64,000 nt of DNA, taken from NCBI RefSeq assembly GCF_003003125.1, contig NZ_PVTZ01000001.1, forward strand, positions 124,001-188,000, in the 5' to 3' direction. The notes under the pieces were generated by a model. That model saw only the letters and a list, made by a program, of their open reading frames with translations. It had not been told where the DNA came from and ran no database searches. Source of the stretch: Laceyella sediminis (lineage in GTDB: Bacteria; Bacillota; Bacilli; Thermoactinomycetales; Thermoactinomycetaceae). The translations under genes were made by a program, and so were the position numbers. Within the stretch, counting starts at the first letter, position 1. Each line of letters opens with the position of its first letter. Positions 1 through 64,000 of the stretch are shown in pieces.

Positions 1-1131
1 TGCGTACCGCTTTTGGAACCGATACATGAAGCGATCACCCAAGCTAACCATTCCCTCCAATCCCCATCTCCCAAGCCATGGTTGGTTACCGAATCAGTCT
101 GCATGGAAGCCCGCCGGAAGCTGGCATCTCTGTTAGGGGCCCACCCTAGCGAAATCTCGCTGACGGAAAACGGCACGTTCAGCATGAATGCCATCATCGC
201 CGGCATCCCTTGGCAAGAGGGAGATGGAATGATCGTCACCGCACACGAACATGTCAGCAGTCTCGTGCCATGCTTCAACATCGCAAAACGGTACGGTCTC
301 TTTGTCACCCTTGTCGATCCCGAAGGCAAAACAGATGAAGAGCTGATCGACGCATTAGCAAATGCCATCGATCAACGCACACGCCTGATCGTCGCAAGCC
401 ACGTTACCTGGAACACGGGTCGCATCCTGCCTGTCGCTGACATTTGCCGACTAGCCCGGGACCACCGCGTGCTCACCCTTATCGATGGAGCGCAAGGCGC
501 CGGAAACGTAGATGTCGATGTCAAAGCCATCGGTTGCGATGCGTATGCTCTCTCCGGCCACAAGTGGTTGCTGGGTCCCACCGGCACCGGGGCTTGTTAT
601 ATCACCGCCAAGCTCGTTGAGCAACTATGGCCCCTTGCAGCAGGCTATCAATCCATCACCAGCTTTTCCCTTGACGGGCAGATAGACTGGAAGATGGATT
701 CACAAAAAATGGAAGGATCTACAAAAAACATTGCCTTGTATGCCGGACTTACTCGCAGCTTAGAACTCTTGGAGCAATACCATCTTCCCGCGATCACCTC
801 GCGGATCCATCATTTGGCCGCCTGGTTCAAACAGCAGCTTCTGCTTCTGCCGGGTGTCACCCTATTTACCGACCTCTCCTTCTCCGCTTCCGGTTTGGTA
901 TGCTTCCGTATAGAAGGCCTCGCCCACGAGGAAATCGTGGACTACTGTCTAAAGCACCATCTATACATTCGCCATCTGCCGCGCCCGGAAGGCATCCGCT
1001 TTTCCATCCATGCCTTCCATTCCCACACAGAATTGATCCGCGCCCTCGTGATCCTTGAAGCTGCGATTCACCACGCCCGCAAGCAGGGAAGACATTCCAC
1101 CTCCACCCTCGTCGCCTCGCACCGTGAATAA
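1..1131 (+). CDS. Class V aminotransferase / cysteine desulfurase-like PLP enzyme (5' end outside window)
   Basis: This is a fold-type I PLP enzyme of the aminotransferase class V family, which includes cysteine desulfurases, selenocysteine lyases and isopenicillin-N epimerase-like proteins. The PLP lysine lies in the motif SGHKWLLGPTGTGACY at about codon 190, preceded by the cofactor-binding Asp in LIDGAQGAG. The reading frame is open to base 1 and family members begin about 15-20 residues earlier, so the N-terminus is cut by the window edge. A TTG at 13 is in frame but unlikely to be the true start. I see no Cys-containing desulfurase loop near the C-terminus, so the substrate is unknown. 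Confidence 0.85.
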   Translation, partial: CVPLLEPIHEAITQANHSLQSPSPKPWLVTESVCMEARRKLASLLGAHPSEISLTENGTFSMNAIIAGIPWQEGDGMIVTAHEHVSSLVPCFNIAKRYGLFVTLVDPEGKTDEELIDALANAIDQRTRLIVASHVTWNTGRILPVADICRLARDHRVLTLIDGAQGAGNVDVDVKAIGCDAYALSGHKWLLGPTGTGACYITAKLVEQLWPLAAGYQSITSFSLDGQIDWKMDSQKMEGSTKNIALYAGLTRSLELLEQYHLPAITSRIHHLAAWFKQQLLLLPGVTLFTDLSFSASGLVCFRIEGLAHEEIVDYCLKHHLYIRHLPRPEGIRFSIHAFHSHTELIRALVILEAAIHHARKQGRHSTSTLVASHRE

Positions 1132-1319
1132 AAAAAGCGTCCACCATCACATCACACCAACGCATCTGCATGCATATCAGCGAAAACGCCAACTTTCCAA
1201 TCACCTTTACTTTCATTCGCCCTCAGGGGTGCTGGGCATGGATGATGCCATCATGTATTTATTTCCTATTTATGAGCAAATAAGTATCAATAATTTATGC
1301 ATTCCTCAATTAAAAACTG

Positions 1320-1346
1320 TAACATATTGAATAAATATGTTATACT
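1320..1346 (+). promoter_or_regulatory. Extended -10 promoter overlapped by a 9-bp palindrome
   Basis: TAACATATT at 1320-1328 and AATATGTTA at 1334-1342 are perfect inverted arms around GAATA. The right arm runs into an extended -10 (TG at 1338-1339, TATACT at 1341-1346). A repressor dimer there would block the promoter. The -35 region is weak (TGTAAC). This is inferred from sequence only. Confidence 0.5.
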
Positions 1347-1351
1347 TAATA

Positions 1352-1469
1352 GCGTTCGAGGATAGCACTGTCTCGCTTATCTTCGAATCCCCACAATGAA
1401 TGGTTTACTTAACTCTTCCTCGTCTCCGTCGATCCATTCTAGCGCACCCCCTCGGCGGAGACCTTTTTT
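1352..1469 (+). ncRNA. Candidate orphan small RNA of about 118 nt
   Basis: A transcript starting just after the -10 at 1341-1346 would open with a strong hairpin: GTTCGAGGATAGC pairs with GCTTATCTTCGAATC, with one wobble and two small bulges. It would end at an intrinsic terminator formed by GTCTCCGTCG (1422-1431) and CGGCGGAGAC (1453-1462) before a T6 run at 1464-1469. No convincing ORF with a ribosome site lies inside, and no gene on this strand follows before the tRNA cluster. I do not recognise the fold as a known RNA family. An attenuated leader whose downstream gene was lost is the alternative. Confidence 0.45.
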
Positions 1470-1612
1470 GTGCCTTTAGCCCACACCATACATATGCTTA
1501 CTGTCGTCTTTATCTCTTCTTTCACTTCATCACTTCAAAACAGAATTTGAGTATTTTTATCAAAAGTGCGCAGTAGCCTAGAAAAGATATATACCTTTAT
1601 TTCAGTATCTGT

Positions 1613-1792
1613 TCAAATCTTATTCCCGCGCGCGTTTTTAAATGCAAGGATGGTTGCGATAACAATCAAGATAAAAGAAATCAACACACCTACTGTAATC
1701 GAATATTGAACATAAGGCTCTAATCCCTGGCCTGTCGTTAAAGACAGTCGCTAGTGTTAAAAATAGACAACCTTTGGATCTCCATTTAGCAT
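1613..1792 (-). pseudogene. Decayed small single-pass membrane protein gene
   Basis: An AGGAGGTGG ribosome site precedes an ATG at 1792. The frame reads 59 codons to TGA at 1613 but contains two in-frame stops, at codons 12 and 14. The C-terminal half encodes a clean transmembrane helix (ITVGVLISFILIVIATILAF) followed by the basic tail KNARGNK. The upstream frame also carries a hydrophobic stretch, so a frameshift may have contributed. I do not recognise the family. The flanks at 1470-1612 and 1793-2035 are AT-rich and hold nothing else I can support. Confidence 0.35.
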
Positions 1793-2035
1793 TTTTCCAC
1801 CTCCTATCTTGCAAAGTAGTCATTATAATCAGTATATACTAAGGAGTACGATTTATATATGCACAATACGGGGATCAAATGAGAATTTGTCGAACACCAT
1901 ATCCAACCAGTACTACATATATCCTTTTCTATGATTCATTGGTTTATATCGGACAATAAATTCATCCAATAGTTATTACCCCTCTCTGTTCAATGAAGTC
2001 ACCATAAAGAAACGCAATTTACTCCTCTACCAAAC

Positions 2036-2064
2036 AAAAAACCCTTGCACATGTGCAAGGGTTT
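2036..2064 (-). terminator. Intrinsic terminator of the tRNA cluster
   Basis: On the minus strand AACCCTTGCAC and GTGCAAGGGTT form an almost loop-free hairpin followed by a T-rich tail, directly after tRNA-Val. Confidence 0.8.
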
Positions 2065-2067
2065 GGT

Positions 2068-2142
2068 TGGTGGGCAGTATAGGAATCGAACCTACGACCT
2101 CTTCCGTGTCAAGGAAGCGCTCTCCCTCTGAGCTAACTGCCC
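2068..2142 (-). tRNA. tRNA-Val (GAC)
   Basis: The cloverleaf folds with acceptor GGGCAGT/ACTGCCC, anticodon stem CTTCC/GGAAG and loop TTGACAC, giving anticodon GAC. The T-arm is GGTTCGATTCC and CCA is encoded. It is the last gene of a four-tRNA leftward transcript. Confidence 0.93.
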
Positions 2143-2171
2143 AAGCAAAAATATGTAGTTTTTAGATAAGT

Positions 2172-2247
2172 TGGTGGGCCCAACAGGACTCGAACCTGTG
2201 ACCGATCGGTTATGAGCCGACTGCTCTACCAACTGAGCTATAGGCCC
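2172..2247 (-). tRNA. tRNA with anticodon CAT (probably Ile2, lysidine-modified; elongator Met is the alternative)
   Basis: The acceptor begins GGGCCTA and pairs with the 3' side before ACCA. The anticodon loop is CTCATAA. In Bacillus the CTCATAA loop outside the initiator is typical of the TilS-modified Ile2 tRNA, whereas elongator Met usually has TTCATAC, so Ile2 is favoured from memory. CCA is encoded. Confidence 0.85.
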
Positions 2248-2259
2248 ATGATGGTGAAG

Positions 2260-2336
2260 TGGCGGAGCTGACGGGATTCGAACCCGCGATCTCCTGCGTG
2301 ACAGGCAGGCATGTTAGGCCTCTACACCACAGCTCC
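2260..2336 (-). tRNA. tRNA-Asp (GTC)
   Basis: The acceptor is GGAGCTG, the anticodon stem CCTGC/GCAGG and the loop CTGTCAC gives GTC. The discriminator is G and CCA is encoded. Confidence 0.93.
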
Positions 2337-2340
2337 AAGT

Positions 2341-2417
<77 letters not shown>

Positions 2418-2493
2418 ATATCAATTGTTTTAATCGCCATCAGCGACATTTACTAATATACATCAATTTCTTCAAAAGTGCAAGGCCTTTTTT

Positions 2494-2673
2494 TTAAGAT
2501 TTTTTATCCCAAATATAACGAACTCCATAACGCCCTTTTTTGGAGCGAAACACCTCCACGCGCTCCGGGCTATCATACCCGTACAGCCACCAGTCCTCTT
2601 GCATTCGTGCTGCCAAACAACGCGCTTGAAAGCGGCTGTCATATAATTTGGCCCAATATACCCATTGCATCAT
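2494..2673 (-). CDS. Small hypothetical protein, 59 aa
   Basis: A strong AAAGGAGG ribosome site at about 2678-2684 precedes a double ATG. The first (2673) is taken as the start; the second at 2670 is equally possible. The product is rich in aromatic and basic residues, with a Trp/Tyr-rich N-terminus (MMQWVYWAKLYDS) and a WWLYGYDSPERVEVF core. It is likely soluble and compact. I do not recognise the family. The gene stands alone between the tRNA cluster and the phosphatase gene. Confidence 0.65.
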   Translation of the reverse strand: MMQWVYWAKLYDSRFQARCLAARMQEDWWLYGYDSPERVEVFRSKKGRYGVRYIWDKKS

Positions 2674-2860
2674 GCTTTCCTCCTTTCATCTCTTATTTTT
2701 CACTGTTTTCCATTTTTCATGCCTAAGGGCGCATGCACATTTTCCGTTTCGTCCAGAGCGGGCAGCCCCTTCCCGCATATGCTATATTAACCCAAGCAAC
2801 CTTGTCGGGCTTAACTGTTCACAAGCCGACCAATATTCCCTCCTCACGGCCAAATGGTAA

Positions 2861-2886
2861 AGCCGTTGTCTATTGTGACAACGGCT
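2861..2886 (-). terminator. Hairpin terminator after the PgpA-like gene
   Basis: AGCCGTTGTC and GACAACGGCT form a perfect 10-bp stem with a 6-nt loop just downstream of the 2916 gene. The T-tract is short, so termination strength is uncertain. Confidence 0.5.
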
Positions 2887-2915
2887 TATTTGCATCTATA
2901 GGCCTGCTACTTGCT

Positions 2916-3443
2916 TTAACCATCCAGCTGTTGGGCTGAAGCCCGCTCTTCCTCATCGCGCAGACGGTGGGCCAAGCGCCCTGAAGCTGCAGCCGCGACG
3001 CTGGCGACCAAATCATCCATAAACGTCTGCACCCGCCCACCTTTTTTGGTGTCCAACTCGCGAATGAGCCCAATTTTATGCTTGTCCAAGTGACCGAAGG
3101 TAGTGACGGCAATGCTCCCATAGCCCAAAACGGAACCCAAGGCCAATGTTTCATCACAACCAAACAGCCCTTCATCCCCTTTGACAAGGGATAAGAGCGG
3201 TTCAGACAACATATTCTGTTCCGCCAAGCGGTCCAACTCGACTCCTACTAGAATGGCGTGTTGCAATTCCCGTTTATTCAGCACGGCCAGCACGCTGTCG
3301 ACGCACTGCTCCATGGTTAGATTCGGGTTATAAGGGCTCTGCATTTCGTGAACAATTTCAGCAATTGCTTCGATACTGACTCCGCGGTCTTCCAGGCTTT
3401 TCATCACTGTACGTTTCACTTCACTGCTGTGTACTCTTCTCAT
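2916..3443 (-). CDS. yutG: Phosphatidylglycerophosphatase A-like protein (YutG type)
   Basis: The 175-aa product resembles the soluble PgpA-like proteins of Bacillales. These share the phosphatidylglycerophosphatase A fold, which removes phosphate from phosphatidylglycerol phosphate. Conserved acidic segments are visible: GDEGLFGCDETLALGSVLG in the middle and KGGRVQTFMDDLVASVAAA near the C-terminus. An upstream in-frame ATG exists, but the GGGAGGGAAACA site points to the ATG at 3443. No transmembrane helices are evident. The physiological substrate is inferred only from family membership. Confidence 0.75.
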   Translation of the reverse strand: MRRVHSSEVKRTVMKSLEDRGVSIEAIAEIVHEMQSPYNPNLTMEQCVDSVLAVLNKRELQHAILVGVELDRLAEQNMLSEPLLSLVKGDEGLFGCDETLALGSVLGYGSIAVTTFGHLDKHKIGLIRELDTKKGGRVQTFMDDLVASVAAAASGRLAHRLRDEEERASAQQLDG

Positions 3444-3563
3444 TTGTTTCCCTCCCATAAGCCATCTTACCATAATCAATTGCCCACAAAAGATGCGTGA
3501 ACCAAAATTTAAAGATATAATATAAGAAATGCGCCATTTTTCTGTTCAAGGAGGGAATGTGTT

Positions 3564-4073
3564 ATGTTTTTCGGCATTGCTGTTTTTCCACAAAAACACG
3601 TACAAGACCTTGTCAATTCCTATAGAAAGCGGTACGACCCGCATTACAGCCTCATTCCACCCCATATCACGTTGCGGGAAAAGTTCGAACTGCCTGATGA
3701 AAAAGTGGAAGACGCGGTCCAGAAATTAGAAGAAATCGCCAAGCAAAACAAGCCCTTCACCATCCAGTTCCACAAAGTGAGCCATTTCTATCCTACCAGC
3801 CATACCATCTATCTGGCGATTAAAGACAGCAAACCTTTGGAAACGTTGCACAACCAGATCAGTGCTTCCCTGGATCCCATTCCAATGCCTTATGATTACA
3901 TCCCACATCTCACCATTGGGCAGAAAATGTCGGAAGAAGAGCTACATGATGTGTATGGCGCCCTACGGTTGAGACAATTTGAATTAGAATCGAAAATCGA
4001 CCGTTTCCACCTTATGTACCAGCTGGAAAACGGCTCTTGGAGCATTCATCAAACATTCCTGTTGAAAAAATGA
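3564..4073 (+). CDS. yjcG: 2H phosphoesterase superfamily protein YjcG
   Basis: The 169-aa protein has the two HxT/S motifs of the LigT/2'-5' RNA ligase-like 2H phosphoesterases: HITL near residue 34 and HLTIG near residue 113. An AAGGAGGG site precedes the ATG. The GNAT gene follows 24 bp later, as yjcG and yjcF do in B. subtilis, which supports the assignment. The family handles RNA or nucleotide phosphoesters, but the in vivo substrate is not known from sequence. Confidence 0.85.
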   Translation: MFFGIAVFPQKHVQDLVNSYRKRYDPHYSLIPPHITLREKFELPDEKVEDAVQKLEEIAKQNKPFTIQFHKVSHFYPTSHTIYLAIKDSKPLETLHNQISASLDPIPMPYDYIPHLTIGQKMSEEELHDVYGALRLRQFELESKIDRFHLMYQLENGSWSIHQTFLLKK

Positions 4074-4097
4074 TCTGATCCGAAAGGATGTCGTCCT

Positions 4098-4529
4098 ATG
4101 GCCGTCACCGTCATCATCGCTCAAACACCGACGGAAAGGGAATGGGCTTTTGCCATTCGCCGCCAGGTGTTCGTGCTAGAGCAAAAAGTACCTGAAACGC
4201 GGGAATCAGATGAATATGATGAGCGATCGTTGCATTTTGTGGCGCTTGAGGACGGGCAACCGGTGGGCGCTTGCCGGATGCGATGGGTTGACCCTAAAGT
4301 GGCCAAAGCCGAACGGGTCGCTGTGCTACCATCCAAGCGCCACAGCGGCGCCGGGCGTCTCTTGATGGAAGCGTTGGAAACCCAAGCCCGCCAAGAACAG
4401 GCCCACGCGATCGTCCTCCACGCCCAAATGCCGGTGATCCCGTTTTATGAGAAGTTGGGCTATCGTGTCATGGGTGAGCCATTTGTTGATGCGGGAATCC
4501 CGCACGTGTCGATGAAGAAGCTGATTTAA
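4098..4529 (+). CDS. yjcF: GNAT N-acetyltransferase (YjcF-like)
   Basis: This 143-aa GNAT-fold acetyltransferase has the acetyl-CoA-binding segment AERVAVLPSKRHSGAGRLLME (motif A, about residues 74-95) and the closing IPFYEKLGYRVMGEPF. The N-terminal RRQVFVLEQKVPETRE is typical of the ElaA/YjcF subgroup. It is co-directional with yjcG. Its stop overlaps by 4 bp the stop of the convergent PHP gene, so the two messages are antisense at their 3' ends. Confidence 0.85.
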   Translation: MAVTVIIAQTPTEREWAFAIRRQVFVLEQKVPETRESDEYDERSLHFVALEDGQPVGACRMRWVDPKVAKAERVAVLPSKRHSGAGRLLMEALETQARQEQAHAIVLHAQMPVIPFYEKLGYRVMGEPFVDAGIPHVSMKKLI

Positions 4530-5347
4530 AGCTTGGTCAAAATGCCTTCATCCACCGTGCATGTGCCGAGCATCGCATGATACATCGAGCCGTGCCGTTC
4601 CCTATGAAAATCCGATCCGGCCGTCTCGAGAAGCCCAAATGTTTTTGCCATCTCGGCATACCGCTGTTTGGCTTCATCCGTGTGATCTGGATGGTTCACT
4701 TCAATGCCGTCCAATCCATTTTCCACCAACAAAGGAATTAAGTCGTCTTGCTCATACAATCCAGGATGAGCGATGACGGCCTTCCCTTTGCTTTGGTGGA
4801 TCAATTGGATCGCTTCGATCGGGCTGATGCGCGGCGGCGTTACATAAGCTTGCCCATCCCGCCCTAAATATCGGTCAAACGCTTCATCCATTGATTGCAC
4901 AATCCCCTTGTCAATCAACACCTCAGCAATATGCGGCCGCCCCACATTGTCAGCTTGGCCCTCCCCTTTCTTCTTGGCCATGACTTCCTCCATGGTCACT
5001 TCAATCCCCAACTCATTTAATTTTTCGATCATCATGCGATTGCGCGTTTGTCGCACCTCACGTTGCCGCTTCAACTTTTCAAGTAAAGACGGGTCGCGAT
5101 AATCGATATGCAATCCTAACATATGAATCTCTTTCCCTTGCCACAACGTGCTGATTTCAACTCCCGGGACTACATGGACACCCCATTCGCGTCCTGCAGA
5201 TAACGCCTCTTCTATTCCGCTGACCGAGTCGTGGTCAGTGATCGCCAAGCCAGCAAGCCCCACTTCCTTAGCCAATTTCACCACTTCGGAGGGAGAAAAT
5301 AATCCGTCCGATCCCGTCGTATGTACATGCAAATCTACACGTCCCAC
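4526..5347 (-). CDS. PHP-domain phosphoesterase (TrpH/RNase AM type)
   Basis: The protein begins with the PHP signature DLHVHTTGSDG, continues with ITDHDSVSG and has VIAHPG and GSDFHRERHG further on, giving the metal-binding His/Asp set. Its 273-aa length fits the YciV/TrpH group, some of which are nucleoside 3',5'-bisphosphate phosphatases or 5'-3' exoribonucleases. It is monocistronic. The exact substrate is open. Confidence 0.85.
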   Translation of the reverse strand: MGRVDLHVHTTGSDGLFSPSEVVKLAKEVGLAGLAITDHDSVSGIEEALSAGREWGVHVVPGVEISTLWQGKEIHMLGLHIDYRDPSLLEKLKRQREVRQTRNRMMIEKLNELGIEVTMEEVMAKKKGEGQADNVGRPHIAEVLIDKGIVQSMDEAFDRYLGRDGQAYVTPPRISPIEAIQLIHQSKGKAVIAHPGLYEQDDLIPLLVENGLDGIEVNHPDHTDEAKQRYAEMAKTFGLLETAGSDFHRERHGSMYHAMLGTCTVDEGILTKL

Positions 5348-5518
5348 GCTTCATTCCTCCTGTCAAACAATGTGTTTATTCTTTCCGACTTGTTGGGCTG
5401 ATGCGCCACCTTACCCATTTCATTGTACCGCACCATGCGGAAATTTCCCAAAAAAAAGAGGATTACATATCTCTTGGCGAGGGTAATAAAGCGGCTACAA
5501 CGGCAAGGAGGGATTTTT

Positions 5519-5848
5519 ATGCAATTGCGCGCCAAAGCGCTGACAAATGTGTGTGCGGCCTATGAGCAAGTGGACAAAATAATGCGAATGCAAGGTTTCT
5601 GCCGTTTTCGCTCTCATGCACCCATTTATCGCTTGCATATGAGAGACCTGGCCTCCGGACAAGTCTATCGCCTTTCCCTTCCTACCCGACAAATGAAAAC
5701 CCGCAATGAAACCACACTCAGCCTCGAGCAACCGAAATTAGAGGCAGCGTCCCATTTACGGCGGCGTCAGCGCAACCTGGCGATTCCGAATGAGGTAATT
5801 ATGGCGGCTCAAGAGAAATTAGAAGAAATCGCTTCTTATCTAAAATAG
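5519..5848 (+). CDS. Conserved hypothetical protein, 109 aa
   Basis: The start was chosen at the ATG following AAGGAGGGATTTTT; longer in-frame starts lack a ribosome site. The product is basic and hydrophilic, with a MRMQGFCRFRSHAPIY segment and a helical C-terminus. It has no signal peptide, membrane segment or motif that I recognise. It stands alone and ends at a bidirectional terminator shared with the convergent gene at 5905. Confidence 0.6.
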   Translation: MQLRAKALTNVCAAYEQVDKIMRMQGFCRFRSHAPIYRLHMRDLASGQVYRLSLPTRQMKTRNETTLSLEQPKLEAASHLRRRQRNLAIPNEVIMAAQEKLEEIASYLK

Positions 5849-5870
5849 ACAAATCGTGAATCTAATGTAA

Positions 5871-5898
5871 ACGAGCACCCGAACCATTTGGGTGCTCG
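5871..5898. terminator. Bidirectional terminator between convergent genes
   Basis: CGAGCACCC and GGGTGCTCG form a perfect 9-bp stem between the ends of the 5519 and 5905 genes. The T-tracts are modest on both sides. Confidence 0.65.
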
Positions 5899-5904
5899 CT
5901 TCAC

Positions 5905-6219
5905 TCAGCGTGATTTCTTCCGTTTTTGAATCTCTTCATTGATCCGCTGGGCCAACTGGTCGGGACTCATGTTGGTGGAAGTCGTATTCTCCGTAATCCC
6001 CAACTCTTTCCCCGCTTCGGTCATGACTTCTTTAACCAAGTCCTTTTGGCCCACTGGGGTGCGCTTCTGTTTCAAACCCAATTCCTTGCTGAACTCTTCG
6101 GCGAGCTGGGTCACGTCTTGGCCGTTTTTGCCGCGCGCGTCTTGTTTGATCCCCAGTTCTTTTGCCATTTCATTTATCATCTCTTTGAACTTGTTTTTTG
6201 AACGCAAAAAGCCGAACAT
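5905..6219 (-). CDS. Small charged protein with three KELGI-type repeats
   Basis: A GTAAAGGGGGA site precedes the ATG. The 104-aa product has three copies, about 27 residues apart, of an amphipathic unit ending in MAKELGIKQ, FSKELGLKQ and AGKELGITE, plus a fourth diverged helix at the C-terminus. It has no Cys, signal peptide or membrane segment. The unit recalls the EIAxEFGV helix of alpha/beta small acid-soluble spore proteins, but the overall architecture differs, so a DNA-binding spore role is only a guess. Confidence 0.65.
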   Translation of the reverse strand: MFGFLRSKNKFKEMINEMAKELGIKQDARGKNGQDVTQLAEEFSKELGLKQKRTPVGQKDLVKEVMTEAGKELGITENTTSTNMSPDQLAQRINEEIQKRKKSR

Positions 6220-6282
6220 GCGAAGAGTCCCCCTTTACGCTGAGTGTACTGTTAGTATCTCAACAGATGGAGAGGTTCATGC

Positions 6283-6326
6283 AAAAATAAGGTAGCCCAT
6301 GCATTGGTTCAGCACGGCTACCTTAT
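6283..6326 (-). terminator. Terminator of the SEC-C gene
   Basis: AAGGTAGCC and GGCTACCTT (6316-6324 and 6289-6297) pair across an 18-nt loop and are followed on the minus strand by ATTTTT. Confidence 0.75.
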
Positions 6327-7762
6327 CACTTGTGGCCTAACACTTTTAATTGGTTGTCCAATGAAATGATTGGATAAAGCCCATCGATCCGTGTGAAATA
6401 ACAGCCGGACGGTTCCATTTGCACAGTTCCGTGAACCCAGAAGCGATGCTCACTCCACATGGTGGGCACGCCAAGCAGATTCACTGGCAGCCATTTGTCT
6501 TCGATCAATAGCGCCGGACCTGTTGAAGAGAAAGCCAACATCACCATCTGTGTGGAACCAGTTTGCTCGTTGTTGCGATAGTCTGGCTTGACACCATTCT
6601 CTTCCATCCATTTTTTAGCTTCAACCGCGACAGGCAACGCACGGATCAACGAGGCATATACCTTTCTGAATGACAGGTACGCATCACTGATGCCTTCCTC
6701 TTTCAACCAGCGGAACAGATGCTTCAGGGTGTTGAGGAAGATTTTTGAACCGGGAGCAGTTACTTTGCCTTGATCCAAATACCATACGCTCAAAAAATGG
6801 CACAGGACTTCCTCATCCAGCATCGACCAGTCGAACGATTGACCAAAACGCATAGACAAATACTTGTACAACAATTCCAATGAACGGCTGTACAAAGTTT
6901 GCGTTCCTTTTTGCAATGTGGCCACATGGTTGAAATAAAACTGTTCCAAATGTTGCATCACTCGCAAAGGCAATTCCTCTTCTTTCGGCTCTACGACCGG
7001 CCAAAAAGCCGTCTCCTCCACCATGGGCTCAGTCACAACAGGCGCAGATAACATCCCTTGCTCAACCTCTTCTGTTCGTTTGATAGACCAACCGAAAACC
7101 TTCCAACCGTTTTCCCAGGTGGTGTATTCTTGACGTTCTTCTTCTGGATGATTGTATTTCTCAAGCTGCACGAGTATCTCCCCTCTCATCTCATGCGCGA
7201 AAGATGTATAAGGGCCAAAGAATTCATATCGTTGACCAACACGAAGCAATCGAGTGAAAACAAGCTTTTCCCTGGGAATCGATTCCCCTTTTTGAATCTG
7301 GACTTGCTCTTTCGTTGTCAAGGATGTCAAGGTCAGGGTGTGTTCGTCGGTCTGTGAAATTTCGTAGCAGGTAAAGGTTGACTCGCTCATGTTGCGGGCC
7401 ATGCGTTCCTTGTGCGGGGCATTGCGAATGGTAGAGCGCCACACTTCTACCGGTCGCCGGCGGTTTAAACAAGGTGCGTCAAACAGGAGCCAAAAGCGAA
7501 AGTAAGTGGCATATTCTTGGGAAATCGGCTGGTCTAAAGGCAACTGCATGAGTTTTTTAAAGCGTTGTGCCCATTCTTTCTGCATCTCAGGTGAGATCCG
7601 CCCTGTAAACCAATGTTGCAGATCGACCAAAAGGTCGTGTTTTAAGCGGCTCTCTCTTTCAGCTCTGGCCTTTTCCACTGAATCAAGCGCTACAACTCTC
7701 TCACAACATTTCTTATACTTCTTCCCACTGCCACAGGGGCAAGGTTCATTCCGGCCTACCAT
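6326..7762 (-). CDS. SEC-C motif protein with a recombinase core-binding-like region
   Basis: The protein (478 aa) opens with the SEC-C zinc knuckle NEPCPCGSGKKYKKCC immediately after the start. SEC-C binds zinc and, in SecA, contacts SecB or ribosomes. The middle is unassigned. Roughly residues 285-375 resemble the SAM-like N-terminal domain of tyrosine recombinases (helices ending NTLKHLFRWLKEEG), but no catalytic domain follows. The start at 7762 was chosen because a GAGGTG site precedes it and SEC-C at the extreme N-terminus is usual; a longer frame extends to 7885. The function is unknown. Confidence 0.65.
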   Translation of the reverse strand: MVGRNEPCPCGSGKKYKKCCERVVALDSVEKARAERESRLKHDLLVDLQHWFTGRISPEMQKEWAQRFKKLMQLPLDQPISQEYATYFRFWLLFDAPCLNRRRPVEVWRSTIRNAPHKERMARNMSESTFTCYEISQTDEHTLTLTSLTTKEQVQIQKGESIPREKLVFTRLLRVGQRYEFFGPYTSFAHEMRGEILVQLEKYNHPEEERQEYTTWENGWKVFGWSIKRTEEVEQGMLSAPVVTEPMVEETAFWPVVEPKEEELPLRVMQHLEQFYFNHVATLQKGTQTLYSRSLELLYKYLSMRFGQSFDWSMLDEEVLCHFLSVWYLDQGKVTAPGSKIFLNTLKHLFRWLKEEGISDAYLSFRKVYASLIRALPVAVEAKKWMEENGVKPDYRNNEQTGSTQMVMLAFSSTGPALLIEDKWLPVNLLGVPTMWSEHRFWVHGTVQMEPSGCYFTRIDGLYPIISLDNQLKVLGHK

Positions 7763-8123
7763 ACTCACACCTCGGATGCTAGTTTCCTTGCCATTAAGTA
7801 TATATGAAAGGTTAGGATATGACAAAGAGTTTTTCCACAAAAACCCATTCCATATATCCTTCTCACCTGTCCATTCACTGGACAATCACACGATCGGGGC
7901 GGCAACATGACCCCGAAGTCGATTCACGCTTCTGCTCATCCTAAATGCCATTTTCCCAATGCTTTGTATCCTGGAGTAACTATACCTTTATTTTAACGAT
8001 TTAAAACGCGCTTTTGAAGAAAATTTTTCCGAGGGATGGAAGAAATGGATAGTTGGATAAAGGGATGATTGAGAGATAAAGGGAGCCACGGAAGATTCTT
8101 ATTTAATGATTCCATGTCAAAAT

Positions 8124-8156
8124 AAAAAACCCTGCAATGAATTGCTCATCGCAAGG
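8124..8156 (-). terminator. Terminator of the 3D-domain lipoprotein gene
   Basis: CCTTGCGATGA pairs with TCATTGCAGGG (two wobbles, 5-nt loop) and TTTTTTATT follows on the minus strand. The flanking gap 7763-8123 shows no other gene. Confidence 0.8.
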
Positions 8157-8167
8157 TTTTTTTTCAC

Positions 8168-9145
8168 TCATTTTAAAATCTTGATGGTTACTGTCCGGCG
8201 ACCCCATTTGAGGGCCTCAGCCCGCGTTTCAAAGAACAGGTCAATGATGTGACCGTTGACCGCGCCGCCTGTATCTTCAGCAACACCATAGCCGTAGCCC
8301 GGTATATACATTTTGGTTCCGAGCGGAATCACACTGGGATCCACCGCGATGGTGCCCCGCTTGGGGTAGGTGCCGGTCGCCGTGCGGCTTCCGGTATGGG
8401 TGTAACCCGTCGCCTCCACTGTTAATGTCTTGGCTGAAGTCAGATCCACATCATCTTTTTTCGCCATCTCTTTATTCGTGCCAATGCTCACGATTTTGTC
8501 GACGGGTTTGATTGTTTGGACAAGTCTTTCCGTTGCTTTGGGCTTACCGTCTTCCATGACTGGCATGCCGTTTTTGTAGACGAGGAGGACTTCGTAAATC
8601 TTCTTCCCTTCCTCCCCTTCTTTTTTCACTTCTTTTTTTCCTTCTGCTAATTTATCTGTTTTTACTTCTTTCGTGCTATAAGGAATTTCTTCCACTCTTT
8701 TCTGCAGCCTTTGCTCGATGCGATCGACCACGATATTGGTACCGTTCATGATCTTCTTATCCAGCGGCATGTTTAGCTCATCCCACTCGGTCAGAACAAC
8801 CTTTTTCTCCTGCAAAACCCCTTTTACTGTGGGTTGCAAAGTTTCAAAGGTGCCGAGGTCTTTGCCCGCCACACGCAAAGAGACTTTGCACTTGCACTTC
8901 AATGTGATCTCGCTGTGGCCTTCGATTTTTTGATCCCAACCGATGCTTGGCTGGTAACGCTGTTTTAACTCGTCAATCTTATGGCCTTGGCCTTCCAGCG
9001 CTTCTGCCAACGTATCGCTTGAGCGTTCAAATTGCAGTGCTTTATCTTGATCGCTGAAAGTAATTTTCACTGTTTGTGAGGAACCGGAACAGCCCGTGAG
9101 CAGGATGAAAAACATCGCGAGGCTGGGTAGAAGGAACTTTTTCAT
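8168..9145 (-). CDS. 3D-domain cell-wall lipoprotein (YabE/YocH-like, DUF348 + G5 + 3D)
   Basis: The precursor starts MKKFLLPSLAMFFILLTGC, a lipoprotein signal with lipobox LTGC. A ubiquitin-like DUF348 segment, a G5-like wall-binding region (EEIPYSTKEVKTDKLAEGKK) and a C-terminal 3D domain follow. The 3D domain shows ATGYTHTGSRTATG, GTIAVDPSVIPLGTKMYI and HIIDLFFETRAEALKWGRR. The 3D domain is a double-psi barrel related to MltA lytic transglycosylases, so it probably acts on peptidoglycan outside the membrane. The start at 9145 has AAGGAGG seven bases upstream; an ATG two codons earlier lies too close. Confidence 0.85.
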   Translation of the reverse strand: MKKFLLPSLAMFFILLTGCSGSSQTVKITFSDQDKALQFERSSDTLAEALEGQGHKIDELKQRYQPSIGWDQKIEGHSEITLKCKCKVSLRVAGKDLGTFETLQPTVKGVLQEKKVVLTEWDELNMPLDKKIMNGTNIVVDRIEQRLQKRVEEIPYSTKEVKTDKLAEGKKEVKKEGEEGKKIYEVLLVYKNGMPVMEDGKPKATERLVQTIKPVDKIVSIGTNKEMAKKDDVDLTSAKTLTVEATGYTHTGSRTATGTYPKRGTIAVDPSVIPLGTKMYIPGYGYGVAEDTGGAVNGHIIDLFFETRAEALKWGRRTVTIKILK

Positions 9146-9299
9146 CGACATCCTCCTTCTGCAGTAAAGCCTAAACAATGAAGCCATTATAGCAGATGTT
9201 TTCTTCCTTATCTATGACTCTAGCAGGATTGTCATAGATTCATCCATTTTAATTGAGATTTATGCCCACGGAGCCTGGCTTATGACCGCTCGCGGCAAT

Positions 9300-10274
9300 T
9301 TATTCCACTTCTTCTAGTAAAGCCGCCTGTTTGGGCGCAACCGGAACCTTTCGCGGTTTAGCATGAATTTCTTCCGGTCCATAAATAGAAATAAGCAATC
9401 GGCCGTTGCTGGCTCTAGCCACAATCAAAATCGGTTCGTTCAGCTGGTTTTGAAACTTAAAATCCGGCCCTCCCCAAGACACCGTCGCATCCCGGCCCTT
9501 CGGCACATAGGCCACCTGTTTGCTATGTCTTTGCCGTTCCACAATTTTGAGCCCTGCCTTGTCCACGCTATTGTACAAAGTAGACGAGGTTTGGCAAATT
9601 CCTCCGCCAACCCCTTCACTGTATTCCCCTTTAACGATGATGCGGGCGGGACGGTAACCCCTAGCCTGCGAGCGCGGCCCAACCGTCTTATTAAACGAAA
9701 ACACCTCACCGGGCATCAACACTTTATGATCAATCGCTTCTGTCGCCAGATGAATATTGTGCGCACGGTTTCTGTTCCATTCATTGTAATAAGTAAGATA
9801 ACTCCCGATTTGTTTCTCTTTCAACCGCCGCAGTTTCGCCGCAGTCAGCCTTGGTTTGACTATGTTCACCGGAACCGCGAGCGGTTGGCCCATGACCTCA
9901 TGGATGCGATCAAACCACGCTTCGATGCGTTGGCGATCCACTTTCAACCCCGCTTGTTCTGGAACAATCCGCCGCTCGTGATAGTAAGCGGAGCGCGCAG
10001 GACGGTTCAAGTCTCGTTCGAGAACGCCGGCAATCCACTCCAACGCCAACGTGCGGTTCAATGTGGTGGGATCAATCCCATCAAACCCAATGTCGCGCAA
10101 AGGGAAAACCCAGCGTTGGCCCCTATGTTCCAACACCAAGGTGGGAACAAAAGATAAATCGGCATCCACTGCCGCCGGCTCAGGAGAAGACGCGGCCACA
10201 ACAGGCACAGACGGCATCGAGATCAACAAGGGCACCAAGAGAATTAGCAAAATGACATGCGTTTTCTTGTTCAT
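9300..10274 (-). CDS. Secreted VanW family protein (YoaR-like)
   Basis: The 324-aa product has an N-terminal signal peptide or anchor (THVILLILLVPLLISMPSVPVVA), a weakly conserved N-domain and a C-terminal VanW domain (about 190-300). The VanW hallmarks are FSFNKTVGPRSQARGYRPA, GGGICQTSSTLYNSVDKAGL and DATVSWGGPDFKFQN. VanW proteins are found in vanB clusters and widely in spore formers, but their reaction is not established. It lies leftward, divergent from cydAB. Confidence 0.85.
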   Translation of the reverse strand: MNKKTHVILLILLVPLLISMPSVPVVAASSPEPAAVDADLSFVPTLVLEHRGQRWVFPLRDIGFDGIDPTTLNRTLALEWIAGVLERDLNRPARSAYYHERRIVPEQAGLKVDRQRIEAWFDRIHEVMGQPLAVPVNIVKPRLTAAKLRRLKEKQIGSYLTYYNEWNRNRAHNIHLATEAIDHKVLMPGEVFSFNKTVGPRSQARGYRPARIIVKGEYSEGVGGGICQTSSTLYNSVDKAGLKIVERQRHSKQVAYVPKGRDATVSWGGPDFKFQNQLNEPILIVARASNGRLLISIYGPEEIHAKPRKVPVAPKQAALLEEVE

Positions 10275-10483
10275 CGCCGCACTCCCTTTTTTCGCTTAGT
10301 GTGCATCAAACCGACCCAGGCTATGACCTTCGCAATCAAGCAGTGATGACGGATCAATAGGTGTGCTAGAGAGCCGGCGAATTGGACGCGCGGTATTCTG
10401 GCGTATTCATGTTCATTATTGAACATTTAAGATGTAATTGTATGTTTAATTGTTGAATTTTGTTGTCAAAGTTAGTGAAACAG

Positions 10484-10512
10484 TGTACAAAGTAGTTATG
10501 TGAACGTATAAT
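10484..10512 (+). promoter_or_regulatory. Sigma-A-type promoter of cydAB
   Basis: TGTACA (10484-10489) and a perfect TATAAT (10507-10512) are separated by 17 bp, and the transcript would start about 27 bp before cydA. I looked for a consensus Rex or Fnr box here and did not find one that is convincing. Confidence 0.6.
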
Positions 10513-10545
10513 GAAAAAGAAAATGAACAGGTAGGAAGTGATTGG

Positions 10546-11880
10546 ATGGATTCAGTATTCTGGAGTCGCGTACTTACGGAAACGACATTAGCGTTCCATA
10601 TCATCTGGGCGACCATCGGGGTGGGTGTACCTGTTTTCATCTCCCTTGCCGAATATTGGGGAATCCGCACCAAAGATCCCCACTATATCCTGCTTGCCCG
10701 AAGATGGACCCGCGGCTTTGTCATCACGGTGGCTGTCGGTGTGGTGACGGGAACGTGCATCGGGATCATGCTTTCCCTGCTGTGGCCCAAATTCATGCAA
10801 TTAGCTGGAAACATCATCAGCTTGCCACTCTTTATGGAAACGTTCGCCTTTTTCTTTGAAGCGATTTTCTTGGGCATCTATCTGTACACATGGGATACGT
10901 TTAAAAAGCCGATTTACCACTGGCTGACTTCCATTCCCATCATCATCGGCTCAACCATGTCCGCCGTGTTTATCACGATGGTAAACGCTTTCATGAACAC
11001 GCCAACCGGATTCACCATCGCTGCCGATGGCAAACTGATGGATATCGATCCCATCGCGGCCATGTTAAACCCAGCCACACCGTCTAAAGTGGCCCATGTC
11101 GTCTCATCTGCTTATCTGACCAGCGGCTTCTTGTTGGCTGCCATCGCGGCATACCATATCTTGCGCGGCAATAAACACGTCTATTATAAAAAAGCATTGC
11201 GGTTAACCATGATCGCCGGTCTCATCTTCTCCTTGCTCACATTTGTGGCCGGAGACATTTCCGGCAAGTTCTTGGCCAAACACCAACCCGCCAAACTGGC
11301 CGCCGCCGAATGGCATTTTGAGACGCAATCAGAAGCGCCCCTCTACTTTGGAGGCGTGCTGGATAAGGAAACGAACGAAGTTCGCTACGCCATCAAAATT
11401 CCGAATGCCTTAAGCATCCTGGCAGGCAATTCAACCAAAACGGAAGTGATTGGTTTAAACGATATTCCAAAGGAGAACCATCCACCGCTGTACATCCATT
11501 ATCTCTTCGACATCATGGTGGCGATCGGCGTATACCTGGCACTAGTCTCCGCCGTCTTCCTGTACTGTTGGTGGAGAAAAAAAGGGAGCGAATGGAACAA
11601 ATGGCTGTTGCGCGCAATTATCCTCGGGGGTCCGCTTTCATTTATCGCCATTGAATGTGGCTGGATATTCGCCGAGGTCGGTCGATTGCCTTGGATTATC
11701 ACCGGCATCATGCGCGTGGACAAAGCTGCGACCACCTCTGACAGTGTCGCGCTGATGACTATTTTGTTCTCTATCCTGTACCTCATCCTGACCATTGTCG
11801 CATTGGTCGTTCTCAATCGCCTCTTCAAAAACCAACCCGCTGAAGCGGAGCTTGAGAACATGCCTTCGCAGGGGAACTAA
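10546..11880 (+). CDS. cydA: Cytochrome bd-type quinol oxidase subunit I
   Basis: CydA oxidises menaquinol and reduces O2 at the membrane, carrying hemes b558, b595 and d. The 444-aa length matches the short Q-loop form of Bacillus and relatives. Visible features are the heme-ligand His in TLAFHIIWATIGVG, the segment GIMLSLLWPKFMQLAGNIISLPLF, the KHQPAKLAAAEWHF Q-loop lead-in and the CGWIFAEVGRLPWIITGIMR segment. At least eight hydrophobic helices are evident. cydB follows after 14 bp. No cydCD is visible. Confidence 0.95.
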   Translation: MDSVFWSRVLTETTLAFHIIWATIGVGVPVFISLAEYWGIRTKDPHYILLARRWTRGFVITVAVGVVTGTCIGIMLSLLWPKFMQLAGNIISLPLFMETFAFFFEAIFLGIYLYTWDTFKKPIYHWLTSIPIIIGSTMSAVFITMVNAFMNTPTGFTIAADGKLMDIDPIAAMLNPATPSKVAHVVSSAYLTSGFLLAAIAAYHILRGNKHVYYKKALRLTMIAGLIFSLLTFVAGDISGKFLAKHQPAKLAAAEWHFETQSEAPLYFGGVLDKETNEVRYAIKIPNALSILAGNSTKTEVIGLNDIPKENHPPLYIHYLFDIMVAIGVYLALVSAVFLYCWWRKKGSEWNKWLLRAIILGGPLSFIAIECGWIFAEVGRLPWIITGIMRVDKAATTSDSVALMTILFSILYLILTIVALVVLNRLFKNQPAEAELENMPSQGN

Positions 11881-11894
11881 AGGGGTGAAAGATC

Positions 11895-12908
11895 ATGAAA
11901 CTAGAAATCATCGGGATTACGGTCCTATGGGTTTTTCTGTACGGGTATCTAATTGTGGCATCGATCGATTTTGGGGCCGGGTTCTTTTCGTACTACAGCA
12001 TGTTGACCAAAAAAGACCATATCATCAATAACATTATCAGCCGTTATTTGTCGCCGGTCTGGGAAGTTACCAACGTTTTTCTCATCTTTTTTGTCGTCGG
12101 ATGCGTCGGCTTCTTCCCAGACACCGCTTATTATTATGGCACGGCTTTGTTAATCCCCGGTTCCATCGCGTTGATCCTGTTGACGATCCGCGGCTCCTTT
12201 TACGCTTTTGCCAATTACGGCGCCCGCCAGAGCCGCGTGTATATGTTCTTGTATGGCATGACCGGCTTGTTCATTCCCGCTTCGTTGTCCACCGTCTTAA
12301 CCATTTCGGAAGGTGGATTTATTGAAAAAGTCGGCACGGAAGTGGTTTTCCACGCAGATCGCCTATTGACCAGCCCCTATTCTTGGAGCGTGGTGTTCTT
12401 AGCTCTGGTGAGCATTTTGTATATCAGCGCCAGCTTTCTCACATTTTATGCTGATCGGGCTGGAGACACGGCTGCTCGCGAGCTGTTGCGCAAATACACT
12501 TTATTCTGGAGCGGCCCTACCATTCTCGCCAGTCTGCTGGTATTTTGGAGCTTGTCCAAACATAATCCGGTTCATTTCGAGAATGCCCTCTCCATTGGCT
12601 GGATGTTTGGCGCTTCCTTCCTCTGTTTCTGTGTCGCAGTCTATCTGATGTGGAAGCGCCAGAACTTAGGAATTCAATTTATCTTTGTCATGTTCCAATT
12701 TGCTTACGCTTTCTTCGGTTACGGAATGTCACATATGCCTTACCTGTTATATGATTACGTCACCATTTCGAGTGCGCTAACAAACAGCACCATGGGTTGG
12801 GCCTTGGTAGGCGCCTTTATCGCCGGTCTATTCTTGCTCATCCCTTCCATCGCACTGTTGATGTGGCTGTTCTTGTTTAACGCCAAATATGTGCGCGGCG
12901 AAAAATAA
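11895..12908 (+). CDS. cydB: Cytochrome bd-type quinol oxidase subunit II
   Basis: The 337-aa polytopic protein begins with the CydB pattern LWVFLYGYLIVASIDFGAGFFSYYS and contains the DAYYYG-like SRYLSPVWEVTNVF region. It forms the heterodimer with CydA. An AGGGGTGAAAGATC ribosome site precedes it within the same transcript, and a strong terminator follows. The sequence fits the small Bacillus-type CydB group. Confidence 0.93.
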   Translation: MKLEIIGITVLWVFLYGYLIVASIDFGAGFFSYYSMLTKKDHIINNIISRYLSPVWEVTNVFLIFFVVGCVGFFPDTAYYYGTALLIPGSIALILLTIRGSFYAFANYGARQSRVYMFLYGMTGLFIPASLSTVLTISEGGFIEKVGTEVVFHADRLLTSPYSWSVVFLALVSILYISASFLTFYADRAGDTAARELLRKYTLFWSGPTILASLLVFWSLSKHNPVHFENALSIGWMFGASFLCFCVAVYLMWKRQNLGIQFIFVMFQFAYAFFGYGMSHMPYLLYDYVTISSALTNSTMGWALVGAFIAGLFLLIPSIALLMWLFLFNAKYVRGEK

Positions 12909-12913
12909 TTCCA

Positions 12914-12945
12914 AAGCCCCCTGGCCACTCACCGGGGGGGCTTTT
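12914..12945. terminator. cydAB terminator, possibly bidirectional
   Basis: AGCCCCC pairs with GGGGGCT, followed by TTTT. It lies between the convergent cydB and C26 hydrolase genes. Confidence 0.75.
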
Positions 12946-12962
12946 CGCATGCACATCGAAGA

Positions 12963-13667
12963 TTATGGTTGTTGTCGACACGCTTCCACAAACGCCGAAA
13001 ACAAGTTGGCAGCATCAGAATCGATGCGCACCATCTCTTCTGGATGCCATTGAACGGCCATCACAAATCGATGCTGTTCGCTTTCAAACGCTTCCACCAC
13101 GCCATCCCGGGACACCGCACTTACCCGCAAGGGAGCAAGCACTTCCCTGACCGCTTGATGATGGAAGCTGTTAACCTTAGCCACCGATTTGCGATAAATT
13201 CGGTGGAGAAGGGTGCCTTCTTCGATGTGGATGGTGTGGGAGGCGTGGTATCGCGGAGCTTGCTGAGCGTGTTGCAACAAGTCGCTCTTTTGTGAGGGAA
13301 GATCTTGGAACATCCCGCCGCCCAGAGCAACATTCAGGATTTGGCACCCACGGCAAATGCCCAAGATCGGTTTATCTTGAGAAATGAATTGTTCAATGAG
13401 CGCGATCTCCATCTCGTCCCGGTCGGGATCGATCCTCCCCAATCCTGGCAAAGGCTCTTCGTCAAACAATGTGGGGTCGATGTCACCTCCTCCCGACAAC
13501 AACAGACCGTCCAGTACCCGGCTCATCTCTTTAATCACCTTGTCCGAAGTGGTATACGGGATTAACAGGGGCACACCGCCCGCTTGGATGACTGCGTCGC
13601 TGTATGCTCTTGACAGGATCTGTTGCTGTTCGTGTTCCCGAGACATCGTTATCCCAATGATCGGTTT
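12963..13667 (-). CDS. Class I glutamine amidotransferase-like hydrolase (peptidase C26, PuuD type)
   Basis: The protein shows the C26 triad: nucleophile Cys in ILGICRGCQILNVALGG and His/Glu in VQWHPEEM near the C-terminus. Relatives hydrolyse gamma-glutamyl amides such as gamma-glutamyl-GABA. The start at 13667 (MKPIIGITMS) matches the family N-terminus and has GGAGTGTGGAGA upstream; the in-frame extension to 13772 is not conserved-looking. It is the last host-like gene before the AT-rich block. The substrate is not determinable here. Confidence 0.85.
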   Translation of the reverse strand, partial: KPIIGITMSREHEQQQILSRAYSDAVIQAGGVPLLIPYTTSDKVIKEMSRVLDGLLLSGGGDIDPTLFDEEPLPGLGRIDPDRDEMEIALIEQFISQDKPILGICRGCQILNVALGGGMFQDLPSQKSDLLQHAQQAPRYHASHTIHIEEGTLLHRIYRKSVAKVNSFHHQAVREVLAPLRVSAVSRDGVVEAFESEQHRFVMAVQWHPEEMVRIDSDAANLFSAFVEACRQQP

Positions 13668-13836
13668 CATTCTCCACACTCCCCAGTCTGGATTCATCAT
13701 GTTTGCGGACGCATGTTGAACCGAATATTTCCATCTGTCTGAATCATTTGCATGCAGTGTATTCACCTCCATTATAAAAGAGTTCTTCCATATGTTAAGT
13801 TAGAGAACAACGGGAGCAGTTTACGAAAATTTCCCC

Positions 13837-14334
13837 CTACTTTGGACTTCGATCTTCCGCATGGGTAATCCAGGTTTTTCGAATTTGGTAGGTAAACGTT
13901 TTTCCATTCTTTAATTTAGCATAAATACGGTCTCCGGTTTGGAGCTTCCCCACTTCCCGAAAGACGGTGTCCCGGTGACCGGAAAGAACGACATGACCGG
14001 TTTCTCCCGGCATGACCGTACCGTATCCCACATAGTGGCCCACACCTTTCGCTAATTCTTCGGCCTCGGTTCCTTCCACAATAGGAAGAATGGCACCTAT
14101 CCGTGGAATAATCAGCTCGCCGATTTTTTCTCCTTTTTTCGGTTCCCAGTTTGGTTTTTCCCCTTGAGCCAGTCCCTTTTGATACGTTCGATCCTCCCAG
14201 TCTTTCGCAATCTGTCTGGCCAACTTCGGATTCATATGAACCAACTGTGCCTGATCCCACCATTGGTATCCATTGTAAAGAGCAACCCCTCCACCGATCA
14301 GAATCATGAGAAACGCGAGTTTTCGCATGAACAT
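13837..14334 (-). pseudogene. Class D-like sortase, 3'-truncated and lacking catalytic Cys and Arg
   Basis: The 165-aa product has an N-terminal anchor (FLMILIGGGVALYNGY), the sortase barrel (GELIIPRIGAILPIVEGTE) and the catalytic His in HVVLSGHRDTVF. It stops right after TWITHAEDRSPK. In class D sortases the (T/S)TC motif and catalytic Arg lie about 20-40 residues further on. Nothing resembling them follows in any frame before 13770. As read it cannot transpeptidate. The break marks the likely left edge of the island. The start has AAGGAGGACAAAA upstream. Confidence 0.75.
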
Positions 14335-14345
14335 TTTTGTCCTCC

Positions 14346-15062
14346 TTAGAAACCAGTGAATCCACCGAATTGAGTGCTTAACCAGTTGATGATCAGAGTC
14401 ATTTGATTAAAGTAAAGTAAGATTCCGATGAAAATCACCAATATTCCCCCCACCTTTACTAACGAAGCCGAGTACCTGTGAATCCACTGGATCCGTCCTA
14501 AAAAGAAGGCCATCACAAAAAATGGGATGGCAAACCCCAGATTATATGCGGTGATATACCCCAAACCGGCACTTGGATTTATCGTAGCCAGAGCCAGTAC
14601 GGAAGACAGAATGGGGCCGATACAGGGGGTCCATCCGGCCGCAAAACCGATTCCCACCAATGTAGATCCAATGTAACCGAGACGGTTATTAGAGATTTCA
14701 AACCGTTTTTCTCTCATTAAAAACGAAGGCTTAAAAATCCCAAGCATAAATAATCCCATCGTGAAAATGAACACAGCCCCCAACATACGTAGAGTATCCT
14801 GATATTCCTTAAACCACTGACCTAGCCAGCTAAACGAAAATCCAAGAGCATAAAAAATAATGGAGAAGCCGAGAATGAAAAAAAGGGTGTGAATCATGGT
14901 TGTTTTCCGCAATTTCCACGGTTGGGATTTTTCCTTTAGTTGTCCCACTGAAACACCGGTAATATAAGAAAGATAAGAAGGATAGACAGGTAAAACACAA
15001 GGTGAAATAAATGATAGAAAGCCCGCTCCCAACGCCAGCCACCAGGTAACCTCCACCATCAT
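14346..15062 (-). CDS. ccdA: CcdA thiol-disulfide electron carrier
   Basis: CcdA passes electrons from cytoplasmic thioredoxin across the membrane to extracytoplasmic thioredoxin-like proteins. Both redox cysteines are present, in SFISPCVLPVYPSYL (helix 1) and AAGWTPCIGPILSS (helix 4). Six hydrophobic helices are evident in 238 aa. Its natural partner, a TlpA/ResA-like protein, is encoded 12 bp upstream in the same operon, which strengthens the assignment. Confidence 0.92.
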   Translation of the reverse strand: MMVEVTWWLALGAGFLSFISPCVLPVYPSYLSYITGVSVGQLKEKSQPWKLRKTTMIHTLFFILGFSIIFYALGFSFSWLGQWFKEYQDTLRMLGAVFIFTMGLFMLGIFKPSFLMREKRFEISNNRLGYIGSTLVGIGFAAGWTPCIGPILSSVLALATINPSAGLGYITAYNLGFAIPFFVMAFFLGRIQWIHRYSASLVKVGGILVIFIGILLYFNQMTLIINWLSTQFGGFTGF

Positions 15063-15074
15063 TTCCCCTCCTCT

Positions 15075-15674
15075 TTATTTGGAAATTTGCTCCATTATTT
15101 CTGTCAATTGGTCCTCTGTCATCGCTCCGATGATTTGCTTAATGATGATCCCATTCCGATCGACGATATACGTTGTGGGGATGGAAATCGCCTGATACAT
15201 CTGACTGACTTCCCCTGTTCGATCTAACAGAACCGGAAAGCTGTAGCCTTCCTCTTTTAAATACTGCTTCATCTTGGTTTCATCATCCATCGCTGTCAGA
15301 TTAACCATCAGAAAGTTGACTCGGTCTCCGTATTTCTCATAAGCTTTTTGAATATGTGGCATCTCCACTTTGCACGGTGGACACCAAGAGGCCCAAAAAT
15401 TAATTAATGTCGGTTTTCCATTGTTTTTTTTCACTTCTACCGTTTTACCATCAAGGGTCTTTAGAGAAAAGTTAGGGGCACGCATCTCCTGTTGAGGTGC
15501 CTCATCCCTTTGGACACTGCCTTTTTCCGATTGGGACTGAGCCGGTTTGTTTTCCGTTTTATTTGAAGATGGGTCTTGTGGCATGGAAGGGCCTTGCCCC
15601 GTATTCGCTGACCAAAACGCTCCTCCTATGGCAATGGCAATAACAATACCAATAAGTATATTTCGCAAATTCAT
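15075..15674 (-). CDS. Membrane-anchored TlpA/ResA-like thioredoxin
   Basis: The protein has one N-terminal anchor (ILIGIVIAIAIGGAFW), a Ser/Gln-rich linker and an AhpC/TSA-thioredoxin domain with active site NFWASWCPPCKVEMP and the cis-Pro loop SIPTTYIVDRNG. It should reduce extracytoplasmic disulfides using electrons from CcdA. The start at 15674 was chosen from the AAAGGAGA site; an earlier in-frame start overlaps the preceding gene. The target (apocytochrome c, a sortase-related pilin, or sulfur compounds) is not visible. Confidence 0.9.
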   Translation of the reverse strand: MNLRNILIGIVIAIAIGGAFWSANTGQGPSMPQDPSSNKTENKPAQSQSEKGSVQRDEAPQQEMRAPNFSLKTLDGKTVEVKKNNGKPTLINFWASWCPPCKVEMPHIQKAYEKYGDRVNFLMVNLTAMDDETKMKQYLKEEGYSFPVLLDRTGEVSQMYQAISIPTTYIVDRNGIIIKQIIGAMTEDQLTEIMEQISK

Positions 15675-15678
15675 TCTG

Positions 15679-16404
15679 TCATTTCTCCTTTCTTTTGACT
15701 GAATCATTTTTCGTTAATCCTTGAACCCATCCTATGATCGCGAAAGATGTAAACACCCATTGTTCAAAAGTGAGTCCATCTATATAAGGCGGTTTGTAAT
15801 CGAGAAAGGAAATGAATAATAAACCAACGCCTCCCGCCACAAATAAAAATCGAAATGTTTCTCCCTCCTTCCATTTTTTTCTTTTGACCCACCAAAAAAG
15901 AAAGAGAGCTGTAAGGAGGAGGAAGCGATAATAGTGGAGGGGATGATATACATATCTGCCTCCCTGAATCCCTAATCCCCACGGCATGGTAGTCGCTTCT
16001 CCTAAATCACGAAAGATCAAGTTGTACCCGGCGCAGACAAGTAAAGCAATCAGAGCAAAAGCGTCCAGGAAGGGTTGAAGTGGAACTCCGTTTCTTTTGA
16101 TCCATAGCCATAAATAGAAAATGGTAACGATACCTGCGATAAGGGCTCCTTTTAACGTTCCAGCAAAAAAGAACAACGATTGCGGATGGGACAAAATGTT
16201 TCTGAACGAAAAAAATAAGGGACTCATCTTGTAAACGATGAAAAAGACAAGTATTGCTTGTACTGCTAGATCCGACCACTTGCTCTTTTCGAGATTGAAC
16301 CACCGGTCCACCATCTTGATAGATATCCATATCAAGCTCAAAACCACCAACCAGGGGAGTGGAACGAGAAAGGGTCCCAGAGATAATAATTGCGGGTCTA
16401 AAAT
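15679..16404 (-). CDS. Divergent Lgt-like membrane protein with a probable ATT start
   Basis: The frame encodes about seven hydrophobic helices. Its N-terminus LDPQLLSLGPFLVPLPWLVV matches the opening of prolipoprotein diacylglyceryl transferases (IDPVAFSLGPxxVRWYG), and TLKGALIAGIVTIFYLWLW recalls the Lgt loop before helix 4. The Lgt HGG signature and catalytic Arg context are not evident, so it may be a non-catalytic relative. No ATG, GTG or TTG precedes the conserved N-terminus. An ATT at 16404 sits 8 nt after a perfect GAAGGAGG and is my preferred start. Internal starts from TTG 16350 would remove the conserved part. Confidence 0.6.
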   Translation of the reverse strand: MLDPQLLSLGPFLVPLPWLVVLSLIWISIKMVDRWFNLEKSKWSDLAVQAILVFFIVYKMSPLFFSFRNILSHPQSLFFFAGTLKGALIAGIVTIFYLWLWIKRNGVPLQPFLDAFALIALLVCAGYNLIFRDLGEATTMPWGLGIQGGRYVYHPLHYYRFLLLTALFLFWWVKRKKWKEGETFRFLFVAGGVGLLFISFLDYKPPYIDGLTFEQWVFTSFAIIGWVQGLTKNDSVKRKEK

Positions 16405-16439
16405 ATATCATCCCTCCTTCAGGGTCAGATGGAAGATAA

Positions 16440-16563
16440 CATGGCTGCAGTTTTATTAACAGCTTTTCTTAACTCTACTTTTCGGAAAAAACAAGTTTCA
16501 GATTAACTCTTGATCCTAACCTCATTTTGTTAAGAAATGATGAAGTCAAACAGTGAGTTCTTG
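16440..16563 (-). promoter_or_regulatory. Promoter region of the redox operon with GTTAA repeats
   Basis: On the minus strand this 124-bp gap carries several GTTA(A/G) elements, including two pairs spaced 13 bp (GTTAGG...GTTAAT and GTTAAG...GTTAAT). Such direct repeats are the usual binding pattern of OmpR/PhoP-family response regulators. No clear -35/-10 pair was found. Confidence 0.3.
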
Positions 16564-17742
16564 CTATACACATCTTGATTCCGCCTCATGACAATCAAAC
16601 GCAGATTCTACTTTTTGAATGCTAAACCAGAACGAATGTTCATTTTTGTTAGAATGTAACCCTACGTTTCCTCCATGTTGTTCCACAATTTCTTTCACGA
16701 TGGCTAAACCTAATCCAGAACCGCCTGTATGGCGTTGACGAGACGGATCTACGCGAAAGAATGGTTCAAATATGCGGGGTTGCATTTCTTCGGGAATCGG
16801 TTGGCCGATGTTCGTGATGGTGATGATATATTTCTTGTCTATCGATTTTCCTGTCACGGTCAATTTTCGTCCCACATCATATTGAATGGCATTTTTTAAT
16901 AAGTTGTTGAGTACTTGTTTCATTCCGTCTTTATCCATCCAGACGGTCTCAGGAGTCATGGAAACATGGACCTTCATTTCTTTGTTTTGTAATTCCAACT
17001 TAAAATTTTGAAGGCAGTTTTCCATGAATTCTTGAACATCCACTTTTTCGAAGGAGAGTGGCTTCATTTTTCTGGCTTCCCAAATGGTTAGTTGATGGAG
17101 TTCTTCAACCAGTTCTGTAAGATGGATGGATTCCTGGTAAAGCATATGGTAAAGGGTCTGGTCCCCCTGAAGAATTCCAGAACTTAGCGCTTCCAGATAT
17201 CCTTTTAAATTAGTTAGCGGTGTTCGAAGCTCATGAGATATATCACTGAGCATTTGTTTGCGGCTTTCTTCCGTTTTCTTTAATGTAAAGACCAGGTGAT
17301 TAAAATCACGTGTTAACCTTCCTATTTCATCTGGGGACAAAACAGGGAGTGGTTTTGGATAGTTTCCCTCAGTCATCAATCGGGTGGATTCGACTAGCTT
17401 TTGAAGAGGAACCAAGATTCTATTTATAAAGAAATAATGAATGACTGAAGCAACGACAATAGCCAATAGACTGGCTCTTAGCAAATAAAATTGCATCGTA
17501 CTATCGAAAAAACGGCTCTTATCTTCTCCAACAAGGTGGTATTGTCCAACCAAAAGACAGGCAAAATCTTTCACGGAAACTCCGGCAAGCCAGATCACAA
17601 CACTGATGACAAGGACATTGATCAAAATTAATTTCCATTGCAAAGATTTTTTCCAAATAAAAATTCGGCTAAAAGGCAACAAAACGATACCCCATTCCCC
17701 GTATCGTTTCGATAAAGTTGGGTACGGATTCGTCTGTTTCAA
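16564..17742 (-). CDS. Sensor histidine kinase (HAMP-HisKA-HATPase)
   Basis: The 392-aa kinase has two membrane helices around residues 35-52 and 88-108 enclosing a short extracytoplasmic loop. A HAMP domain, the H-box SDISHELRTPLTNLKG (about 170), the N-box QVLNNLLKNAIQYD and the G-boxes GSGLGLAIVKEIVEQHGG follow. It partners the response regulator whose stop codon lies inside its 5' end. The nominal start at 17742 overlaps that gene by 74 bp; a later TTG start near 17685 is possible. The signal is unknown, but its neighbours suggest a redox or sulfur stimulus. Confidence 0.9.
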   Translation of the reverse strand: MKQTNPYPTLSKRYGEWGIVLLPFSRIFIWKKSLQWKLILINVLVISVVIWLAGVSVKDFACLLVGQYHLVGEDKSRFFDSTMQFYLLRASLLAIVVASVIHYFFINRILVPLQKLVESTRLMTEGNYPKPLPVLSPDEIGRLTRDFNHLVFTLKKTEESRKQMLSDISHELRTPLTNLKGYLEALSSGILQGDQTLYHMLYQESIHLTELVEELHQLTIWEARKMKPLSFEKVDVQEFMENCLQNFKLELQNKEMKVHVSMTPETVWMDKDGMKQVLNNLLKNAIQYDVGRKLTVTGKSIDKKYIITITNIGQPIPEEMQPRIFEPFFRVDPSRQRHTGGSGLGLAIVKEIVEQHGGNVGLHSNKNEHSFWFSIQKVESAFDCHEAESRCV

Positions 17743-18361
17743 TTTTCTCCCTCAATTTGCTTACATGGACATCCACCGTCCGTTCCAGGACAATTTTTTC
17801 ATCATGGGGATATAGTTCTTCAAGGATTTGTTTTCTTGTTAAGATTTGATTGGGATGCCTCATGAAAAAGTACAGTAGTTTGAACTCATGCTGTGTCAAC
17901 GAAATCGATTTTCCGTTATACTTCACTTCTCCACGGAGTGGTTTTATGGTTAAGCCTCTATAGCTGATCTTGCTGCATCGGTGTGCAGTACGGCGGAGAA
18001 CGGTCTCCACACGGGCGATTAATTCATTCAGGCTAAACGGCTTTGTGATATAATCGTCCGCTCCCATCTGCAAACCCTGGATTTTTTCCTGTTCACTCAC
18101 TTTTGCCGTCAGCATGATGATGGGAACATCACTTTTTAAATCACAGCGCATCCACTTACATAATTCTTCACCGCTTTTCTTGGGAAGCATGAGGTCCAAA
18201 ATGACAAAACAAGGATCGTACTTGCTAAAGACGTTCATCCCTTCCTCTCCGTCCCCGGCTTCCAAAACTTCATAACCCTCATTTTCTAAACAAATTTTAA
18301 TTAAACGCCTGATGTTTGGATCATCTTCTACAATTAAGATGGTCTTCCCCTTTAAAGTCAT
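17669..18361 (-). CDS. OmpR/PhoB-family response regulator
   Basis: The receiver domain has the acidic pair in VEDDPN, the phospho-Asp in CFVILDLMLPKKSG and the switch Lys in DYITKPFSLNELIA. The C-terminal winged helix ends with TVDVHVSKLREKIE and IRGMGYRFVAF. It is followed by and overlaps the cognate kinase. Direct TGTTAA repeats in its own promoter suggest autoregulation. Confidence 0.93.
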   Translation of the reverse strand: MTLKGKTILIVEDDPNIRRLIKICLENEGYEVLEAGDGEEGMNVFSKYDPCFVILDLMLPKKSGEELCKWMRCDLKSDVPIIMLTAKVSEQEKIQGLQMGADDYITKPFSLNELIARVETVLRRTAHRCSKISYRGLTIKPLRGEVKYNGKSISLTQHEFKLLYFFMRHPNQILTRKQILEELYPHDEKIVLERTVDVHVSKLREKIETDESVPNFIETIRGMGYRFVAF

Positions 18362-18447
18362 TCAATCCCTCTTTTCAAATCACTTTTCATGGATAAAGAA
18401 GTAACATTCGTAAACCCCTCAACCTGTAATTCATGTTATCCATTGAA

Positions 18448-18463
18448 TGTTAAGATTTGTTAA
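18448..18463. promoter_or_regulatory. TGTTAA direct repeats upstream of the response regulator
   Basis: TGTTAA-GATT-TGTTAA (two exact hexamers, 10-bp period; TTAACA on the regulator's strand) lies 87 bp before the regulator's start. This is the arrangement bound by PhoP/OmpR-type regulators. Confidence 0.45.
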
Positions 18464-18583
18464 AGATAATAAATGGGGATTTCTTGAATAACACCGATCT
18501 TGCCCCATCATTTCAAGAAAGCGGCCACCACTGACCGGTTCATTCCTTCTATTTTCAGTCTCAAATGAATGATCCAGTGGGTG

Positions 18584-18612
18584 TTGACAAAAAGCAGTGT
18601 CCTTTATATTAT
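18584..18612 (+). promoter_or_regulatory. Promoter of the persulfide operon
   Basis: A perfect -35 TTGACA (18584-18589), a 17-bp spacer and -10 TATTAT (18607-18612) face the rhodanese operon. Confidence 0.75.
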
Positions 18613-18633
18613 ACCCATAGGCGTATAGGTATA
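18610..18633. promoter_or_regulatory. CstR-type operator 1, overlapping the -10
   Basis: TATACC at 18610-18615 and GGTATA at 18628-18633 are inverted arms around an imperfect centre. The element begins inside the -10 box, so occupancy would block RNA polymerase. The sequence fits the CsoR/CstR pattern of TACC/GGTA arms. Confidence 0.6.
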
Positions 18634-18678
18634 TCAACCAAACCACCGACATTTAGGTTGGTATTTTTTATCCGCCTT

Positions 18679-18700
18679 CACATACCCATATGGGTATGTG
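18679..18700. promoter_or_regulatory. CstR-type operator 2, perfect 22-bp palindrome
   Basis: The segment from CACATACCC to GGGTATGTG is exactly self-complementary over 22 bp and contains the ATACCC-N4-GGGTAT core expected for CsoR/CstR-family repressors. It lies in the 5' untranslated region of the operon whose last gene encodes CstR. Confidence 0.7.
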
Positions 18701-18756
18701 TATAAGGATCTCTTCCTTTGGAAAATTTAATTTCGACAAGAAAGGAGGGAGTTTTT

Positions 18757-19065
18757 ATGAAAAAAACCATTCCAACCATTACACCGCAAGAAGTGGAACA
18801 TCGGCTCCAAAAAGGAGAGAAACTGAACATTATTGATGTTCGGGAAGCGGAAGAAGTAGCGGAGGGAAAAATCCCGGAAGCGAAACATATGGCTTTGGGG
18901 ACTCTGGCCGACCGGCTGCATGAATTGGATCCAGGCAATGAATACATCATGGTCTGCCGTTCAGGTGGCAGAAGTGAGCGGGCCTGTGAGTTTTTGCAAG
19001 AACAAGGGTTTAAAGTGAAAAACATGGTCGGTGGGATGCTCGCTTGGAAAGGAAAGACGCAATAA
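18757..19065 (+). CDS. Single-domain rhodanese sulfurtransferase
   Basis: This 102-aa cytoplasmic rhodanese has DVREAEEVAEGKIPEA and the active-site loop VCRSGGRS with the persulfide-forming Cys, then a conserved GGMLAWKG end. It should move sulfane sulfur between thiosulfate or persulfide donors and low-molecular-weight or protein thiols. It is the first gene of the operon, with an AAAGGAGGG site, and follows the CstR operators. Confidence 0.92.
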   Translation: MKKTIPTITPQEVEHRLQKGEKLNIIDVREAEEVAEGKIPEAKHMALGTLADRLHELDPGNEYIMVCRSGGRSERACEFLQEQGFKVKNMVGGMLAWKGKTQ

Positions 19066-19082
19066 AAAAGGAGGAAAAGAAT

Positions 19083-19658
19083 ATGTCCATCAAAGTCGAT
19101 GCTCAGCTAGATTGTAAAGGACTCTCCTGTCCTATGCCCATTGTTCGCACCAAAAAAGCGATGGATCAACTGGAACCTGGTCAGGTGATTGAGGTACAGG
19201 CGACTGACCCTGGATCCCTGGCAGATATTCAAGGATGGGCAAAAAGCACGGGGCATCAATACCTGGGCACGAAACAAGAAGGAGATGTATTGAAGCATTA
19301 TTTGCGAAAAGCCAGTGAATCCGAATTAAAGGAAGAGCGGAAGCATCCTCATGTGATTCAAAACGAGGAGTTATTAAAAAAACTGGATAGCGATGAAGGA
19401 TTTATTCTTATAGATGTTCGTGAACCAGCGGAATATGCTTTTGGACATATTCCCGGGGCTTGTTCGATTCCATTTGGTCAATTGGAAGAGCGTATGAATG
19501 AAATCCCAAAGGATCAACCTATTTATGTCATCTGTCGCACAGGAACCCGTAGCGACATGGCTGCCCAACAGTTAACCAAGCATGGATTTAAAAATGTGAT
19601 TAATGTCGTTCCGGGAATGTCCAAGTGGACAGGTCCAGTCGAACAAGAAGAAAAATAA
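19083..19658 (+). CDS. TusA-rhodanese fusion protein (YrkF-like)
   Basis: The N-terminal TusA/SirA domain (1-75) has the sulfur-carrier Cys in GLSCPMPIVRTKKAMDQL. The C-terminal rhodanese (about 95-190) has DVREPAEYAFGHIPGA and loop ICRTGTRS. The fusion would relay persulfide sulfur from the rhodanese Cys to the TusA Cys, as in the S. aureus CstA and B. subtilis YrkF types. The ATG at 19083 has an AAAGGAGGA site 18 bp after the preceding stop. Confidence 0.92.
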   Translation: MSIKVDAQLDCKGLSCPMPIVRTKKAMDQLEPGQVIEVQATDPGSLADIQGWAKSTGHQYLGTKQEGDVLKHYLRKASESELKEERKHPHVIQNEELLKKLDSDEGFILIDVREPAEYAFGHIPGACSIPFGQLEERMNEIPKDQPIYVICRTGTRSDMAAQQLTKHGFKNVINVVPGMSKWTGPVEQEEK

Positions 19659-19671
19659 GGAGAGATGATTG

Positions 19672-20067
19672 ATGAGCAGAAAAGTTGCCATTATCGCGAG
19701 CAATGGCGGTTTGTTCGATGCCTATAAAGTATTCAATATTGCTACGGCTGCGGCCGCTGCAGATGCAGAAGTAGCCATTTTCTTCACCTTTGAAGGGTTA
19801 AATCTCATCCATAAGGACGCGCATCAACAATTGCCCGTCCCCACAGGGAGAGAGCATTACATGGAAGGATTTAAAAAAGCCAATGTTCCTTCCATTCCTG
19901 AATTGTTGCAGATGGCACAAGAAATGAATGTCAAGCTGATTGCTTGCCAGATGACTATGGATGTCATGAGTTTGAAAAAAGAAGACTTTGTAGACGGAGT
20001 CGATGTTGGCGGGGCAGCTACGTTCCTGCATTTTGCCCAAGACGCCGATGTCACACTCACATTTTAA
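19672..20067 (+). CDS. DsrE/DsrF-like family protein (YrkE type)
   Basis: The 131-aa DsrE-fold protein opens [21 protein letters not shown], has [14 protein letters not shown] and carries the conserved Cys in [13 protein letters not shown] near residue 90. DsrE proteins act as sulfur-accepting partners of TusA. The ATG at 19672 was preferred to the adjacent TTG because of the AAGGAGA spacing. Confidence 0.88.
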
Positions 20068-20086
20068 TGAGGAGGTGTTCATTTCC

Positions 20087-21217
20087 ATGGTAAAAATGAT
20101 GACGGCAGAAGAAGCCGCCAAAAAAGTGATTCATGAAGAGCTCTTTATCCTGGATGTACGCAATGAAGAGGATTATAGAAACTGGAAAATTGAAGGCAAA
20201 AACGTGGAATCCATCAATATTCCATATTTTGATCTCATTGATGGTGTAGAACACGCATTGGAAAAATTGCCGAAGGATGAGAGAGATATTTTGGTCGTCT
20301 GTGCAAAAGAAGCTTCATCCAAATTTGTCGCGGAGCAATTGGATGAAGCGGGTGTGGATGAAGTGTATTACCTGCAAGGCGGTATGAGAGCGTGGAGCGA
20401 ATACCTCTATTCGGTCAAAATCGGGGATCTGAAGAATGGTGGAAGTATCTATCAGTTTAACCGGATTGGAAAGGGATGCCTTACCTATCTGGTTGAGTCT
20501 AATGGCGAAGCGGCGATCATTGATGCAGTAAGGATGACCGAGACGCTTGAGCAATTTGCCAAAGAAAAAGGACTCGCGATTAAATACCTGATTGATACCC
20601 ACCTTCATGCCGACCATATCTCAGGTGGTCGCAAACTTGCTGAAAAACTGGGGGCAACCTATTATCTTCCGCCTAAAGATGCGACAGAAGTAACCTTCTC
20701 ATACCAACCGTTAGAAGAAGGAGAAGATATTTTCGTCGGAAACACGCGCATCCGGATTCAGCCCTTGTACTCACCAGGTCATACAATTGGAAGCACATCC
20801 CTCATTGTGGATGATCAATATCTTCTTTCCGGAGACATCTTGTTTGTGGATTCCATCGGGCGCCCTGACCTGGCTGGAAAAGCCGAAGACTGGGTTGGAG
20901 ATTTGCGTCGCACTCTCTATCAGTTGTATAAACAACTTTCACCAGAACTCCTCGTTCTGCCGGCGCATTTTGGAAAAATAAGTGAAATGGATGATCAAGG
21001 ACGCGTGTGTGCCAAATTGGGAGATCTGTATGCCAAAAACGCAGGACTGCAAGTAGAAGATGAACAGGTATTCCGGAAAATGGTGACGCAGAATCTCCCG
21101 CCTCAGCCCAATGCTTATCAGGAAATTCGTCAAACCAATATGGGGAAATTGACTCCTACAGAAGATGAACAACGCGAAATGGAAATCGGCCCTAACCGTT
21201 GTGCCGTTCATGATTAA
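20087..21217 (+). CDS. Rhodanese-ETHE1-like persulfide dioxygenase fusion (YrkH/CstB-like)
   Basis: An N-terminal rhodanese (1-115) with Cys in [12 protein letters not shown] precedes an ETHE1-type metallo-beta-lactamase domain (about 125-345). The canonical ligand motifs are all present: [35 protein letters not shown] and LPAHFGK. ETHE1 proteins oxidise glutathione or bacillithiol persulfide to sulfite with non-heme iron, and a linked rhodanese adds sulfur transfer, as in S. aureus CstB. The start at 20087 has GAGGAGG upstream; a second ATG three codons on is possible. Confidence 0.88.
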
Positions 21218-21246
21218 ATTCACTTGTCCAGGAAGGATGATGAAAA

Positions 21247-21474
21247 ATGAACGCAGATAAAGTGTTAGATGCAAGAGGACTTTCTTGTCCCATGCCCGTT
21301 GTTCGCACCAAAAAAGCGATCGATGAGTTAAAACCAGGCCAGATCTTAGAACTTCATACAACAGATTCAGGCGCTTTAAGTGACATCCCTGCCTGGGCCA
21401 AAACAGCCGGGCATCGAGTGATCGAACAAAGCGAAGATAACGGTGTGTATAAATTCTGGATCCAAAAGGGCTAA
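21247..21474 (+). CDS. TusA-family sulfur carrier (YrkI-like)
   Basis: This 75-aa stand-alone TusA has the active Cys in ARGLSCPMPVVRTKKAIDEL and a GHRVIEQ strand at the end. It closely resembles the TusA half of the fusion encoded at 19083, suggesting duplication. It lies 29 bp after the CstB-like gene with a GGAAGGATGATG leader. Confidence 0.92.
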   Translation: MNADKVLDARGLSCPMPVVRTKKAIDELKPGQILELHTTDSGALSDIPAWAKTAGHRVIEQSEDNGVYKFWIQKG

Positions 21475-21484
21475 GGGATTCAAA

Positions 21485-21535
21485 GATGATCTCCTTCATC
21501 CTGTCCATGAAGGAGAAGGATCGAAGGAGATCATC
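21485..21535 (+). repeat. Long intra-operonic hairpin
   Basis: GATGATCTCCTTC (21485-21497) and GAAGGAGATCATC (21523-21535) pair over 13 bp without mismatch, and ATCCT/AGGAT extend the stem inward. No T-tract follows, so it is more likely an mRNA processing or stabilising element than a terminator. Confidence 0.7.
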
Positions 21536-21571
21536 TCATTTAAAAATATCAAATGGGAGAGGGAGATATAG

Positions 21572-22048
21572 ATGGAAAACAATAAATCAACCTTGATTGT
21601 ATTTAGTGGCGATTTGGATAAAGCCATTGCGAGTTTTATTATTGCAACGGGATCTGCTGCGATGGGAAACCAAGTGACCATGTTTTTTACCTTTTGGGGA
21701 CTGAACATTCTTCGTAAAGAGCAGTACGTACCTGTACAAAAATCATTCATGGACAAGATGTTTGCCAAGATGTTGCCAAGAGGGCCTGAAAAGTTGGGGA
21801 TTTCTAAGATGAACTTTGGTGGCTTGGGAGCCAAATTGATGAAATACACCATGAAAAAGAAAAACATTACGACTCTGAAAGAGCTGATCGAAATGGCAAA
21901 AGAGCTGGATATTAAAATGGTGGCATGTACCATGTCTATGGATGTACTGGGAATTAAGAAAGAAGAGTTGATTGACGGACTTGAGTATGCTGGCGTTGCA
22001 TCTTATCTTGCAGAAGCGAATGAGGCAAACATTAACTTGTTTATCTAA
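21572..22048 (+). CDS. DsrE2-type DsrE/DsrF/DrsH-like protein
   Basis: The 158-aa protein begins [20 protein letters not shown], carries [15 protein letters not shown] and the Cys motif [13 protein letters not shown], and has an inserted basic amphipathic segment (about 50-90) typical of the longer DsrE2 group. It is a paralogue of the 19672 product. It probably accepts sulfur from TusA at the membrane surface, next to the exporter encoded downstream. Confidence 0.87.
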
Positions 22049-22065
22049 GAAAGAAGTGTTCGGAT

Positions 22066-22842
22066 ATGGATATAGGATTCATGGTACTCATTTTTTTGAT
22101 CGGATTTATCGGTTCTTTCATATCAGGGATGGTAGGGATTGGAGGTTCTATCATTAAATACCCAATGCTCCTTTATATCCCTCCTCTACTGGGATTTGCT
22201 GCCTTTACTACCCATGAAGTGTCAGGTATTAGCGCGATTCAAGTTTTTTTTGCCACGATTAGTGGTGTTTTCGCTTATCGAAAAGGCGGATATCTAAATA
22301 AGTCTCTCATCATCTATATGGGAATCAGCATTTTGATTGGTAGTTTCATCGGTGGATATGGTTCCAAGCTACTCAGCGAAGGGCAAATCAACCTTGTTTA
22401 TGCTATATTGGCTACGATTGCCGCTCTCATGATGTTTGTACCAAAAAAAGGTCTTGATGATATTCCTCTCAATCAAGTAACATTTAATCCTACACTAGCT
22501 GCCGTCTCGGCTTTTATCGTAGGGCTAGCTTCTGGGATTGTAGGGGCAGCAGGTGCCTTTATTTTGGTTCCGATTATGCTTGTCGTCTTGAAAATCCCTA
22601 CTCGGATGACCATTGCTACCTCACTCGCCATTACATTCATTTCTTCAATTGGTTCAACTGTAGGCAAAATCATGACAGGACAGGTTCTTTTCCTTCCATC
22701 CATCATTATGGTTGTCGCTAGCATTATCGCTTCTCCACTGGGGGCTAGTGTTGGGAAAAAGGTGAATCCCAAAGTTTTACAGGTGATTTTGGCTGTGCTA
22801 ATTGTAGCAACATCGGTAAAAATTTGGTTGGATCTCCTTTAA
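22066..22842 (+). CDS. TauE/SafE family anion exporter (YrkJ-like)
   Basis: The 258-aa polytopic protein has eight hydrophobic segments and two internally related halves. The half-signatures are [21 protein letters not shown] and [18 protein letters not shown]. In cst-type operons this protein is thought to export sulfite or related products of persulfide oxidation. Its position after the dioxygenase and sulfur carriers supports that role. Confidence 0.9.
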
Positions 22843-22870
22843 TCCCCCCAAAACTTCATGGGGGATTTTT
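22841..22870 (+). terminator. Intra-operonic terminator
   Basis: AATCCCCC (22841-22848) and GGGGGATT (22860-22867) form a perfect stem followed by TTT. Readthrough or a second promoter is needed for the rhodanese-cstR pair downstream. Confidence 0.75.
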
Positions 22871-22894
22871 CTATCAAGGGAGGGGGAATCTTCA

Positions 22895-23281
22895 ATGAAT
22901 AGTATTTTCATTGGTATTATCGTATTATTAGGTGGGATTCTTTATTTTTTCCTCATGAATCGGGGCATTCAAACAGTAAGCCCGAGTGAATTAATGAAGA
23001 TCACAGAAAACAAAAAAGTTCGTTTGATTGATGTTCGGGAAAAACATGAATTTCAGTCAGGTCATATACCTGGGGCTATAAACATCCCGCTAAGCCAAAT
23101 GGAGTTATTAAAAAGTAAGTCTTCCGAATGGGATCCGAACGAAAGCATTTATCTATACTGCCGAAGCGGTTCGCGAAGCGCGATAGCCGCTCGACAATTA
23201 CGCAAGCTCGGGTTCCAGCAAGTGATTCATCTTCAAGGTGGACTCATGCGTTGGAAAGGACCGATCAGAAAAAGCAAGTAA
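22895..23281 (+). CDS. Membrane-anchored rhodanese
   Basis: An N-terminal transmembrane helix (SIFIGIIVLLGGILYFFLM) is joined to a rhodanese domain with DVREKHEFQSGHIPGAI and active loop YCRSGSRS. It is 128 aa long. The domain should face the cytoplasm or envelope side near the TauE exporter. It is separated from tauE by a terminator and lies 13 bp before cstR. Confidence 0.9.
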   Translation: MNSIFIGIIVLLGGILYFFLMNRGIQTVSPSELMKITENKKVRLIDVREKHEFQSGHIPGAINIPLSQMELLKSKSSEWDPNESIYLYCRSGSRSAIAARQLRKLGFQQVIHLQGGLMRWKGPIRKSK

Positions 23282-23294
23282 GGGGGATAGACTA

Positions 23295-23561
23295 ATGATT
23301 TATGATGACGATGTGAAAAGACGGTTACGCCGTATTGAAGGACAGGTTCGAGGAGTATTACGCATGATGGATGAAGATAAAGATTGTAAAGATGTCGTAT
23401 CGCAATTATCCGCGATTCGTTCAGCTGTGGACCGGTCGATCGCGTATATTCTCACTCATAACTTGGAGCAATGTATTCGCAAGGAATTGGAAAAAGATCA
23501 AAACGCAGATACCACAAGATTACTGAAAGAAGCCATGGATCTCCTAGTCAAAACCAGATAA
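23295..23561 (+). CDS. cstR: CstR, persulfide-sensing CsoR-family repressor
   Basis: The 88-aa all-helical protein has the CsoR-family opening VKRRLRRIEGQVRGVLRMM. Its only cysteines are Cys31 (EDKDCKDVV) and Cys60 (NLEQCIRK), exactly the pair that forms di- to tetrasulfide cross-links in S. aureus CstR. In copper CsoR a His and a third ligand are also required. The operators at 18610 and 18679 suggest that it represses the operon it terminates. The ATG follows AAGGGGGATAG. Confidence 0.92.
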   Translation: MIYDDDVKRRLRRIEGQVRGVLRMMDEDKDCKDVVSQLSAIRSAVDRSIAYILTHNLEQCIRKELEKDQNADTTRLLKEAMDLLVKTR

Positions 23562-23591
23562 TACAAACGGTTAAAACGATATATTATCTAA

Positions 23592-23632
23592 AACTCGATT
23601 TCTCGCTAACGTAGTGAAAAATCGGGTTTTTT
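23592..23632 (+). terminator. Terminator of the cst-type operon
   Basis: AACTCGATTT pairs with AAATCGGGTT across a mid-size loop, followed by TTTTTT. Confidence 0.75.
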
Positions 23633-23650
23633 ATTCATTTCTAATCTTAG

Positions 23651-23840
23651 AGTAGAATTCATGATCAAAGAAATCCACCCCAGCCGGAGAACTATAAAAA
23701 AATCCGGAGAATCAATGGGAAAGCAGAATACTCGAGGAAGGTCCCAAAATACGGGTGCTTCTTTAAACCCAGCAGTTGGAGGAAGGTCTGATGCAATATC
23801 CAGAAACCCGAGAACGAATAAAAATCGGGGTACGGAAACC
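23651..23840 (+). pseudogene. Decayed inverted duplicate of the metallo-beta-lactamase/MFS gene junction
   Basis: Read on the plus strand, VEFMIKEI, a one-base frame slip, and then PPQPENYKKIRRINGKA reproduce the C-terminus of the 25262 protein (EFMTKDIPPKPENYEKIRKI). After a gap, GGAGGAAGGTCTG and MQYPETRERIKIGV reproduce the ribosome site and start of the MFS protein (MKYPETREQVKIGL). Nucleotide similarity to the minus strand of about 25170-25330 is obvious by eye. Both partial frames are broken. The rest of the gap (23841-23957) holds only hairpins. Confidence 0.7.
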
Positions 23841-23881
23841 AAAAACAAAATCAGGGGCCACTCTTTACCAGAGTGGCTCCG
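23836..23881 (-). terminator. Probable terminator of the MFS gene
   Basis: GCCACTC/GAGTGGC forms a stem with a 7-nt loop, followed on the minus strand by TTTTGTTTTT. A second palindrome, GGTTCTTT/AAAGAACC, lies at about 23924-23940. Confidence 0.5.
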
Positions 23882-23957
23882 GTAGGTTTGAGACTACTAG
23901 CCTGCTACCTTTTCAGCAGTCTCCCGGTTCTTTTAAAGAACCTGGATGTTTACTAAG

Positions 23958-25202
23958 TCATTTTCTCAATGTCTCTTTCATGCGAAAGGCTATCGTCAAT
24001 CCTGCCAGCAAGGGTAATAACGCCACCATCCCGATCGCCCAAGAGATGTTCAATACATCGGCAAGGATCCCTGCCATCAAGGCCCCGAACGCGTAACCGC
24101 TGTCCCGCCAAAGGCGGTACACTCCCATGGCTGACGCCCTCCATTCCGGGTGTGCCACATCGCTGATCGCCGCTTGCAACGTAGGATAGACCATGGCAGT
24201 ACCCAACCCCAATAAAATTGCTCCAATAATCCACGAAACAAAAGAATCCGTAAACAGAATCCACCAGATGGACATGGCTTGCAGCCACATGCCGGAAGCG
24301 ATCATCCATTTGCGGCCGATCCGGTCGCTCAGCACTCCCGTGAACAACTGGAAAAAGCCCCACGCAGCGGGATAGAGAGCGACGATGATCCCGATTTTTC
24401 CGACAGCCAAACCTGCCGAGGCGAAGAACAGCGGAAACAGTCCCCAGGCCATTCCGTCTTTCAAATTGGTGGATAAACCGGCGAAGCTGCAACTGGACAG
24501 TGTTGGATCCTTCCACGTGGTTTGCCGCAACACGTTGCTGGTTGACATCTGTTGATCCGATTCCGTTTGTTCTTGTTGCCGGGACTGCAGTTTCAGATGT
24601 TTGCCGGTGTCCTTTACCATGAGAGACAAAATCAACCCAATTCCTACAAAACCGATACCCAGATAAAAGGGTTCCGGTCGCAGGTCATATTGCGAGGCGA
24701 TATATCCGGAAAGGACGGTGGCCAAAGCAACGCCGATATATCCCGCGAATTCATTCAGACCGATGGCCAATCCTCTTTGTTGAGCGGTAACCAGATCCAC
24801 TTTCATGTTGACGGTCACGGACCATGTCAGCCCTTGATTGATCCCCAAGAGGACGTTGGCAAAGACGATCCACCACCAGGAGTCCGCCCATATGACGATC
24901 AAAGGGACAAACAGTCCAATGATCCAGCCAGTGACCAATACTTGCTTTCGTCCTATCCAATCGGCAATCCGGCCGGCCAGGAAATTAACAATGGCTTTGG
25001 TGAATCCAAAGCTGACGATAAACGACAAGGCGGCGCTTGCAGACGCCAGACCAAAGACTTTTTCTCCGAGAAGGGGAAGAACCGTCCGTTCCAAGCCGAC
25101 CATGGATCCGACAAACAAATTAATCACGACCAGCAAGGCAAACAACGCGAAATTTTCCTTTAAGCCAATTTTTACTTGTTCTCGTGTTTCTGGATATTTC
25201 AT
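23958..25202 (-). CDS. MFS transporter of the sulfur island
   Basis: The 414-aa major facilitator has 12 predicted helices. Characteristic loops are GRIADWIGRKQVLVTGW (motif A, about 75-90) and GVLSDRIGRKWMIASGM in the second half. The start at 25202 (MKYPETREQV) has CTGGAGGAAGG upstream. It is the last gene of the ArsR-rhodanese operon, which suggests export of a sulfur compound, but the substrate cannot be read from sequence. Confidence 0.85.
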   Translation of the reverse strand: MKYPETREQVKIGLKENFALFALLVVINLFVGSMVGLERTVLPLLGEKVFGLASASAALSFIVSFGFTKAIVNFLAGRIADWIGRKQVLVTGWIIGLFVPLIVIWADSWWWIVFANVLLGINQGLTWSVTVNMKVDLVTAQQRGLAIGLNEFAGYIGVALATVLSGYIASQYDLRPEPFYLGIGFVGIGLILSLMVKDTGKHLKLQSRQQEQTESDQQMSTSNVLRQTTWKDPTLSSCSFAGLSTNLKDGMAWGLFPLFFASAGLAVGKIGIIVALYPAAWGFFQLFTGVLSDRIGRKWMIASGMWLQAMSIWWILFTDSFVSWIIGAILLGLGTAMVYPTLQAAISDVAHPEWRASAMGVYRLWRDSGYAFGALMAGILADVLNISWAIGMVALLPLLAGLTIAFRMKETLRK

Positions 25203-25231
25203 CAAACCTTCCTCCAGCTGCTGGATTTGAA

Positions 25232-25255
25232 GAAGGCCCCGATTTTGGGGCCTTC
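25232..25255 (-). terminator. Hairpin between the metallo-beta-lactamase and MFS genes
   Basis: GAAGGCCCC and GGGGCCTTC form a perfect 9-bp stem with a 6-nt loop, but no T-run follows. It may attenuate or stabilise the message rather than end it. Confidence 0.5.
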
Positions 25256-25261
25256 CCTTTA

Positions 25262-25996
25262 TTAATTTGCCTTTCCCTCATTGATTTTCCGGATTTTTTC
25301 ATAGTTCTCCGGCTTCGGGGGGATATCTTTGGTCATGAATTCCACAAACTCTTCTTTGGATTGTATTTGCAGGGCCTTATTCAGCCGCTTTTCAAAACCG
25401 ATGGTCGAAGAAGGTTTGCCGCTTAAGAACCGACCGCAGACAGATCCCGAATAGGCTCCTGGATATACTTCAATGTGGTCATCTAATTTCATCAGTTTAT
25501 TAAACAGGCTGTCGTACAAATCGCCAGCCCCTTTTTCCAAGGAGGATGCAAGCTCCGTACGTCCGACATCTCCGACCATCAGCGTATGGCCCGTTACAAC
25601 AAACCAGGGCTCATCCCCTCTCGGGGTATCCGATACCAGAAGGGAAATGTGTTCCGGAGTGTGACCGGGGGTATGCAAGATCTTGATTTTGGTATTCCCC
25701 GCCATGATTTCATCCCCGTCATCCACCGGGGTAAAGTCATATTGAACATCCGCAGAACGGTGCAAGATGTATTTGGCACCGGTTTGTTCGGCCAATTTTC
25801 TTCCCCCGGAAACATGGTCTGCATGCAGGTGGGTATCAAAGACATATTCAATGTTCAAGCCCAGTTTTTTGGCTTCCTCAATATAAAGGTCTATGTCTTC
25901 CACAGGATCCACTACAACCCCTTGCGCTTTGCTACCACATCCAAACAGATAGGAAATAGCAATCGGATTCGTGTGCAAGTATTGACGAAAGATCAT
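25262..25996 (-). CDS. Persulfide dioxygenase-like metallo-beta-lactamase protein with altered metal ligands
   Basis: The 244-aa protein has the first ligand motif [12 protein letters not shown] and the second HTPGHTPEHIS. Where ETHE1 proteins have the iron-ligand Asp in (S/T)GDxLF, this one reads VTGHTLMVGDVGRTEL. Where PAHF is usual it reads YPGAYSGSVCGRFLSGKPSS, so two ligand positions differ. I recall such variants as a natural subfamily, so this may be functional rather than decay. The start at 25996 has GGGAGG upstream; longer frames lack a site. It is co-transcribed with the ArsR-rhodanese gene. Confidence 0.8.
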   Translation of the reverse strand: MIFRQYLHTNPIAISYLFGCGSKAQGVVVDPVEDIDLYIEEAKKLGLNIEYVFDTHLHADHVSGGRKLAEQTGAKYILHRSADVQYDFTPVDDGDEIMAGNTKIKILHTPGHTPEHISLLVSDTPRGDEPWFVVTGHTLMVGDVGRTELASSLEKGAGDLYDSLFNKLMKLDDHIEVYPGAYSGSVCGRFLSGKPSSTIGFEKRLNKALQIQSKEEFVEFMTKDIPPKPENYEKIRKINEGKAN

Positions 25997-26021
25997 CGTG
26001 AAAACCTCCCTGTATGCTTTA

Positions 26022-26681
26022 TCAAGAAGTGGTCTGAATCTCTTTCCATTCTCGTACTCCATCCTCCAAACGAATCGCTTCGATACCATGGGAACGAAAC
26101 CATTTGACGGCTTCAGCTGCATAAACACAATATCGTCCTCGGCAATAGGCTACAATTTTTTTATCCCGTGGAAGTCGGGACAGATGTTGTTCCAACTCTT
26201 GTACCGGTATGGACAAGGCCCCCGGAATATGGGCGAATTCGAATTCTTCCCTGGGACGAACATCAATCAATACCAGATCCTCATTTTGGAGCCGAGACTT
26301 TAATTCGTCGATTCCGATCGGTTCCAGTACATCGTGATTGGCTAGAAACTCATCCCGAAGTTGCTTTACTTCGGCCAATAAGTCTTCGCCAAGCTCTTGC
26401 ATCAAAAGAAGTAATCGGTTGATTTTCGGATCGGATAATCGGTAAATGGCGTAATTACCTTTCTTTTGAAATCGAACCAAGCGGGCTTCCAGAAGGGTTT
26501 GCAGATGCTGAGACACATTGGCGACACTCATGCCTGTTTCTCGAGACAATGTCTCAACGGTTTTGGGGCTTTGAGACAACAAATCGAGAAGTTCTAGTCT
26601 ACGGGGGCTGGATAAAGCTTTGCCGATCCGGGCAAATTGGACGTATACTGCGTCCTTAAACATACGCGAATCTAAATTCAC
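26022..26681 (-). CDS. ArsR-family repressor fused to a rhodanese domain
   Basis: Residues 1-90 form an ArsR winged helix (VQFARIGKALSSPRRLELL, TVETLSRETGMSVANVSQHL recognition helix, YAIYRL wing). Residues about 110-215 form a rhodanese with DVRPREEFEFAHIPGAL and active loop AYCRGRYCVYAAEA, which has two cysteines. The DNA-binding half has no Cys, so the rhodanese loop is the likely persulfide sensor. The GTG at 26681 has GGGGAGG eight bases upstream; an earlier GTG overlaps that site. Confidence 0.88.
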   Translation of the reverse strand: MNLDSRMFKDAVYVQFARIGKALSSPRRLELLDLLSQSPKTVETLSRETGMSVANVSQHLQTLLEARLVRFQKKGNYAIYRLSDPKINRLLLLMQELGEDLLAEVKQLRDEFLANHDVLEPIGIDELKSRLQNEDLVLIDVRPREEFEFAHIPGALSIPVQELEQHLSRLPRDKKIVAYCRGRYCVYAAEAVKWFRSHGIEAIRLEDGVREWKEIQTTS

Positions 26682-26701
26682 AACATTCACCTCCCCTTCA
26701 A

Positions 26702-26725
26702 CTATTCAACTAATCTATTGAATAG
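26702..26725. promoter_or_regulatory. ArsR-type operator before the ArsR-rhodanese operon
   Basis: CTATTCAA and TTGAATAG are perfect 8-bp arms around an 8-bp centre. The element abuts a minus-strand -10 (TATACT, about 26725-26730) of the operon, so it could mediate autorepression. ATTC/GAAT arms are known for persulfide-responsive ArsR regulators such as SqrR. Confidence 0.6.
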
Positions 26726-26802
26726 TATACCGCATTAATCTAGGGTTTAAACACAGGTTTTTTTAACCAAGAAATTTTCTAGTGTTTCCATCGTAGAAAC
26801 TC

Positions 26803-26886
26803 CATTCTGCGATATAATCGAAGGGGTTCCATCAGAGAACGCCGATCAAAGAGCAGATTATCCCTCGGAATTTTTATCGCAGAATG
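26803..26886. repeat. 12-bp inverted repeat framing the recombinase promoter and leader
   Basis: CATTCTGCGATA (26803-26814) and TATCGCAGAATG (26875-26886) are exact inverted copies 60 bp apart. The left copy overlaps a -10-like TATAAT (26813-26818) and the right copy ends just before the AAAGGAGG ribosome site of the recombinase gene. Confidence 0.7.
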
Positions 26887-26907
26887 ATTTTCAAAGGAGG
26901 TCGGTTT

Positions 26908-27786
26908 GTGCATCCTACGATTCCCAATTTTTTATTCGACCTGAAATCGGACGGAAGAAGTCAGAAAACCCTGAAAACATACGAGGGAGTGATCCATCGG
27001 TTTATCAGGTGGTTTGAAGAGACGACAGGGGAACCATTTAACCCTGAGAACGTAACCCCAATTGACGCAGCAGAATATAAACAGTATCTCCTGAATCGAT
27101 CCAAACCAGCCACAGTTAACAAGACCCGTATCGCACTGAAACGGTACTTCGATTGGCTTGTGAAACAAGAAATGTTAAAGGAATCTCCCTGGAGTGCCAT
27201 CCGACCTGTCAAGCAGGGTCGAAGAGCTCCCCGATGGCTAGATCGTAAAGAGCAACGTGCTCTTCTCTGGGCCGTTCAACAAGGGCGAAAGCCGCGGGAC
27301 ATCGCAATAGTGTACTTACTCCTGCATGCGGGGCTCCGAGTTGAGGAATTGTGCCTCCTGCGCCTAGAAGACGTGGAGATGTCTGAACGGAAAGGCAAAG
27401 TGATCGTTCGCCAAGGAAAGGGTGGGAAATGGCGAGAGGTGCCGCTGAACCGTGACGTCCGAAAGGCGCTTGAATCGTGGTTGGAAGTTCGTCCTGCCTC
27501 AAGTCCTTGGCTGTTTGTTTCCACCAGGTCTGAGCGGATGACCCCTCGCGCGGTTCAGTTTGTTGTGCGAAAATATGGCCAACGGGCGGGACTGGAACAT
27601 TGTACTCCCCATGTATTGCGACACACGTTTTGTCATGAATTAGCGGTCAAGGGAGTATCCCTCGACGTGATTGCCATGTTGGCAGGACATATGACTGCCG
27701 ACGGTCGCCCTAACATTGCTACAACGGCCATCTATACCACACCAGGGGACCAGGACCTGCGCCGTGCCGTTGATCAACTTTCATGA
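26908..27786 (+). CDS. Tyrosine recombinase / integrase
   Basis: The 292-aa protein has an N-terminal core-binding domain (KTLKTYEGVIHRFIRWF, about 20-100) and a C-terminal catalytic domain. The catalytic set is complete: Arg in HAGLRVEELCLLRL, Lys in GKGGKWREVPL, HVLRHTFCHELA, AGH and the Tyr nucleophile in AIYTTPGD. The GTG at 26908 was chosen because AAAGGAGG lies eight bases upstream. It sits at the right end of the AT-rich block beside host genes, consistent with an island integrase. Confidence 0.92.
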   Translation: MHPTIPNFLFDLKSDGRSQKTLKTYEGVIHRFIRWFEETTGEPFNPENVTPIDAAEYKQYLLNRSKPATVNKTRIALKRYFDWLVKQEMLKESPWSAIRPVKQGRRAPRWLDRKEQRALLWAVQQGRKPRDIAIVYLLLHAGLRVEELCLLRLEDVEMSERKGKVIVRQGKGGKWREVPLNRDVRKALESWLEVRPASSPWLFVSTRSERMTPRAVQFVVRKYGQRAGLEHCTPHVLRHTFCHELAVKGVSLDVIAMLAGHMTADGRPNIATTAIYTTPGDQDLRRAVDQLS

Positions 27787-27821
27787 GAATAGGGGGGTGA
27801 AGAGTGTATAGCCGCACTCGA

Positions 27822-27840
27822 GAACTTCTGGAGAAAGTTC
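27822..27840. other. Candidate recombination core site after the integrase
   Basis: GAACTT and AAGTTC are perfect arms around a 7-bp centre, 35 bp after the recombinase stop. The geometry of short inverted arms with a 6-8 bp spacer is that of tyrosine-recombinase core sites. A simple hairpin is the alternative. Confidence 0.3.
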
Positions 27841-27850
27841 ATGTTATTCA

Positions 27851-27878
27851 AAAAAGCCCCAGGCATCTACCTGAGGCT
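27851..27878 (-). terminator. Terminator of the DUF378 gene
   Basis: AGCCTCAGG and CCTGGGGCT pair with one mismatch around a 6-nt loop, followed on the minus strand by TTTTTT. Confidence 0.75.
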
Positions 27879-27896
27879 CCATATATCGCATGTCAC

Positions 27897-28109
27897 TCAA
27901 TCGTTTACTGTCGCCCGTTCATCAAAGAAGAAACGAATAGCGTAAATCCCCGCCAATCCAACTAAGCTGTAAATCACCCGACTGAATGCGGAAGATTCCC
28001 GAATCGTGTCGCCGCCAAATATCGCCGCTACCAAGTCCCACTGAAATAATCCAATCAACAGCCAATTCAACGCTCCGATAATAACCAAGGTTAGGGCAAA
28101 ACTTCTCAT
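27897..28109 (-). CDS. DUF378 small membrane protein (YuzA-like)
   Basis: The 70-aa protein has two transmembrane helices and the DUF378 pattern ALTLVIIGALNWLLIGLF, then VIYSLVGLAGIYAIRFF. An AAGGAGGACAGGG site precedes the ATG. The function of the family is unknown. It is the first host-like gene to the right of the island. Confidence 0.88.
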   Translation of the reverse strand: MRSFALTLVIIGALNWLLIGLFQWDLVAAIFGGDTIRESSAFSRVIYSLVGLAGIYAIRFFFDERATVND

Positions 28110-28190
28110 TCCCTGTCCTCCTTTCCATGGCGAGGTCTACTCATAGTATGGCTTAAAGCCATGGAGTTTATAACCATCCCGCCATGACGC

Positions 28191-28230
28191 AAAAACGCCC
28201 CCGCCAGGACGAGATGCCCTGACAGGGGCG
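28191..28230 (-). terminator. ispG terminator
   Basis: A GC-rich stem (CGCCCCTGTCAGG with CCTGGCGGGGGCG) is followed by TTTTT on the minus strand. Confidence 0.85.
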
Positions 28231-28243
28231 CATGAGACGACCC

Positions 28244-29350
28244 TCACGCCTCCACTTTCTCTTTGGCGTCGGCCGCTTGCTTGCGGTAATACTCTTCAGC
28301 GAGTTTGTCAATTTCTTTCTTCAGTTCGGAAACCATGTCTTTTTCAGGGATTTTGCGCACAATCTGGCCGTGTCTAAACAATAGCCCTTCTCCCCGTGCA
28401 CCGGCGATCCCGATGTCCGCTTCTTTCGCCTCGCCGGGTCCATTGACTGCGCATCCCAGCACGGACACTTTGATCGGCGCTTTGACGGTCGAAATGTATT
28501 CTTCAATCTCATTGGCAATGCTAATGAGGTCAATTTCGATCCGGCCGCACGTGGGGCAAGAAATCAACGTAGCAACATTGGCAGCCAAACCAAACGATTT
28601 CAACAACTCGCGCGCCACTTTCACTTCTTCCACAGGGTCGGCGCTCAGGCTGATACGAACCGTGTTACCGATGCCCATTGCCAATAAGGCACCCAATCCG
28701 GCAGAACTTTTGATCGTGCCGGAGAAAAGCGTACCTGATTCGGTAATTCCCAAATGCAATGGGTAAGGGAACGCTTCCGCCGCTTTTCGGTACGCTTCAA
28801 TCGCCAAACGCACATCCGACGCCTTCATGGAAATAATGATGTCTTTAAAATCGAGATCTTCCAGAATGCCCACATGATGCTTGGCACTTTCAATCATGCC
28901 ATCTGCGGTGGGATAACCGTATTTATCCAAAATCCGCTTTTCCAATGAGCCGGCGTTAACTCCAATCCGAATCGGAATACCCCGTTCTTTGGCCGCTTTC
29001 ACTACCGCTTCCACTTTTTCGCGGCGCCCAATGTTCCCCGGGTTGATGCGGATTTTATCAATGCCGCCTTCAATCGCTTTCAAGGCCAGCTTATAATCAA
29101 AATGAATGTCAGCAACAAGCGGAATGTTTATCTCTTTTTTGATATCCGCAATCGCTTCCGCGGCACGCATGTCCGGACAAGCGACACGCACGATTTGACA
29201 ACCCGCTTCTTCCAAACGCTTGATTTCCGCGACAGTGGCTTTTACATCATGTGTCTTGGTTGTGGTCATGCTTTGGATGACCACTTGGTCGTTTCCACCG
29301 ATTTGTATGTTTCCGACCTTAACCACTCTTGTTTCCGTACGATGATACAT
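28244..29350 (-). CDS. ispG: 4-hydroxy-3-methylbut-2-enyl diphosphate synthase
   Basis: IspG (GcpE) makes HMBPP from MEcPP in the non-mevalonate isoprenoid pathway, using a [4Fe-4S] cluster. The TIM-barrel half has [25 protein letters not shown] and [12 protein letters not shown]. The cluster cysteines appear in [12 protein letters not shown] and [19 protein letters not shown]. At 368 aa it matches the short bacterial form. The gene is monocistronic with its own terminator. Confidence 0.96.
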
Positions 29351-29449
29351 AAAGGATTCTCTCCTTTTTACAACAACATGGCGTCATGTTTCATGATTAT
29401 CAATTAGGACTTGGAAACTTCAATTACAAAGTATACCACACATATATAA

Positions 29450-29474
29450 AGAAAAGGAGCATCAACTGCTCCTT
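29450..29474 (-). terminator. Terminator after the comG-aroK-yqzE transcript
   Basis: AAGGAGCA and TGCTCCTT pair around a 5-nt loop and are followed by TTCTTT on the minus strand. Confidence 0.7.
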
Positions 29475-29516
29475 CACATAATCTTTCATTTTCAACTTCA
29501 TTTGCGGTGCGCCAAC

Positions 29517-29738
29517 TCATTCGGCTTCTCTGATGGAACGCTTAGCCATGGTGCGACTTCTTAGCCGCGACCGTTGTTTGTCAACGGCCATCTTCATAGA
29601 AAAAGGAATCAATCCAAACCATCTGACCGTCCATGGCACCCTGCTCATCTGTTTTAATTCTTTCCGTTCGTGCTTGGGTGTCTCAACGTACCAAAGCCAG
29701 CGTTCCAGCAGATAACAGACCCAATCCTTGAAAGACAT
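29517..29738 (-). CDS. yqzE: YqzE family protein
   Basis: The 73-aa basic protein has the YqzE pattern KDWVCYLLERWLWYVETPKH followed by an ERKELK stretch, a short hydrophobic patch and an Arg-rich tail. B. subtilis yqzE also lies beside the comG operon, which supports the call. The ATG at 29738 has GAGGTGGGG upstream; an earlier in-frame ATG does not. The role is unknown. Confidence 0.8.
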   Translation of the reverse strand: MSFKDWVCYLLERWLWYVETPKHERKELKQMSRVPWTVRWFGLIPFSMKMAVDKQRSRLRSRTMAKRSIREAE

Positions 29739-29780
29739 ATCGCCCCACCTCACCACTAGCATAGCCGATGCCGTCCGCCT

Positions 29781-30302
29781 TTAAACATGCTCCCGCCATG
29801 CACGGGCGATCTCCTCTGCAATATCGCTGATCGCGCGGCCCGTCGTGTCCACCCGCAAATCGGCGAAGCGATAAAAGTCGCGTCGGGCTTGGTAAATAGC
29901 GTGTACCCGTGCAGACAGATCACCGCGGAGTAAGGGACGCTCCTCCTCTGTGCGTCGCAGTCGCTCAATGATTTCATGAGGTTCAGCGTCTAGATGAACA
30001 ACATAAGCCCATTGGGACAAGAGTTGACGATTTTGCTCGCGCAAGACGATCCCTCCACCCGTCGTCAACAGGAGCCTTTGTTCTTCCAAGCAGGCGCGTA
30101 GCATCGCCGTTTCCTCCTCTCGAAACCGCTCTTCCCCATAACGGGCGAAAAATTCGGCAACGGAACATCCCCATTTAGCCACCAATTCCTGATCCGTGTC
30201 TCTCCACGTCATGTCAAGTAGCTCTGAAACCGCCCGTCCAACCGTGGTCTTCCCCGTCCCCATCATCCCGATCAGTGCCAAATGCCGTTTGTTGTGTTGC
30301 AT
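29781..30302 (-). CDS. aroK: Shikimate kinase
   Basis: AroK phosphorylates shikimate at O3 in aromatic amino-acid synthesis. The P-loop GMMGTGKTTVGRAVSE, the shikimate-binding DTDQELVAKWG, ERFREEETAML and LLTTGGGIVL, and the lid RPLLRGDLSARV are all present. Its 173 aa is standard length. It lies between comGG and yqzE and is probably read from the same transcript. Confidence 0.95.
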   Translation of the reverse strand: MQHNKRHLALIGMMGTGKTTVGRAVSELLDMTWRDTDQELVAKWGCSVAEFFARYGEERFREEETAMLRACLEEQRLLLTTGGGIVLREQNRQLLSQWAYVVHLDAEPHEIIERLRRTEEERPLLRGDLSARVHAIYQARRDFYRFADLRVDTTGRAISDIAEEIARAWREHV

Positions 30303-30329
30303 GGTTGCCTCCGTTTTTTATTAACCATG

Positions 30330-30707
30330 TTACCCAATCCATTTGATAATCGCCAGCGTCTTTTGATCCAGCAAAACGGCAATAGTTTGCCGCACTCCCT
30401 GTTCGCCGTGACCGGTCGCTACCACCCGCAAGGTGCCGTCTTCTTTTTCTTCGGTCTGAACGACCACCATCACGCCCCCCACATTGAGTAGCGTCTCCGC
30501 CTGGCGCTTTCCCAATGACCGCTCCTGTTGGACTTTGGCAATCCCTGTTTCGGTCGCGTATTTGACCCTCATCCGCTCTTCGTACAGCGTTGCTGCCTTA
30601 TCAGCGCGCACAGCCATGGTGGCCACAAGAGCTGCAAAGGTGAACAGTAGAGTGGTCACGGCCGTCACTGCTGGCAACGCCATGCCCCGCTCATCGGTCT
30701 GCCGCAT
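30330..30707 (-). CDS. comGG: ComGG-like competence minor pseudopilin
   Basis: The short N-terminal hydrophobic helix (ALPAVTAVTTLLFTFAALVATMA) follows a basic segment, and the rest is a soluble pilin-like head. ComGG is poorly conserved, so the assignment relies on its place as the seventh comG gene. The ATG at 30707 overlaps the comGF end; a TTG at 30731 is an alternative start. Confidence 0.75.
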   Translation of the reverse strand: MRQTDERGMALPAVTAVTTLLFTFAALVATMAVRADKAATLYEERMRVKYATETGIAKVQQERSLGKRQAETLLNVGGVMVVVQTEEKEDGTLRVVATGHGEQGVRQTIAVLLDQKTLAIIKWIG

Positions 30708-31221
30708 GGTGAACGCCCATCCTTCCCGCAATGAAGATCTTTATATCCAAATCTGCCAGCCAATTCTGCAATCCCATATCCAATCGAACGCCCCGCCGCT
30801 CGGGATGAAACCCCATGTAATACACGTGCCGAAGCACGACCGTCGCCCCTGAAAACCGGTTCGCACCGGCCTCTTTGACTCGCCTGATCACTTGCCGATT
30901 GCTCGTCTGGTATCGAACAGCTTTCCCATCGGGATGGATCAGCTCCAGCACTCCGCCTTCCATGGTGGCAATATGTATCGCTTGGGCAATGTCTCGCTCG
31001 ACCAAGGGCCGGAAAGCCATGTACTCAAGTTGTAATTCCTGCTGCCCGACGAACGTCTTCAGGTTGGTTTCAAACGCATGGGCGATGAAGAACAGGGCCG
31101 GCAACAACAGCAACAAAAGCATGAAGGCGATCATGAGTTCCACATAGGTGAAGCCGGCGTCGTCACCGCGCTTCGACAAACCGGTGCGTAACCCAGCGTT
31201 TTTTATGGATTTTCCCGCCAC
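30691..31221 (-). CDS. comGF: ComGF-like competence protein
   Basis: The prepilin-like N-terminus DAGFTYVELMIAFMLLLLLLP resembles a type IV leader with the E at +5. The soluble half has the ComGF-typical VERDIAQA and FSGATVVLRHVYYMGFHPERRG. The GTG at 31221 has AAAGGATC upstream and overlaps comGE by 59 bp. It is needed with the other ComG proteins to build the DNA-uptake pseudopilus. Confidence 0.85.
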   Translation of the reverse strand: MAGKSIKNAGLRTGLSKRGDDAGFTYVELMIAFMLLLLLLPALFFIAHAFETNLKTFVGQQELQLEYMAFRPLVERDIAQAIHIATMEGGVLELIHPDGKAVRYQTSNRQVIRRVKEAGANRFSGATVVLRHVYYMGFHPERRGVRLDMGLQNWLADLDIKIFIAGRMGVHHAADR

Positions 31222-31540
31222 GATCCTTTCCCTTCACCTCCACCCACACTTCATACAGACGTGGTTCAATCTCAACCGTCCGCCAATGAACGTGGTAGGG
31301 TCCACTTCCCTCTGTCCGACCAGGAAGCCGTTCCGCACCCGAACCCGCCATTCCCGCGTCGCTCGCCAGACTTTCCATTTTATGTTCCAAGATGCGAACC
31401 ATCTCCATCTCCATTTGTTGTTCATGAAGTTGCAGATTTAATTCCCGGCACAAGGGAACGGCAAAAGCAGTTAAAACCCCAAACACCAAAAAAGCCATCA
31501 TCGTCTCGACCAAGGTGAAGCCACGTTCCCGCCAATTCAT
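31163..31540 (-). CDS. comGE: ComGE-like minor pseudopilin
   Basis: A type IV prepilin signal, ERGFTLVETMMAFLVFGVLTAF, begins at residue 5, with Glu at +5. The remainder is a small head domain. The gene overlaps comGD by 4 bp (ATGA), suggesting translational coupling. Confidence 0.85.
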   Translation of the reverse strand: MNWRERGFTLVETMMAFLVFGVLTAFAVPLCRELNLQLHEQQMEMEMVRILEHKMESLASDAGMAGSGAERLPGRTEGSGPYHVHWRTVEIEPRLYEVWVEVKGKDRGGKIHKKRWVTHRFVEAR

Positions 31541-31974
31541 GGCCCCAACTCCACCTTCGGATGGCCCGAAGCCACATGGACCACGACTTTGCCAATCGGT
31601 TTCCCTTCGCGCTTTAACCAGATCGTCCCCCCACGCACTTGTCCGGTATCGCGAAAAATAATCTGATTGCTCGGATAATTGCTGGTGACAGCATATTTAG
31701 GCGGAATAAGCAACATTCTTTGGCGCTTAGTACCTTGGCTAACCGTGATTCGCTTGCGAGCGTTATCAAGTATTACCGTCACTTCCCTCTCCCTGCTCTC
31801 GGCTTCCGTCTGCGCTAAAGACAGCTCACTGGCCAACGCCCCAAGGAAAAATTGCCGTTCTGTTCGTTCCCCCATGGTTGCGAAAGCGGGATAAGTGATA
31901 GAAAACATCCATCCTAACACGATGATAACCATAATCAACTCAATCAGCGTCCATCCCCGTTCCCCGGCCTTCAT
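31537..31974 (-). CDS. comGD: ComGD minor pseudopilin
   Basis: The prepilin motif ERGWTLIELIMVIIVLGW lies right after a short basic leader, then a GspH-like head. The start is placed at the ATG overlapping the comGC stop (ATGA); the AGAGGGTGG ribosome site fits this better than the in-frame ATG at 31983. The protein needs processing by a ComC-type prepilin peptidase, which is not in this window. Confidence 0.88.
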   Translation of the reverse strand: MKAGERGWTLIELIMVIIVLGWMFSITYPAFATMGERTERQFFLGALASELSLAQTEAESREREVTVILDNARKRITVSQGTKRQRMLLIPPKYAVTSNYPSNQIIFRDTGQVRGGTIWLKREGKPIGKVVVHVASGHPKVELGP

Positions 31975-32306
31975 TTGGCGCATACCACCCTCTGCTCCGC
32001 CGTAATGTTTAAAGAGCGTCGTATCTGATATTCGCCACCGAAGGGACATTTTGGAGCGGAACGTAAGTATCCGCGGCGTACCAACTCCTTCACATCACCT
32101 GGATATTCTCCATACTCCAGATAATAATTGTCGGCTTGGGCGGCGATCATCTGCCGGTTGGCCCGGTCCGCCTGCCGTTTAGCCTTCTCCCCCGCCACCA
32201 GCAAGTTGGGAGACGCAATGGTCAAGATGACGCCGATGATGAACACGACGATTAGCATCTCCATCAAAGTGAAACCCCTCTCATCGAAAAAGCCCCTGCC
32301 TTTCAT
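31971..32306 (-). CDS. comGC: ComGC major pseudopilin
   Basis: The prepilin cleavage region ERGFTLMEMLIVVFIIGVILTI is classical, and YYLEYGEYPGDVKELVRRGYL is the conserved ComGC/GspG head. Two cysteines in the C-terminal part could form the stabilising disulfide. An AAAGGAGGTGG site precedes the ATG. Confidence 0.93.
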   Translation of the reverse strand: MKGRGFFDERGFTLMEMLIVVFIIGVILTIASPNLLVAGEKAKRQADRANRQMIAAQADNYYLEYGEYPGDVKELVRRGYLRSAPKCPFGGEYQIRRSLNITAEQRVVCAK

Positions 32307-32319
32307 CCTTCCACCTCCT

Positions 32320-33363
32320 TTAAATCGCCCGCACCAGGTGCAATAATGGCAAAAACATCGCTATGATGATTACGGCGATAAACAAGCCGATGATAAAAAT
32401 GAACAATGGCTCAGCACTGCGGGTGAACCGCTCCAACCGGTTTTTAATGACCATCCCCGTTCCATGAGACAAATGGAGCAGGATTTGGTCGAGCTTCCCA
32501 CTTTCCTCACCCAACGCCACCATTTTCACGAGCGACGGTAAAAACAAACCGCGACCGCTTTTGCTAATCGCTTCCGACAGTGAAGCACCGCCCATCACAC
32601 TGTCCACGATGGCGTCGAGAACCCTATCGAGCACCGGCCACGGCGTCATCTTGCGTAAAGCCTGAAGCGCATCAAGCAACGGAACCCCCGCCTTTAAAAG
32701 CGAACCCAATTGGATGGCGAAAAAATGGGTCAGCCGATGTTTCAGCATGCTTCCCACCAGTGGCAAGCAAAACAAGCCTCTAGCCAACCACGCTCGAATC
32801 GGTCTGGGAGCGATACGTGTCCCCACACAAGCAGTCAATCCGCCCCCGGCCCACACCGCTACCTCGGGCATCCAAGCCCCTGCGGAAGCATGCACGGAAA
32901 ACAGCCATGCGGTCAGTCCCGGAAGCGACACGTCCATCATCTGGTACAGTTCGGTGAACCGGGGCAACACGACCCCCAACAGGAACAATAAGGCCAAACT
33001 AGCAATCGCCAGCACCAATAGCGGATAGATGAGCGACTTGCCGAGCTCGCGGGTCCAGCGGGCTCTCGTCTCATAGTAAGACTCGCATTGTTTAAAACCA
33101 TGTGCGTAATCCCCATGTTCTTCGGCCGCCCGGATGAATGAGATGAAAAGAGCTGGGAAAGCCAACTTTTCCAAAGCGATGGACAAGCTGAATCCCTGAT
33201 TCAACAGAAGGACCAGCCGCTTGTAAAACCGCTTGGAGATCAACCGTTGTTCTTTGAGCACATCCAGGCTGGTCAACAACGGGATTCCACTGTCCAGCAA
33301 ATGGGCCATCTGCTGGCTGTATAACATGTACTGTTCAGCACTCCATTTGTTCTTTCTCCACAC
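32320..33363 (-). CDS. comGB: ComGB polytopic assembly protein
   Basis: ComGB is the GspF/PilC-like membrane platform of the pseudopilus. Two GspF repeats are visible (LLDSGIPLLTSLDVLK and LLKAGVPLLDALQALRKM), each followed by a helical bundle, with a C-terminal helix FIFIIGLFIAVIIIAMFLP. The gene overlaps comGA by 29 bp. Confidence 0.92.
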   Translation of the reverse strand: MWRKNKWSAEQYMLYSQQMAHLLDSGIPLLTSLDVLKEQRLISKRFYKRLVLLLNQGFSLSIALEKLAFPALFISFIRAAEEHGDYAHGFKQCESYYETRARWTRELGKSLIYPLLVLAIASLALLFLLGVVLPRFTELYQMMDVSLPGLTAWLFSVHASAGAWMPEVAVWAGGGLTACVGTRIAPRPIRAWLARGLFCLPLVGSMLKHRLTHFFAIQLGSLLKAGVPLLDALQALRKMTPWPVLDRVLDAIVDSVMGGASLSEAISKSGRGLFLPSLVKMVALGEESGKLDQILLHLSHGTGMVIKNRLERFTRSAEPLFIFIIGLFIAVIIIAMFLPLLHLVRAI

Positions 33364-34450
33364 CTTCGATCACCCGCATCCATTCTTCATAAGTGGTTCG
33401 ATTCTGATCTACCAACGCTTTCACCGCTTCTTTGAGCCCCCTCACCCCTTGTTCCCGCAAAAGGGCCCGCATGTCGGCCAACGAGGCGCCCTTAGCAATC
33501 AGCTGTTCCAGATCCTCATCCATTCCCATCACTTCAAACGCACCTGTTCGCCCATGATATCCCGTGTGTTGGCAGACAGAACACCGCTTGCCACCGCATT
33601 GGTCACAAACCAGGCGCACCAACCGTTGCGCGATCACCCCCGACAACGCAGCTGCGACCCGGTACGGTGCGATGCCCATGTCAACCAGGCGGGTGACCGC
33701 CCGAATGGCGTCAGATGTGTGTAGCGAAGAGAGCACCAGATGACCTGATAGCGCCGCGCCTATCGCAATATTGGCCGTTTCTTCATCCCGGATCTCCCCG
33801 ATCATGATGATGTCAGGGTCTTGGCGCAACACCGACCGCAACCCCCGAGCAAAGGTCAAACCTGCTTTAGGGCGGATTTGGACTTGATTAACTCCTTGTA
33901 GCTTCAATTCAATGGGGTCCTCCAATGTGACGATATTGGCCTCTGTCCGGTTTAATGCTTGAATCATGGCGTACAAGGTGGTCGTTTTGCCTGATCCAGT
34001 TGGCCCCGACACAATGACGAGTCCGCTTCCCCGCCGCAAGAGAAGCTCCGTTCTGTCCCGTTCTGCGGGTGGCATCCCCAAATCATCCAGCTGATAGGCT
34101 TGTTGCTCGGTTTTGAGCAATCGTAACACCACTTTTTCGCCATGGGCCGTCGGCAAAGTAGACACACGGACATCTAGGCGAACGTCCTGTTCCTCCCACC
34201 GCATCGCTCCATCCTGGGGCATCCGCTTCTCTCCGATGTCCAGTTGGCTGGTGATTTTAATGTGGGAGATAAGGGCATTGGCAAATGCTTTGGCTATCTG
34301 ATCCGTCTCAAGCAAAAATCCATCGATGCGTTGTCGAATCCGCACATGCGTTGCCTGCGGCTCAATATGAATGTCACTCGCCCGTTGTTTGCTCGCTTTA
34401 GTCAATAACTGATTGATGAACTGCATGACATCGTGTTTCTTCCCCACCAT
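33335..34450 (-). CDS. comGA: ComGA traffic ATPase
   Basis: ComGA is the GspE/PilB-type secretion ATPase driving pseudopilus assembly. It has SDIHIEP and RIRQRIDG in the N-domain, Walker A VSGPTGSGKTTTLYAM, the Asp box ITLED-like VTLEDPIELK, Walker B PDIIMIGEIRDEETA and LSSLHTSDAI. A zinc-type cluster VCDQCGGKRCSVC lies near the end. The start at 34450 follows AATGGAGAG. In Bacillus the operon is driven by ComK; I did not find a clean AAAA-N5-TTTT pair upstream. Confidence 0.94.
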   Translation of the reverse strand: MVGKKHDVMQFINQLLTKASKQRASDIHIEPQATHVRIRQRIDGFLLETDQIAKAFANALISHIKITSQLDIGEKRMPQDGAMRWEEQDVRLDVRVSTLPTAHGEKVVLRLLKTEQQAYQLDDLGMPPAERDRTELLLRRGSGLVIVSGPTGSGKTTTLYAMIQALNRTEANIVTLEDPIELKLQGVNQVQIRPKAGLTFARGLRSVLRQDPDIIMIGEIRDEETANIAIGAALSGHLVLSSLHTSDAIRAVTRLVDMGIAPYRVAAALSGVIAQRLVRLVCDQCGGKRCSVCQHTGYHGRTGAFEVMGMDEDLEQLIAKGASLADMRALLREQGVRGLKEAVKALVDQNRTTYEEWMRVIEGVEKEQMEC

Positions 34451-34638
34451 CCCATCTCTCCATTTCATCCAGGCAAATTTGGAGTCAATTTGACATTTTC
34501 TCCCTTAATATGAAAAATCCTGCCTTTTTTCACCAACAACAGAACGTCTATTCGTTCCATTTCAAAAAATAAGAATAAAAAAATTCATGGATGGTGCATG
34601 ACATCGGCCCCTTCGGCATACAATAATGATGCCGGCGA

Positions 34639-34713
34639 TGGGGAATAGCCAAGTGGTAAGGCAACGGACTTTGACTCCGTGATGCGTAGGTTCGAATCCT
34701 ACTTCCCCAGCCA
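34639..34713 (+). tRNA. tRNA-Gln (TTG)
   Basis: The sequence TGGGGAATAGCCAAG opens a full cloverleaf with anticodon stem CGGAC and loop TTTGAC-type giving TTG, T-arm GGTTCGAATCC and encoded GCCA 3' end. It is a lone tRNA followed directly by a terminator. Confidence 0.95.
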
Positions 34714-34753
34714 AAAAAAGTGGTTGACCCATATGGGACAACCACTTTTTTCA
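34714..34753. terminator. Terminator of tRNA-Gln, also usable by terC
   Basis: AGTGGTTG and CAACCACT form the outer stem and CCCATATGGG the inner one, with A-runs on one side and T6 on the other, so it works in both directions. Confidence 0.9.
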
Positions 34754-34808
34754 TTCTACACTTACAAATAAAGAATGGCTCCCCAAGATGGAAGCCATTC
34801 TTCACAGA

Positions 34809-35501
34809 CTATGCCGTTTTATGTTTGCCCATGTTTTTTTTAAGCGTATACCCGATCAAGACGACCAAAACCGCCAGCACGATCGGAATCCCGATGCTCC
34901 AGCCTTCCTGCCCTTCCAGCAATGTTTTGGAAACATAAGGGTCTTCCACGATCAAACTACCAGCTGTATAACCCAGTATGGCTGATCCGACATACATCAA
35001 CCATGGAATGCGGTTCATCACCTTTGCCACCAATCCGCTACCCCACATGATGATTGGTATGCTAAGAGCCAGTCCAAACAGCACCAAGAATACGTTCCCA
35101 TGCGCGCTGGCGGCTACGGCGACCACATTGTCAAGGCTCATCACTACATCGGCAATGATGATCGTTTTGATAGCCGAAGCCAAGGTGGTACCCACGGAAA
35201 CATGAGGGCCTTCATCTTCTTCCAGCAATAGCTTGAGGGCGATCCACAACAGCAACAACCCGCCAATCGTCATCAACAACGGGATTTCCAACAGATATGT
35301 GGCAACAGCAGTCAAGGTTGCCCGCAACAGAATCGCCGCCCCCGCCCCAAAGAGAATCGCTTTCTTCCGTTGCTGCTCCGGCAGATTCCGCGCAGCCATG
35401 CCGATCACTACCGCATTGTCGCCGCTTAAAATAAGGTCCAAGATAATGATGTTGAAAAAACCAACCCAAAATTTCAAATCCATAAACCCAATCGCTTCCA
35501 T
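34809..35501 (-). CDS. TerC family membrane protein (YjbE-like)
   Basis: The 230-aa protein has seven hydrophobic helices and both TerC acidic signatures, DLILSGDNAVVIGMA in helix 2 and ADVVMSLDNVVAVAA in the second half. Bacillus TerC proteins have been linked to manganese export or metalation of secreted enzymes. A GAGGGG site precedes the ATG. The upstream 240 bp contain a GC-rich structured segment described separately. Confidence 0.88.
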   Translation of the reverse strand: MEAIGFMDLKFWVGFFNIIILDLILSGDNAVVIGMAARNLPEQQRKKAILFGAGAAILLRATLTAVATYLLEIPLLMTIGGLLLLWIALKLLLEEDEGPHVSVGTTLASAIKTIIIADVVMSLDNVVAVAASAHGNVFLVLFGLALSIPIIMWGSGLVAKVMNRIPWLMYVGSAILGYTAGSLIVEDPYVSKTLLEGQEGWSIGIPIVLAVLVVLIGYTLKKNMGKHKTA

Positions 35502-35578
35502 TGTTCAGCCCCTCATCTAGCAGTAATCTGCAAATCCATCCACCCCGAATCCTCATCCCCCAACCCGGGACGAAACAC

Positions 35579-35662
35579 GGATACTCACAAATGAACGATT
35601 CACACCGGCAGGCCGGCACTTGCCCCGGTCAAAGGGCGCCGGGAGGCTTGTCACCCTATCCT
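35579..35662 (-). promoter_or_regulatory. GC-rich structured leader candidate before terC
   Basis: On the minus strand GGATA and TATCC close a domain that contains nested GC-rich pairings (CCGGC with GCCGG, GCCC with GGGGC). Many terC genes have a manganese yybP-ykoY riboswitch, but I cannot find that motif's conserved loop sequences here. It may be another structured leader. Confidence 0.35.
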
Positions 35663-35743
35663 TATGATAAAAAGGGTCGCGCGATGACAGGAAGGCGTAC
35701 AACCGTAAGTAGCCTGCTTCCCAGCACTTTAGCCTGCGATCGT

Positions 35744-36943
35744 TCAGAAATAAGAGAGTTCCTCATCCGGCTGTTCCGGAACTAAATCAATCACTTCGAC
35801 GCCATCAACCGCTTCTTGGATCAACCGCTCCAAGTCCAACTTCGCTTCTTGCGCACGGGCCACTTCTTTATCCGGTTTGGTTTTGGGCGCTTTGGGCAAG
35901 AAGACGGTACAACAGTCTTCATAAGGCAAAATCGATGTTTCATAAGTGCCGATGCGCTTGGCGATATTCATGATCTCATGTTTGTCCATTCCGATCACCG
36001 GGCGCAAAATCGGCATCCGGGTTACATCATTAATTGCATTCATGCTCTCAAGCGTCTGACTGGCCACTTGGCCCAAGCTCTCCCCAGTCACCAGCGCCAA
36101 CGCCCCATTGCGCTTAGCCACCTCTTCGGATATCCGTAGCATGATGCGCCGCATGACGGTGATCGAGTACGACTCAAAACAGTGTTTGTTAATTTCCGTT
36201 TGGATTTCGGTAAAAGGCACCACATGTAACTTGATGCGGCCGCCGTAACGCGTAAGCGTCTGCGCCAAGTCAATCACTTTTTGTTTGGCCCGTTCGCTGG
36301 TAAACGGATAACTGTGAAAATGGATCGCATGCAATTCAGCGCCGCGTTTCAGCGCCAAGTAGCCTGCGACAGGGCTGTCAATCCCGCCGGATAAGAGCAA
36401 CATCACGCGCCCACTCACACCGACAGGCAAGCCTCCTGGCCCGTTGATGTCATTGCCGTAAACGTAAGAATATTTACCACGTACTTCGACATGAACGGTC
36501 AGCTCCGGATTGTGCACATCTACTTTGAGCTGCGGAAACATCCCCAACAGATAGCCACCCAACCGATGATTCATCTCTTGCGAGCCGATGGGGAACGTTT
36601 TGTTGGCCCGTTTGCTGTTCACTTTGAACGTGCGGACGGCATCGCGTTGTGACTCAACCAACTCCCGCACGGCCCCTTTAATTTCTTCCCAATCAGAGGC
36701 GACACGAATCGCCGGGCTGATGCCTACCAAGCCAAACACTTGAGACACTTCTTCCAAAATAGGCTCGACAGCTTGTTCCCCAAACTCAATAAAAATGCGC
36801 CCATGGGTTTTGTTCACTTGAACGCCTGGAAACCGTCTCACTTTGTCACGGATATTTTTTACCAGGCGGTCTTCAAATTCCGCTTTGTTTTTGCCTTTTA
36901 AGGCCAGCTCACCATATCGCACCAAAATGCAGTTTCTTTTCAT
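35744..36943 (-). CDS. thiI: tRNA 4-thiouridine synthase
   Basis: ThiI thiolates U8 of tRNA. The 399-aa protein has an N-terminal ferredoxin-like/THUMP region (to about 165) and the PP-loop ATPase motif LLLSGGIDSPVAGYLALKRG. It lacks the extra C-terminal rhodanese of the E. coli form, as in Bacillus. The start overlaps the stop of the cysteine desulfurase gene by 4 bp, matching the B. subtilis nifZ-thiI pair that supplies persulfide sulfur. Confidence 0.95.
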   Translation of the reverse strand: MKRNCILVRYGELALKGKNKAEFEDRLVKNIRDKVRRFPGVQVNKTHGRIFIEFGEQAVEPILEEVSQVFGLVGISPAIRVASDWEEIKGAVRELVESQRDAVRTFKVNSKRANKTFPIGSQEMNHRLGGYLLGMFPQLKVDVHNPELTVHVEVRGKYSYVYGNDINGPGGLPVGVSGRVMLLLSGGIDSPVAGYLALKRGAELHAIHFHSYPFTSERAKQKVIDLAQTLTRYGGRIKLHVVPFTEIQTEINKHCFESYSITVMRRIMLRISEEVAKRNGALALVTGESLGQVASQTLESMNAINDVTRMPILRPVIGMDKHEIMNIAKRIGTYETSILPYEDCCTVFLPKAPKTKPDKEVARAQEAKLDLERLIQEAVDGVEVIDLVPEQPDEELSYF

Positions 36944-38103
36944 CTCTTACGCACCTTTATCACTTGTTGTAATGATGGAATCACTTTTAGCAAGGCATCC
37001 GCCGCATGGCGCACCTCTTCCTCCGTCGTCATCAAGCCCATGCTGATGCGTATGGAGCCCACCGCTGCTTCATCCTCCAAGCCAATCGCTTTGAGCACCC
37101 GACTGGGCACCTCTTTTTTGGATGAACACGCCGATTTGCTGGAAACGACCACTCCCTCTTGCTCCAATGCATGCACGATGACCTCTGATTTCAGTCCGGG
37201 GAAAGAGAGACTCAATATGTAGGGAGCCCCACCGTTACCGGTCACATCACCATTGACGCGAACCCCCTTGATTTCAGCGGTTATGCGCTGAATCAGCCAC
37301 TCCTTCCATGCACGGCACCTTTCCATAAAGGCATCCCTTTGTTTGCCTGCGAGCGCAGTCGCTTTAGCCAAACCGACGATGCCGGGCAGATTTTGCGTGC
37401 CCGATCGCAAGGCTTGCTCTTGTCCACCGCCGGCAAGAAGGGGAGTCAATTGTAGATTTTTCCGCTTATATAAACAGCCGATCCCTTTCGGCCCGTGAAA
37501 TTTATGCCCTGACACCGATAATAGATCAATCCCCCATTGTTCAGGATAAATGGGAAACTTGGCAAACGATTGGACAGCATCCACATGAAACAAAACTTTG
37601 GGATAACGCCTCAACCGTTTCCCAATCTCACTGATTGGCTGGACGGTTCCGATTTCGTTGTTGACGTGCATGACAGAAACAAGCACAGTGTCTTCTGTTA
37701 TGGATTGTTCCACCAACTCAGGGCTGACGCGGCCCAAATGGTCAACAGGGAGCATGCTGATCCGCCATCCCCGCTGTTCCAGCTGTTTGCATGTATCATA
37801 GACTGAAGGGTGCTCCAACTCGGTGGTGATGATGTGCTTGCCCCGGTGCTGATACGCTTCGGCCACTCCCTTGATCGCCATATTATTTGCTTCGGTTCCG
37901 CCCGAGGTGAAAATGATTTCCTGCGGACTGGCAGCGAGCTCTTGAGCTATGATTTTACGGGCTTGCTCCATCAACCGTTCCGCTTTGACCCCCAGCCCAT
38001 GCAGAGAAGACGGATTTCCGTATACATTGGCCATCACATCTGCCATCACCTTGATCACGTCGGCGTCCGTTTGCGTCGTCGCACTGTTGTCCAAATAGAT
38101 CAT
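36940..38103 (-). CDS. nifZ: Cysteine desulfurase (NifZ/IscS-like)
   Basis: This PLP enzyme strips sulfur from cysteine to form an enzyme persulfide. The PLP Lys is in VSGHKFHGPKGIGCLY and the catalytic Cys in VSSKSACSSKKEVPS, with HVDAVQSFAKF for cofactor binding. Its coupling to thiI suggests that it feeds tRNA thiolation rather than general Fe-S assembly. Unlike general IscS or SufS genes, no scaffold gene is adjacent. Confidence 0.93.
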   Translation of the reverse strand: MIYLDNSATTQTDADVIKVMADVMANVYGNPSSLHGLGVKAERLMEQARKIIAQELAASPQEIIFTSGGTEANNMAIKGVAEAYQHRGKHIITTELEHPSVYDTCKQLEQRGWRISMLPVDHLGRVSPELVEQSITEDTVLVSVMHVNNEIGTVQPISEIGKRLRRYPKVLFHVDAVQSFAKFPIYPEQWGIDLLSVSGHKFHGPKGIGCLYKRKNLQLTPLLAGGGQEQALRSGTQNLPGIVGLAKATALAGKQRDAFMERCRAWKEWLIQRITAEIKGVRVNGDVTGNGGAPYILSLSFPGLKSEVIVHALEQEGVVVSSKSACSSKKEVPSRVLKAIGLEDEAAVGSIRISMGLMTTEEEVRHAADALLKVIPSLQQVIKVRKR

Positions 38104-38157
38104 CGCACAACCCTCCTTTCATTCTCCTCACTTCTATAACTTCACCATTCTAACATA

Positions 38158-38188
38158 AAACAAAACACCTGACATGACAGTCAGGTGT
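38158..38188 (-). terminator. Hairpin terminator upstream of nifZ
   Basis: ACACCTGAC and GTCAGGTGT form a 9-bp stem with a 6-nt loop followed by TTTGTTTTA on the minus strand, ending transcripts that arrive from lacI. Confidence 0.65.
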
Positions 38189-38266
38189 GAGCTTATTGAC
38201 AAATCAGTCTCATGTTGACGGTTTTCTTCCCACTAGGGCGTTTCTGATCAATAGGCCAGGGGCTCC

Positions 38267-38324
38267 AAAACCCTTTTCTCATTCGCTACACTTGTTTATC
38301 AGCGCTCCTCGAGAAAAGGGTTTT
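38267..38324. terminator. Long inverted repeat after the LacI gene
   Basis: AAAACCCTTTTCTC (38267-38280) and GAGAAAAGGGTTTT (38311-38324) are exact 14-bp arms separated by 30 bp, with T-rich flanks. It is probably a terminator of the LacI gene; the rest of the 38104-38379 gap holds no gene. Confidence 0.6.
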
Positions 38325-38379
38325 TCGGTGCTTCTTCCCCACCAACTTGATTTGCCAGACGCACCCTAGCATACCTTCC

Positions 38380-39420
38380 TTACCTTCCGGCGGTGTTCTC
38401 TCCTCCGCTTCGAACACTTGACGCGCGCACGATCAGTTCAGAAGGGAGCAGAATTTCTTTTTTCATCCCCGCCTTGGCCGGATTTTCCAACGTGTCGATT
38501 AACAGCTCCATCGCCTCAATCCCCAATTCGTATGCCAATATTCTGACGCTGGTCATCGGGGGGCGTACAAACGAAAGGAGCGGAGAGTCGTTGAAACCAA
38601 CCACACCCAATTGTTCAGGTACCCGGTAATGGCTTGTCTCAGCGTATTTGAGCGCGCCCAGCGCCAACAAATCGTCCGCCGCTAGCACAGCGTCAAAGGC
38701 AATCCCTCTTTCTTTTGCTTCCAAAAGCGCCCGGTACCCACCTTCGATCGAAAACTCTGCTTCAAGCGCATGGGATTCATCATATGCGCGTTGCCATTCG
38801 TAACATGCTTGCTTGTAACCGGCCAGGCGATCTTGCGTCACCACAAGGCGGCGGTCTCCGCCAAGAAATAAGACCCGTTCATAGCCTTGTTCAAACAGGT
38901 GGACCGTCGCCGTTCGTGCCGCTTGTACATTGTCATTGTTGACCGACAGCACCGACTTTTCCGCACTTCGTCCGATGAGCACAAACGGAATCTGTTCTTC
39001 TGCTAAGGCGTCAATCAAGCGGTCTTTCATCCGGGAGGTAGAAACAATTAACCCGTCGACACGCCGCTCTTTGATCAAGCGCATACATTTTTCCTGCTCC
39101 TCCTCCGCGGAAGGATTAATCGACAGCAAAATATTGTAGTCACGCGCTTGGGCAACCGTAGACATCCCTCTCATCACTTCTGAAAAAAAAGGGTTGGCAA
39201 AAGCTTCATCCGCTTGCCTGGCAACCGTAAAACCGATGGTACGCGTATGGCTTCTGGCCAAACTTCTAGCGATGGCGTTAGGAACATAATTCAACTCCTC
39301 CATCGCCTGTTGCACACGCAGCTTCGTTTGAAGGCTGATCCGGTTGCTTCCCGCGATCACACGAGAAACGGTTGAAGGGGAAACAGCCGCCCGTCTTGCA
39401 ACATCTTTGATTGTAACCAT
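38380..39420 (-). CDS. LacI/GalR family transcriptional regulator
   Basis: The N-terminal HTH is classical (TIKDVARRAAVSPSTVSRVIAG with the hinge PNAIARSLAR), followed by a periplasmic-binding-protein-like effector domain ending in VRASSVRSGGEN. It is 346 aa. No sugar operon lies beside it, so the inducer and regulon are not deducible. CcpA-type features (HPr-Ser contact) were not obvious. Confidence 0.9.
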   Translation of the reverse strand: MVTIKDVARRAAVSPSTVSRVIAGSNRISLQTKLRVQQAMEELNYVPNAIARSLARSHTRTIGFTVARQADEAFANPFFSEVMRGMSTVAQARDYNILLSINPSAEEEQEKCMRLIKERRVDGLIVSTSRMKDRLIDALAEEQIPFVLIGRSAEKSVLSVNNDNVQAARTATVHLFEQGYERVLFLGGDRRLVVTQDRLAGYKQACYEWQRAYDESHALEAEFSIEGGYRALLEAKERGIAFDAVLAADDLLALGALKYAETSHYRVPEQLGVVGFNDSPLLSFVRPPMTSVRILAYELGIEAMELLIDTLENPAKAGMKKEILLPSELIVRASSVRSGGENTAGR

Positions 39421-39526
39421 AAAAGCGCTCCTTCACCCATCATTGTTCACCTTCATTATACTCCACTTACCACACATTTTCTGGTTAAACAGCGCTAAAC
39501 CAGCTTGCAATCGATCGAAAAGGTTT

Positions 39527-39874
39527 TTACCGTGGGCATCCAGACTGTTGCCCGATCTCAAAATACAGGTGCCAATGCTTTTGGCAACCCGGATTAAACG
39601 GTCGGCCACACGACGGACAAGCCCCTGCGGCTGAAAGGTAGTCCCGTATGGACAGCTCTTGTTTGCAACTGCCACAAAAGACCGCTTTTTGATCCCACTC
39701 ATCCGGTTTCCAGGTTCTGACCAAATGACTTTCCGCCTCTTGATGGCATTTGATGCACGGATAATAACGACCACAACACGCGAAACGAATCGCGATGATA
39801 TCCCGCTCGCTGCGATAGTGGACACATCGGGTTTCTTCGTCGACAACAGCTCCGTGAATAAACACCCCGCCCAC
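39527..39874 (-). CDS. CHY zinc-finger protein
   Basis: The 115-aa protein has the CHY-finger layout of paired Cys/His: ETRCVHY, FACCGRYYPCIKCH, AVFCGSCKQELS and CPSCGRPFNPGCQKHWHLYF. The GTG at 39874 has AAGGGAG upstream. Bacterial stand-alone CHY proteins are uncharacterised; zinc binding is the safe prediction. Confidence 0.85.
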   Translation of the reverse strand: MGGVFIHGAVVDEETRCVHYRSERDIIAIRFACCGRYYPCIKCHQEAESHLVRTWKPDEWDQKAVFCGSCKQELSIRDYLSAAGACPSCGRPFNPGCQKHWHLYFEIGQQSGCPR

Positions 39875-39896
39875 TAGATCATCTCCCTTCTGAGAA

Positions 39897-39929
39897 CGAA
39901 AAAGGGCCAGCCCAAAAGAGGGCGGCCCA
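39897..39929 (-). terminator. msrA terminator
   Basis: GGGCCGCCC pairs with GGGCTGGCCC (one bulge) and TTTTT follows on the minus strand. Confidence 0.8.
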
Positions 39930-40005
39930 GCTCCAAGTTATAAAACGGCCTTCAGCCCGCGGACCGACCCAAAGAAGGGGCAACCCATCGCGGCTGGGGG
40001 TAGCG

Positions 40006-40479
40006 TCACAGATGGCAAGAATCCATGCCACGCTTTTGCAGATAGCGCTGATGGTATTCTTCAGCCCGCCAAAAAGTTGTAGCCGGCTCCACTTGGGTGA
40101 CGATCGGGTTTTTAAAGCGGCCCGAGCGATCCAACTCTTGCTTGGAAGCCTCCGCGAGTTCCTTTTGCGTTTCATCATGATAAAAAATGACAGAACGGTA
40201 CTGAGTGCCCACATCGGGGCCTTGACGGTTGAGAGTGGTTGGGTTGTGGTTGTTCCAGAACACGTCCAGCAGATCTGCATACGTGATTTGTTCCGGATCA
40301 AACTCGACTTGCACCACTTCTGCGTGTCCTGTTTTATCTGTGCACACTTCTTCATATGTGGGGTTTTCTTTCGTCCCGCCCATATAACCGACGGCGGTGT
40401 TCAAAACGCCCGGCAGTTTGCGGAACGTTTCTTCTACTCCCCAGAAACATCCTGCACCAAATGTCGCCAATGCCATATC
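40006..40479 (-). CDS. msrA: Peptide methionine-S-sulfoxide reductase A
   Basis: MsrA repairs S-methionine sulfoxide in proteins. The catalytic Cys sits in [19 protein letters not shown], and [13 protein letters not shown] and the final GMDSCHL (resolving Cys) are present. The ATG at 40479 fits GGAGGG better than the two ATGs just upstream. It follows the carbonic anhydrase gene by 12 bp. Confidence 0.94.
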
Positions 40480-40491
40480 CATACCCTCCAC

Positions 40492-41052
40492 TCATTTTCT
40501 TCCATCGTGAAGCAAGGTTAATTCTCCGGTTTCCGGATGGATCACCAATCCGTGCACAAGCACATCTTTGGGCAACAGAGGATGGTTTTGGATCATTTTA
40601 ACACTTTCCATCACGCCTGTCTCCACATCTTTGCACCCGCACAGCCATGTGCCTACATCCACCCCAGCTTCGCTCAAGCGGGTAAGATCGGCGTCCGTGA
40701 TTCCGCGTTCGGTCAGTTCCTCCAACACCGTTTCCGCAGTCAGACCGACCATGCCGCAATCATGATGGCCGACAACCATGATCTCCTGAGCCTCTAACTT
40801 CGTGACAGCCACCAACACGCTACGCATGATGCTACCATATGGCTGACAAATCAGCGCACCGGCGGTTTTCAACACTTTGGCATCCCCGTTTTTGAGATTG
40901 AGCGCCCGAGGAAGCAATTCCACCAACCGCGTGTCCATGCAAGTGACGACCAACAGCTTCTTGAGGGGATAACGGTTTGCTTTATATGGATCATAGGCTT
41001 TATTCTCCACAAATTCACGATTGTGTTGCAAAATGTTTTCCAATTGGCTCAT
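40492..41052 (-). CDS. Beta-class carbonic anhydrase
   Basis: The 186-aa enzyme interconverts CO2 and bicarbonate. Zinc ligands and the Asp/Arg dyad appear in VVTCMDTRLVELLP and VVGHHDCGMVGL. The family resembles the YtiB-like short beta-CAs. It is co-transcribed with msrA. Confidence 0.92.
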   Translation of the reverse strand: MSQLENILQHNREFVENKAYDPYKANRYPLKKLLVVTCMDTRLVELLPRALNLKNGDAKVLKTAGALICQPYGSIMRSVLVAVTKLEAQEIMVVGHHDCGMVGLTAETVLEELTERGITDADLTRLSEAGVDVGTWLCGCKDVETGVMESVKMIQNHPLLPKDVLVHGLVIHPETGELTLLHDGRK

Positions 41053-41152
41053 CAGAATCCCCCCAGTTCATTGCCAAAAATCCTTCATATTCATCCATGC
41101 GCGGCTCGGGTATACTGTTAAAAAACACGCACAAAGGAGTTCGATTCGTTGC

Positions 41153-41446
41153 ATGAATTCGACGAAACGCATGTTGCTCTATAACATTTTTGGCTGGTTT
41201 TTTCTCATTCTCGGCGTGCTTGGATTATTCCTTCCGTTTTTGCAGGGTATCCTCTTCCTTTTGATTGGGCTTTATCTCTTGTCAAAAAGCTCCCCTTGGG
41301 CCAAGCGATGGCTGGAACGCTTGAAATCGCGTTACCCCAAGCTGTCGGCCACATTCGACTCTTGGATTCATCGAGTGGAAGGCTGGATCATTCCTCCCAA
41401 CAAGAAAAAACGCAATTGGGGTGCAAATTCCCCCGACCAAGAATGA
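41153..41446 (+). CDS. Small membrane protein of the DUF454/PGPGW type
   Basis: The 97-aa product has one or two membrane helices (LLYNIFGWFFLILGVLGLFLP and ILFLLIGLYLL) followed by a basic amphipathic tail. LGLFLPFLQGILFLLIGLY fits the PGPGW/DUF454 pattern. The ATG at 41153 follows AAAGGAG. The function is unknown. Confidence 0.65.
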   Translation: MNSTKRMLLYNIFGWFFLILGVLGLFLPFLQGILFLLIGLYLLSKSSPWAKRWLERLKSRYPKLSATFDSWIHRVEGWIIPPNKKKRNWGANSPDQE

Positions 41447-41628
41447 AAGCTGTTGCCATCCCCTTTTCCCACTTCACGCGCGACAGCGCTCCTTGAGAAG
41501 AACGTTTCTGCTAGCCGATTTTTGAAATGTTTTGCTGGGCGCCGGCGCATCCCATCCTGCGCAATTCGCAGAGTAGGCGCCGGTTTAGTGATGATCGTCT
41601 ACACTTCCGCATCACCAAAGGCAACTTC

Positions 41629-41648
41629 CCATCACAGGGAAGTTTTTA
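41629..41648 (+). terminator. Terminator after the 41153 gene
   Basis: AACTTCCC and GGGAAGTT pair around ATCACA and TTTATTTTTT follows. It also lies at the 3' end of the convergent methyltransferase gene. Confidence 0.7.
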
Positions 41649-42278
41649 TTTTTTGACGCGGCACACGCCTAAGCCGTCCCCGATGGTCAGGATGATGGAT
41701 TCCAACCGCGGATCTTCGGCAAGTTGTCGGTTGAACCGACGAATCGTCACTGGAGAAGGCCCTTGGTAGGATTCATCAAAGATCCGGCCATTTTGGAAAA
41801 GATTATCGGCAGCAATCACCGCGCCGGGCGAAGCCAATGTAATCGCTTGTTCCAGGTAGTGCGGATAGTTAGGCTTATCAGCATCGAGAAAGAAAAAATC
41901 AAATTTCTCTTGCTTGTCAACCAGCGTGGCCAAACTCTCTGTGGCATCACCCACCATAATCGTGACGCGATCTGCCAACCCCGCTTTGGCCACATTCTCC
42001 CTCGCGAATGCCGCATGCTCCTCCTTCAATTCCAGCGAAACCACTTGCCCGTCCGCAGGCAGTGCACGCGCCAGCCAGATCGTACTGTATCCGCCCAGCG
42101 CTCCAATTTCCAACACACGTTTGGCTCCCGATAAACTGGCCAACAGATATAGGGTTTTGCCTACTTCCGGCGGCACCGATATTTGCGGCATACCCCGCTC
42201 ATCCAAACCGGGTGCGATGCTTTTAAGCACTTCATCTTCTTGGGCGAATAGCGAACGAACATATTCTTGTTCCCGCAA
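41646..42278 (-). CDS. Class I SAM-dependent O-methyltransferase (family 3, COMT-like)
   Basis: The SAM-binding motif is VLEIGALGGYSTIWLARALP, with the acidic VVSLELKEEH, the metal-binding FFFLDADKPNYPHYL and AADNLFQNG. These fit the Mg-dependent catechol/caffeoyl-CoA O-methyltransferase family. The TTG at 42278 follows AAAGGGGAG at good spacing. The substrate is unknown. Confidence 0.88.
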   Translation of the reverse strand: MREQEYVRSLFAQEDEVLKSIAPGLDERGMPQISVPPEVGKTLYLLASLSGAKRVLEIGALGGYSTIWLARALPADGQVVSLELKEEHAAFARENVAKAGLADRVTIMVGDATESLATLVDKQEKFDFFFLDADKPNYPHYLEQAITLASPGAVIAADNLFQNGRIFDESYQGPSPVTIRRFNRQLAEDPRLESIILTIGDGLGVCRVKK

Positions 42279-42329
42279 GCAACTTCTCCCCTTTATTGAA
42301 TTGGTGATCCTACAAATTAATTTTAGCGT

Positions 42330-42366
42330 TAAATAAAAAGAAAAGATACCTTTGCAGGCATCTCTT
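42330..42366 (-). terminator. Terminator of tRNA-Gly
   Basis: AGATGCC and GGTATCT pair around a short loop and are followed by TTTTCTTTTT on the minus strand. Confidence 0.7.
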
Positions 42367-42379
42367 CTCCTAAAAAATG

Positions 42380-42453
42380 TGGAGCGGATGACGGGAATCG
42401 AACCCGCGCTGCTAGCTTGGGAAGCTAGAGTTCTACCATTGAACTACATCCGC
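42380..42453 (-). tRNA. tRNA-Gly (CCC)
   Basis: The acceptor is GCGGATG/CATCCGC, the anticodon stem CTAGC/GCTAG and the loop TTCCCAA gives CCC. The T-arm is GGTTCGATTCC and the 3' TCCA is encoded. Confidence 0.94.
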
Positions 42454-42512
42454 GTGTTAATATGTTCGCTGACAATTTATATTTTAACAGAGAACCAATC
42501 TGTTGGCAAGCA

Positions 42513-42545
42513 CAAAAAGCCCCCAAAACGGGAGCTTTTTGGGGG
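42513..42545 (-). terminator. Terminator of the DUF4190-like gene
   Basis: CCCCCAAAA and TTTTGGGGG pair around an 8-nt loop, followed by CTTTTTG on the minus strand. Confidence 0.8.
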
Positions 42546-42548
42546 AGC

Positions 42549-42914
42549 TTAAAATATCAGCCGAAATGGCAAAACGATCAAGGAAACAATCACCGCGATG
42601 ATGCCGACCGCAACCGCCCAGATTCCCCAACTGCTCCCACGGCGTGCCGCGATCGCACCGATGATAATTCCCGCTGGTGCGAGAAGGAACGGCAACATAA
42701 AAAAGGAGAGCACTGCTAAAATAAGCGCGGTAATTCCCAGTCCCACCCCGCTGTTCTCTGTATCCGCATCTTCTCCCTCATTACGTTCCTTGTTTTTGGT
42801 ACGAATGGGAATGCCCGCAGGAGTCGGTGAAAACTCTGCCGCCACTTCCTCATCATGATCCAATTTGGACACTCGTTCTTCCTCGTCTGTATGATGATTT
42901 GGTCTGTCAGCCAT
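42549..42914 (-). CDS. DUF4190-like membrane protein
   Basis: The 121-aa protein has a charged acidic N-terminal half and two C-terminal membrane hairpins (ITALILAVLSFFMLPFLLAP, then SWGIWAVAVGIIAVIVSLIV) separated by AGIIIGAIAARRGSS. This is the DUF4190 arrangement. The ATG at 42914 has GGAGGGG upstream, while the much longer in-frame extension lacks coding character. The function is unknown. Confidence 0.75.
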   Translation of the reverse strand: MADRPNHHTDEEERVSKLDHDEEVAAEFSPTPAGIPIRTKNKERNEGEDADTENSGVGLGITALILAVLSFFMLPFLLAPAGIIIGAIAARRGSSWGIWAVAVGIIAVIVSLIVLPFRLIF

Positions 42915-42998
42915 CTTACCCCTCCTTTCTCGCTTTCCTGCAGTTAGTATGCTCCGTTTTCCTCGGGCTCTACCTGTTAATAAACCCCATTCGAAAAA

Positions 42999-43035
42999 AG
43001 CAAAAAGCCCGCGGGAATACCACGCGGGCTTTTTA
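42999..43035 (-). terminator. Terminator of the OppA-like gene
   Basis: AAGCCCGCG and CGCGGGCTT form a 9-bp stem flanked by A-runs and T-runs, usable in both directions. The 43036-43216 stretch between it and the gene holds only a small GGTGG/CCACC hairpin near 43091. Confidence 0.8.
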
Positions 43036-43216
43036 TTTTCCAGGGAAACCCGGAACAGGCTTATTTGCAAGTTGTTTTTTGATTGCTTACGGTGGCTCCC
43101 ACCGTCAACACAGGTTAGCGTGCACCCAGCGCATCCGATTTGGCGCATGAGTGGTAAAAGAGAGCGCCCCCGACGCGCATGAAGCAGATGGGAATCCGTC
43201 TCTATTCCCACACATA

Positions 43217-44833
43217 TTAATCGTTGCCTTCATTCACCTTGTCGGCTTGCGTATAATCTGACGGACCTACCGGATGGCGAAGGATGCCGGTAATCCCGCG
43301 TTGCTCCACCACCGCATTCGTATAGAAATACAAAGGCGTCAACGGCGCTTCCTCAATCAGGATTTTTTCCGCTTCATGGAGCAACCGGTCTCGCTCTTTG
43401 ATATCTGCCGTATTGGCCGCTTCCTTCAACAGCTCGTCATATTTAGCATTGCTCCAATTGGTTCGGTTCATGGAATGTCCCGTTTGGAAGCTTTCCAGAT
43501 AGTTGTACACATCGTTATAATCCGCCAAGAAACTGGCCAAGGACATCTTGTAATTTTGCGACCGCTCATCGGCGAAGAACACTTTTCGCTCCTTGGCCTG
43601 CAACCGGATGTTCACACCCAAGCCTTTGCGGATCATCTCCTGGACAGCTTCCGCTACTTTCTTATTCTTTTCGTTGGAATTGCTGTACAGCAAAGTGACT
43701 TCCGGCAACTTGTCCCAGCCCTCTTCTTTCATCCCTTCGGCCAACAGCCGCTTCGCTTCGGCGGTCTGATTATCCTGGATCATATTGCCACCGATTTGGC
43801 GAAAATCGTTAGGCGCCGATGGATGCACATAGCCGTAGGCGGGTTGCTCTCCCCCAGCGATAATCTGTTCGGCAATCGTTTTACGGTCAATGGCAAGGGC
43901 GAACGCTTTGCGCACTTTTTGATTGGTAAACGGCTCTTTTTCAACATTGAACCGGAAAAAAGCGAGTCCGTTTCCATCAGAAGGTTTTAGCTTCCCACTC
44001 TCTATCAGGGAAGGAACCAAGTCGGCTGGAACCTGCGACTTAGACACAACGTCCAACTTACCCGTTTTGAACATCGTGTAGGCGGTCTTGTTATCGTTAA
44101 TGATGGAATAATGGAGGGTGGCCAGCTTCACCTTGTCTTGGTTGTGATATTTTTCGTTTTTCTCCGCCTTCAGTTCAGCGTCGTGCTTCCATTCGGTCAA
44201 TTTGAAGGCGCCGTTGCTCACATATGTTTTCGCTTCGGCATGCCAATTTGCATTTTGCGCGTCCACTTTCCGGTTAACCGGTGAGAAAGCGGGGTAAGAC
44301 ACCAATTCCAAAAAAGACGGAGTGGGTTGTTTCAATTTCACCTCTAGCGTCGTATCATCAACCGCTTTCACGGCAACCTGATCTTCCGTACCTTTGCCTG
44401 TGTTATACTCCTCCGCCCCTTCGATAAAGTAAAACAAAAAAGCGGTCTGGTAAGCTCGTTTCGGGTTGAGCGCACGTTTCCAAGCGTACTCAAAGTCATG
44501 GGCTGTCAATGGATCGCCATTGGACCAATAGGTTTTTTTCAACTTGAATGTGTAGGAAAGGCCATCTGCGCTCAACTCCGCTTTTTCCGCGACGGCCGGT
44601 TGCGGCTTGTGCGTCTTGTCCAAGCGCATCAGCCCTTCAAACAAATTATGCGTCACGTCCAAAGTATCAGAGTCAAACGCATCAGCCGGGTCAAGCGAAG
44701 TTGGTTCACCGCTCAAAATTAATTGCAATGTCTTGTCGTCCGCCGTGCCTTGACCGGCCCCAGAGGTGCAACCGGAAAGACATGCGCTTGCCACTAAAAG
44801 GATAAGCAACGATATAAATCCAATACGTTTCAC
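43217..44833 (-). CDS. Orphan oligopeptide-binding lipoprotein (SBP family 5, OppA-like)
   Basis: The 538-aa precursor has the lipoprotein signal GFISLLILLVASACLSGC. The family 5 solute-binding features are EPTSLDPADAFDSDTLDV, the EGLMRLDK region and KAFALAIDRKTIAEQI. It should capture peptides for an ABC importer, but no permease or ATPase gene adjoins it, so it must share one elsewhere or act as a receptor. The GTG at 44833 follows AAGGGGGAATC; upstream extensions are not signal-like. Confidence 0.9.
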   Translation of the reverse strand: MKRIGFISLLILLVASACLSGCTSGAGQGTADDKTLQLILSGEPTSLDPADAFDSDTLDVTHNLFEGLMRLDKTHKPQPAVAEKAELSADGLSYTFKLKKTYWSNGDPLTAHDFEYAWKRALNPKRAYQTAFLFYFIEGAEEYNTGKGTEDQVAVKAVDDTTLEVKLKQPTPSFLELVSYPAFSPVNRKVDAQNANWHAEAKTYVSNGAFKLTEWKHDAELKAEKNEKYHNQDKVKLATLHYSIINDNKTAYTMFKTGKLDVVSKSQVPADLVPSLIESGKLKPSDGNGLAFFRFNVEKEPFTNQKVRKAFALAIDRKTIAEQIIAGGEQPAYGYVHPSAPNDFRQIGGNMIQDNQTAEAKRLLAEGMKEEGWDKLPEVTLLYSNSNEKNKKVAEAVQEMIRKGLGVNIRLQAKERKVFFADERSQNYKMSLASFLADYNDVYNYLESFQTGHSMNRTNWSNAKYDELLKEAANTADIKERDRLLHEAEKILIEEAPLTPLYFYTNAVVEQRGITGILRHPVGPSDYTQADKVNEGND

Positions 44834-44935
44834 ATCGATTCCCCCTTTTCCCTCGCCAATCCCTTCACTTTTCGCAATAAATACCGGAATAACCACATTA
44901 TATTATATAAATAGAATAAACTGAATATTGTTGCG

Positions 44936-44962
44936 AAAAAAGAAGTGCGCAGGCGCACTCCT
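44936..44962 (-). terminator. Terminator of the 44973 gene
   Basis: GTGCGC and GCGCAC form a tight hairpin followed by TTCTTTTTT on the minus strand. Confidence 0.75.
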
Positions 44963-44972
44963 CATGCCGCCT

Positions 44973-45356
44973 TCAATGCAACCGCTCGTCTTTAGCCAAC
45001 TGCCGATCCAGCATGGCATAGATGACGCTGATCGCCTGCACATTCCATCCCATATCGACAAAACGAGCCCGCAAAGCCGCATGCACATCTACCGCCAGTC
45101 GCATTGGCGACACCTCAATCACAGTGACCACCAAATCATGCTTCAACCCCAATCCATTGGCGTATTCCAGCATAACCTCTCCCCTGGTGCCATCGACATG
45201 AATCAGCCGAAAGCGAGGGGATTGAGCAGGAATCTGTTTGAGCGCGGCCACGGCGTTTGACAAACGGTCGCAGTAATACCTCGTTCGCAACTCGTTCTCC
45301 TTGGCATTGTCACTGGTTTCCACCACGCCGCTGAAAAAGCGCTGTAGCTTGGACAC
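44973..45356 (-). CDS. Conserved hypothetical cytosolic protein, 127 aa
   Basis: The product is soluble and mixed alpha/beta: MSKLQRFFSGVVETSDNA opens a helix, and strands such as RFRLIHVDGTRGEVMLEY and HDLVVTVIEVSP follow. I see no catalytic motif. It lies 15 bp after gpsB on the same strand, so it may be co-transcribed with the division gene. I do not recognise the family. Confidence 0.65.
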   Translation of the reverse strand: MSKLQRFFSGVVETSDNAKENELRTRYYCDRLSNAVAALKQIPAQSPRFRLIHVDGTRGEVMLEYANGLGLKHDLVVTVIEVSPMRLAVDVHAALRARFVDMGWNVQAISVIYAMLDRQLAKDERLH

Positions 45357-45371
45357 ATCACCATCCCCCTT

Positions 45372-45668
45372 TTATCTGAGCACCAATGATTCGAGATGTT
45401 CCAACCGGTTAAGGATGTTTTTGATCACTTCGTCATATTCCCCTCCGCTCTTACCGACAGCCGAATGTGGCGCTGTGTTACCCGTGCGCCGGCTGGAGGC
45501 ACTTTTGGCCTTTTTAAGCTGTTCCTTCAAATATTCGTTTTCCTGCAATACATCTTCATAGCTTTTTATGATCAAATCCAAAAATTCATTCACTTCCTCG
45601 ATATCGTACCCTCTTATGGCATGCTTGAAATCTTTATTAAAGATCTCCATCGGAGTGATTCTTTTCAT
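45372..45668 (-). CDS. gpsB: GpsB cell-division coordinator (DivIVA domain)
   Basis: The 98-aa protein begins with the DivIVA/GpsB membrane-binding signature ITPMEIFNKDFKHAIRGYD followed by EEVNEFLDLIIKSYEDVL and a coiled coil, then a variable linker and the C-terminal ILNRLEHLESLVL hexamerisation helix. GpsB shuttles class A penicillin-binding proteins between side wall and septum. The ATG at 45668 was chosen; an earlier in-frame ATG (45719) lacks support. The 45720-46029 gap holds no gene I can support. Confidence 0.88.
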   Translation of the reverse strand: MKRITPMEIFNKDFKHAIRGYDIEEVNEFLDLIIKSYEDVLQENEYLKEQLKKAKSASSRRTGNTAPHSAVGKSGGEYDEVIKNILNRLEHLESLVLR

Positions 45669-46029
45669 CGACAACACGCTCCCCTTCGCATTCCATTTAC
45701 ATTCATTATATAAAAACATTTTCGATGAAACATCTTCTTTGTATGAAGATTCAGATGCATTGATGAATATATCCCATCTTATTTTATAGAATAACCAAGA
45801 TTCCGTTTCTAAGGAAGAGTGAAATTTATTAAAAGTTCATATTTCCTTTTGGAATGACACGGTTCTGGCCATCTTTTCAATAATAACCCCCTACAAAACC
45901 CGTCACACCAATGCATCCCTTTCATCATGCCCGCAGCGAACCAATCCGGCTTCCGCCTCGGCCGCGCAAACGCCAGCTGTTCCAAACAACGAAAAAATGG
46001 CGAAAGACACAGTGTTTTTTATAGAAACA

Positions 46030-46062
46030 ATAAAAGGGCGGTTGAAATTCTCCCGCCCTAAA
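46030..46062 (-). terminator. Terminator of the YhcN-like gene
   Basis: AGGGCGG and CCGCCCT pair around a 12-14-nt loop and TTTTATTG follows on the minus strand. Confidence 0.75.
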
Positions 46063-46067
46063 ATCCA

Positions 46068-46625
46068 TTATCTGGCTTCTGGAAAAGTCCGCCGAATGAT
46101 ATCCATCAAGTTTTTGAAAAAACCTTGCACTGGGCGACCTTGCCGCAAATCCTGGGCATAGTTGTTCATTTGCTTGACGAAATCGGGGTTTTGCGACACA
46201 TACACGCGGCGGATGCTAGGATCAACGGCCCGCACCCGAGCGGAAATCTGTCGGTTCAGGTCTTGGGACATTTGCCCGTCCCCAACCCTTTTTTTCAGCA
46301 TCACGCCAAGGTAAGCGGTTCGGCCCATGATGATCGCCGAGGCGGTGTCCACTTGAGGCATGCGGGCCACTTCGTGTGCCACATTGTCTGCCAACCGAAC
46401 CCCCCGCGCCATGTTGTCATCCAAGGTATCATAGCGGTCTCTGGCCACATTGGGATACTCCGGACGATTAATTTGTCTGTAAGTCCGGTCGGTCACTCTC
46501 GTTGTCCGCATGCCCAGATCCTGCCGTTTTTCTACCGCTTCTTTGTTATTGGTAGCGCATCCGGTCAATGTCGCTACCAACAGTCCGGCGGCGACTGCGC
46601 CCGTCATCCATTTTTTACTGTTCAC
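46068..46625 (-). CDS. YhcN/YlaJ family sporulation lipoprotein
   Basis: The 185-aa precursor has lipoprotein signal TGAVAAGLLVATLTGC and the YhcN/YlaJ domain with DNMARGVRLADNVAHEV, DTASAIIMGRTAYLGV and RVRAVDPSIRRVYVSQNPDF. Family members are inner-spore-membrane or germination-related lipoproteins, which supports an endospore-forming host. It is monocistronic. Confidence 0.88.
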   Translation of the reverse strand: MNSKKWMTGAVAAGLLVATLTGCATNNKEAVEKRQDLGMRTTRVTDRTYRQINRPEYPNVARDRYDTLDDNMARGVRLADNVAHEVARMPQVDTASAIIMGRTAYLGVMLKKRVGDGQMSQDLNRQISARVRAVDPSIRRVYVSQNPDFVKQMNNYAQDLRQGRPVQGFFKNLMDIIRRTFPEAR

Positions 46626-46740
46626 GCGATCTGCCTCCCTTGGTTCAACTGGTTCCGCTCAGGGTTAGTATGGATTTCGCCCCGGTGATTATGTGTCTAA
46701 TCGCTAGCCGAGAATCAGGAAACCAAGGAGGTTAATGGCA

Positions 46741-46773
46741 AAAAAAAACGGGAAAGCCCATTTGCTTTCCCGA
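46741..46773 (-). terminator. Terminator of the YugP-like gene
   Basis: CGGGAAAGC and GCTTTCCCG pair around a 6-nt loop, followed by a run of at least eight T on the minus strand. Confidence 0.85.
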
Positions 46774-46774
46774 A

Positions 46775-47467
46775 TCAATCATCACTGCTATTTTGTAAAA
46801 ACAAAAGCACAATATATCGTAACAACTCCATCAAAGCGACCAACGCTCCGGCAACATAGGTGAATGCAGCTGAACCCAACACCCGGTTCACTCCCCGCTC
46901 TTCCTCAACACCGTTGATGAACCCTTGCCGCGCCATGATTTGTTTGGCTCTGGCGCTGGCGTTAAACTCCACTGGCAGAGTCACCAAGTGGAAAAGAACC
47001 ACTGTGGAAAAGAAAATGAGACCCAACACCAGAAGGCCGGTCATGCGGAAAGCCACGCCAGCAAACAGCAGGAACGGCGCTGCGCCGGATGTGAAGTTCA
47101 GTACCGGAACCATGCGGTGGCGAAATACCAATGCCCCGTAGGACTCTTTATGTTGCAAGGCATGGCCGCACTCATGCGCCGCCACTGAAATGGCCGCGAT
47201 CGAGTTTGAATAATAGACATCTTCGGACAAGCGGACAGCAGGCGCGGTCGGGTCATAATGGTCCGACAAACGTCCTGGCACCACTTGAACAGGTACATGG
47301 TGTAATCCATTGTCGTCAAGAATGCGCCGGGCGACTTCAGCCCCGGTCATTCCCGATCTGGCTGCGACCTGCGACCAGCGGTTGAAATTGCCTTTCACTC
47401 TCCACTGAGCCCATAAGGTCAACGCCAAACCGACAACAAATGTGAAACCGAACAATGCATTGATCAT
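46775..47467 (-). CDS. YugP-type neutral zinc metallopeptidase
   Basis: The 230-aa membrane protein has an N-terminal helix, the zinc motif ISVAAHECGHALQHKESYG and two or three hydrophobic helices after it (APFLLFAGVAFRMTGLLVLGL and FTYVAGALVALMELLRYIVLLF). This matches the PF04298 group, whose proteolytic targets are not known. It is monocistronic. Confidence 0.9.
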   Translation of the reverse strand: MINALFGFTFVVGLALTLWAQWRVKGNFNRWSQVAARSGMTGAEVARRILDDNGLHHVPVQVVPGRLSDHYDPTAPAVRLSEDVYYSNSIAAISVAAHECGHALQHKESYGALVFRHRMVPVLNFTSGAAPFLLFAGVAFRMTGLLVLGLIFFSTVVLFHLVTLPVEFNASARAKQIMARQGFINGVEEERGVNRVLGSAAFTYVAGALVALMELLRYIVLLFLQNSSDD

Positions 47468-47638
47468 CTCTGTCCTTCCCCCCTATCATAACCTTACCCC
47501 ATTTCATCCAAAAACATGACAGCGATTTGATAGAAATCAAGAATTTGTAAAAATATAGGCTTGTTTTTCCAATTCCAAAACAAAATAAATCACACCCGGG
47601 CTTCCAAGCCGCAGGTGCCGTGAAAGTGATATAGGATC

Positions 47639-48796
47639 TCAAAAGGACAGTGCATCCGTCTGGGTACGCATGCCCACATTGACCACAAATCCAATCGCCA
47701 GCATTTGCGTCAAAAGCGAACTGCCGCCATAGCTGATCAATGGCAGGGGAATCCCCGTGATGGGCATCAAGCCGATCGTCATCCCGATATTTTGGTAGAT
47801 TTGAAACACAAACATCCCCATGACTCCCGCCACAATATAGGTTCCAAATAGGTGATCCGAGCGCAAGGCGACCACCAACATGCGGTATATCAATAGTAGA
47901 TAGGCGCAAATGAGGATGCTGGCGCCGATAAACCCGAATTCCTCGGCGTAGACGGCGAAAATAAAGTCATTGTGCGGTTCCGGTATCCAATTCCCTTGCG
48001 CCTGCGTCCCTTGATGGAAGCCCTTGCCATGTAACATACCGGAGCCAATCGCGATCTTTGCCTGTGTTGATTGGTAGCCCGCTCCCGACGGATCAGAAGC
48101 CGGATCGATGAAAATTTGAATCCGTTTGACCTGGTGCGGCTGAAGAATGACGTGCAACAGCGGAGAGTCTGTAACATACAGAAGAAGAACGCTGCCCGCG
48201 ATTGAACCAATGACCAAAAGCCCGCTCACAAACCATTTCCAATCCAGTCCGCTCACCAGCAACATGCTGAGCAGAATACCAAAGAGGATAAGTGCCGTCC
48301 CCAAGTCAGGCTGTGCTAAAATAATGAGAAACGGCACCCCAAACAACAAGCAAATGCGTCCAAGAGAAGATAGGTCAGACCAAGGGTGACCCTTTTTCTC
48401 CGCCAACACTTTCGCTAAAATCAAAATCAGGATTAGCTTCATCATTTCCGAAGGTTGAAACTGAAAACCACCGATGCGAAACCACAGCTGGGCGCCGTTC
48501 ACCTCGACCCCCAAACCAGGCACCATCACCAACAAGTTCAGCAACACGCTGAAACCAAACAAAATGTACAGAAATCTCCCTTGTGACAAAATTTTATAAT
48601 CCAACAGGAGAAAAATAGACATACATAGAAAACCCACTACATACCATACAATCTGCTTATTTACATAAGTGGGGTCATCGGTGTAAGTTGCGCTCGATAT
48701 GGCAACAATGCTGATAGTTGCCAACACCAATACCATCATGATGATAAATGGATCAATGTTAAGAATTAAGAACCTCTTTTTTTGGACTGTTCTCAT
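47639..48796 (-). CDS. rodA: SEDS peptidoglycan glycosyltransferase, RodA-like
   Basis: The SEDS protein polymerises lipid II with a class B PBP partner. It has ten hydrophobic helices, and the conserved motifs GFQFQPSEMMKLILILILAK, PEPHNDFIFAVYAEEFGF and GITGIPLPLISYGGSSLL-like end TGIPLPLISYGGSSLLTQM. RodA is favoured over FtsW from overall look and because the divergent neighbour is more FtsW-like, but SpoVE cannot be excluded. The ATG at 48796 follows CAGGGGATC. Confidence 0.8.
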   Translation of the reverse strand: MRTVQKKRFLILNIDPFIIMMVLVLATISIVAISSATYTDDPTYVNKQIVWYVVGFLCMSIFLLLDYKILSQGRFLYILFGFSVLLNLLVMVPGLGVEVNGAQLWFRIGGFQFQPSEMMKLILILILAKVLAEKKGHPWSDLSSLGRICLLFGVPFLIILAQPDLGTALILFGILLSMLLVSGLDWKWFVSGLLVIGSIAGSVLLLYVTDSPLLHVILQPHQVKRIQIFIDPASDPSGAGYQSTQAKIAIGSGMLHGKGFHQGTQAQGNWIPEPHNDFIFAVYAEEFGFIGASILICAYLLLIYRMLVVALRSDHLFGTYIVAGVMGMFVFQIYQNIGMTIGLMPITGIPLPLISYGGSSLLTQMLAIGFVVNVGMRTQTDALSF

Positions 48797-49087
48797 GATC
48801 CCCTGCCCCTTTTTTTGCAATCAGAGTCTGACCATCACATGTGACACTTTCTGACGACAGCGCGCGGGAATGCGCCGATTCGCCCCGTGCGCGGCTTGGC
48901 AGGCACGACCCCTGCGTCCGCGGACACGCTTGTCTTCAGTCCCGCCACAACTAATCACAGCTTAACAAACGAACATGCGCTGGTAAACCTATTTTCCTGT
49001 TGTCCCCGCCATCGCAGTAGGCGGAGCCGTTTACCATCACGCAATTAATGATAAAGGATAACTCTTCGCTAAAAGGAGATTGTAGTT

Positions 49088-50224
49088 ATGAAACGCGGCA
49101 AACCTGACTTTTGGCTGATTTTGATCACTTTTACCCTATTAGGTATCGGCCTGATCATGGTGTTTAGCGCCAGTTATTTTAAAGGCTATGTGGATTTGCA
49201 GGACTCATACTATTTTTTCAAAAAGCAATTGGTCTACGGATTGTTGGGACTGGTGCTGTTTTTTGTGGTCTCCAACATCCCCTACCAATTTTACCGCAAA
49301 TACGTAGGGATCATCTTGTTCCTTTCACTCTTCTTCCTATTGTCCGTGCTTTTGTTCGGCGAAGTGCGCAACGGCGCGCGACGCTGGATCGATTTGGGCT
49401 TCATCGATTTCCAGCCGTCGGAACTCGTGAAGCTCGGCATGATCATCTATACCGCTTCGATCATGGTAAAAAAGCAACCCCTGTTGGATAATTTCAAGCG
49501 GGCCTTGCTACCGCCGCTGATCGTTATTGGCTTGGTTTCTTCCTTGTTGGTATTGGAGCCCCACTTCAGCGCGACTGTTATCATCGTCGCCACCTGCTTT
49601 GTGATCATTTTTTGCTCCGGCGCGCGCATCAAGCACCTAGCCTTGTTGCTCTTGTCCGGCATCCCGGCCATGATATTGATCATGCTGACTAGCGATTACC
49701 GGATCGAGCGCTTGCACACGTTATTAAACCCGCTTAGCAACCCCAATGATGAAGGGTATCAGATCATTCAATCGCTTATCGCCATCGGCCCCGGTGGCTT
49801 GACAGGAGTTGGATTGGGAGAAAGCATCCAAAAGCTCGCTTATCTGCCTGAGGCCCACACCGACTTCATCTTTTCCATCATCTCGGAAGAATTGGGGTTT
49901 GTCGGGGGATCGTTTGTGATTTTGTTGTTCATCCTATTCATCGTGCGCGGGGTGTTGATCGCATTACAGGCGCCCGACCAATTCGGCACACTGCTTGGGA
50001 TCGGGATTGTCACCCTGATGGCCATCGAATCGATCTTTAACTTAGGTGTTGTCACCGCTCTGCTCCCCGTGACCGGCGTTCCTCTGCCACTGATCAGCTA
50101 TGGGGGGACGGCTCTGATCATCAAAATGATCGGCTTAGGCATGTTGCTTAACATCTCTCGCTATCGCACCAAAAAAGAAAAGACAGGCAAGCGCCCCACC
50201 GTCGCTCGACCTGTCCATATGTGA
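49088..50224 (+). CDS. ftsW: SEDS peptidoglycan glycosyltransferase, FtsW/SpoVE-like
   Basis: The 378-aa polytopic protein opens PDFWLILITFTLLGIGLIMV, with FSASY following, and carries IDFQPSELVKLGMIIYTA, PEAHTDFIFSIISEELGFVG and TGVPLPLISYGGTALI. These are SEDS signatures closest to FtsW. It is divergently arranged with the rodA-like gene 291 bp away. No cognate class B PBP gene is adjacent. An AAAAGGAGA site precedes the ATG. Confidence 0.8.
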   Translation: MKRGKPDFWLILITFTLLGIGLIMVFSASYFKGYVDLQDSYYFFKKQLVYGLLGLVLFFVVSNIPYQFYRKYVGIILFLSLFFLLSVLLFGEVRNGARRWIDLGFIDFQPSELVKLGMIIYTASIMVKKQPLLDNFKRALLPPLIVIGLVSSLLVLEPHFSATVIIVATCFVIIFCSGARIKHLALLLLSGIPAMILIMLTSDYRIERLHTLLNPLSNPNDEGYQIIQSLIAIGPGGLTGVGLGESIQKLAYLPEAHTDFIFSIISEELGFVGGSFVILLFILFIVRGVLIALQAPDQFGTLLGIGIVTLMAIESIFNLGVVTALLPVTGVPLPLISYGGTALIIKMIGLGMLLNISRYRTKKEKTGKRPTVARPVHM

Positions 50225-50226
50225 AA

Positions 50227-50268
50227 CAAGGCCAAATCGGATGCGTGATCCGATTTGGCCTTTTTCAT
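50227..50268. terminator. Terminator between ftsW and thiG
   Basis: AGGCCAAATCGGAT and ATCCGATTTGGCCT form a 14-bp stem with a 5-nt loop, flanked by TTTTT on the plus strand. Confidence 0.9.
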
Positions 50269-50272
50269 AAGC

Positions 50273-51037
50273 TCAGTCCAACATGCCCTCTTTTGGACTG
50301 CTGGCCGTGGCCACAACCTTTTTGGGAATACGGCCAGCCTCCCAGCCCAGCCGTCCAGCTTCAACGGCCCATTTCATCGCCTGTGCCATTTTGACCGGAT
50401 CTTTCGCTCCCGACACAGCCGTGTTTAACAACACCCCGTCGGCCCCCAATTCCATCGCTTGTGCCACATCGGCCGGAGAACCGATGCCCGCATCGATGAT
50501 GACAGGCACAGGGGAATCTTCAATGATATAACGGAGGTACAACGGATTTAACAAGCCTTGCCCCGACCCGATAGGAGATCCCCCCGGCATAATCGCGTGG
50601 GCACCTGCTTCCCACAATTTGCGTGCCAAGATCGGATCATCAGAAGTATACGGAAGTACCGTGAACCCCTCTTCGACCAAAATCTTCGTCGCTTCCAGCG
50701 TGGCGATGGGATCAGGCAGCAGCGTCTTCGTGTCAGCGATCACTTCAACCTTGATCATGTCGCACAAACCGGAAGCCCGGGCCAAATGCGCGATCCGCAC
50801 CGCCTCGTCCACCGTCTGGGCGCCCGCTGTGTTCGGCAAGAGCTTATATCTCGTCAAATCCAGCATCTCCAAAAAATTAGGCTGATCTTGTTGATAAATG
50901 TTCATGCGACGCACCGCAAATGTCAGCACCTCCGTTCCTGATGCGTCCACCGCCTTTTTTTGCACCTCAAACGATGGGAATTTGCCAGTTCCCAAAAACA
51001 GACGAGAATGAAATGTATGATTTCCTATTTTGAGCAT
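50273..51037 (-). CDS. thiG: Thiazole synthase ThiG
   Basis: ThiG condenses 1-deoxyxylulose-5-phosphate, dehydroglycine and ThiS-thiocarboxylate into the thiamine thiazole. The TIM barrel shows [16 protein letters not shown], the Schiff-base Lys in [29 protein letters not shown] and [15 protein letters not shown]. The start at 51037 was preferred because the ATG nine bases upstream overlaps the GGAGG site. It is the last gene of the TPP-controlled operon. Confidence 0.95.
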
Positions 51038-51042
51038 GTGGC

Positions 51043-51246
51043 TCATCCTCCCCCTACAAATTGAACAATCTCTACTTGATCTCCATCTTGCAATCCCACA
51101 TGCGGATAATCGTCCCGCGTCAATACCGTCCGATTGTGTTCCACGACGATAATGCGCGACGCCAAATTTAAGGCGGCGACCAAATCAGCCACCGTCTCGG
51201 TGCCTTCAGCCACAGTGAATGGCTCTCCATTCAACTGAATGATCAC
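51043..51246 (-). CDS. thiS: ThiS sulfur-carrier protein
   Basis: The 67-aa ubiquitin-like protein ends in [10 protein letters not shown], with the C-terminal Gly-Gly that becomes the thiocarboxylate. The GTG at 51246 has GGAGGGATAAAC upstream and gives the usual length. It starts two bases after the thiO stop. The adenylating enzyme ThiF is not encoded in this operon. Confidence 0.93.
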
Positions 51247-51248
51247 GT

Positions 51249-52379
51249 TTATCCCTCCTCCCACTTCTGTACATCCGCCTGGCTCATCGGGGCAAACGCG
51301 GCCAATTCAGGCGCTGGCTCTCCCAGTAGCAGTCGAGCAACGGCATCGCCTGTGGCAGCGCTGAGCAAAATGCCGTTTCGGTAATGACCGGTCGCAATCA
51401 CTGCCCGGTTTTCATCGCCCAACTGTCCGACATAGGGAACTCGATTTGGCGTACCGGGCCGCAATCCGGCCCAACTACGGGTGTGCAGACTATCCCGCAA
51501 TCTAGGCACCAAATTAAAAGCGGATTGCAACAATCTCTGCACAGCTTCGGCGGTCACCTCTTCGTCCCATGCCCCATCCCGTTCCGTCGCACCTACAATG
51601 ATTTCACCATTGGCCTTGGGCACAAGATAACACTCCGGGCCAAACAGCGTCCGGCTAAACAGCGGCTCTTTTGGTCGCAATGCCAACGACTCCCCCTTGA
51701 CCGGCGTCATCGGCAAATGCCAACCCAATTTCTCGGCGATGGACTGGCTCCATACTCCCGCGGTGATCACAATCCAGTCCGCAATCCAATGTCTCTGCGC
51801 GGTATCAACGTGCCACGTTCCGTTGGGGCTACGCTCAATCGCCCGCACCTCGGTGCCTTCCACCAGGTTGGCTCCCAACCGTTGCGCCGCTGCCGCCAAT
51901 GCCTGCGTCAACTTGGGAGCGGATACCTGCCAATCCTCTGGTAAGTACAATCCGCCCCTCACTTCCGGGTGAAGACTCGGTTCAAGCGCCAAACATTCTT
52001 CCGGCTCCAGCCAACGCGCAGTCTGCCCATAAGCAGTCTGCCATGCCTGACGCTCCCGCAAGCGCTTCACATCTTCATCAAATCGGGCTACCTTCAGCAA
52101 CCCAGCCCGGTTCAGCTCAATGTCCACCCCGGTCCGTTCCAGCAACTCCGCTTGCAACGCCGGGAACATCGAGCGGCTCTGTAAACAGAAATCGGTCAAA
52201 GGCCCAGGTTCATCCATCTCCACCTGCGCCCCCAGCATGCCCGCCGCCGCGGATGAAGCATGGCTCCCAATAGCATCTCGCTCGACGACCACGCTTTTGA
52301 TCCCCCGCCGGGCCAAATGAAAGGCGATGGAGCATCCCATCACGCCTCCCCCAATAATCAACACCTCAGCAGTCTGCAT
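51249..52379 (-). CDS. thiO: Glycine oxidase ThiO
   Basis: ThiO is an FAD amine oxidase that makes the glycine imine for thiazole synthesis in aerobic Bacillales. The FAD motif is VLIIGGGVMGCSIAFHLARRG, with VVERDAIGSHASSAAAGML and C-terminal VIATGHYRNGILLSAATGDA. It overlaps tenI by 14 bp. Confidence 0.94.
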   Translation of the reverse strand: MQTAEVLIIGGGVMGCSIAFHLARRGIKSVVVERDAIGSHASSAAAGMLGAQVEMDEPGPLTDFCLQSRSMFPALQAELLERTGVDIELNRAGLLKVARFDEDVKRLRERQAWQTAYGQTARWLEPEECLALEPSLHPEVRGGLYLPEDWQVSAPKLTQALAAAAQRLGANLVEGTEVRAIERSPNGTWHVDTAQRHWIADWIVITAGVWSQSIAEKLGWHLPMTPVKGESLALRPKEPLFSRTLFGPECYLVPKANGEIIVGATERDGAWDEEVTAEAVQRLLQSAFNLVPRLRDSLHTRSWAGLRPGTPNRVPYVGQLGDENRAVIATGHYRNGILLSAATGDAVARLLLGEPAPELAAFAPMSQADVQKWEEG

Positions 52380-52965
52380 TTTCCCACCTTCTTCTCAGCT
52401 CTCTGGCCACACGCTCCGGTTGTTCATGATTGGCCACCGCAGAGATGACAGCAATGCCATGGCAACCTGCACGCTTGATCTCTGCCACGTTGCCTGCGTC
52501 GATGCCTCCGACGGCAATCATCGGAATCTGAACCTGTTCCACCCACACCCGAAGCCGGTCGCTTCCCAACGGCGGCAATCCCGGTTTGGAAGCGGAAGGA
52601 AAGATATGGCCAACCATCAGATAGTCGGCCCCTTCGGCTGCGGCCCGCTCTGCCGCTGCCAATGAATGAATCGACTTTCCCACCCGCATCACCGGGGACA
52701 TAGCGGGAAACGGCATCCGCTCAGGGAGATGAATCCCCCCCAGTCCCAGCGCTTCCGCCACAGCCACGGAACTGTTGACGATCAACGATTTCGCCGGAAT
52801 GCCTGCAGACAACAGCGCTTTGGCTCTTTGCATCAACTCGTCATCCGCCAACTGCTTGTACCGCAAATGAAACCAATCCACCTCCGGCACCAGTCGAAGC
52901 CAACATCGCGCCAACTCCTGCACGGTCTGCTTAGGACTTGAAATCACGTGCAATTCCAATTTCAT
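52366..52965 (-). CDS. tenI: TenI thiazole tautomerase (ThiE homologue)
   Basis: The ThiE/TenI barrel shows FHLRYKQLADDELMQRA, GLGGIHLPERMPFP and YLMVGHIFPSASKPGLPPLG. GHIFP with the SKxGxPP loop fits TenI rather than true ThiE, as does the order tenI-thiO-thiS-thiG. TenI aromatises the thiazole product. The ATG at 52965 has only a weak GTGGTG site and sits directly after the riboswitch terminator; a GTG at 52971 is an alternative start. Confidence 0.85.
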   Translation of the reverse strand: MKLELHVISSPKQTVQELARCWLRLVPEVDWFHLRYKQLADDELMQRAKALLSAGIPAKSLIVNSSVAVAEALGLGGIHLPERMPFPAMSPVMRVGKSIHSLAAAERAAAEGADYLMVGHIFPSASKPGLPPLGSDRLRVWVEQVQIPMIAVGGIDAGNVAEIKRAGCHGIAVISAVANHEQPERVARELRRRWENADC

Positions 52966-52975
52966 CACCACAACA

Positions 52976-53006
52976 TAAAAAACCCGATATCCATGGGGAT
53001 ATCGGG
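52976..53006 (-). terminator. Riboswitch-controlled terminator
   Basis: CCCGATATCC and GGATATCGGG form a perfect 10-bp stem with a 4-nt loop followed by TTTTTT on the minus strand, between the TPP aptamer and tenI. TPP binding should favour it. Confidence 0.92.
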
Positions 53007-53033
53007 CTACTAATCAAAAAAGGGTTCACGATC

Positions 53034-53130
53034 TTCCCCACTTCCTTTCGCTGGCATTACCCAGTTCAAGTTCAAAGGGTTGGAACCGACTTGTTCCTCT
53101 CAGCACAGCACAACCTGTGCACCCCTAGTG
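53034..53130 (-). promoter_or_regulatory. TPP riboswitch (THI element)
   Basis: The conserved blocks CTAGGGGTGC, GTGCTGAGAGG, CTTTGAACTTGAACTGGGTAA and TGCCAGCG(A)AAGGAAG appear in order on the minus strand, closed by a P1 stem of CACTAGGGG with the 3' end. It precedes tenI-thiO-thiS-thiG. Confidence 0.95.
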
Positions 53131-53177
53131 GTACGACAACTTATTCATTTGTCCAATCTCATTTTAAATCAAAACAA

Positions 53178-53621
53178 TTATTTTCTCAACTTCACTAATT
53201 GTATCCCTTCTTGCGTAGCAAATGATTCCACGACCGTAAATCCATGCTTTAAGTAACAGCTGATTGCAGGACGGTTGGCTTGCCCTGTTTGCACCTCCCA
53301 GATGGTGGCATCATCCAGTTCCAACACATGCGACAGCAAGCGCGAAGCAATTCCCCGCCGAAAGTACGCCGGGTGAATCGCCAACCGGCAAATCTCTACC
53401 AGCTGCCCTTTCTGTTCATATGAAAGAACGCCAACCAGCACATCCTGCTCATGATAACCAATAAAGGTTTCCGGCGAGCATTTCAGCGAATCTTCTGTAT
53501 CGTTAAGCGGCGGCAATTGATCACAACCGATGATCTCGGCCTCAATACGGTAGGCTCGTTGTTGGATCTCCACAATCCGGCTTAATGTAACCGGATCTTT
53601 CATGTCCAGTATGCGCATCAT
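53178..53621 (-). CDS. GNAT N-acetyltransferase
   Basis: The 147-aa protein has the GNAT motif A IAHPAYFRRGIASRLLSHV-like segment (LAIHPAYFRRGIASRLLSHV) and the closing AISCYLKHGFTVVESF. The first half has LPPLNDTEDSLKCSPETFIG. It lies 15 bp after the ferredoxin gene on the same strand. The substrate is unknown. Confidence 0.85.
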   Translation of the reverse strand: MMRILDMKDPVTLSRIVEIQQRAYRIEAEIIGCDQLPPLNDTEDSLKCSPETFIGYHEQDVLVGVLSYEQKGQLVEICRLAIHPAYFRRGIASRLLSHVLELDDATIWEVQTGQANRPAISCYLKHGFTVVESFATQEGIQLVKLRK

Positions 53622-53636
53622 CGGCTACTCGCTCCA

Positions 53637-53921
53637 TTAAGGGATTTCTATGGTGACATCGCCATAAATAAACGTTTGGCATGCCAGACGCCGGCCGGAA
53701 GCCAAATCCGTTTCACTCAAATGGTGCAATTCCGGCTCTGTGTAATCACTGCATTGGCTGCTCCCCTCGATCACATGTACGCGGCACGTTCCACACCGAC
53801 CCGTCGTGCACTTGAACGGAATCGGAATCGACCGTGACGCCGCTTCCAGCAAAAGGTTGGCTCCTTCAGCCACTTCCATTTCTTTCGTCTGTCCGGCGAT
53901 GTGAATACTCACTTTAGCCAT
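53637..53921 (-). CDS. Plant-type 2Fe-2S ferredoxin
   Basis: The 94-aa ferredoxin has cluster cysteines in PFKCTTGRCGTCRVHV and RRLACQTFIYGDV, following the beta-grasp N-terminus. It carries single electrons for an unidentified reductase or oxygenase. No partner gene is adjacent except a GNAT enzyme. Confidence 0.92.
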   Translation of the reverse strand: MAKVSIHIAGQTKEMEVAEGANLLLEAASRSIPIPFKCTTGRCGTCRVHVIEGSSQCSDYTEPELHHLSETDLASGRRLACQTFIYGDVTIEIP

Positions 53922-53940
53922 TGTTCAGCCCTCCCCCATG

Positions 53941-53971
53941 AAAAAACCATCACGTCTACATGTGATGGTGT
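53941..53971 (-). terminator. Terminator of the DedA gene
   Basis: ACCATCAC and GTGATGGT pair around an 8-nt loop and TTTTTT follows on the minus strand. Confidence 0.8.
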
Positions 53972-53984
53972 GTTGCTTTGCTAT

Positions 53985-54602
53985 TTATTGCTTCGTGTGA
54001 TAGGAGTTGTTGTTGTTTTGGTTCCATAGGTACCAACCCAACCAGATCACCACAACGGGAAGCACAATCCATAACAATCGGGCGCCGTATTTGTGCATCA
54101 CACCGAAAACCATTTCCCAATTCGCGCCAAGCACATGCCCCAGACCGATAAAGGTAGCGCACCAAAAAAACGCCCCCGTATAGGCGAACAGGGAAAACCG
54201 GGCTAACGATATCTTGGAAATACCGGCGAGGTAAGCGGTGACATGGCGTACGCCAGGAATGAAATATCCAGCAAATAGCAACCAGTTTCCATACTTGCGG
54301 AACAAGAGTTGCGTGATACGCAAGCGGCGGCGCGTAATAAATATCTTGCCACCATATTTCTTGAGGAACGGATACCCCAAGCGCACCCCCAAATAATAGC
54401 TGATGCTGATTCCGCAAGCCGATCCCAAGAACGAACTGAGGAAAGCGAGGTAGAGATTAAGTTGACCCGTTGAGGTGAGATAACCGAGAAACGTCATCAT
54501 GATCTCATCCGGCAACGGCAATCCCGCGATCCCCAACACTAAAAAGAAAAAAATCCCGATATACCCGTATTGTTGTAACAGCTCCAGTAATGTTTGTTCC
54601 AT
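53985..54602 (-). CDS. DedA family membrane protein
   Basis: The 205-aa protein has the DedA/VTT domain: ILGIAGLPLPDEIMMTFLGY, SSFLGSACGISISYYLGVRLG and FIPGVRHVTAYLAGISKIS. Members act as flippases or scramblases of undecaprenyl phosphate or phosphatidylethanolamine, or support membrane potential; which applies here is not visible. Confidence 0.92.
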   Translation of the reverse strand: MEQTLLELLQQYGYIGIFFFLVLGIAGLPLPDEIMMTFLGYLTSTGQLNLYLAFLSSFLGSACGISISYYLGVRLGYPFLKKYGGKIFITRRRLRITQLLFRKYGNWLLFAGYFIPGVRHVTAYLAGISKISLARFSLFAYTGAFFWCATFIGLGHVLGANWEMVFGVMHKYGARLLWIVLPVVVIWLGWYLWNQNNNNSYHTKQ

Positions 54603-54688
54603 GGTCTAACCCCGTTTACCCAATACGTACAAACAACTTAAGAATATCATACTTTCCCGTCCAGCAAAAGATGCGATCCCGCCTATGG

Positions 54689-55420
54689 TCAGTCGGTGAT
54701 GCCAGAGATCAGCTTAATTCCGTTTAACTGCATGTGATAAAGAAACACGGTGTCCATCAGATCCGCATGATGGGCCATCGCCCCGATTTGTTCGGCTGTC
54801 TCCACCGGCAAATCGTATGTCCGCACATGGGAAACAGGGACAATCACTTGCGTTTGGGCGTTAACTTGATTGGCCAGCAACCGGATGCCCATTGCGTTTT
54901 GGTAAATGCATAAATCGGTGCAATCTCCTACCACGATAAAAGAACTGGGGCCAGCGGCGAATACCCGTTCCAACCAGTCGCAAAATCGGACGCCTTCCCC
55001 ATTGACTCCAAACAACCCGTTGGTGGCGTTTTTGCGAAACAGTTGGACACCCGGCGCGTCAAAGACCGACTTCAATTCATCCACCACTTCCGCCTCCACT
55101 GTGCCTTGCACGCAATGGGGCGCAAATGCAGTGAATTCAACTGCATCAGCCGGATGGTCGTCATTGAGGAAAATGATATTTTCCGTCGGCAAGCCTTGCG
55201 CTATAAGCATTTGAGCCAACTCTGACACTGGCTTCACCATTTCACGCACGCGCGGACTGGCTAAAGGACCCACATCGCAAAACCCTTTCAACACATCGAC
55301 AAAAACAAGATACACCCGTTCCCAGGCCCCCAATTGGTCTTTAATCTGAGCGATGGACCAGACGGGGGCTTCAGCCACGACCCGCTCCATATGACCGATG
55401 GCTTCAACATGATGTTGCAA
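54689..55420 (-). CDS. Isochorismatase-like hydrolase (nicotinamidase type)
   Basis: The cysteine-hydrolase fold has the catalytic Asp in LVFVDVLKGFCDVG, Lys in QLFRKNATNGLFG and the nucleophile Cys in VVGDCTDLCIYQNAMGIR. Relatives convert nicotinamide to nicotinate in NAD salvage, and FLNDDHPADAVEFTAFAPHC resembles the nicotinamidase metal site DxH. The exact substrate remains inference. The gene stands alone. Confidence 0.85.
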   Translation of the reverse strand: MQHHVEAIGHMERVVAEAPVWSIAQIKDQLGAWERVYLVFVDVLKGFCDVGPLASPRVREMVKPVSELAQMLIAQGLPTENIIFLNDDHPADAVEFTAFAPHCVQGTVEAEVVDELKSVFDAPGVQLFRKNATNGLFGVNGEGVRFCDWLERVFAAGPSSFIVVGDCTDLCIYQNAMGIRLLANQVNAQTQVIVPVSHVRTYDLPVETAEQIGAMAHHADLMDTVFLYHMQLNGIKLISGITD

Positions 55421-55495
55421 CTGGATCGCCTCCGCTTTTAAGATGATTCGCTCTCATCTTAACAAAGACAAGCTTGTATTAAAAGAAGGAATGGG

Positions 55496-56560
55496 TCAGA
55501 TAAAACGGGTTATCTCCTTCATTTTGGCAGCGTCCAGTATTTTGATTACTTCCACCAACAATTCGGCAGCGTGTTCCAAATCGGACTTGCTGATCATGGA
55601 AACATGACTGTGGATATAACGGGCTGCCACCCCGATCACCAAAGAGGGAACCCCTTTTTTGTGCAGATGGAACTTGCCGGCGTCAGTGCCCCCTCCCGTC
55701 ATTGTATCCACTTGGTAGGGGATCTGCTTCTGTTCAGCGATATCGATCACCAGATTGCGCAATTGGATGTTGGGAATCATCGAAGCATCCAAAAACGTGA
55801 TCAATGGCCCTTTGCCCAGCTTGGCCTTGCCGCTCCCCTCATTGCCCGGGGAATCCTCTGCCACGCCCACATCTAAAGCGAACGCGATATCCGGTTCCAC
55901 TACATACGGTGCGGTGGCCGCCCCCCGCAACCCGACTTCCTCTTGTACGGTTGCACCGGCAATCACTGTATTGGGATGGCTCTCCATTTGCAAGCGTTTC
56001 AACACTTTGATAGACAAATAGCAACCGATCCGGTTGTCCAACGCCTTGGCTAAGATGGTGTCGTGATCGGGCATGATTTCAAACGGACAAATGGGCACAA
56101 TCGGGTCACCCACCCGGATTCCCCATTCCTTTACTTGTTCGTCACTGTGGGCCCCCACATCGATAAACATCTCGCGGATAGGCACCAATTTGTTCCGTTC
56201 CTCTAATGTCAATACATGCGGCGGGCGAGAACCGATCACCCCAGTAAACACCCGTTTCTCTGTAACGATCGACACCCGTTGCGACAATAACACTTGACTC
56301 CACCATCCACCCAATGGCGCAAACCGCAAATAACCGCTTTTGGTCACCTCTGTCACCATAAACCCGACTTCATCCAAGTGCCCGGCCAACAATATCCGAG
56401 GTTGGTCGCTTGTCCCCTTTTTTTCGCCGAAAATGCCACCCAATCCATCCGTGATCAGGTTTACATCTTGCTTTTTTAATTCCCGCTCCATGATGGCGCG
56501 CACTTCCTGTTCATATCCCGGAACGCCTTTGGCTTCCGTCAACTCTTGCAGCAAACGCAT
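55496..56560 (-). CDS. M42 family aminopeptidase
   Basis: This dinuclear-metal aminopeptidase (YsdC/FrvX/glutamyl aminopeptidase type, 354 aa) has LLAGHLDEVGFMV, AKALDNRIGCYL, TVQEEVGLRGAATAPYV and the C-terminal IHSHVSMIS. It probably trims peptides in the cytoplasm as a tetrahedral dodecamer. The ATG at 56560 follows GAGGTGTGCCA; a GTG two codons earlier overlaps that site. Confidence 0.92.
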   Translation of the reverse strand: MRLLQELTEAKGVPGYEQEVRAIMERELKKQDVNLITDGLGGIFGEKKGTSDQPRILLAGHLDEVGFMVTEVTKSGYLRFAPLGGWWSQVLLSQRVSIVTEKRVFTGVIGSRPPHVLTLEERNKLVPIREMFIDVGAHSDEQVKEWGIRVGDPIVPICPFEIMPDHDTILAKALDNRIGCYLSIKVLKRLQMESHPNTVIAGATVQEEVGLRGAATAPYVVEPDIAFALDVGVAEDSPGNEGSGKAKLGKGPLITFLDASMIPNIQLRNLVIDIAEQKQIPYQVDTMTGGGTDAGKFHLHKKGVPSLVIGVAARYIHSHVSMISKSDLEHAAELLVEVIKILDAAKMKEITRFI

Positions 56561-56714
56561 TGGCACACCTCTTCCTCATAAAAATCTTCTCATGGGAAAC
56601 TCCTAGTTGTTTTTCAGTGTTTCCTTTCGATCCTCTTTCTATGTTCATACATATTCTTACGGTGATGCTTTCACACTAAGCAGAAGAATGTCCTTACTTT
56701 AGGAGAAAGTAACT

Positions 56715-58379
56715 ATGGTGAGTTGGCTGTTCAAACGAAACTGGAAGTGTCGATGTTGGCTCGTCAGCTTGTGTTGTGCATTGATCTTCACTCTCATTCA
56801 GCCTGTCTCCGTCACAGCCGCTCCCCCTTCCCCTTATCCCATCCTTGGGGATTACGGCGGCGAAATCAGGGAAAAAAAGCCGCGGGCCGATGGAATGGTT
56901 CACGTGGACACCCCCCGAACCATTCAGCGGTTGAAAGAGTTGCATGCCAATACGTACTTCTACCTGATCTGGCATGAAAAGTCGGATTGGGATGATTTGC
57001 GCAAAGAGTTTTTGCCGGCCGCCCGCCAAGCCGGTATCAATGTATGGGTCTATCTGGTGCCCCCTTCCGAAGCACAATTGAAACGGTCGGAGCCATTTGG
57101 CACGGATTATGTCGCTTGGTTTCGCGCCGTCGGCCGCCTTGGACGGCATTTCCCCAATCTCAAAGGCATCGTGATGGATGATTTCAACGATAATTTGACC
57201 TTTTTCACCCCGGCTTATTTAGCCAAAGCGAAGGGAGCAGGGCGTAAAGAAAATCCCGGGTTTCTGTTTTATCCGCAAATTTATTACCCAGCCCTCGACA
57301 CCGCCTTGCTCACACACTATCGGCATCTCTTTGATGGGGTGGTCATGTCCTTTCGTGATGATCATTACCGCAACACGCAAAAAACGGATCGCATGATTGA
57401 ACAATTGGACGAAGTGCAAGCTCGCCTGGAGCGAACCCGTCTCCCCTTCATCCTGATGATTTACGCCAGCCGCCTTTCTGCTACCCCGGCCAATCCGAGT
57501 GCGCAATATGTGGCTAACGCTCTGAAACTAGCCTTGGGTCGGTTGAAACTGCGGCGGTTGGATGGGGTGGTCACCTATGTGCTACACAAAGAGTTTCTTC
57601 AGGAAGAGGGCGATGCGGTTGCCAAATCAGGAGTTAGTTATGCCAATCTTTTCGCGCCAGCCGTTTCGACCCACGATGATGATGCACCTGGCCACTATGT
57701 GGAATGGCGTCAACGGATTTATCTGGACCCACGCACACAGGCCAAACTCTCTTTTTGGCATATGAGCGTTTATCCCCCCAACACCGGTGCAGGAACGTAT
57801 ACAAAACAAGTGCTGATCGACAATCGCGTCGTTTGGCAAAGCAGCATCACCCGTCATGCTTCGGAATCGTGGGTGCCCGTCACATTGGACTTGACGCGGG
57901 TATTGCGGGGCAAAAGGCAAGCCGTCTTGTCCCTTCGCCTCACCAAAATGAAAAAAGGGCCAGCCCCTTGGACTTACAGCGGTTTTGACTGTTTATCTGC
58001 TTCAGGTATTTCATTGCAAAACGGCGATTTTGAATATCAGCGAAATGAATGGGAACTGATTTCCAGCACTCGAAACTTGATGGGAGAAGTCTTGCGCTAC
58101 GACCCGAGCCGCCGTTTCCGAACATTTCAAGCGGTGCGCCGGATGTACCGAACATTTCGCCTGCATGAAGATTTGACGCAGTGGGCCGAACACCCCCTGT
58201 TAATCCGCAAAGCAGACCGCTTGCTCACATGCATCTTATTAGATCGTCTTCCTTTCGCTCTCCATTTGTTAGAGGAGTTACCCAGTCTGGTTCTGTTTGA
58301 CCGGCATATTCCTTATCACCGCAAAGAAGCGTTGATTCGCGACGCCCATCAATTACATCATCTGCTGGATGAAGAGTAA
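56715..58379 (+). CDS. Secreted TIM-barrel-like hypothetical glycosidase
   Basis: The 554-aa precursor has a signal peptide (WLVSLCCALIFTLIQPVSVTAA) and a roughly 300-residue domain with barrel-like strands: NTYFYLIWHEKSDWDDLRKE, INVWVYLVPPSEAQL, GIVMDDFNDNLTFF and DGVVMSFRDDHYRNTQ. The acidic DDFND on a barrel strand would suit a glycoside hydrolase. A beta-rich region (about 320-445) and a helical tail follow. I do not recognise a named family. The gene is monocistronic with an AGGAGAAAG site. Confidence 0.7.
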   Translation: MVSWLFKRNWKCRCWLVSLCCALIFTLIQPVSVTAAPPSPYPILGDYGGEIREKKPRADGMVHVDTPRTIQRLKELHANTYFYLIWHEKSDWDDLRKEFLPAARQAGINVWVYLVPPSEAQLKRSEPFGTDYVAWFRAVGRLGRHFPNLKGIVMDDFNDNLTFFTPAYLAKAKGAGRKENPGFLFYPQIYYPALDTALLTHYRHLFDGVVMSFRDDHYRNTQKTDRMIEQLDEVQARLERTRLPFILMIYASRLSATPANPSAQYVANALKLALGRLKLRRLDGVVTYVLHKEFLQEEGDAVAKSGVSYANLFAPAVSTHDDDAPGHYVEWRQRIYLDPRTQAKLSFWHMSVYPPNTGAGTYTKQVLIDNRVVWQSSITRHASESWVPVTLDLTRVLRGKRQAVLSLRLTKMKKGPAPWTYSGFDCLSASGISLQNGDFEYQRNEWELISSTRNLMGEVLRYDPSRRFRTFQAVRRMYRTFRLHEDLTQWAEHPLLIRKADRLLTCILLDRLPFALHLLEELPSLVLFDRHIPYHRKEALIRDAHQLHHLLDEE

Positions 58380-58388
58380 GCTAGGCAA

Positions 58389-58424
58389 CGCAAAAAAGCC
58401 GTGTCCAACTGAGACACGGCTTAA
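58389..58424. terminator. Bidirectional terminator
   Basis: AAGCCGTGTC and GACACGGCTT form a 10-bp stem between the convergent 56715 and 58421 genes, with A-run and T-poor flanks. Confidence 0.75.
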
Positions 58425-58699
58425 TCATTGAGGATTTGTTTGTGGAAATTGTCCGAAGCGTCAGCGATAGCCAAGGTGTTCTCCAATTTATTGATCACTT
58501 GGGTGTAATAATTGGCCGCTTGATCCACATGCCCCATGCGGATCATATCCTCATACGCTTGGTAGCTTTCCTTGAGCAAACGGAAAGTCTCCGCAAACTG
58601 CTCGCGCGACACGATGGGAGGGCGGCCATCCCCCTCCTCGTCATAAAACATCTTGTACCGTTCTAGATAAGCTTCATAAGAAGCGAAATCATCATGCAT
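58421..58699 (-). CDS. Small helical hypothetical protein, 92 aa
   Basis: The acidic product is predicted entirely helical (QFAETFRLLKESYQAYEDMI and HVDQAANYYTQVINKLENTL), with no Cys, signal or membrane segment. It could be a small scaffolding or regulatory protein. I do not recognise it. It lies between a secreted-protein gene and rnpB. Confidence 0.6.
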   Translation of the reverse strand: MHDDFASYEAYLERYKMFYDEEGDGRPPIVSREQFAETFRLLKESYQAYEDMIRMGHVDQAANYYTQVINKLENTLAIADASDNFHKQILND

Positions 58700-58849
58700 A
58701 GACGACCAACCTTCACTAAGGGATTTGTCTTTAGCATGTCATTATGGAAGCCACCCTATGCAAATCAGGCGGGTTGGGGTCGCCCATCCCCAGTATGGCT
58801 GATCCGCTACAGACTCCAATCAATGGAATATTCTGTCAAAAAAAGAAAA

Positions 58850-58874
58850 TAAAAAAGACGCCTTAGCGTCTTGG
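58850..58874 (-). terminator. rnpB terminator
   Basis: AAGACGC and GCGTCTT form the stem with loop TAAG and TTTTTATTTT follows on the minus strand. Confidence 0.85.
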
Positions 58875-58891
58875 TGTCACAAGCTACCTGT

Positions 58892-59314
58892 GGAAAGCAA
58901 ACAATAAGCCGAGTTCTGTTCTCCGAGTGGTATAACGACGGCTTGTGGACGTCTTCCACCCATTGGAGTGGCAATCATCTATCTAGGCCATGCATTGCTG
59001 CAAGGCTCAAGCGACCAACCCGAGATCACTGCGGGCCACAGTTGCACGCTTGCGCGCGCCGATCTCCTATCAGGTCTTGCTCCAGGTGGGGTTTACCTAG
59101 CCAGCATGTCTCCATGCTGCTGGTGCGCTCTTACCGCACCGTTGCATCCTTGCCTGTGAGGTGAGACACCTCCATCGGCGGTCTACATTTCTGTGGCACT
59201 AGCCTTAGGGTTGCCCCCACCGGCCGTTAGCCGGCACCCTGCCCTATGGAGCTCGGACTTTCCTCCCGTGGGGCCTTGCGGCACTCCACCGGCGATTGCC
59301 TTGTTTACTTTCCC
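58892..59314 (-). ncRNA. rnpB: RNase P RNA (type B)
   Basis: The minus strand carries the hallmark AGGAAAGTCCG near the 5' end and ACAGAACTCGGCTTAT near the 3' end. The termini GGAAAGTAAAC and GTTTGCTTTCC close helix P1. The length of about 423 nt suits a Firmicute type-B catalytic RNA, which matures tRNA 5' ends. Exact ends are placed from P1. Confidence 0.93.
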
Positions 59315-59378
59315 GTCTCAAGCAAAGTTCATTGTATCAAATACTCACAGGCAAAGCAACTGGTGGACACTGGAAACA

Positions 59379-60485
59379 TTAGAGGAAGCGAAAGGGATTC
59401 GTATTGACGGTTGAAGCCATGATCGGCACTTGTTCTCCCAGTCCCCGCTTCAGGACATCGCATACGCGCGGAACCACATGATGCTCGACATGATGACCCG
59501 GATCAATGATGCTCAAGCCCATTGCCAAAGCATCCTGCGCCGTGTGAAAATCGACGTCTCCGGTGATATAAACATCCGCGCCCGCGCGTTTGGCGTCTTC
59601 GATGTGGCGACTTCCCGAACCGCCTACCAGCGCCACCCGCTTCACCTTGTGGTCAAGATCCCCAACCACACGCAATCCTTCCACGCCATACGCCTGCTTC
59701 ACTTGCGCGGCAAAGTCGCGAAGGGTCAGCGCAGCAGGCAACTCTCCGATCCGTCCATACCCCCGTTTCTTACCTTGGAGCTCAAGCGGGTAAACATCGT
59801 AAGCAACCTCTTCATATGGATGGGCGTCCAGCATGGCCGCAAGAACTTGGGCCAGCTTACTTTCCGGCACAACGGTCTCGATCCGGCTCTCATTGATCCG
59901 CTCCAGCGTGCCCCGCTGGCCAATATAAGGATTCGTGCCTTCACGGGGCATAAATGTACCTGTGCCTTCCACCTGAAAACTGCAATGGCTGTAGTTGCCG
60001 ATCCAACCCGCCCCTGCTTCGCATATCGCGTCAAGCACCGCCTCATGATGCGATTCCGGCACGAATACGACCAGTTTCTTTAGTTTGTCTTCACGGTAGC
60101 CGATCAGCACGTTTACCGCACCCAGACCCAACTTCTCTGCCATCACATCATTGACTCCGCCAGCGGCCGCATCCAAATTAGTGTGAGCGATGTAGACATT
60201 CATGTCATGCTTCAACAATTTGTGAAACAACCGCCCCGCTGGCTGATCTGAGCGCAATGCCTTCAGTGGCTGAAAAATCACTGCATGGTGGGCAACGATC
60301 CAGTTGGCTTTTTGACGGATCGCTTCTTCGACCACTTCTTCATTCACATCTAATGTAACGAGCACACCGGTAACCTCGCTGTCCGGATTTCCCACCTGTA
60401 GGCCGATACGGTCTTTTTCCACAGCAAGGCTCGGCGGTGCAAACGCCTCCAGCACTTGTATCAATTGTTTTCCTTTGATAGGCAT
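59379..60485 (-). CDS. yqfO: Nif3-like dinuclear metal protein YqfO
   Basis: The 368-aa protein has the Nif3 metal motifs NWIVAHHAVIFQPLK, VYIAHTNLDAA at the start and DPGHHVEHHVVP at the end, with the inserted NIF3/CutA-like domain (about 125-240, CSFQVEGTGTFMP) typical of the long Bacillus form. Proposed roles include GTP cyclohydrolase-like activity, but the function is unsettled. The ATG at 60485 lies within the end of trmK, as in B. subtilis. Confidence 0.92.
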   Translation of the reverse strand: MPIKGKQLIQVLEAFAPPSLAVEKDRIGLQVGNPDSEVTGVLVTLDVNEEVVEEAIRQKANWIVAHHAVIFQPLKALRSDQPAGRLFHKLLKHDMNVYIAHTNLDAAAGGVNDVMAEKLGLGAVNVLIGYREDKLKKLVVFVPESHHEAVLDAICEAGAGWIGNYSHCSFQVEGTGTFMPREGTNPYIGQRGTLERINESRIETVVPESKLAQVLAAMLDAHPYEEVAYDVYPLELQGKKRGYGRIGELPAALTLRDFAAQVKQAYGVEGLRVVGDLDHKVKRVALVGGSGSRHIEDAKRAGADVYITGDVDFHTAQDALAMGLSIIDPGHHVEHHVVPRVCDVLKRGLGEQVPIMASTVNTNPFRFL

Positions 60486-61204
60486 TGAATCACCCTCTCC
60501 CAAACTTCGATCTCCCGCTCCAGTTCCCGTTTGCGCGCGATGGCTTGCTCTGTTTTCCCCAAGTTCAGCTGGCGATGGATCTTCCGTTTGCCAGCCACAA
60601 CCTCCTGCAATTTTTTATGTAACAGCGGATGTCGCCTCTCCCACAAGAGCGGCCCCACTTCTCTGGCCATGTCCCGGCCCAATATTTGATCTGCCGCATA
60701 GCCCGGCTTTCCTGGTTCGGCCACTAGGATTTCATAATATATCCCCGCTTCTTCCACAATCGTTTCCTCCACTAAGCGAAACCCGTTTTCCTCCAACCAC
60801 AATCGTACCCGACTTTCCCCGATATTGGGTTGCAGGATCAGGCGCTCAACCCCTGCCAGTTTGTCCTTACCTTGCTCCAGGATGGAAGCGATCAGTGCCC
60901 CGCCCATACCAGCAATAACCACGACATCCACTTCCCTTGGTTGAACAACGGCGAGCCCATCTCCCAAACGCACATCGATCAAATCGGCCAGGCCCGCCAG
61001 CTTCACCCGTTCACTGGCGTTTTGATGGGGGCCGCGGTTTACTTCCCCGACGACGCCTTTTTGCAAGCGGTTCTCTTTAGCCACTTGTGTGAGGAGCAAA
61101 GCATGGTCCCCTCCGATGTCGGCGACCCGCTTGTGATCGGGAATAAAAGAAGCAATCGTCTTTAAGCGCTCCGACAATTGCCATAGCTTGATACTCGATT
61201 CCAT
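60461..61204 (-). CDS. trmK: tRNA (adenine22-N1)-methyltransferase TrmK
   Basis: The Rossmann methyltransferase shows RVADIGGDHALLLTQVAKE, GEVNRGPHQNASERVKLAG, VVVIAGMGGALIASIL and LILQPNIGESRVRLWL, the last containing the NPPF-like catalytic region. The C-terminus is a coiled coil rich in Lys/Arg/Glu. It methylates A22 of tRNA. It is overlapped by yqfO downstream. Confidence 0.94.
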   Translation of the reverse strand: MESSIKLWQLSERLKTIASFIPDHKRVADIGGDHALLLTQVAKENRLQKGVVGEVNRGPHQNASERVKLAGLADLIDVRLGDGLAVVQPREVDVVVIAGMGGALIASILEQGKDKLAGVERLILQPNIGESRVRLWLEENGFRLVEETIVEEAGIYYEILVAEPGKPGYAADQILGRDMAREVGPLLWERRHPLLHKKLQEVVAGKRKIHRQLNLGKTEQAIARKRELEREIEVWERVIQCLSKENN

Positions 61205-61270
61205 CCGCTCATGTCTCTCCTTTTTAACAGTCCTTCACCTCTCTCATTATAACATCATCTCCATCCACAA

Positions 61271-61299
61271 GAAAAAGCCGGGACAATCCCGGCTTTTCC
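61271..61299 (-). terminator. Terminator of the M1 peptidase gene
   Basis: AAAAGCCGGGA and TCCCGGCTTTTT form the stem and T-run on the minus strand. Confidence 0.9.
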
Positions 61300-61304
61300 C
61301 ACAT

Positions 61305-62774
61305 TTATTTACCGAAATACAACCATTTGTGGAAAAACGGAGTCAAATCTTTGCCCGCGGTGCGATTGGCCACTCGAATAAAGTCTTGCGTCGTCGCGGT
61401 TTTAAATTGATATTGCTCATAATATGTGCGCATGATTTTCAACACATTCTCCCGCCCAATTTCATCCATCAACTCAAACATCATGGCTGCCGGCCGAATA
61501 TACACCATGAGTCCATAAACCATGTCGGGATAAGAATAAAGGGTGTCCACGCAAGTGATGCCCGCCGCCTGGTGAATCTCGTTTGTTTTCTGGGTGGCTC
61601 GGCGCAAGAATTCTTGCTCATTGGATTTCATCTTCTCCTTCATGAACAGGAATTCAGAGAACGTGGTCAATCCTTCATCCAGCCACGGTTCTTTAGCCTG
61701 GTTATTGCCCACCACCCCATACCACCATTGGTGAGCCAATTCATGCGCGACCACGCTGACCGCCGGTTGAATGCCTTTTTCTGTCGCCATGGTCGGAATG
61801 GAAGTGATCAAGCCGGGATATTCCATGCCCGCAATGCCAAACCCGGTTTCTCCCAAAACCACATCCACTTCGTCATACGGATAGGCGCCATAGATCTCCC
61901 CAAAGAAATCCATACTTTGCACCGCTGCTTCAAGAAGGGGTTTTACTGATCGCTCCATGTCCGGCAAATACCAAAGATTGACGTCGGTTCGGCCCGATTT
62001 GGCGCTCCGCTTGCGATAATCTTTGGTCAAGACGGCGACGAAGTCCCGCACCCGGTCTTGCTTCACGGTCACAACGGAATTGGTAGTATCTGCGTTTCTG
62101 CCTGTCGAAATCAAGCGGTACCCCTTGGGCATGTGAAACGTAACGGTGAAGTCGGATATCTCGGAATAAAACGGATCACCCACTGTCGTATACGGCTCGA
62201 CTTGCCACCCGCCCCGATCCTTAACGGCCATCATAGGATACCACTGTGCCAAAAAGGCGGTCTGTTTGAACGTGTTTAATCGCGTTCCCCCGTGCGGCAA
62301 TCGCAGGGTAAAATCCATGGTGATCCGTGCCGTGCGGCCTTGAGTGAGCGGTTCGCGCAAAGGAACCTTCATGATTTCATCGCGCACCAGCTTCTCCTTC
62401 ACCGGTTGTCCGTTCACTTTGACTTGATGCACCTGGATATGACCTGGCTTACTCGGTTTGCTTTCTTCTCCATACTTCCATTTGCGAAACACGTTGGGAT
62501 AAAGATGAAAATAGATTTCTCGCCATGCTTCGCGTTGCTTGTTTGGAACCGTCACTTCCATCTTGGCCGTCACTTCGTCCCTTTCGGGGTGATAGGTGGC
62601 GTCGATTCGGTAGGAGGGACGGCTCCCCGATTCGGGTGTTTCGGTTGCTTTTGCTTTATGTATCGCAGGAGCCGAAGTGGCTGGCTTCTCTTGCTCAATA
62701 TGGTTGTAAGTTGAGGCAAACGCCATCGCAACCATCACCAAGCTTATGCCGAAAGAAAATAATCGATGCTTCAT
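61305..62774 (-). CDS. Secreted M1 family metallopeptidase
   Basis: The precursor has a signal peptide (SFGISLVMVAMAFASTYNHI), a beta-sandwich N-domain and the gluzincin domain with GFGIAGMEYPGLI (GxMEN-like), zinc motif SVVAHELAHQWWYGVV and second Glu in DEGLTTFSEF. At 489 aa it is the short M1 type without the HEAT-like tail. It would act as an aminopeptidase outside the cell. The ATG at 62774 follows GAGGTGACTTGTTA. Confidence 0.9.
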   Translation of the reverse strand: MKHRLFSFGISLVMVAMAFASTYNHIEQEKPATSAPAIHKAKATETPESGSRPSYRIDATYHPERDEVTAKMEVTVPNKQREAWREIYFHLYPNVFRKWKYGEESKPSKPGHIQVHQVKVNGQPVKEKLVRDEIMKVPLREPLTQGRTARITMDFTLRLPHGGTRLNTFKQTAFLAQWYPMMAVKDRGGWQVEPYTTVGDPFYSEISDFTVTFHMPKGYRLISTGRNADTTNSVVTVKQDRVRDFVAVLTKDYRKRSAKSGRTDVNLWYLPDMERSVKPLLEAAVQSMDFFGEIYGAYPYDEVDVVLGETGFGIAGMEYPGLITSIPTMATEKGIQPAVSVVAHELAHQWWYGVVGNNQAKEPWLDEGLTTFSEFLFMKEKMKSNEQEFLRRATQKTNEIHQAAGITCVDTLYSYPDMVYGLMVYIRPAAMMFELMDEIGRENVLKIMRTYYEQYQFKTATTQDFIRVANRTAGKDLTPFFHKWLYFGK

Positions 62775-62789
62775 TAACAAGTCACCTCA

Positions 62790-62827
62790 AACCAAAAAAG
62801 TGGGCTCTTATCAGGATGCCCACTCTT
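62790..62827 (-). terminator. hppD terminator, in the leader of the M1 gene
   Basis: AGTGGGC and GCCCACT pair around a 12-nt loop followed by TTTTTT on the minus strand, only about 15 bp before the M1 start codon. Confidence 0.8.
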
Positions 62828-62888
62828 GGTTAAAGTATGACCCATTTGCATTTTTTAACTTCGCTCACGGCACAGCCGTATTTAGTGT

Positions 62889-63989
62889 TTACAGGTTGCC
62901 ACGGCGCGCCTGTTCCCGTTCAATCGCTTCGAACAGCGCTTTGAAATTGCCTTCACCGAAGCCTCTCGCACCTTTGCGCTGGATAATCTCGAAAAACAGG
63001 GTGGGGCGGTCCACAATCGGCTTGGTGAAGATCTGGAGCAAATACCCCTCATCGTCGCGGTCAACCAATATTTTAAGCCGCTTGAGGTCCTCTATGCTCT
63101 CGTCGATTTTGCCTACGCGTTCGGTCAGCTCATCGTAATACGTGTCTGGGGTGTCCAAAAATTCTACACCGTTCTTGCGCATCGCTTCCACCGTTGCCAC
63201 GATGTCTTCGGTGATCAGCGCTACGTGTTGCACCCCTGGACCGCGGTAAAAATCCAAATACTCCTCAATCTGCGATTTGCGTTTGCCTTCGGCCGGCTCA
63301 TTGATCGGGAATTTGATGCGTCCGGTTCCGTTTTGCATCACCTTGGACATGAGTGCGGAATATTCTGTGCTAATGTCCTCGTCGTCAAAATGAATCAGCT
63401 GCTTAAAGCCCATCACCCGCTCATAATATTCCACCCATTCTTCCATTCGCTCCACGTTGCCTACCACATGGTCGATGCCCAATACGCCAGTCGACTGGGA
63501 GGGGATGTGGCTATCCACGGCGACAAACCCCGGATGGAACACACCTTGATATTGTTTCCGCTCCACCAATGTGTGTACCGTATCGCCGTATGTTCCGATG
63601 ACGGCTTTTTTCAATTCGCCCTGCTCATCTTTGACGACATGTGGCTCTTTCACCACTTTGGCCCCTCTTGAAACCGCTTCCGAAAATGCGCGCTCCACAT
63701 CGTCCACACGGAGGGCAATATCTTTAATCCCATCACCGTGTAAGTTGACGAATGCGGTAATTTCATGTTCTGGGGAGTAGGCGCCGCTGACTACCAACCG
63801 GAAATTTCCTTGTTCCAGCAGATAAGAGGCTTTTTCTCTTTGCCCTGTTTCCAGTCCGGAATAAGCGGTTAACCGGAAGCCATAGGTTTGACAAAAATAA
63901 TAAGCCGCTTGTTTGGCATTGCCCGTGTATAATTCCAAATAATCAATATCCTGAATGGGGAAGAATTCATTTTTTAGTTCCGGCATCAT
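62889..63989 (-). CDS. hppD: 4-hydroxyphenylpyruvate dioxygenase
   Basis: HppD converts 4-hydroxyphenylpyruvate to homogentisate in tyrosine breakdown or pigment formation. Two vicinal-oxygen-chelate halves are present. Iron ligands are His in GIDHVVGNV and in GVQHVALITEDI and Glu in LFFEIIQRKGARGFGEGNF. At 366 aa it is full length. The start is either ATG at 63989 or the next at 63986, with GTAAGGAACAG just inside the window edge. Other homogentisate genes, if any, lie outside. Confidence 0.95.
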   Translation of the reverse strand: MMPELKNEFFPIQDIDYLELYTGNAKQAAYYFCQTYGFRLTAYSGLETGQREKASYLLEQGNFRLVVSGAYSPEHEITAFVNLHGDGIKDIALRVDDVERAFSEAVSRGAKVVKEPHVVKDEQGELKKAVIGTYGDTVHTLVERKQYQGVFHPGFVAVDSHIPSQSTGVLGIDHVVGNVERMEEWVEYYERVMGFKQLIHFDDEDISTEYSALMSKVMQNGTGRIKFPINEPAEGKRKSQIEEYLDFYRGPGVQHVALITEDIVATVEAMRKNGVEFLDTPDTYYDELTERVGKIDESIEDLKRLKILVDRDDEGYLLQIFTKPIVDRPTLFFEIIQRKGARGFGEGNFKALFEAIEREQARRGNL

Positions 63990-64000
63990 CTGTTCCTTAC

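Follow-up and report, generated by a model that had tools for sequence, protein, structure and literature searches.

A mosaic sulfane-sulfur island in Laceyella sediminis with the sequence features of a TnpI-type Tn3-family transposon derivative

To our knowledge, the persulfide sensors described from bacteria, such as CstR and SqrR/BigR, act in the cytoplasm. In BigR and SqrR, which are persulfide-sensing ArsR regulators, the two sensing cysteines belong to the ArsR domain. The cst system of Staphylococcus aureus has a CsoR-family repressor with two cysteines, and genes for rhodanese, MBL, TusA and TauE proteins. Genes of these kinds are also present in the island described here, with a different domain order and gene set.

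In the excerpts of PMC9918477 used here, which name the S. aureus CstR/cst operon, the CstR-like YrkD of the Bacillus licheniformis yrkD-nreBC-sqr-pdo cluster senses sulfane sulfur, and yrkE, yrkF, yrkH, yrkI and yrkJ are DsrE, rhodanese, hypothetical persulfide dioxygenase, TusA and TauE homologues. NreBC is a sulfide-sensing system acting on sqr and pdo, and most such kinases have a PAS domain (PMC9918477, same excerpts). On the transposon side, the excerpted parts of PMC7157771 give Tn4430, Tn5401 and TnBth4 as the only TnpI members in a set of 190 Tn3-family transposons, record no known passenger genes for Tn4430, and describe the exchange of toxin-antitoxin modules at the res site between TnpR-type Tn3 transposons.

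Limits and origin of the insertion

The limits of the insertion in the window (the whole 64,000-nucleotide stretch of L. sediminis DNA that was analysed) were set by the empty site of a sister species (G001), the only further Laceyella species that was compared. In G001, both flanks are kept, mostly 94-96% identical, with 18 bp and no island between them (L023, between 17529 and 17548). The insertion is therefore 13805-27831 (14,027 bp), and the 14-kb integrated block proposed in an earlier note on this DNA is absent from that site. The block is also AT-richer, as that note had it. The GC content is 44.2% in 13837-27840 versus 48.5% to the left and 51.1% to the right, and GC3 averages 0.458 over 16 ORFs of the island versus 0.588 over 48 ORFs of the flanks, all chosen mechanically (Mann-Whitney p = 6.5e-8). 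Conservation in close relatives, which would make the block ancestral, was checked in G001, which lacks the block, a cst operon and a TusA-rhodanese of the island kind. Judged from these comparisons of sequence, the block is an imported insertion and not ancestral. An RNA-family scan at gathering thresholds found no RNA families in the island. An autonomous plasmid origin was rejected, as a Pfam scan of 20 reading frames of the island showed no replication gene. A megablast search of a plasmid collection returned no match to the whole island.

Both ends are pieces of a Tn3 transposase gene. The left end (13804-13847, + strand) corresponds to nt 33-75 of the tnpA reading frame (95.5% identical to G026, L026:3106-3148, E 2.6e-12) and the right end (27804-27830, + strand) was identified by sequence comparison as the first 27 nt of tnpA, followed by chromosome. 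The gene for a TnpI-type tyrosine resolvase, assigned from Pfam and its relatives, is at 26884-27786 (+ strand), and its product is 97% identical to that of L026 over 290 of 300 residues and 95% identical to that of L140. In four genomes (G026, G030, G032 and G038), tnpI is directly upstream of tnpA. Only the tnpA of G026 (L026) is whole (NF033527 1036.7 bits, cut-off 500); the others retain 774 of 988 residues (L140), are broken (L141) or retain 275 residues (L142). The window keeps the same order, with tnpA cut after 27 nt. The complete tyrosine recombinase that had been read as an island integrase is thus a TnpI-type resolvase.

Upstream of tnpI, in the place of irs IR1-IR2, there is a core-like recombination site (26791-26812, + strand; G000:C1:150791-150812), an inverted repeat with one mismatch to the 22-base pattern, at which TnpI action is putative. 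The site is internal, approximately 1 kb from the right junction. When eight core sites were compared, the core was kept, whereas 26 of 28 pairs showed no relationship in the DNA upstream of it; the other two pairs are related there, one of them all the way to the core. Downstream of the core, pairs that include the window scored low (0.61-0.64) in an ungapped comparison, owing to a one-base gap. Genes named by eye as cadC-like were seen at related core sites.

No att-like repeat was found in 100 bases each side of the junctions, where the longest direct word common to both is 7 bases; 453 of 1000 random pairs share a word of at least 8 bases, so that the junctions share less than many. A target duplication was likewise not detected, there being no word longer than 7 bases common to both junctions, and a search for the tnpA tail in inverted copy, as expected of transposon terminal inverted repeats, gave nothing convincing in the window or in relatives. 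With neither terminal repeats nor a target duplication found, the block is a Tn3 derivative and not an intact transposon, and sequence comparison shows that it is derived from a TnpI-type Tn3-family transposon. Because the two ends come from neighbouring stretches in the 5' end of a single tnpA, the block is most simply explained by a circle that opened within this gene, and it most likely arrived as such a circle from a Tn3-type transposon. TnpI would have recombined two core sites to release the circle, which would have opened inside tnpA with the loss of approximately 5 bp (measured against G026) and joined the chromosome by illegitimate (NHEJ-like) recombination, with 18 bp lost from the chromosome (measured against G001). 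Neither the circle itself nor a relative carrying the closed junction was seen.

Three other origins were considered. Direct transposition of a Tn3-type element, with later loss of the two transposon ends and no circular stage, agrees with the well-supported Tn3-family origin and with the fact that Tn3 elements insert by transposition. However, two independent deletions would have had to stop at neighbouring tnpA nucleotides (27 and 33) with the halves swapped, whereas a circle needs one break only, and the terminal repeats are missing from the window and relatives; we regard this route as distinctly unlikely. Still less can be said for a classical genomic island, in which the right-end tyrosine recombinase would be an integrase that acted at an att site. 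A recombinase gene at one end, adjoining the junction, and a clean insertion are what such an island would have, but in four genomes the gene for a homologue of this recombinase immediately precedes that of a Tn3 transposase, the core-like site is about 1 kb inside the junction, and the junctions share words of at most 7 bases. Integration at an att site was rejected because the ends are tnpA pieces with no common repeat, and the island reading as a whole is very improbable. That the block is ancestral and was lost in G001 is barely conceivable. A second cst operon in this genome, located on contig C6, would suit such a history, but the latter does not account for the GC3 shift, the transposon pieces at both ends, or the full-length ArsR-rhodanese (see below) found in only 3 of 23 family genomes and yet 96% identical in another family, and it was rejected in view of the empty site in the sister species and the lack there of a cst operon and of a TusA-rhodanese of the island kind.

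Gene content and regulators

The gene content given in the earlier note was confirmed with Pfam. However, where it counted two sensors there are three regulators, namely a two-component system, CstR and an ArsR-rhodanese. All genes of the redox operon are on the - strand: the redox module, with an OmpR-type response regulator (17669-18361; Pfam), a histidine kinase (16564-17742; Pfam), an Lgt-fold membrane protein, here LgtX (15679-16350), a TlpA/ResA/StoA-like membrane-anchored thioredoxin (15075-15707; Pfam) with CxxC at 109-112, a CcdA/DsbD-type membrane thiol transporter (14346-15062; Pfam) that keeps the SPC and TPC motifs, followed by a truncated class D sortase (13837-14334; NF058671 163.9 bits, cut-off 140). 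The sortase has lost its C-terminus, with the catalytic cysteine, at the tnpA junction; the longer relatives L085 and L086 have there an ITC stretch, which we take to be the catalytic site. It is the last gene of the redox operon, as in L085 and L086, and is inside the element. The block said to lie between a truncated sortase and a recombinase is real, but the sortase is not its flank.

The outside loop of the kinase is short, and its one cysteine, Cys62 at the outer end of TM1, is invariant in all eight sequences compared; a low-confidence model (pLDDT 71.6, pTM 0.52) was used only to locate this residue, close to where the first helix ends. LgtX scores 21.6 bits against Pfam LGT, below the cut-off of 24.9. 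A Foldseek comparison using a model of mean pLDDT 79.5 gave Escherichia coli Lgt (5azb) as the best match (E 4.9e-4, TM 0.65; next E 1.1), and a search of PDB sequences with the LgtX profile found no Lgt and one irrelevant match (E 0.82). The HGG and GR.GNF.N motifs, which have a catalytic role in Lgt, are absent from all eight aligned LgtX proteins and present in the four true Lgts aligned alongside (L280, L282, L283 and L285; the L284 row, in the wrong frame, was left out of the count). Two shorter paralogues (L289 and L290) retain GR.G only. A separate Lgt is encoded in the same genome (C2:71999; 262.7 bits).

The cst operon is on the + strand and includes genes, all assigned with Pfam, for a rhodanese (18718-19065), a TusA-rhodanese fusion (19083-19658), a DsrE-like protein (19669-20067), a rhodanese-MBL protein that is a CstB/YrkH-like persulfide dioxygenase candidate (20090-21217), TusA (21247-21474), a DsrE_2 protein (21572-22048), a TauE/SafE-family sulfite exporter (22066-22842), a membrane-anchored rhodanese (22895-23281) and a CstR-type repressor (23292-23561). 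The repressor carries the marks of its class, with Cys32, Cys61 and, where CsoR-type sequences have His, Asn57. The match to known yrk/cst systems made in the earlier note was borne out by this CstR-type regulator and the accompanying rhodanese, TusA, DsrE, rhodanese-MBL and TauE genes. Upstream of the operon, two CstR-operator-like palindromes (18611-18697, + strand) were found, 18611-18626 with one mismatch and 18682-18697 exact. The window holds four ATACCC/GGGTAT palindromes with up to two mismatches versus 1.56 expected, and 8 of 100 shuffles reach four, and the case for these putative operators is made by their position and the exact match and not by the count.

The third group, on the - strand and also assigned with Pfam, consists of an MFS transporter (23958-25205), an MBL-fold persulfide dioxygenase candidate (25262-26128) and the ArsR-rhodanese regulator (26022-26690). 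A relic of a second MBL-MFS junction (23652-23828, + strand; 84.6% identical to L025) is inverted relative to 25165-25345. The only cysteines of the ArsR-rhodanese, Cys183 and Cys188, are in the rhodanese loop. The BigR/SqrR-type pair is absent, as there is no cysteine in the HTH part of the window protein, and the BigR profile NF040642 gives 32.0 bits, below its cut-off of 155. The rhodanese pair is kept in 31 of 31 aligned ArsR-rhodaneses and HTH cysteines are absent from 18 of these. The sensor cysteines thus appear to have moved into the rhodanese loop. Coupling to such a rhodanese-fused regulator had been called less familiar; ArsR-rhodanese fusions are common, with matches in 40 of the 398 genomes of the class at E <= 1e-30 (two over the C-terminal part only).

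The cargo is a mosaic, the three modules having their nearest relatives in different genomes. The MFS, MBL and ArsR-rhodanese proteins are 97, 100 and 96% identical to those of G026, from another family, the cst operon is 91-98% identical to that of G010, from another genus of the same family, and CcdA, TlpA and LgtX are 83, 68 and 59% identical to those of G016.

Association of the redox module with CstR

A close LgtX (E <= 1e-20, with one place in G041 at E 2.4e-20 counted in) is present in 22 genomes. A CstR-type regulator is found within 10.5 kb of it in 10 of these, our own included, versus 0.19 expected, a linkage of nominal significance as several of the 22 are close relatives. The linkage spans five families (f1, f2, f3, f6 and f13), so that the thiol relay is coupled to CstR outside this island as well. 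In four further genomes (G036, G038, G039 and G040), a rhodanese is within 3 kb of LgtX, and in L088 and L033 the redox module and cst genes are contiguous and on the same strand. From the side of CstR, CcdA and TlpA are both within 10 kb in only 3 of the 54 CstR-type loci of the named CstR sample, which makes the relay a minority partner of CstR in general. The kinase adjoins CcdA and TlpA in all eight loci examined, often with CstR or rhodaneses near. Used as the sole query, it matches 5 of 398 genomes at E <= 1e-55, and all four besides our own have CcdA and TlpA beside the kinase.

The redox module may instead serve copper, sortase or exported-protein thiols and be a chance co-passenger of the cst operon. 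Some loci with LgtX or TlpA/CcdA include a copper-type CsoR, which in L115-L117 is close to TlpA/CcdA, and a P-type ATPase was seen in L116; the last gene of the operon is a class D sortase in the window as well as in L085 and L086. At L260 the kinase module occurs with no sulfur gene in the sequence examined and at L259 with a rhodanese only, and 12 of the 22 genomes have a close LgtX with no CstR within 10.5 kb, including all three LgtX places of G023. Against this stand the excess of CstR-type regulators near LgtX in five families, the nearby rhodaneses and the same-strand contiguity with cst genes, and we consider this reading possible but rather unlikely.

A literature search that took in few subscription journals, and so carries little weight, found no description of a CstR/rhodanese cluster combined with CcdA, TlpA, an Lgt-like protein and a two-component system, of sensing by an ArsR-rhodanese, or of TnpI transposons with such sulfur cargo. 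The coupling of CstR to an extracytoplasmic thiol relay, also termed less familiar in the earlier note, recurs in five families.

Working model and comparison with known systems

The following working model of function is drawn from protein families and conserved residues. The redox module would watch and repair the outer face of the cell: Cys62 of the kinase would report extracytoplasmic sulfane sulfur or disulfide stress, cytoplasmic electrons would pass via CcdA to TlpA, which would reduce persulfides or disulfides outside, and LgtX would partner TlpA in the membrane. Inside, uptake of sulfane sulfur at Cys32-Cys61 of CstR would release the rhodanese/TusA/DsrE/rhodanese-MBL/TauE operon. The ArsR-rhodanese would be the third sensor, with its chemistry at Cys183/Cys188 in the rhodanese loop, and would release the MBL oxygenase and the exporter. 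With the systems combined, polysulfide stress from outside would be taken in, oxidised to sulfite and exported.

We consider the whole account, a circle opened in tnpA with a mosaic cargo and sulfane-sulfur sensing on the outer and inner sides, to be probable. More tentatively, and as a possibility short of likely, we suggest an undescribed extracytoplasmic sulfane-sulfur/thiol-stress system, consisting of a kinase with a single outside cysteine and its own relay of CcdA, TlpA and a dead Lgt fold. It would have been repeatedly recruited beside CstR operons and spread by TnpI-Tn3 elements with cargo exchange at the resolution site, and would provide Gram-positive bacteria with sensing and reduction at the outer face ahead of CstR. 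The kinase with its invariant outside cysteine is a candidate sensor of reactive sulfur at the cell surface, and the ArsR-rhodanese, with sensor cysteines in the rhodanese loop, is a second candidate point. The island illustrates how sulfur-stress genes of several families may come together on TnpI-type transposons and how a tnpA break could fix such a circle in the chromosome.

The ArsR-rhodanese has in common with BigR and SqrR the ArsR fold and an association with MBL and sulfur genes, but its HTH part has no cysteine and the invariant pair is in the fused rhodanese domain. Unlike S. aureus cst, the cst operon of the island is on a transposon derivative. As far as the excerpted description of the B. 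licheniformis cluster extends, the island resembles it in bringing together a CstR-type regulator, yrk-type genes and a two-component system. It differs in that no sqr is present among the island genes scanned, and the island kinase differs from NreBC in its short outside loop with one cysteine and in travelling with TlpA, CcdA and LgtX. Relative to Tn4430, Tn5401 and TnBth4, within what the excerpts report of them, the island shares a tnpI that is colinear with tnpA and immediately preceded by a core inverted repeat (irs), but it has a large sulfur cargo, and its tnpA consists of pieces of the first 75 nt. As in the exchange at res sites described in the same excerpts, the cargo differs up to the recombination site; here, however, the system is TnpI/irs and the cargo is metabolic.

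Limits and composition of the insertion

Among the 61 genomes compared, the only other one of the genus, that of the sister species (G001), is collinear with the window (G000:C1:124001-188000; genome size 3.39 Mb) on both flanks over the 40 kb compared, with identity mostly 94-96 % and 86.8 % in the first 1.7 kb. As G001 passes from window position 13804 to 27832 with 18 bp in between, the insertion is 13805-27831 (14,027 bp). With the TusA-rhodanese as query, G001 yielded weak or one-domain matches only (best E value 4e-18), and the sister species therefore shows no cst operon of the island kind. The L. sediminis genome includes a second cst operon, at about 8900-12920 of L279 (G000:C6:11000-30900), where CstR and TusA-rhodanese match those of the island at 91 and 89 %.

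The earlier note described an AT-richer block with three operons and a recombinase, and this holds. All three operons and the recombinase gene, tnpI, were recovered in Pfam and NCBIfam scans, and the GC content of the block is 44.2 %, against 48.5 and 51.1 % in its surroundings. The 16 island ORFs also have a lower GC3 (0.458) than 48 ORFs of the flanks (0.588; p = 6.5e-8). Just 3' of cstR, 23652-23828 is an inverted near-copy (79-88 %) of the MBL gene end and MFS gene start at 25165-25345, and is a remnant of another MBL-MFS operon. Rfam identified ordinary features in the flank, namely a TPP riboswitch (53026-53136) and RNase P RNA (58890-59311).

Recombinase and island ends

Judged by its sequence relatives, the recombinase of the island is the resolvase of a transposon. 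In G026, from another family of the same order, a relative of it (97 % identity across 290 of 300 residues) directly precedes a 988 aa transposase, which scores 1036.7 bits with the NCBIfam Tn3 model (cut-off 500); the tnpI frame end differs from that in the island. The tnpI-tnpA pair was also found in G030, G032 and G038 (TnpI 95, 77 and 82 %, respectively), with tnpA partial or broken, and the tnpI of G039 is broken. Directly 5' of tnpI, the window and all five of these genomes have a core inverted repeat such as TnpI resolvases use. More distant pairs are found on a Halobacillus amylolyticus plasmid (TnpI 37 %, TnpA 59 %) and in an unrelated genome, G305 (L265, 8400-14933; 35 and 31 %), the latter within a few kb of an ArsR-rhodanese/MFS locus. 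In a published survey, just three of 190 Tn3-family members have TnpI (PMC7157771).

The right end of the island matches G026 up to L026:3100, corresponding to the first 27 nt of tnpA, with chromosome beyond. At the left end, window 13804-13847 corresponds in the same orientation to L026:3106-3148 (nt 33-75 of this tnpA; E value 2.6e-12), so the two ends of the island are pieces of a single tnpA. A circle opened at a single point in tnpA would leave such pieces at both ends. Linear transposition followed by decay, involving no circle, would need two deletions meeting within 5 nt as well as a swapped order of the tnpA pieces. We therefore favour the circle, which would have been formed by TnpI and joined to the chromosome illegitimately. 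The left junction shares one base, the right junction has one base that is unassigned, and no word of more than 7 bases is common to the two junctions. At the joining, about 5 bp are missing from the circle and 18 bp from the chromosome. Transposon terminal repeats were looked for and none were found. Of the mobile element proposed in the earlier note, the insertion stands, and the integrase island is replaced by a putative TnpI-Tn3 circle.

Mosaic cargo and possible exchange at the core

The cargo is a mosaic. Identities of its MFS, MBL and ArsR-rhodanese proteins are 97, 100 and 96 % with G026 (2.9 kb of DNA at 96.7 %) and 88, 94 and 88 % with G037; these genomes represent two families other than that of the host. 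Proteins of the nine-gene cst operon are 91-98 % identical to those of G010, from another genus of the host's own family, and both other island operons are absent from the 20 kb G010 stretch. CcdA, TlpA and LgtX are closest to G016, also of the own family (83, 68 and 59 %), where the kinase gene is interrupted. A CstR homologue (69 %) without the second cysteine is encoded at 402-665 of L048 (G016).

When the 400 bases upstream of eight core sites in six genomes were compared, 26 of 28 pairs were unrelated, while the core and adjoining bases were kept in all sites. Upstream of the C4 copy of L. sediminis and of the first G026 copy, the DNA is 92 % identical as far as the core and carries the same cadC-like cargo (named by eye); the second G026 copy and G038 have upstream pieces in common, at differing distances from the core. 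The C4 copy, at 9988-10049 of L139 (G000:C4:52000-71900), is near a distant Tn3 transposase (23 %). The two G026 cores (L025/L026; G026:C8:285633 and 302060) face the same direction 16.4 kb apart, with cst, ArsR-rhodanese and ars-type genes (the last named by eye) between them, and would bound an excisable unit provided that TnpI acts on them. TnpR-type transposons are reported to exchange cargo at their resolution site (PMC7157771); here the resolvase would be TnpI.

Redox module and regulators

Of 398 genomes of the class, 86 have LgtX relatives (E ≤ 1e-3), and neighbourhoods were taken from the better-scoring places. TlpA is also present in 36 of 38 examined stretches showing LgtX. The coupling of the relay to CstR recurs beyond the island: of the 22 genomes that score best for LgtX (E ≤ 3.3e-15; L. 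sediminis is one of them), 10 have a CstR-like regulator (E ≤ 2.4e-20) within 10.5 kb of LgtX, where density predicts 0.19 (nominal P about 1e-15, a value to be read with caution as the genomes are related). Linked cases come from families f1, f2, f3, f6 and f13; the distance is about 10 kb in G041, and the three f13 regulators are CstR-like (43-49 % identity) and lack the CsoR histidine. In the unlinked G116, LgtX is on a 5.5-kb contig, where linkage could not show. A rhodanese lies 2-3 kb from LgtX in four more genomes (G036, G038, G039 and G040). Three f5 stretches without LgtX (L115-L117) have TlpA, CcdA, a membrane rhodanese and CstR in one run, together with CsoR, and may link copper and persulfide control. 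This cluster also has a second TlpA and rhodanese, and L116 includes a P-type ATPase and a cysteine-synthase-like protein (by eye).

With CstR as query, the best 80 of at least 583 loci included 54 that are CstR-type by residues. CcdA and TlpA lie within 10 kb in three of these 54 (Chryseomicrobium aureum and two Paucisalibacillus) and in none of the 24 CsoR-type loci of the same sample. Thus, the LgtX-type relay often has CstR as partner, and CstR has the relay only occasionally.

The best structural match to LgtX is E. coli Lgt (5azb; E value 4.9e-4, TM 0.65). None of the eight aligned LgtX proteins has the HGG or GR.GNF.N motif, and a separate Lgt is encoded elsewhere in the genome; LgtX is most likely an Lgt-fold protein that is not a lipid transferase. 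The kinase, as sole query, matched 5 of 398 genomes of the phylum (E ≤ 1e-55). CcdA and TlpA adjoin it in all four genomes other than our own, with cst genes in two of these stretches, a single rhodanese in one and no sulfur genes in one. Ala61-Cys62 is invariant in eight distinct full-length kinases (window, L088, L181, L157, L164, L259, L260 and L261), in an outside region that is short and otherwise mostly variable. By hydropathy and a low-confidence model, Cys62 lies where the first helix ends on the outside, and the kinase may be a sensor. Electron flow through the module is likewise a predicted function.

CstR has the persulfide-type pattern Cys32, Asn57 and Cys61, and two operator-like palindromes are found 5' of the cst operon, at 18611 and 18682. 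Of 398 class genomes, 40 have ArsR-rhodanese matches (E ≤ 1e-30), at 42 places; in two of these genomes the match covers the C-terminal part only. BigR and SqrR have their sensing cysteines in the ArsR domain. In contrast, the rhodanese-loop pair Cys183 and Cys188 is kept in 31 of 31 ArsR-rhodanese homologues for which DNA was available, and 18 of the 31, the window's included, have no cysteine before residue 125, which suggests that, unlike BigR and SqrR, this regulator senses through its rhodanese loop.

The closest known functional cluster is yrkD-nreBC of B. licheniformis, a persulfide cluster already described with two sensors, where the kinase is of another kind (PMC9918477).
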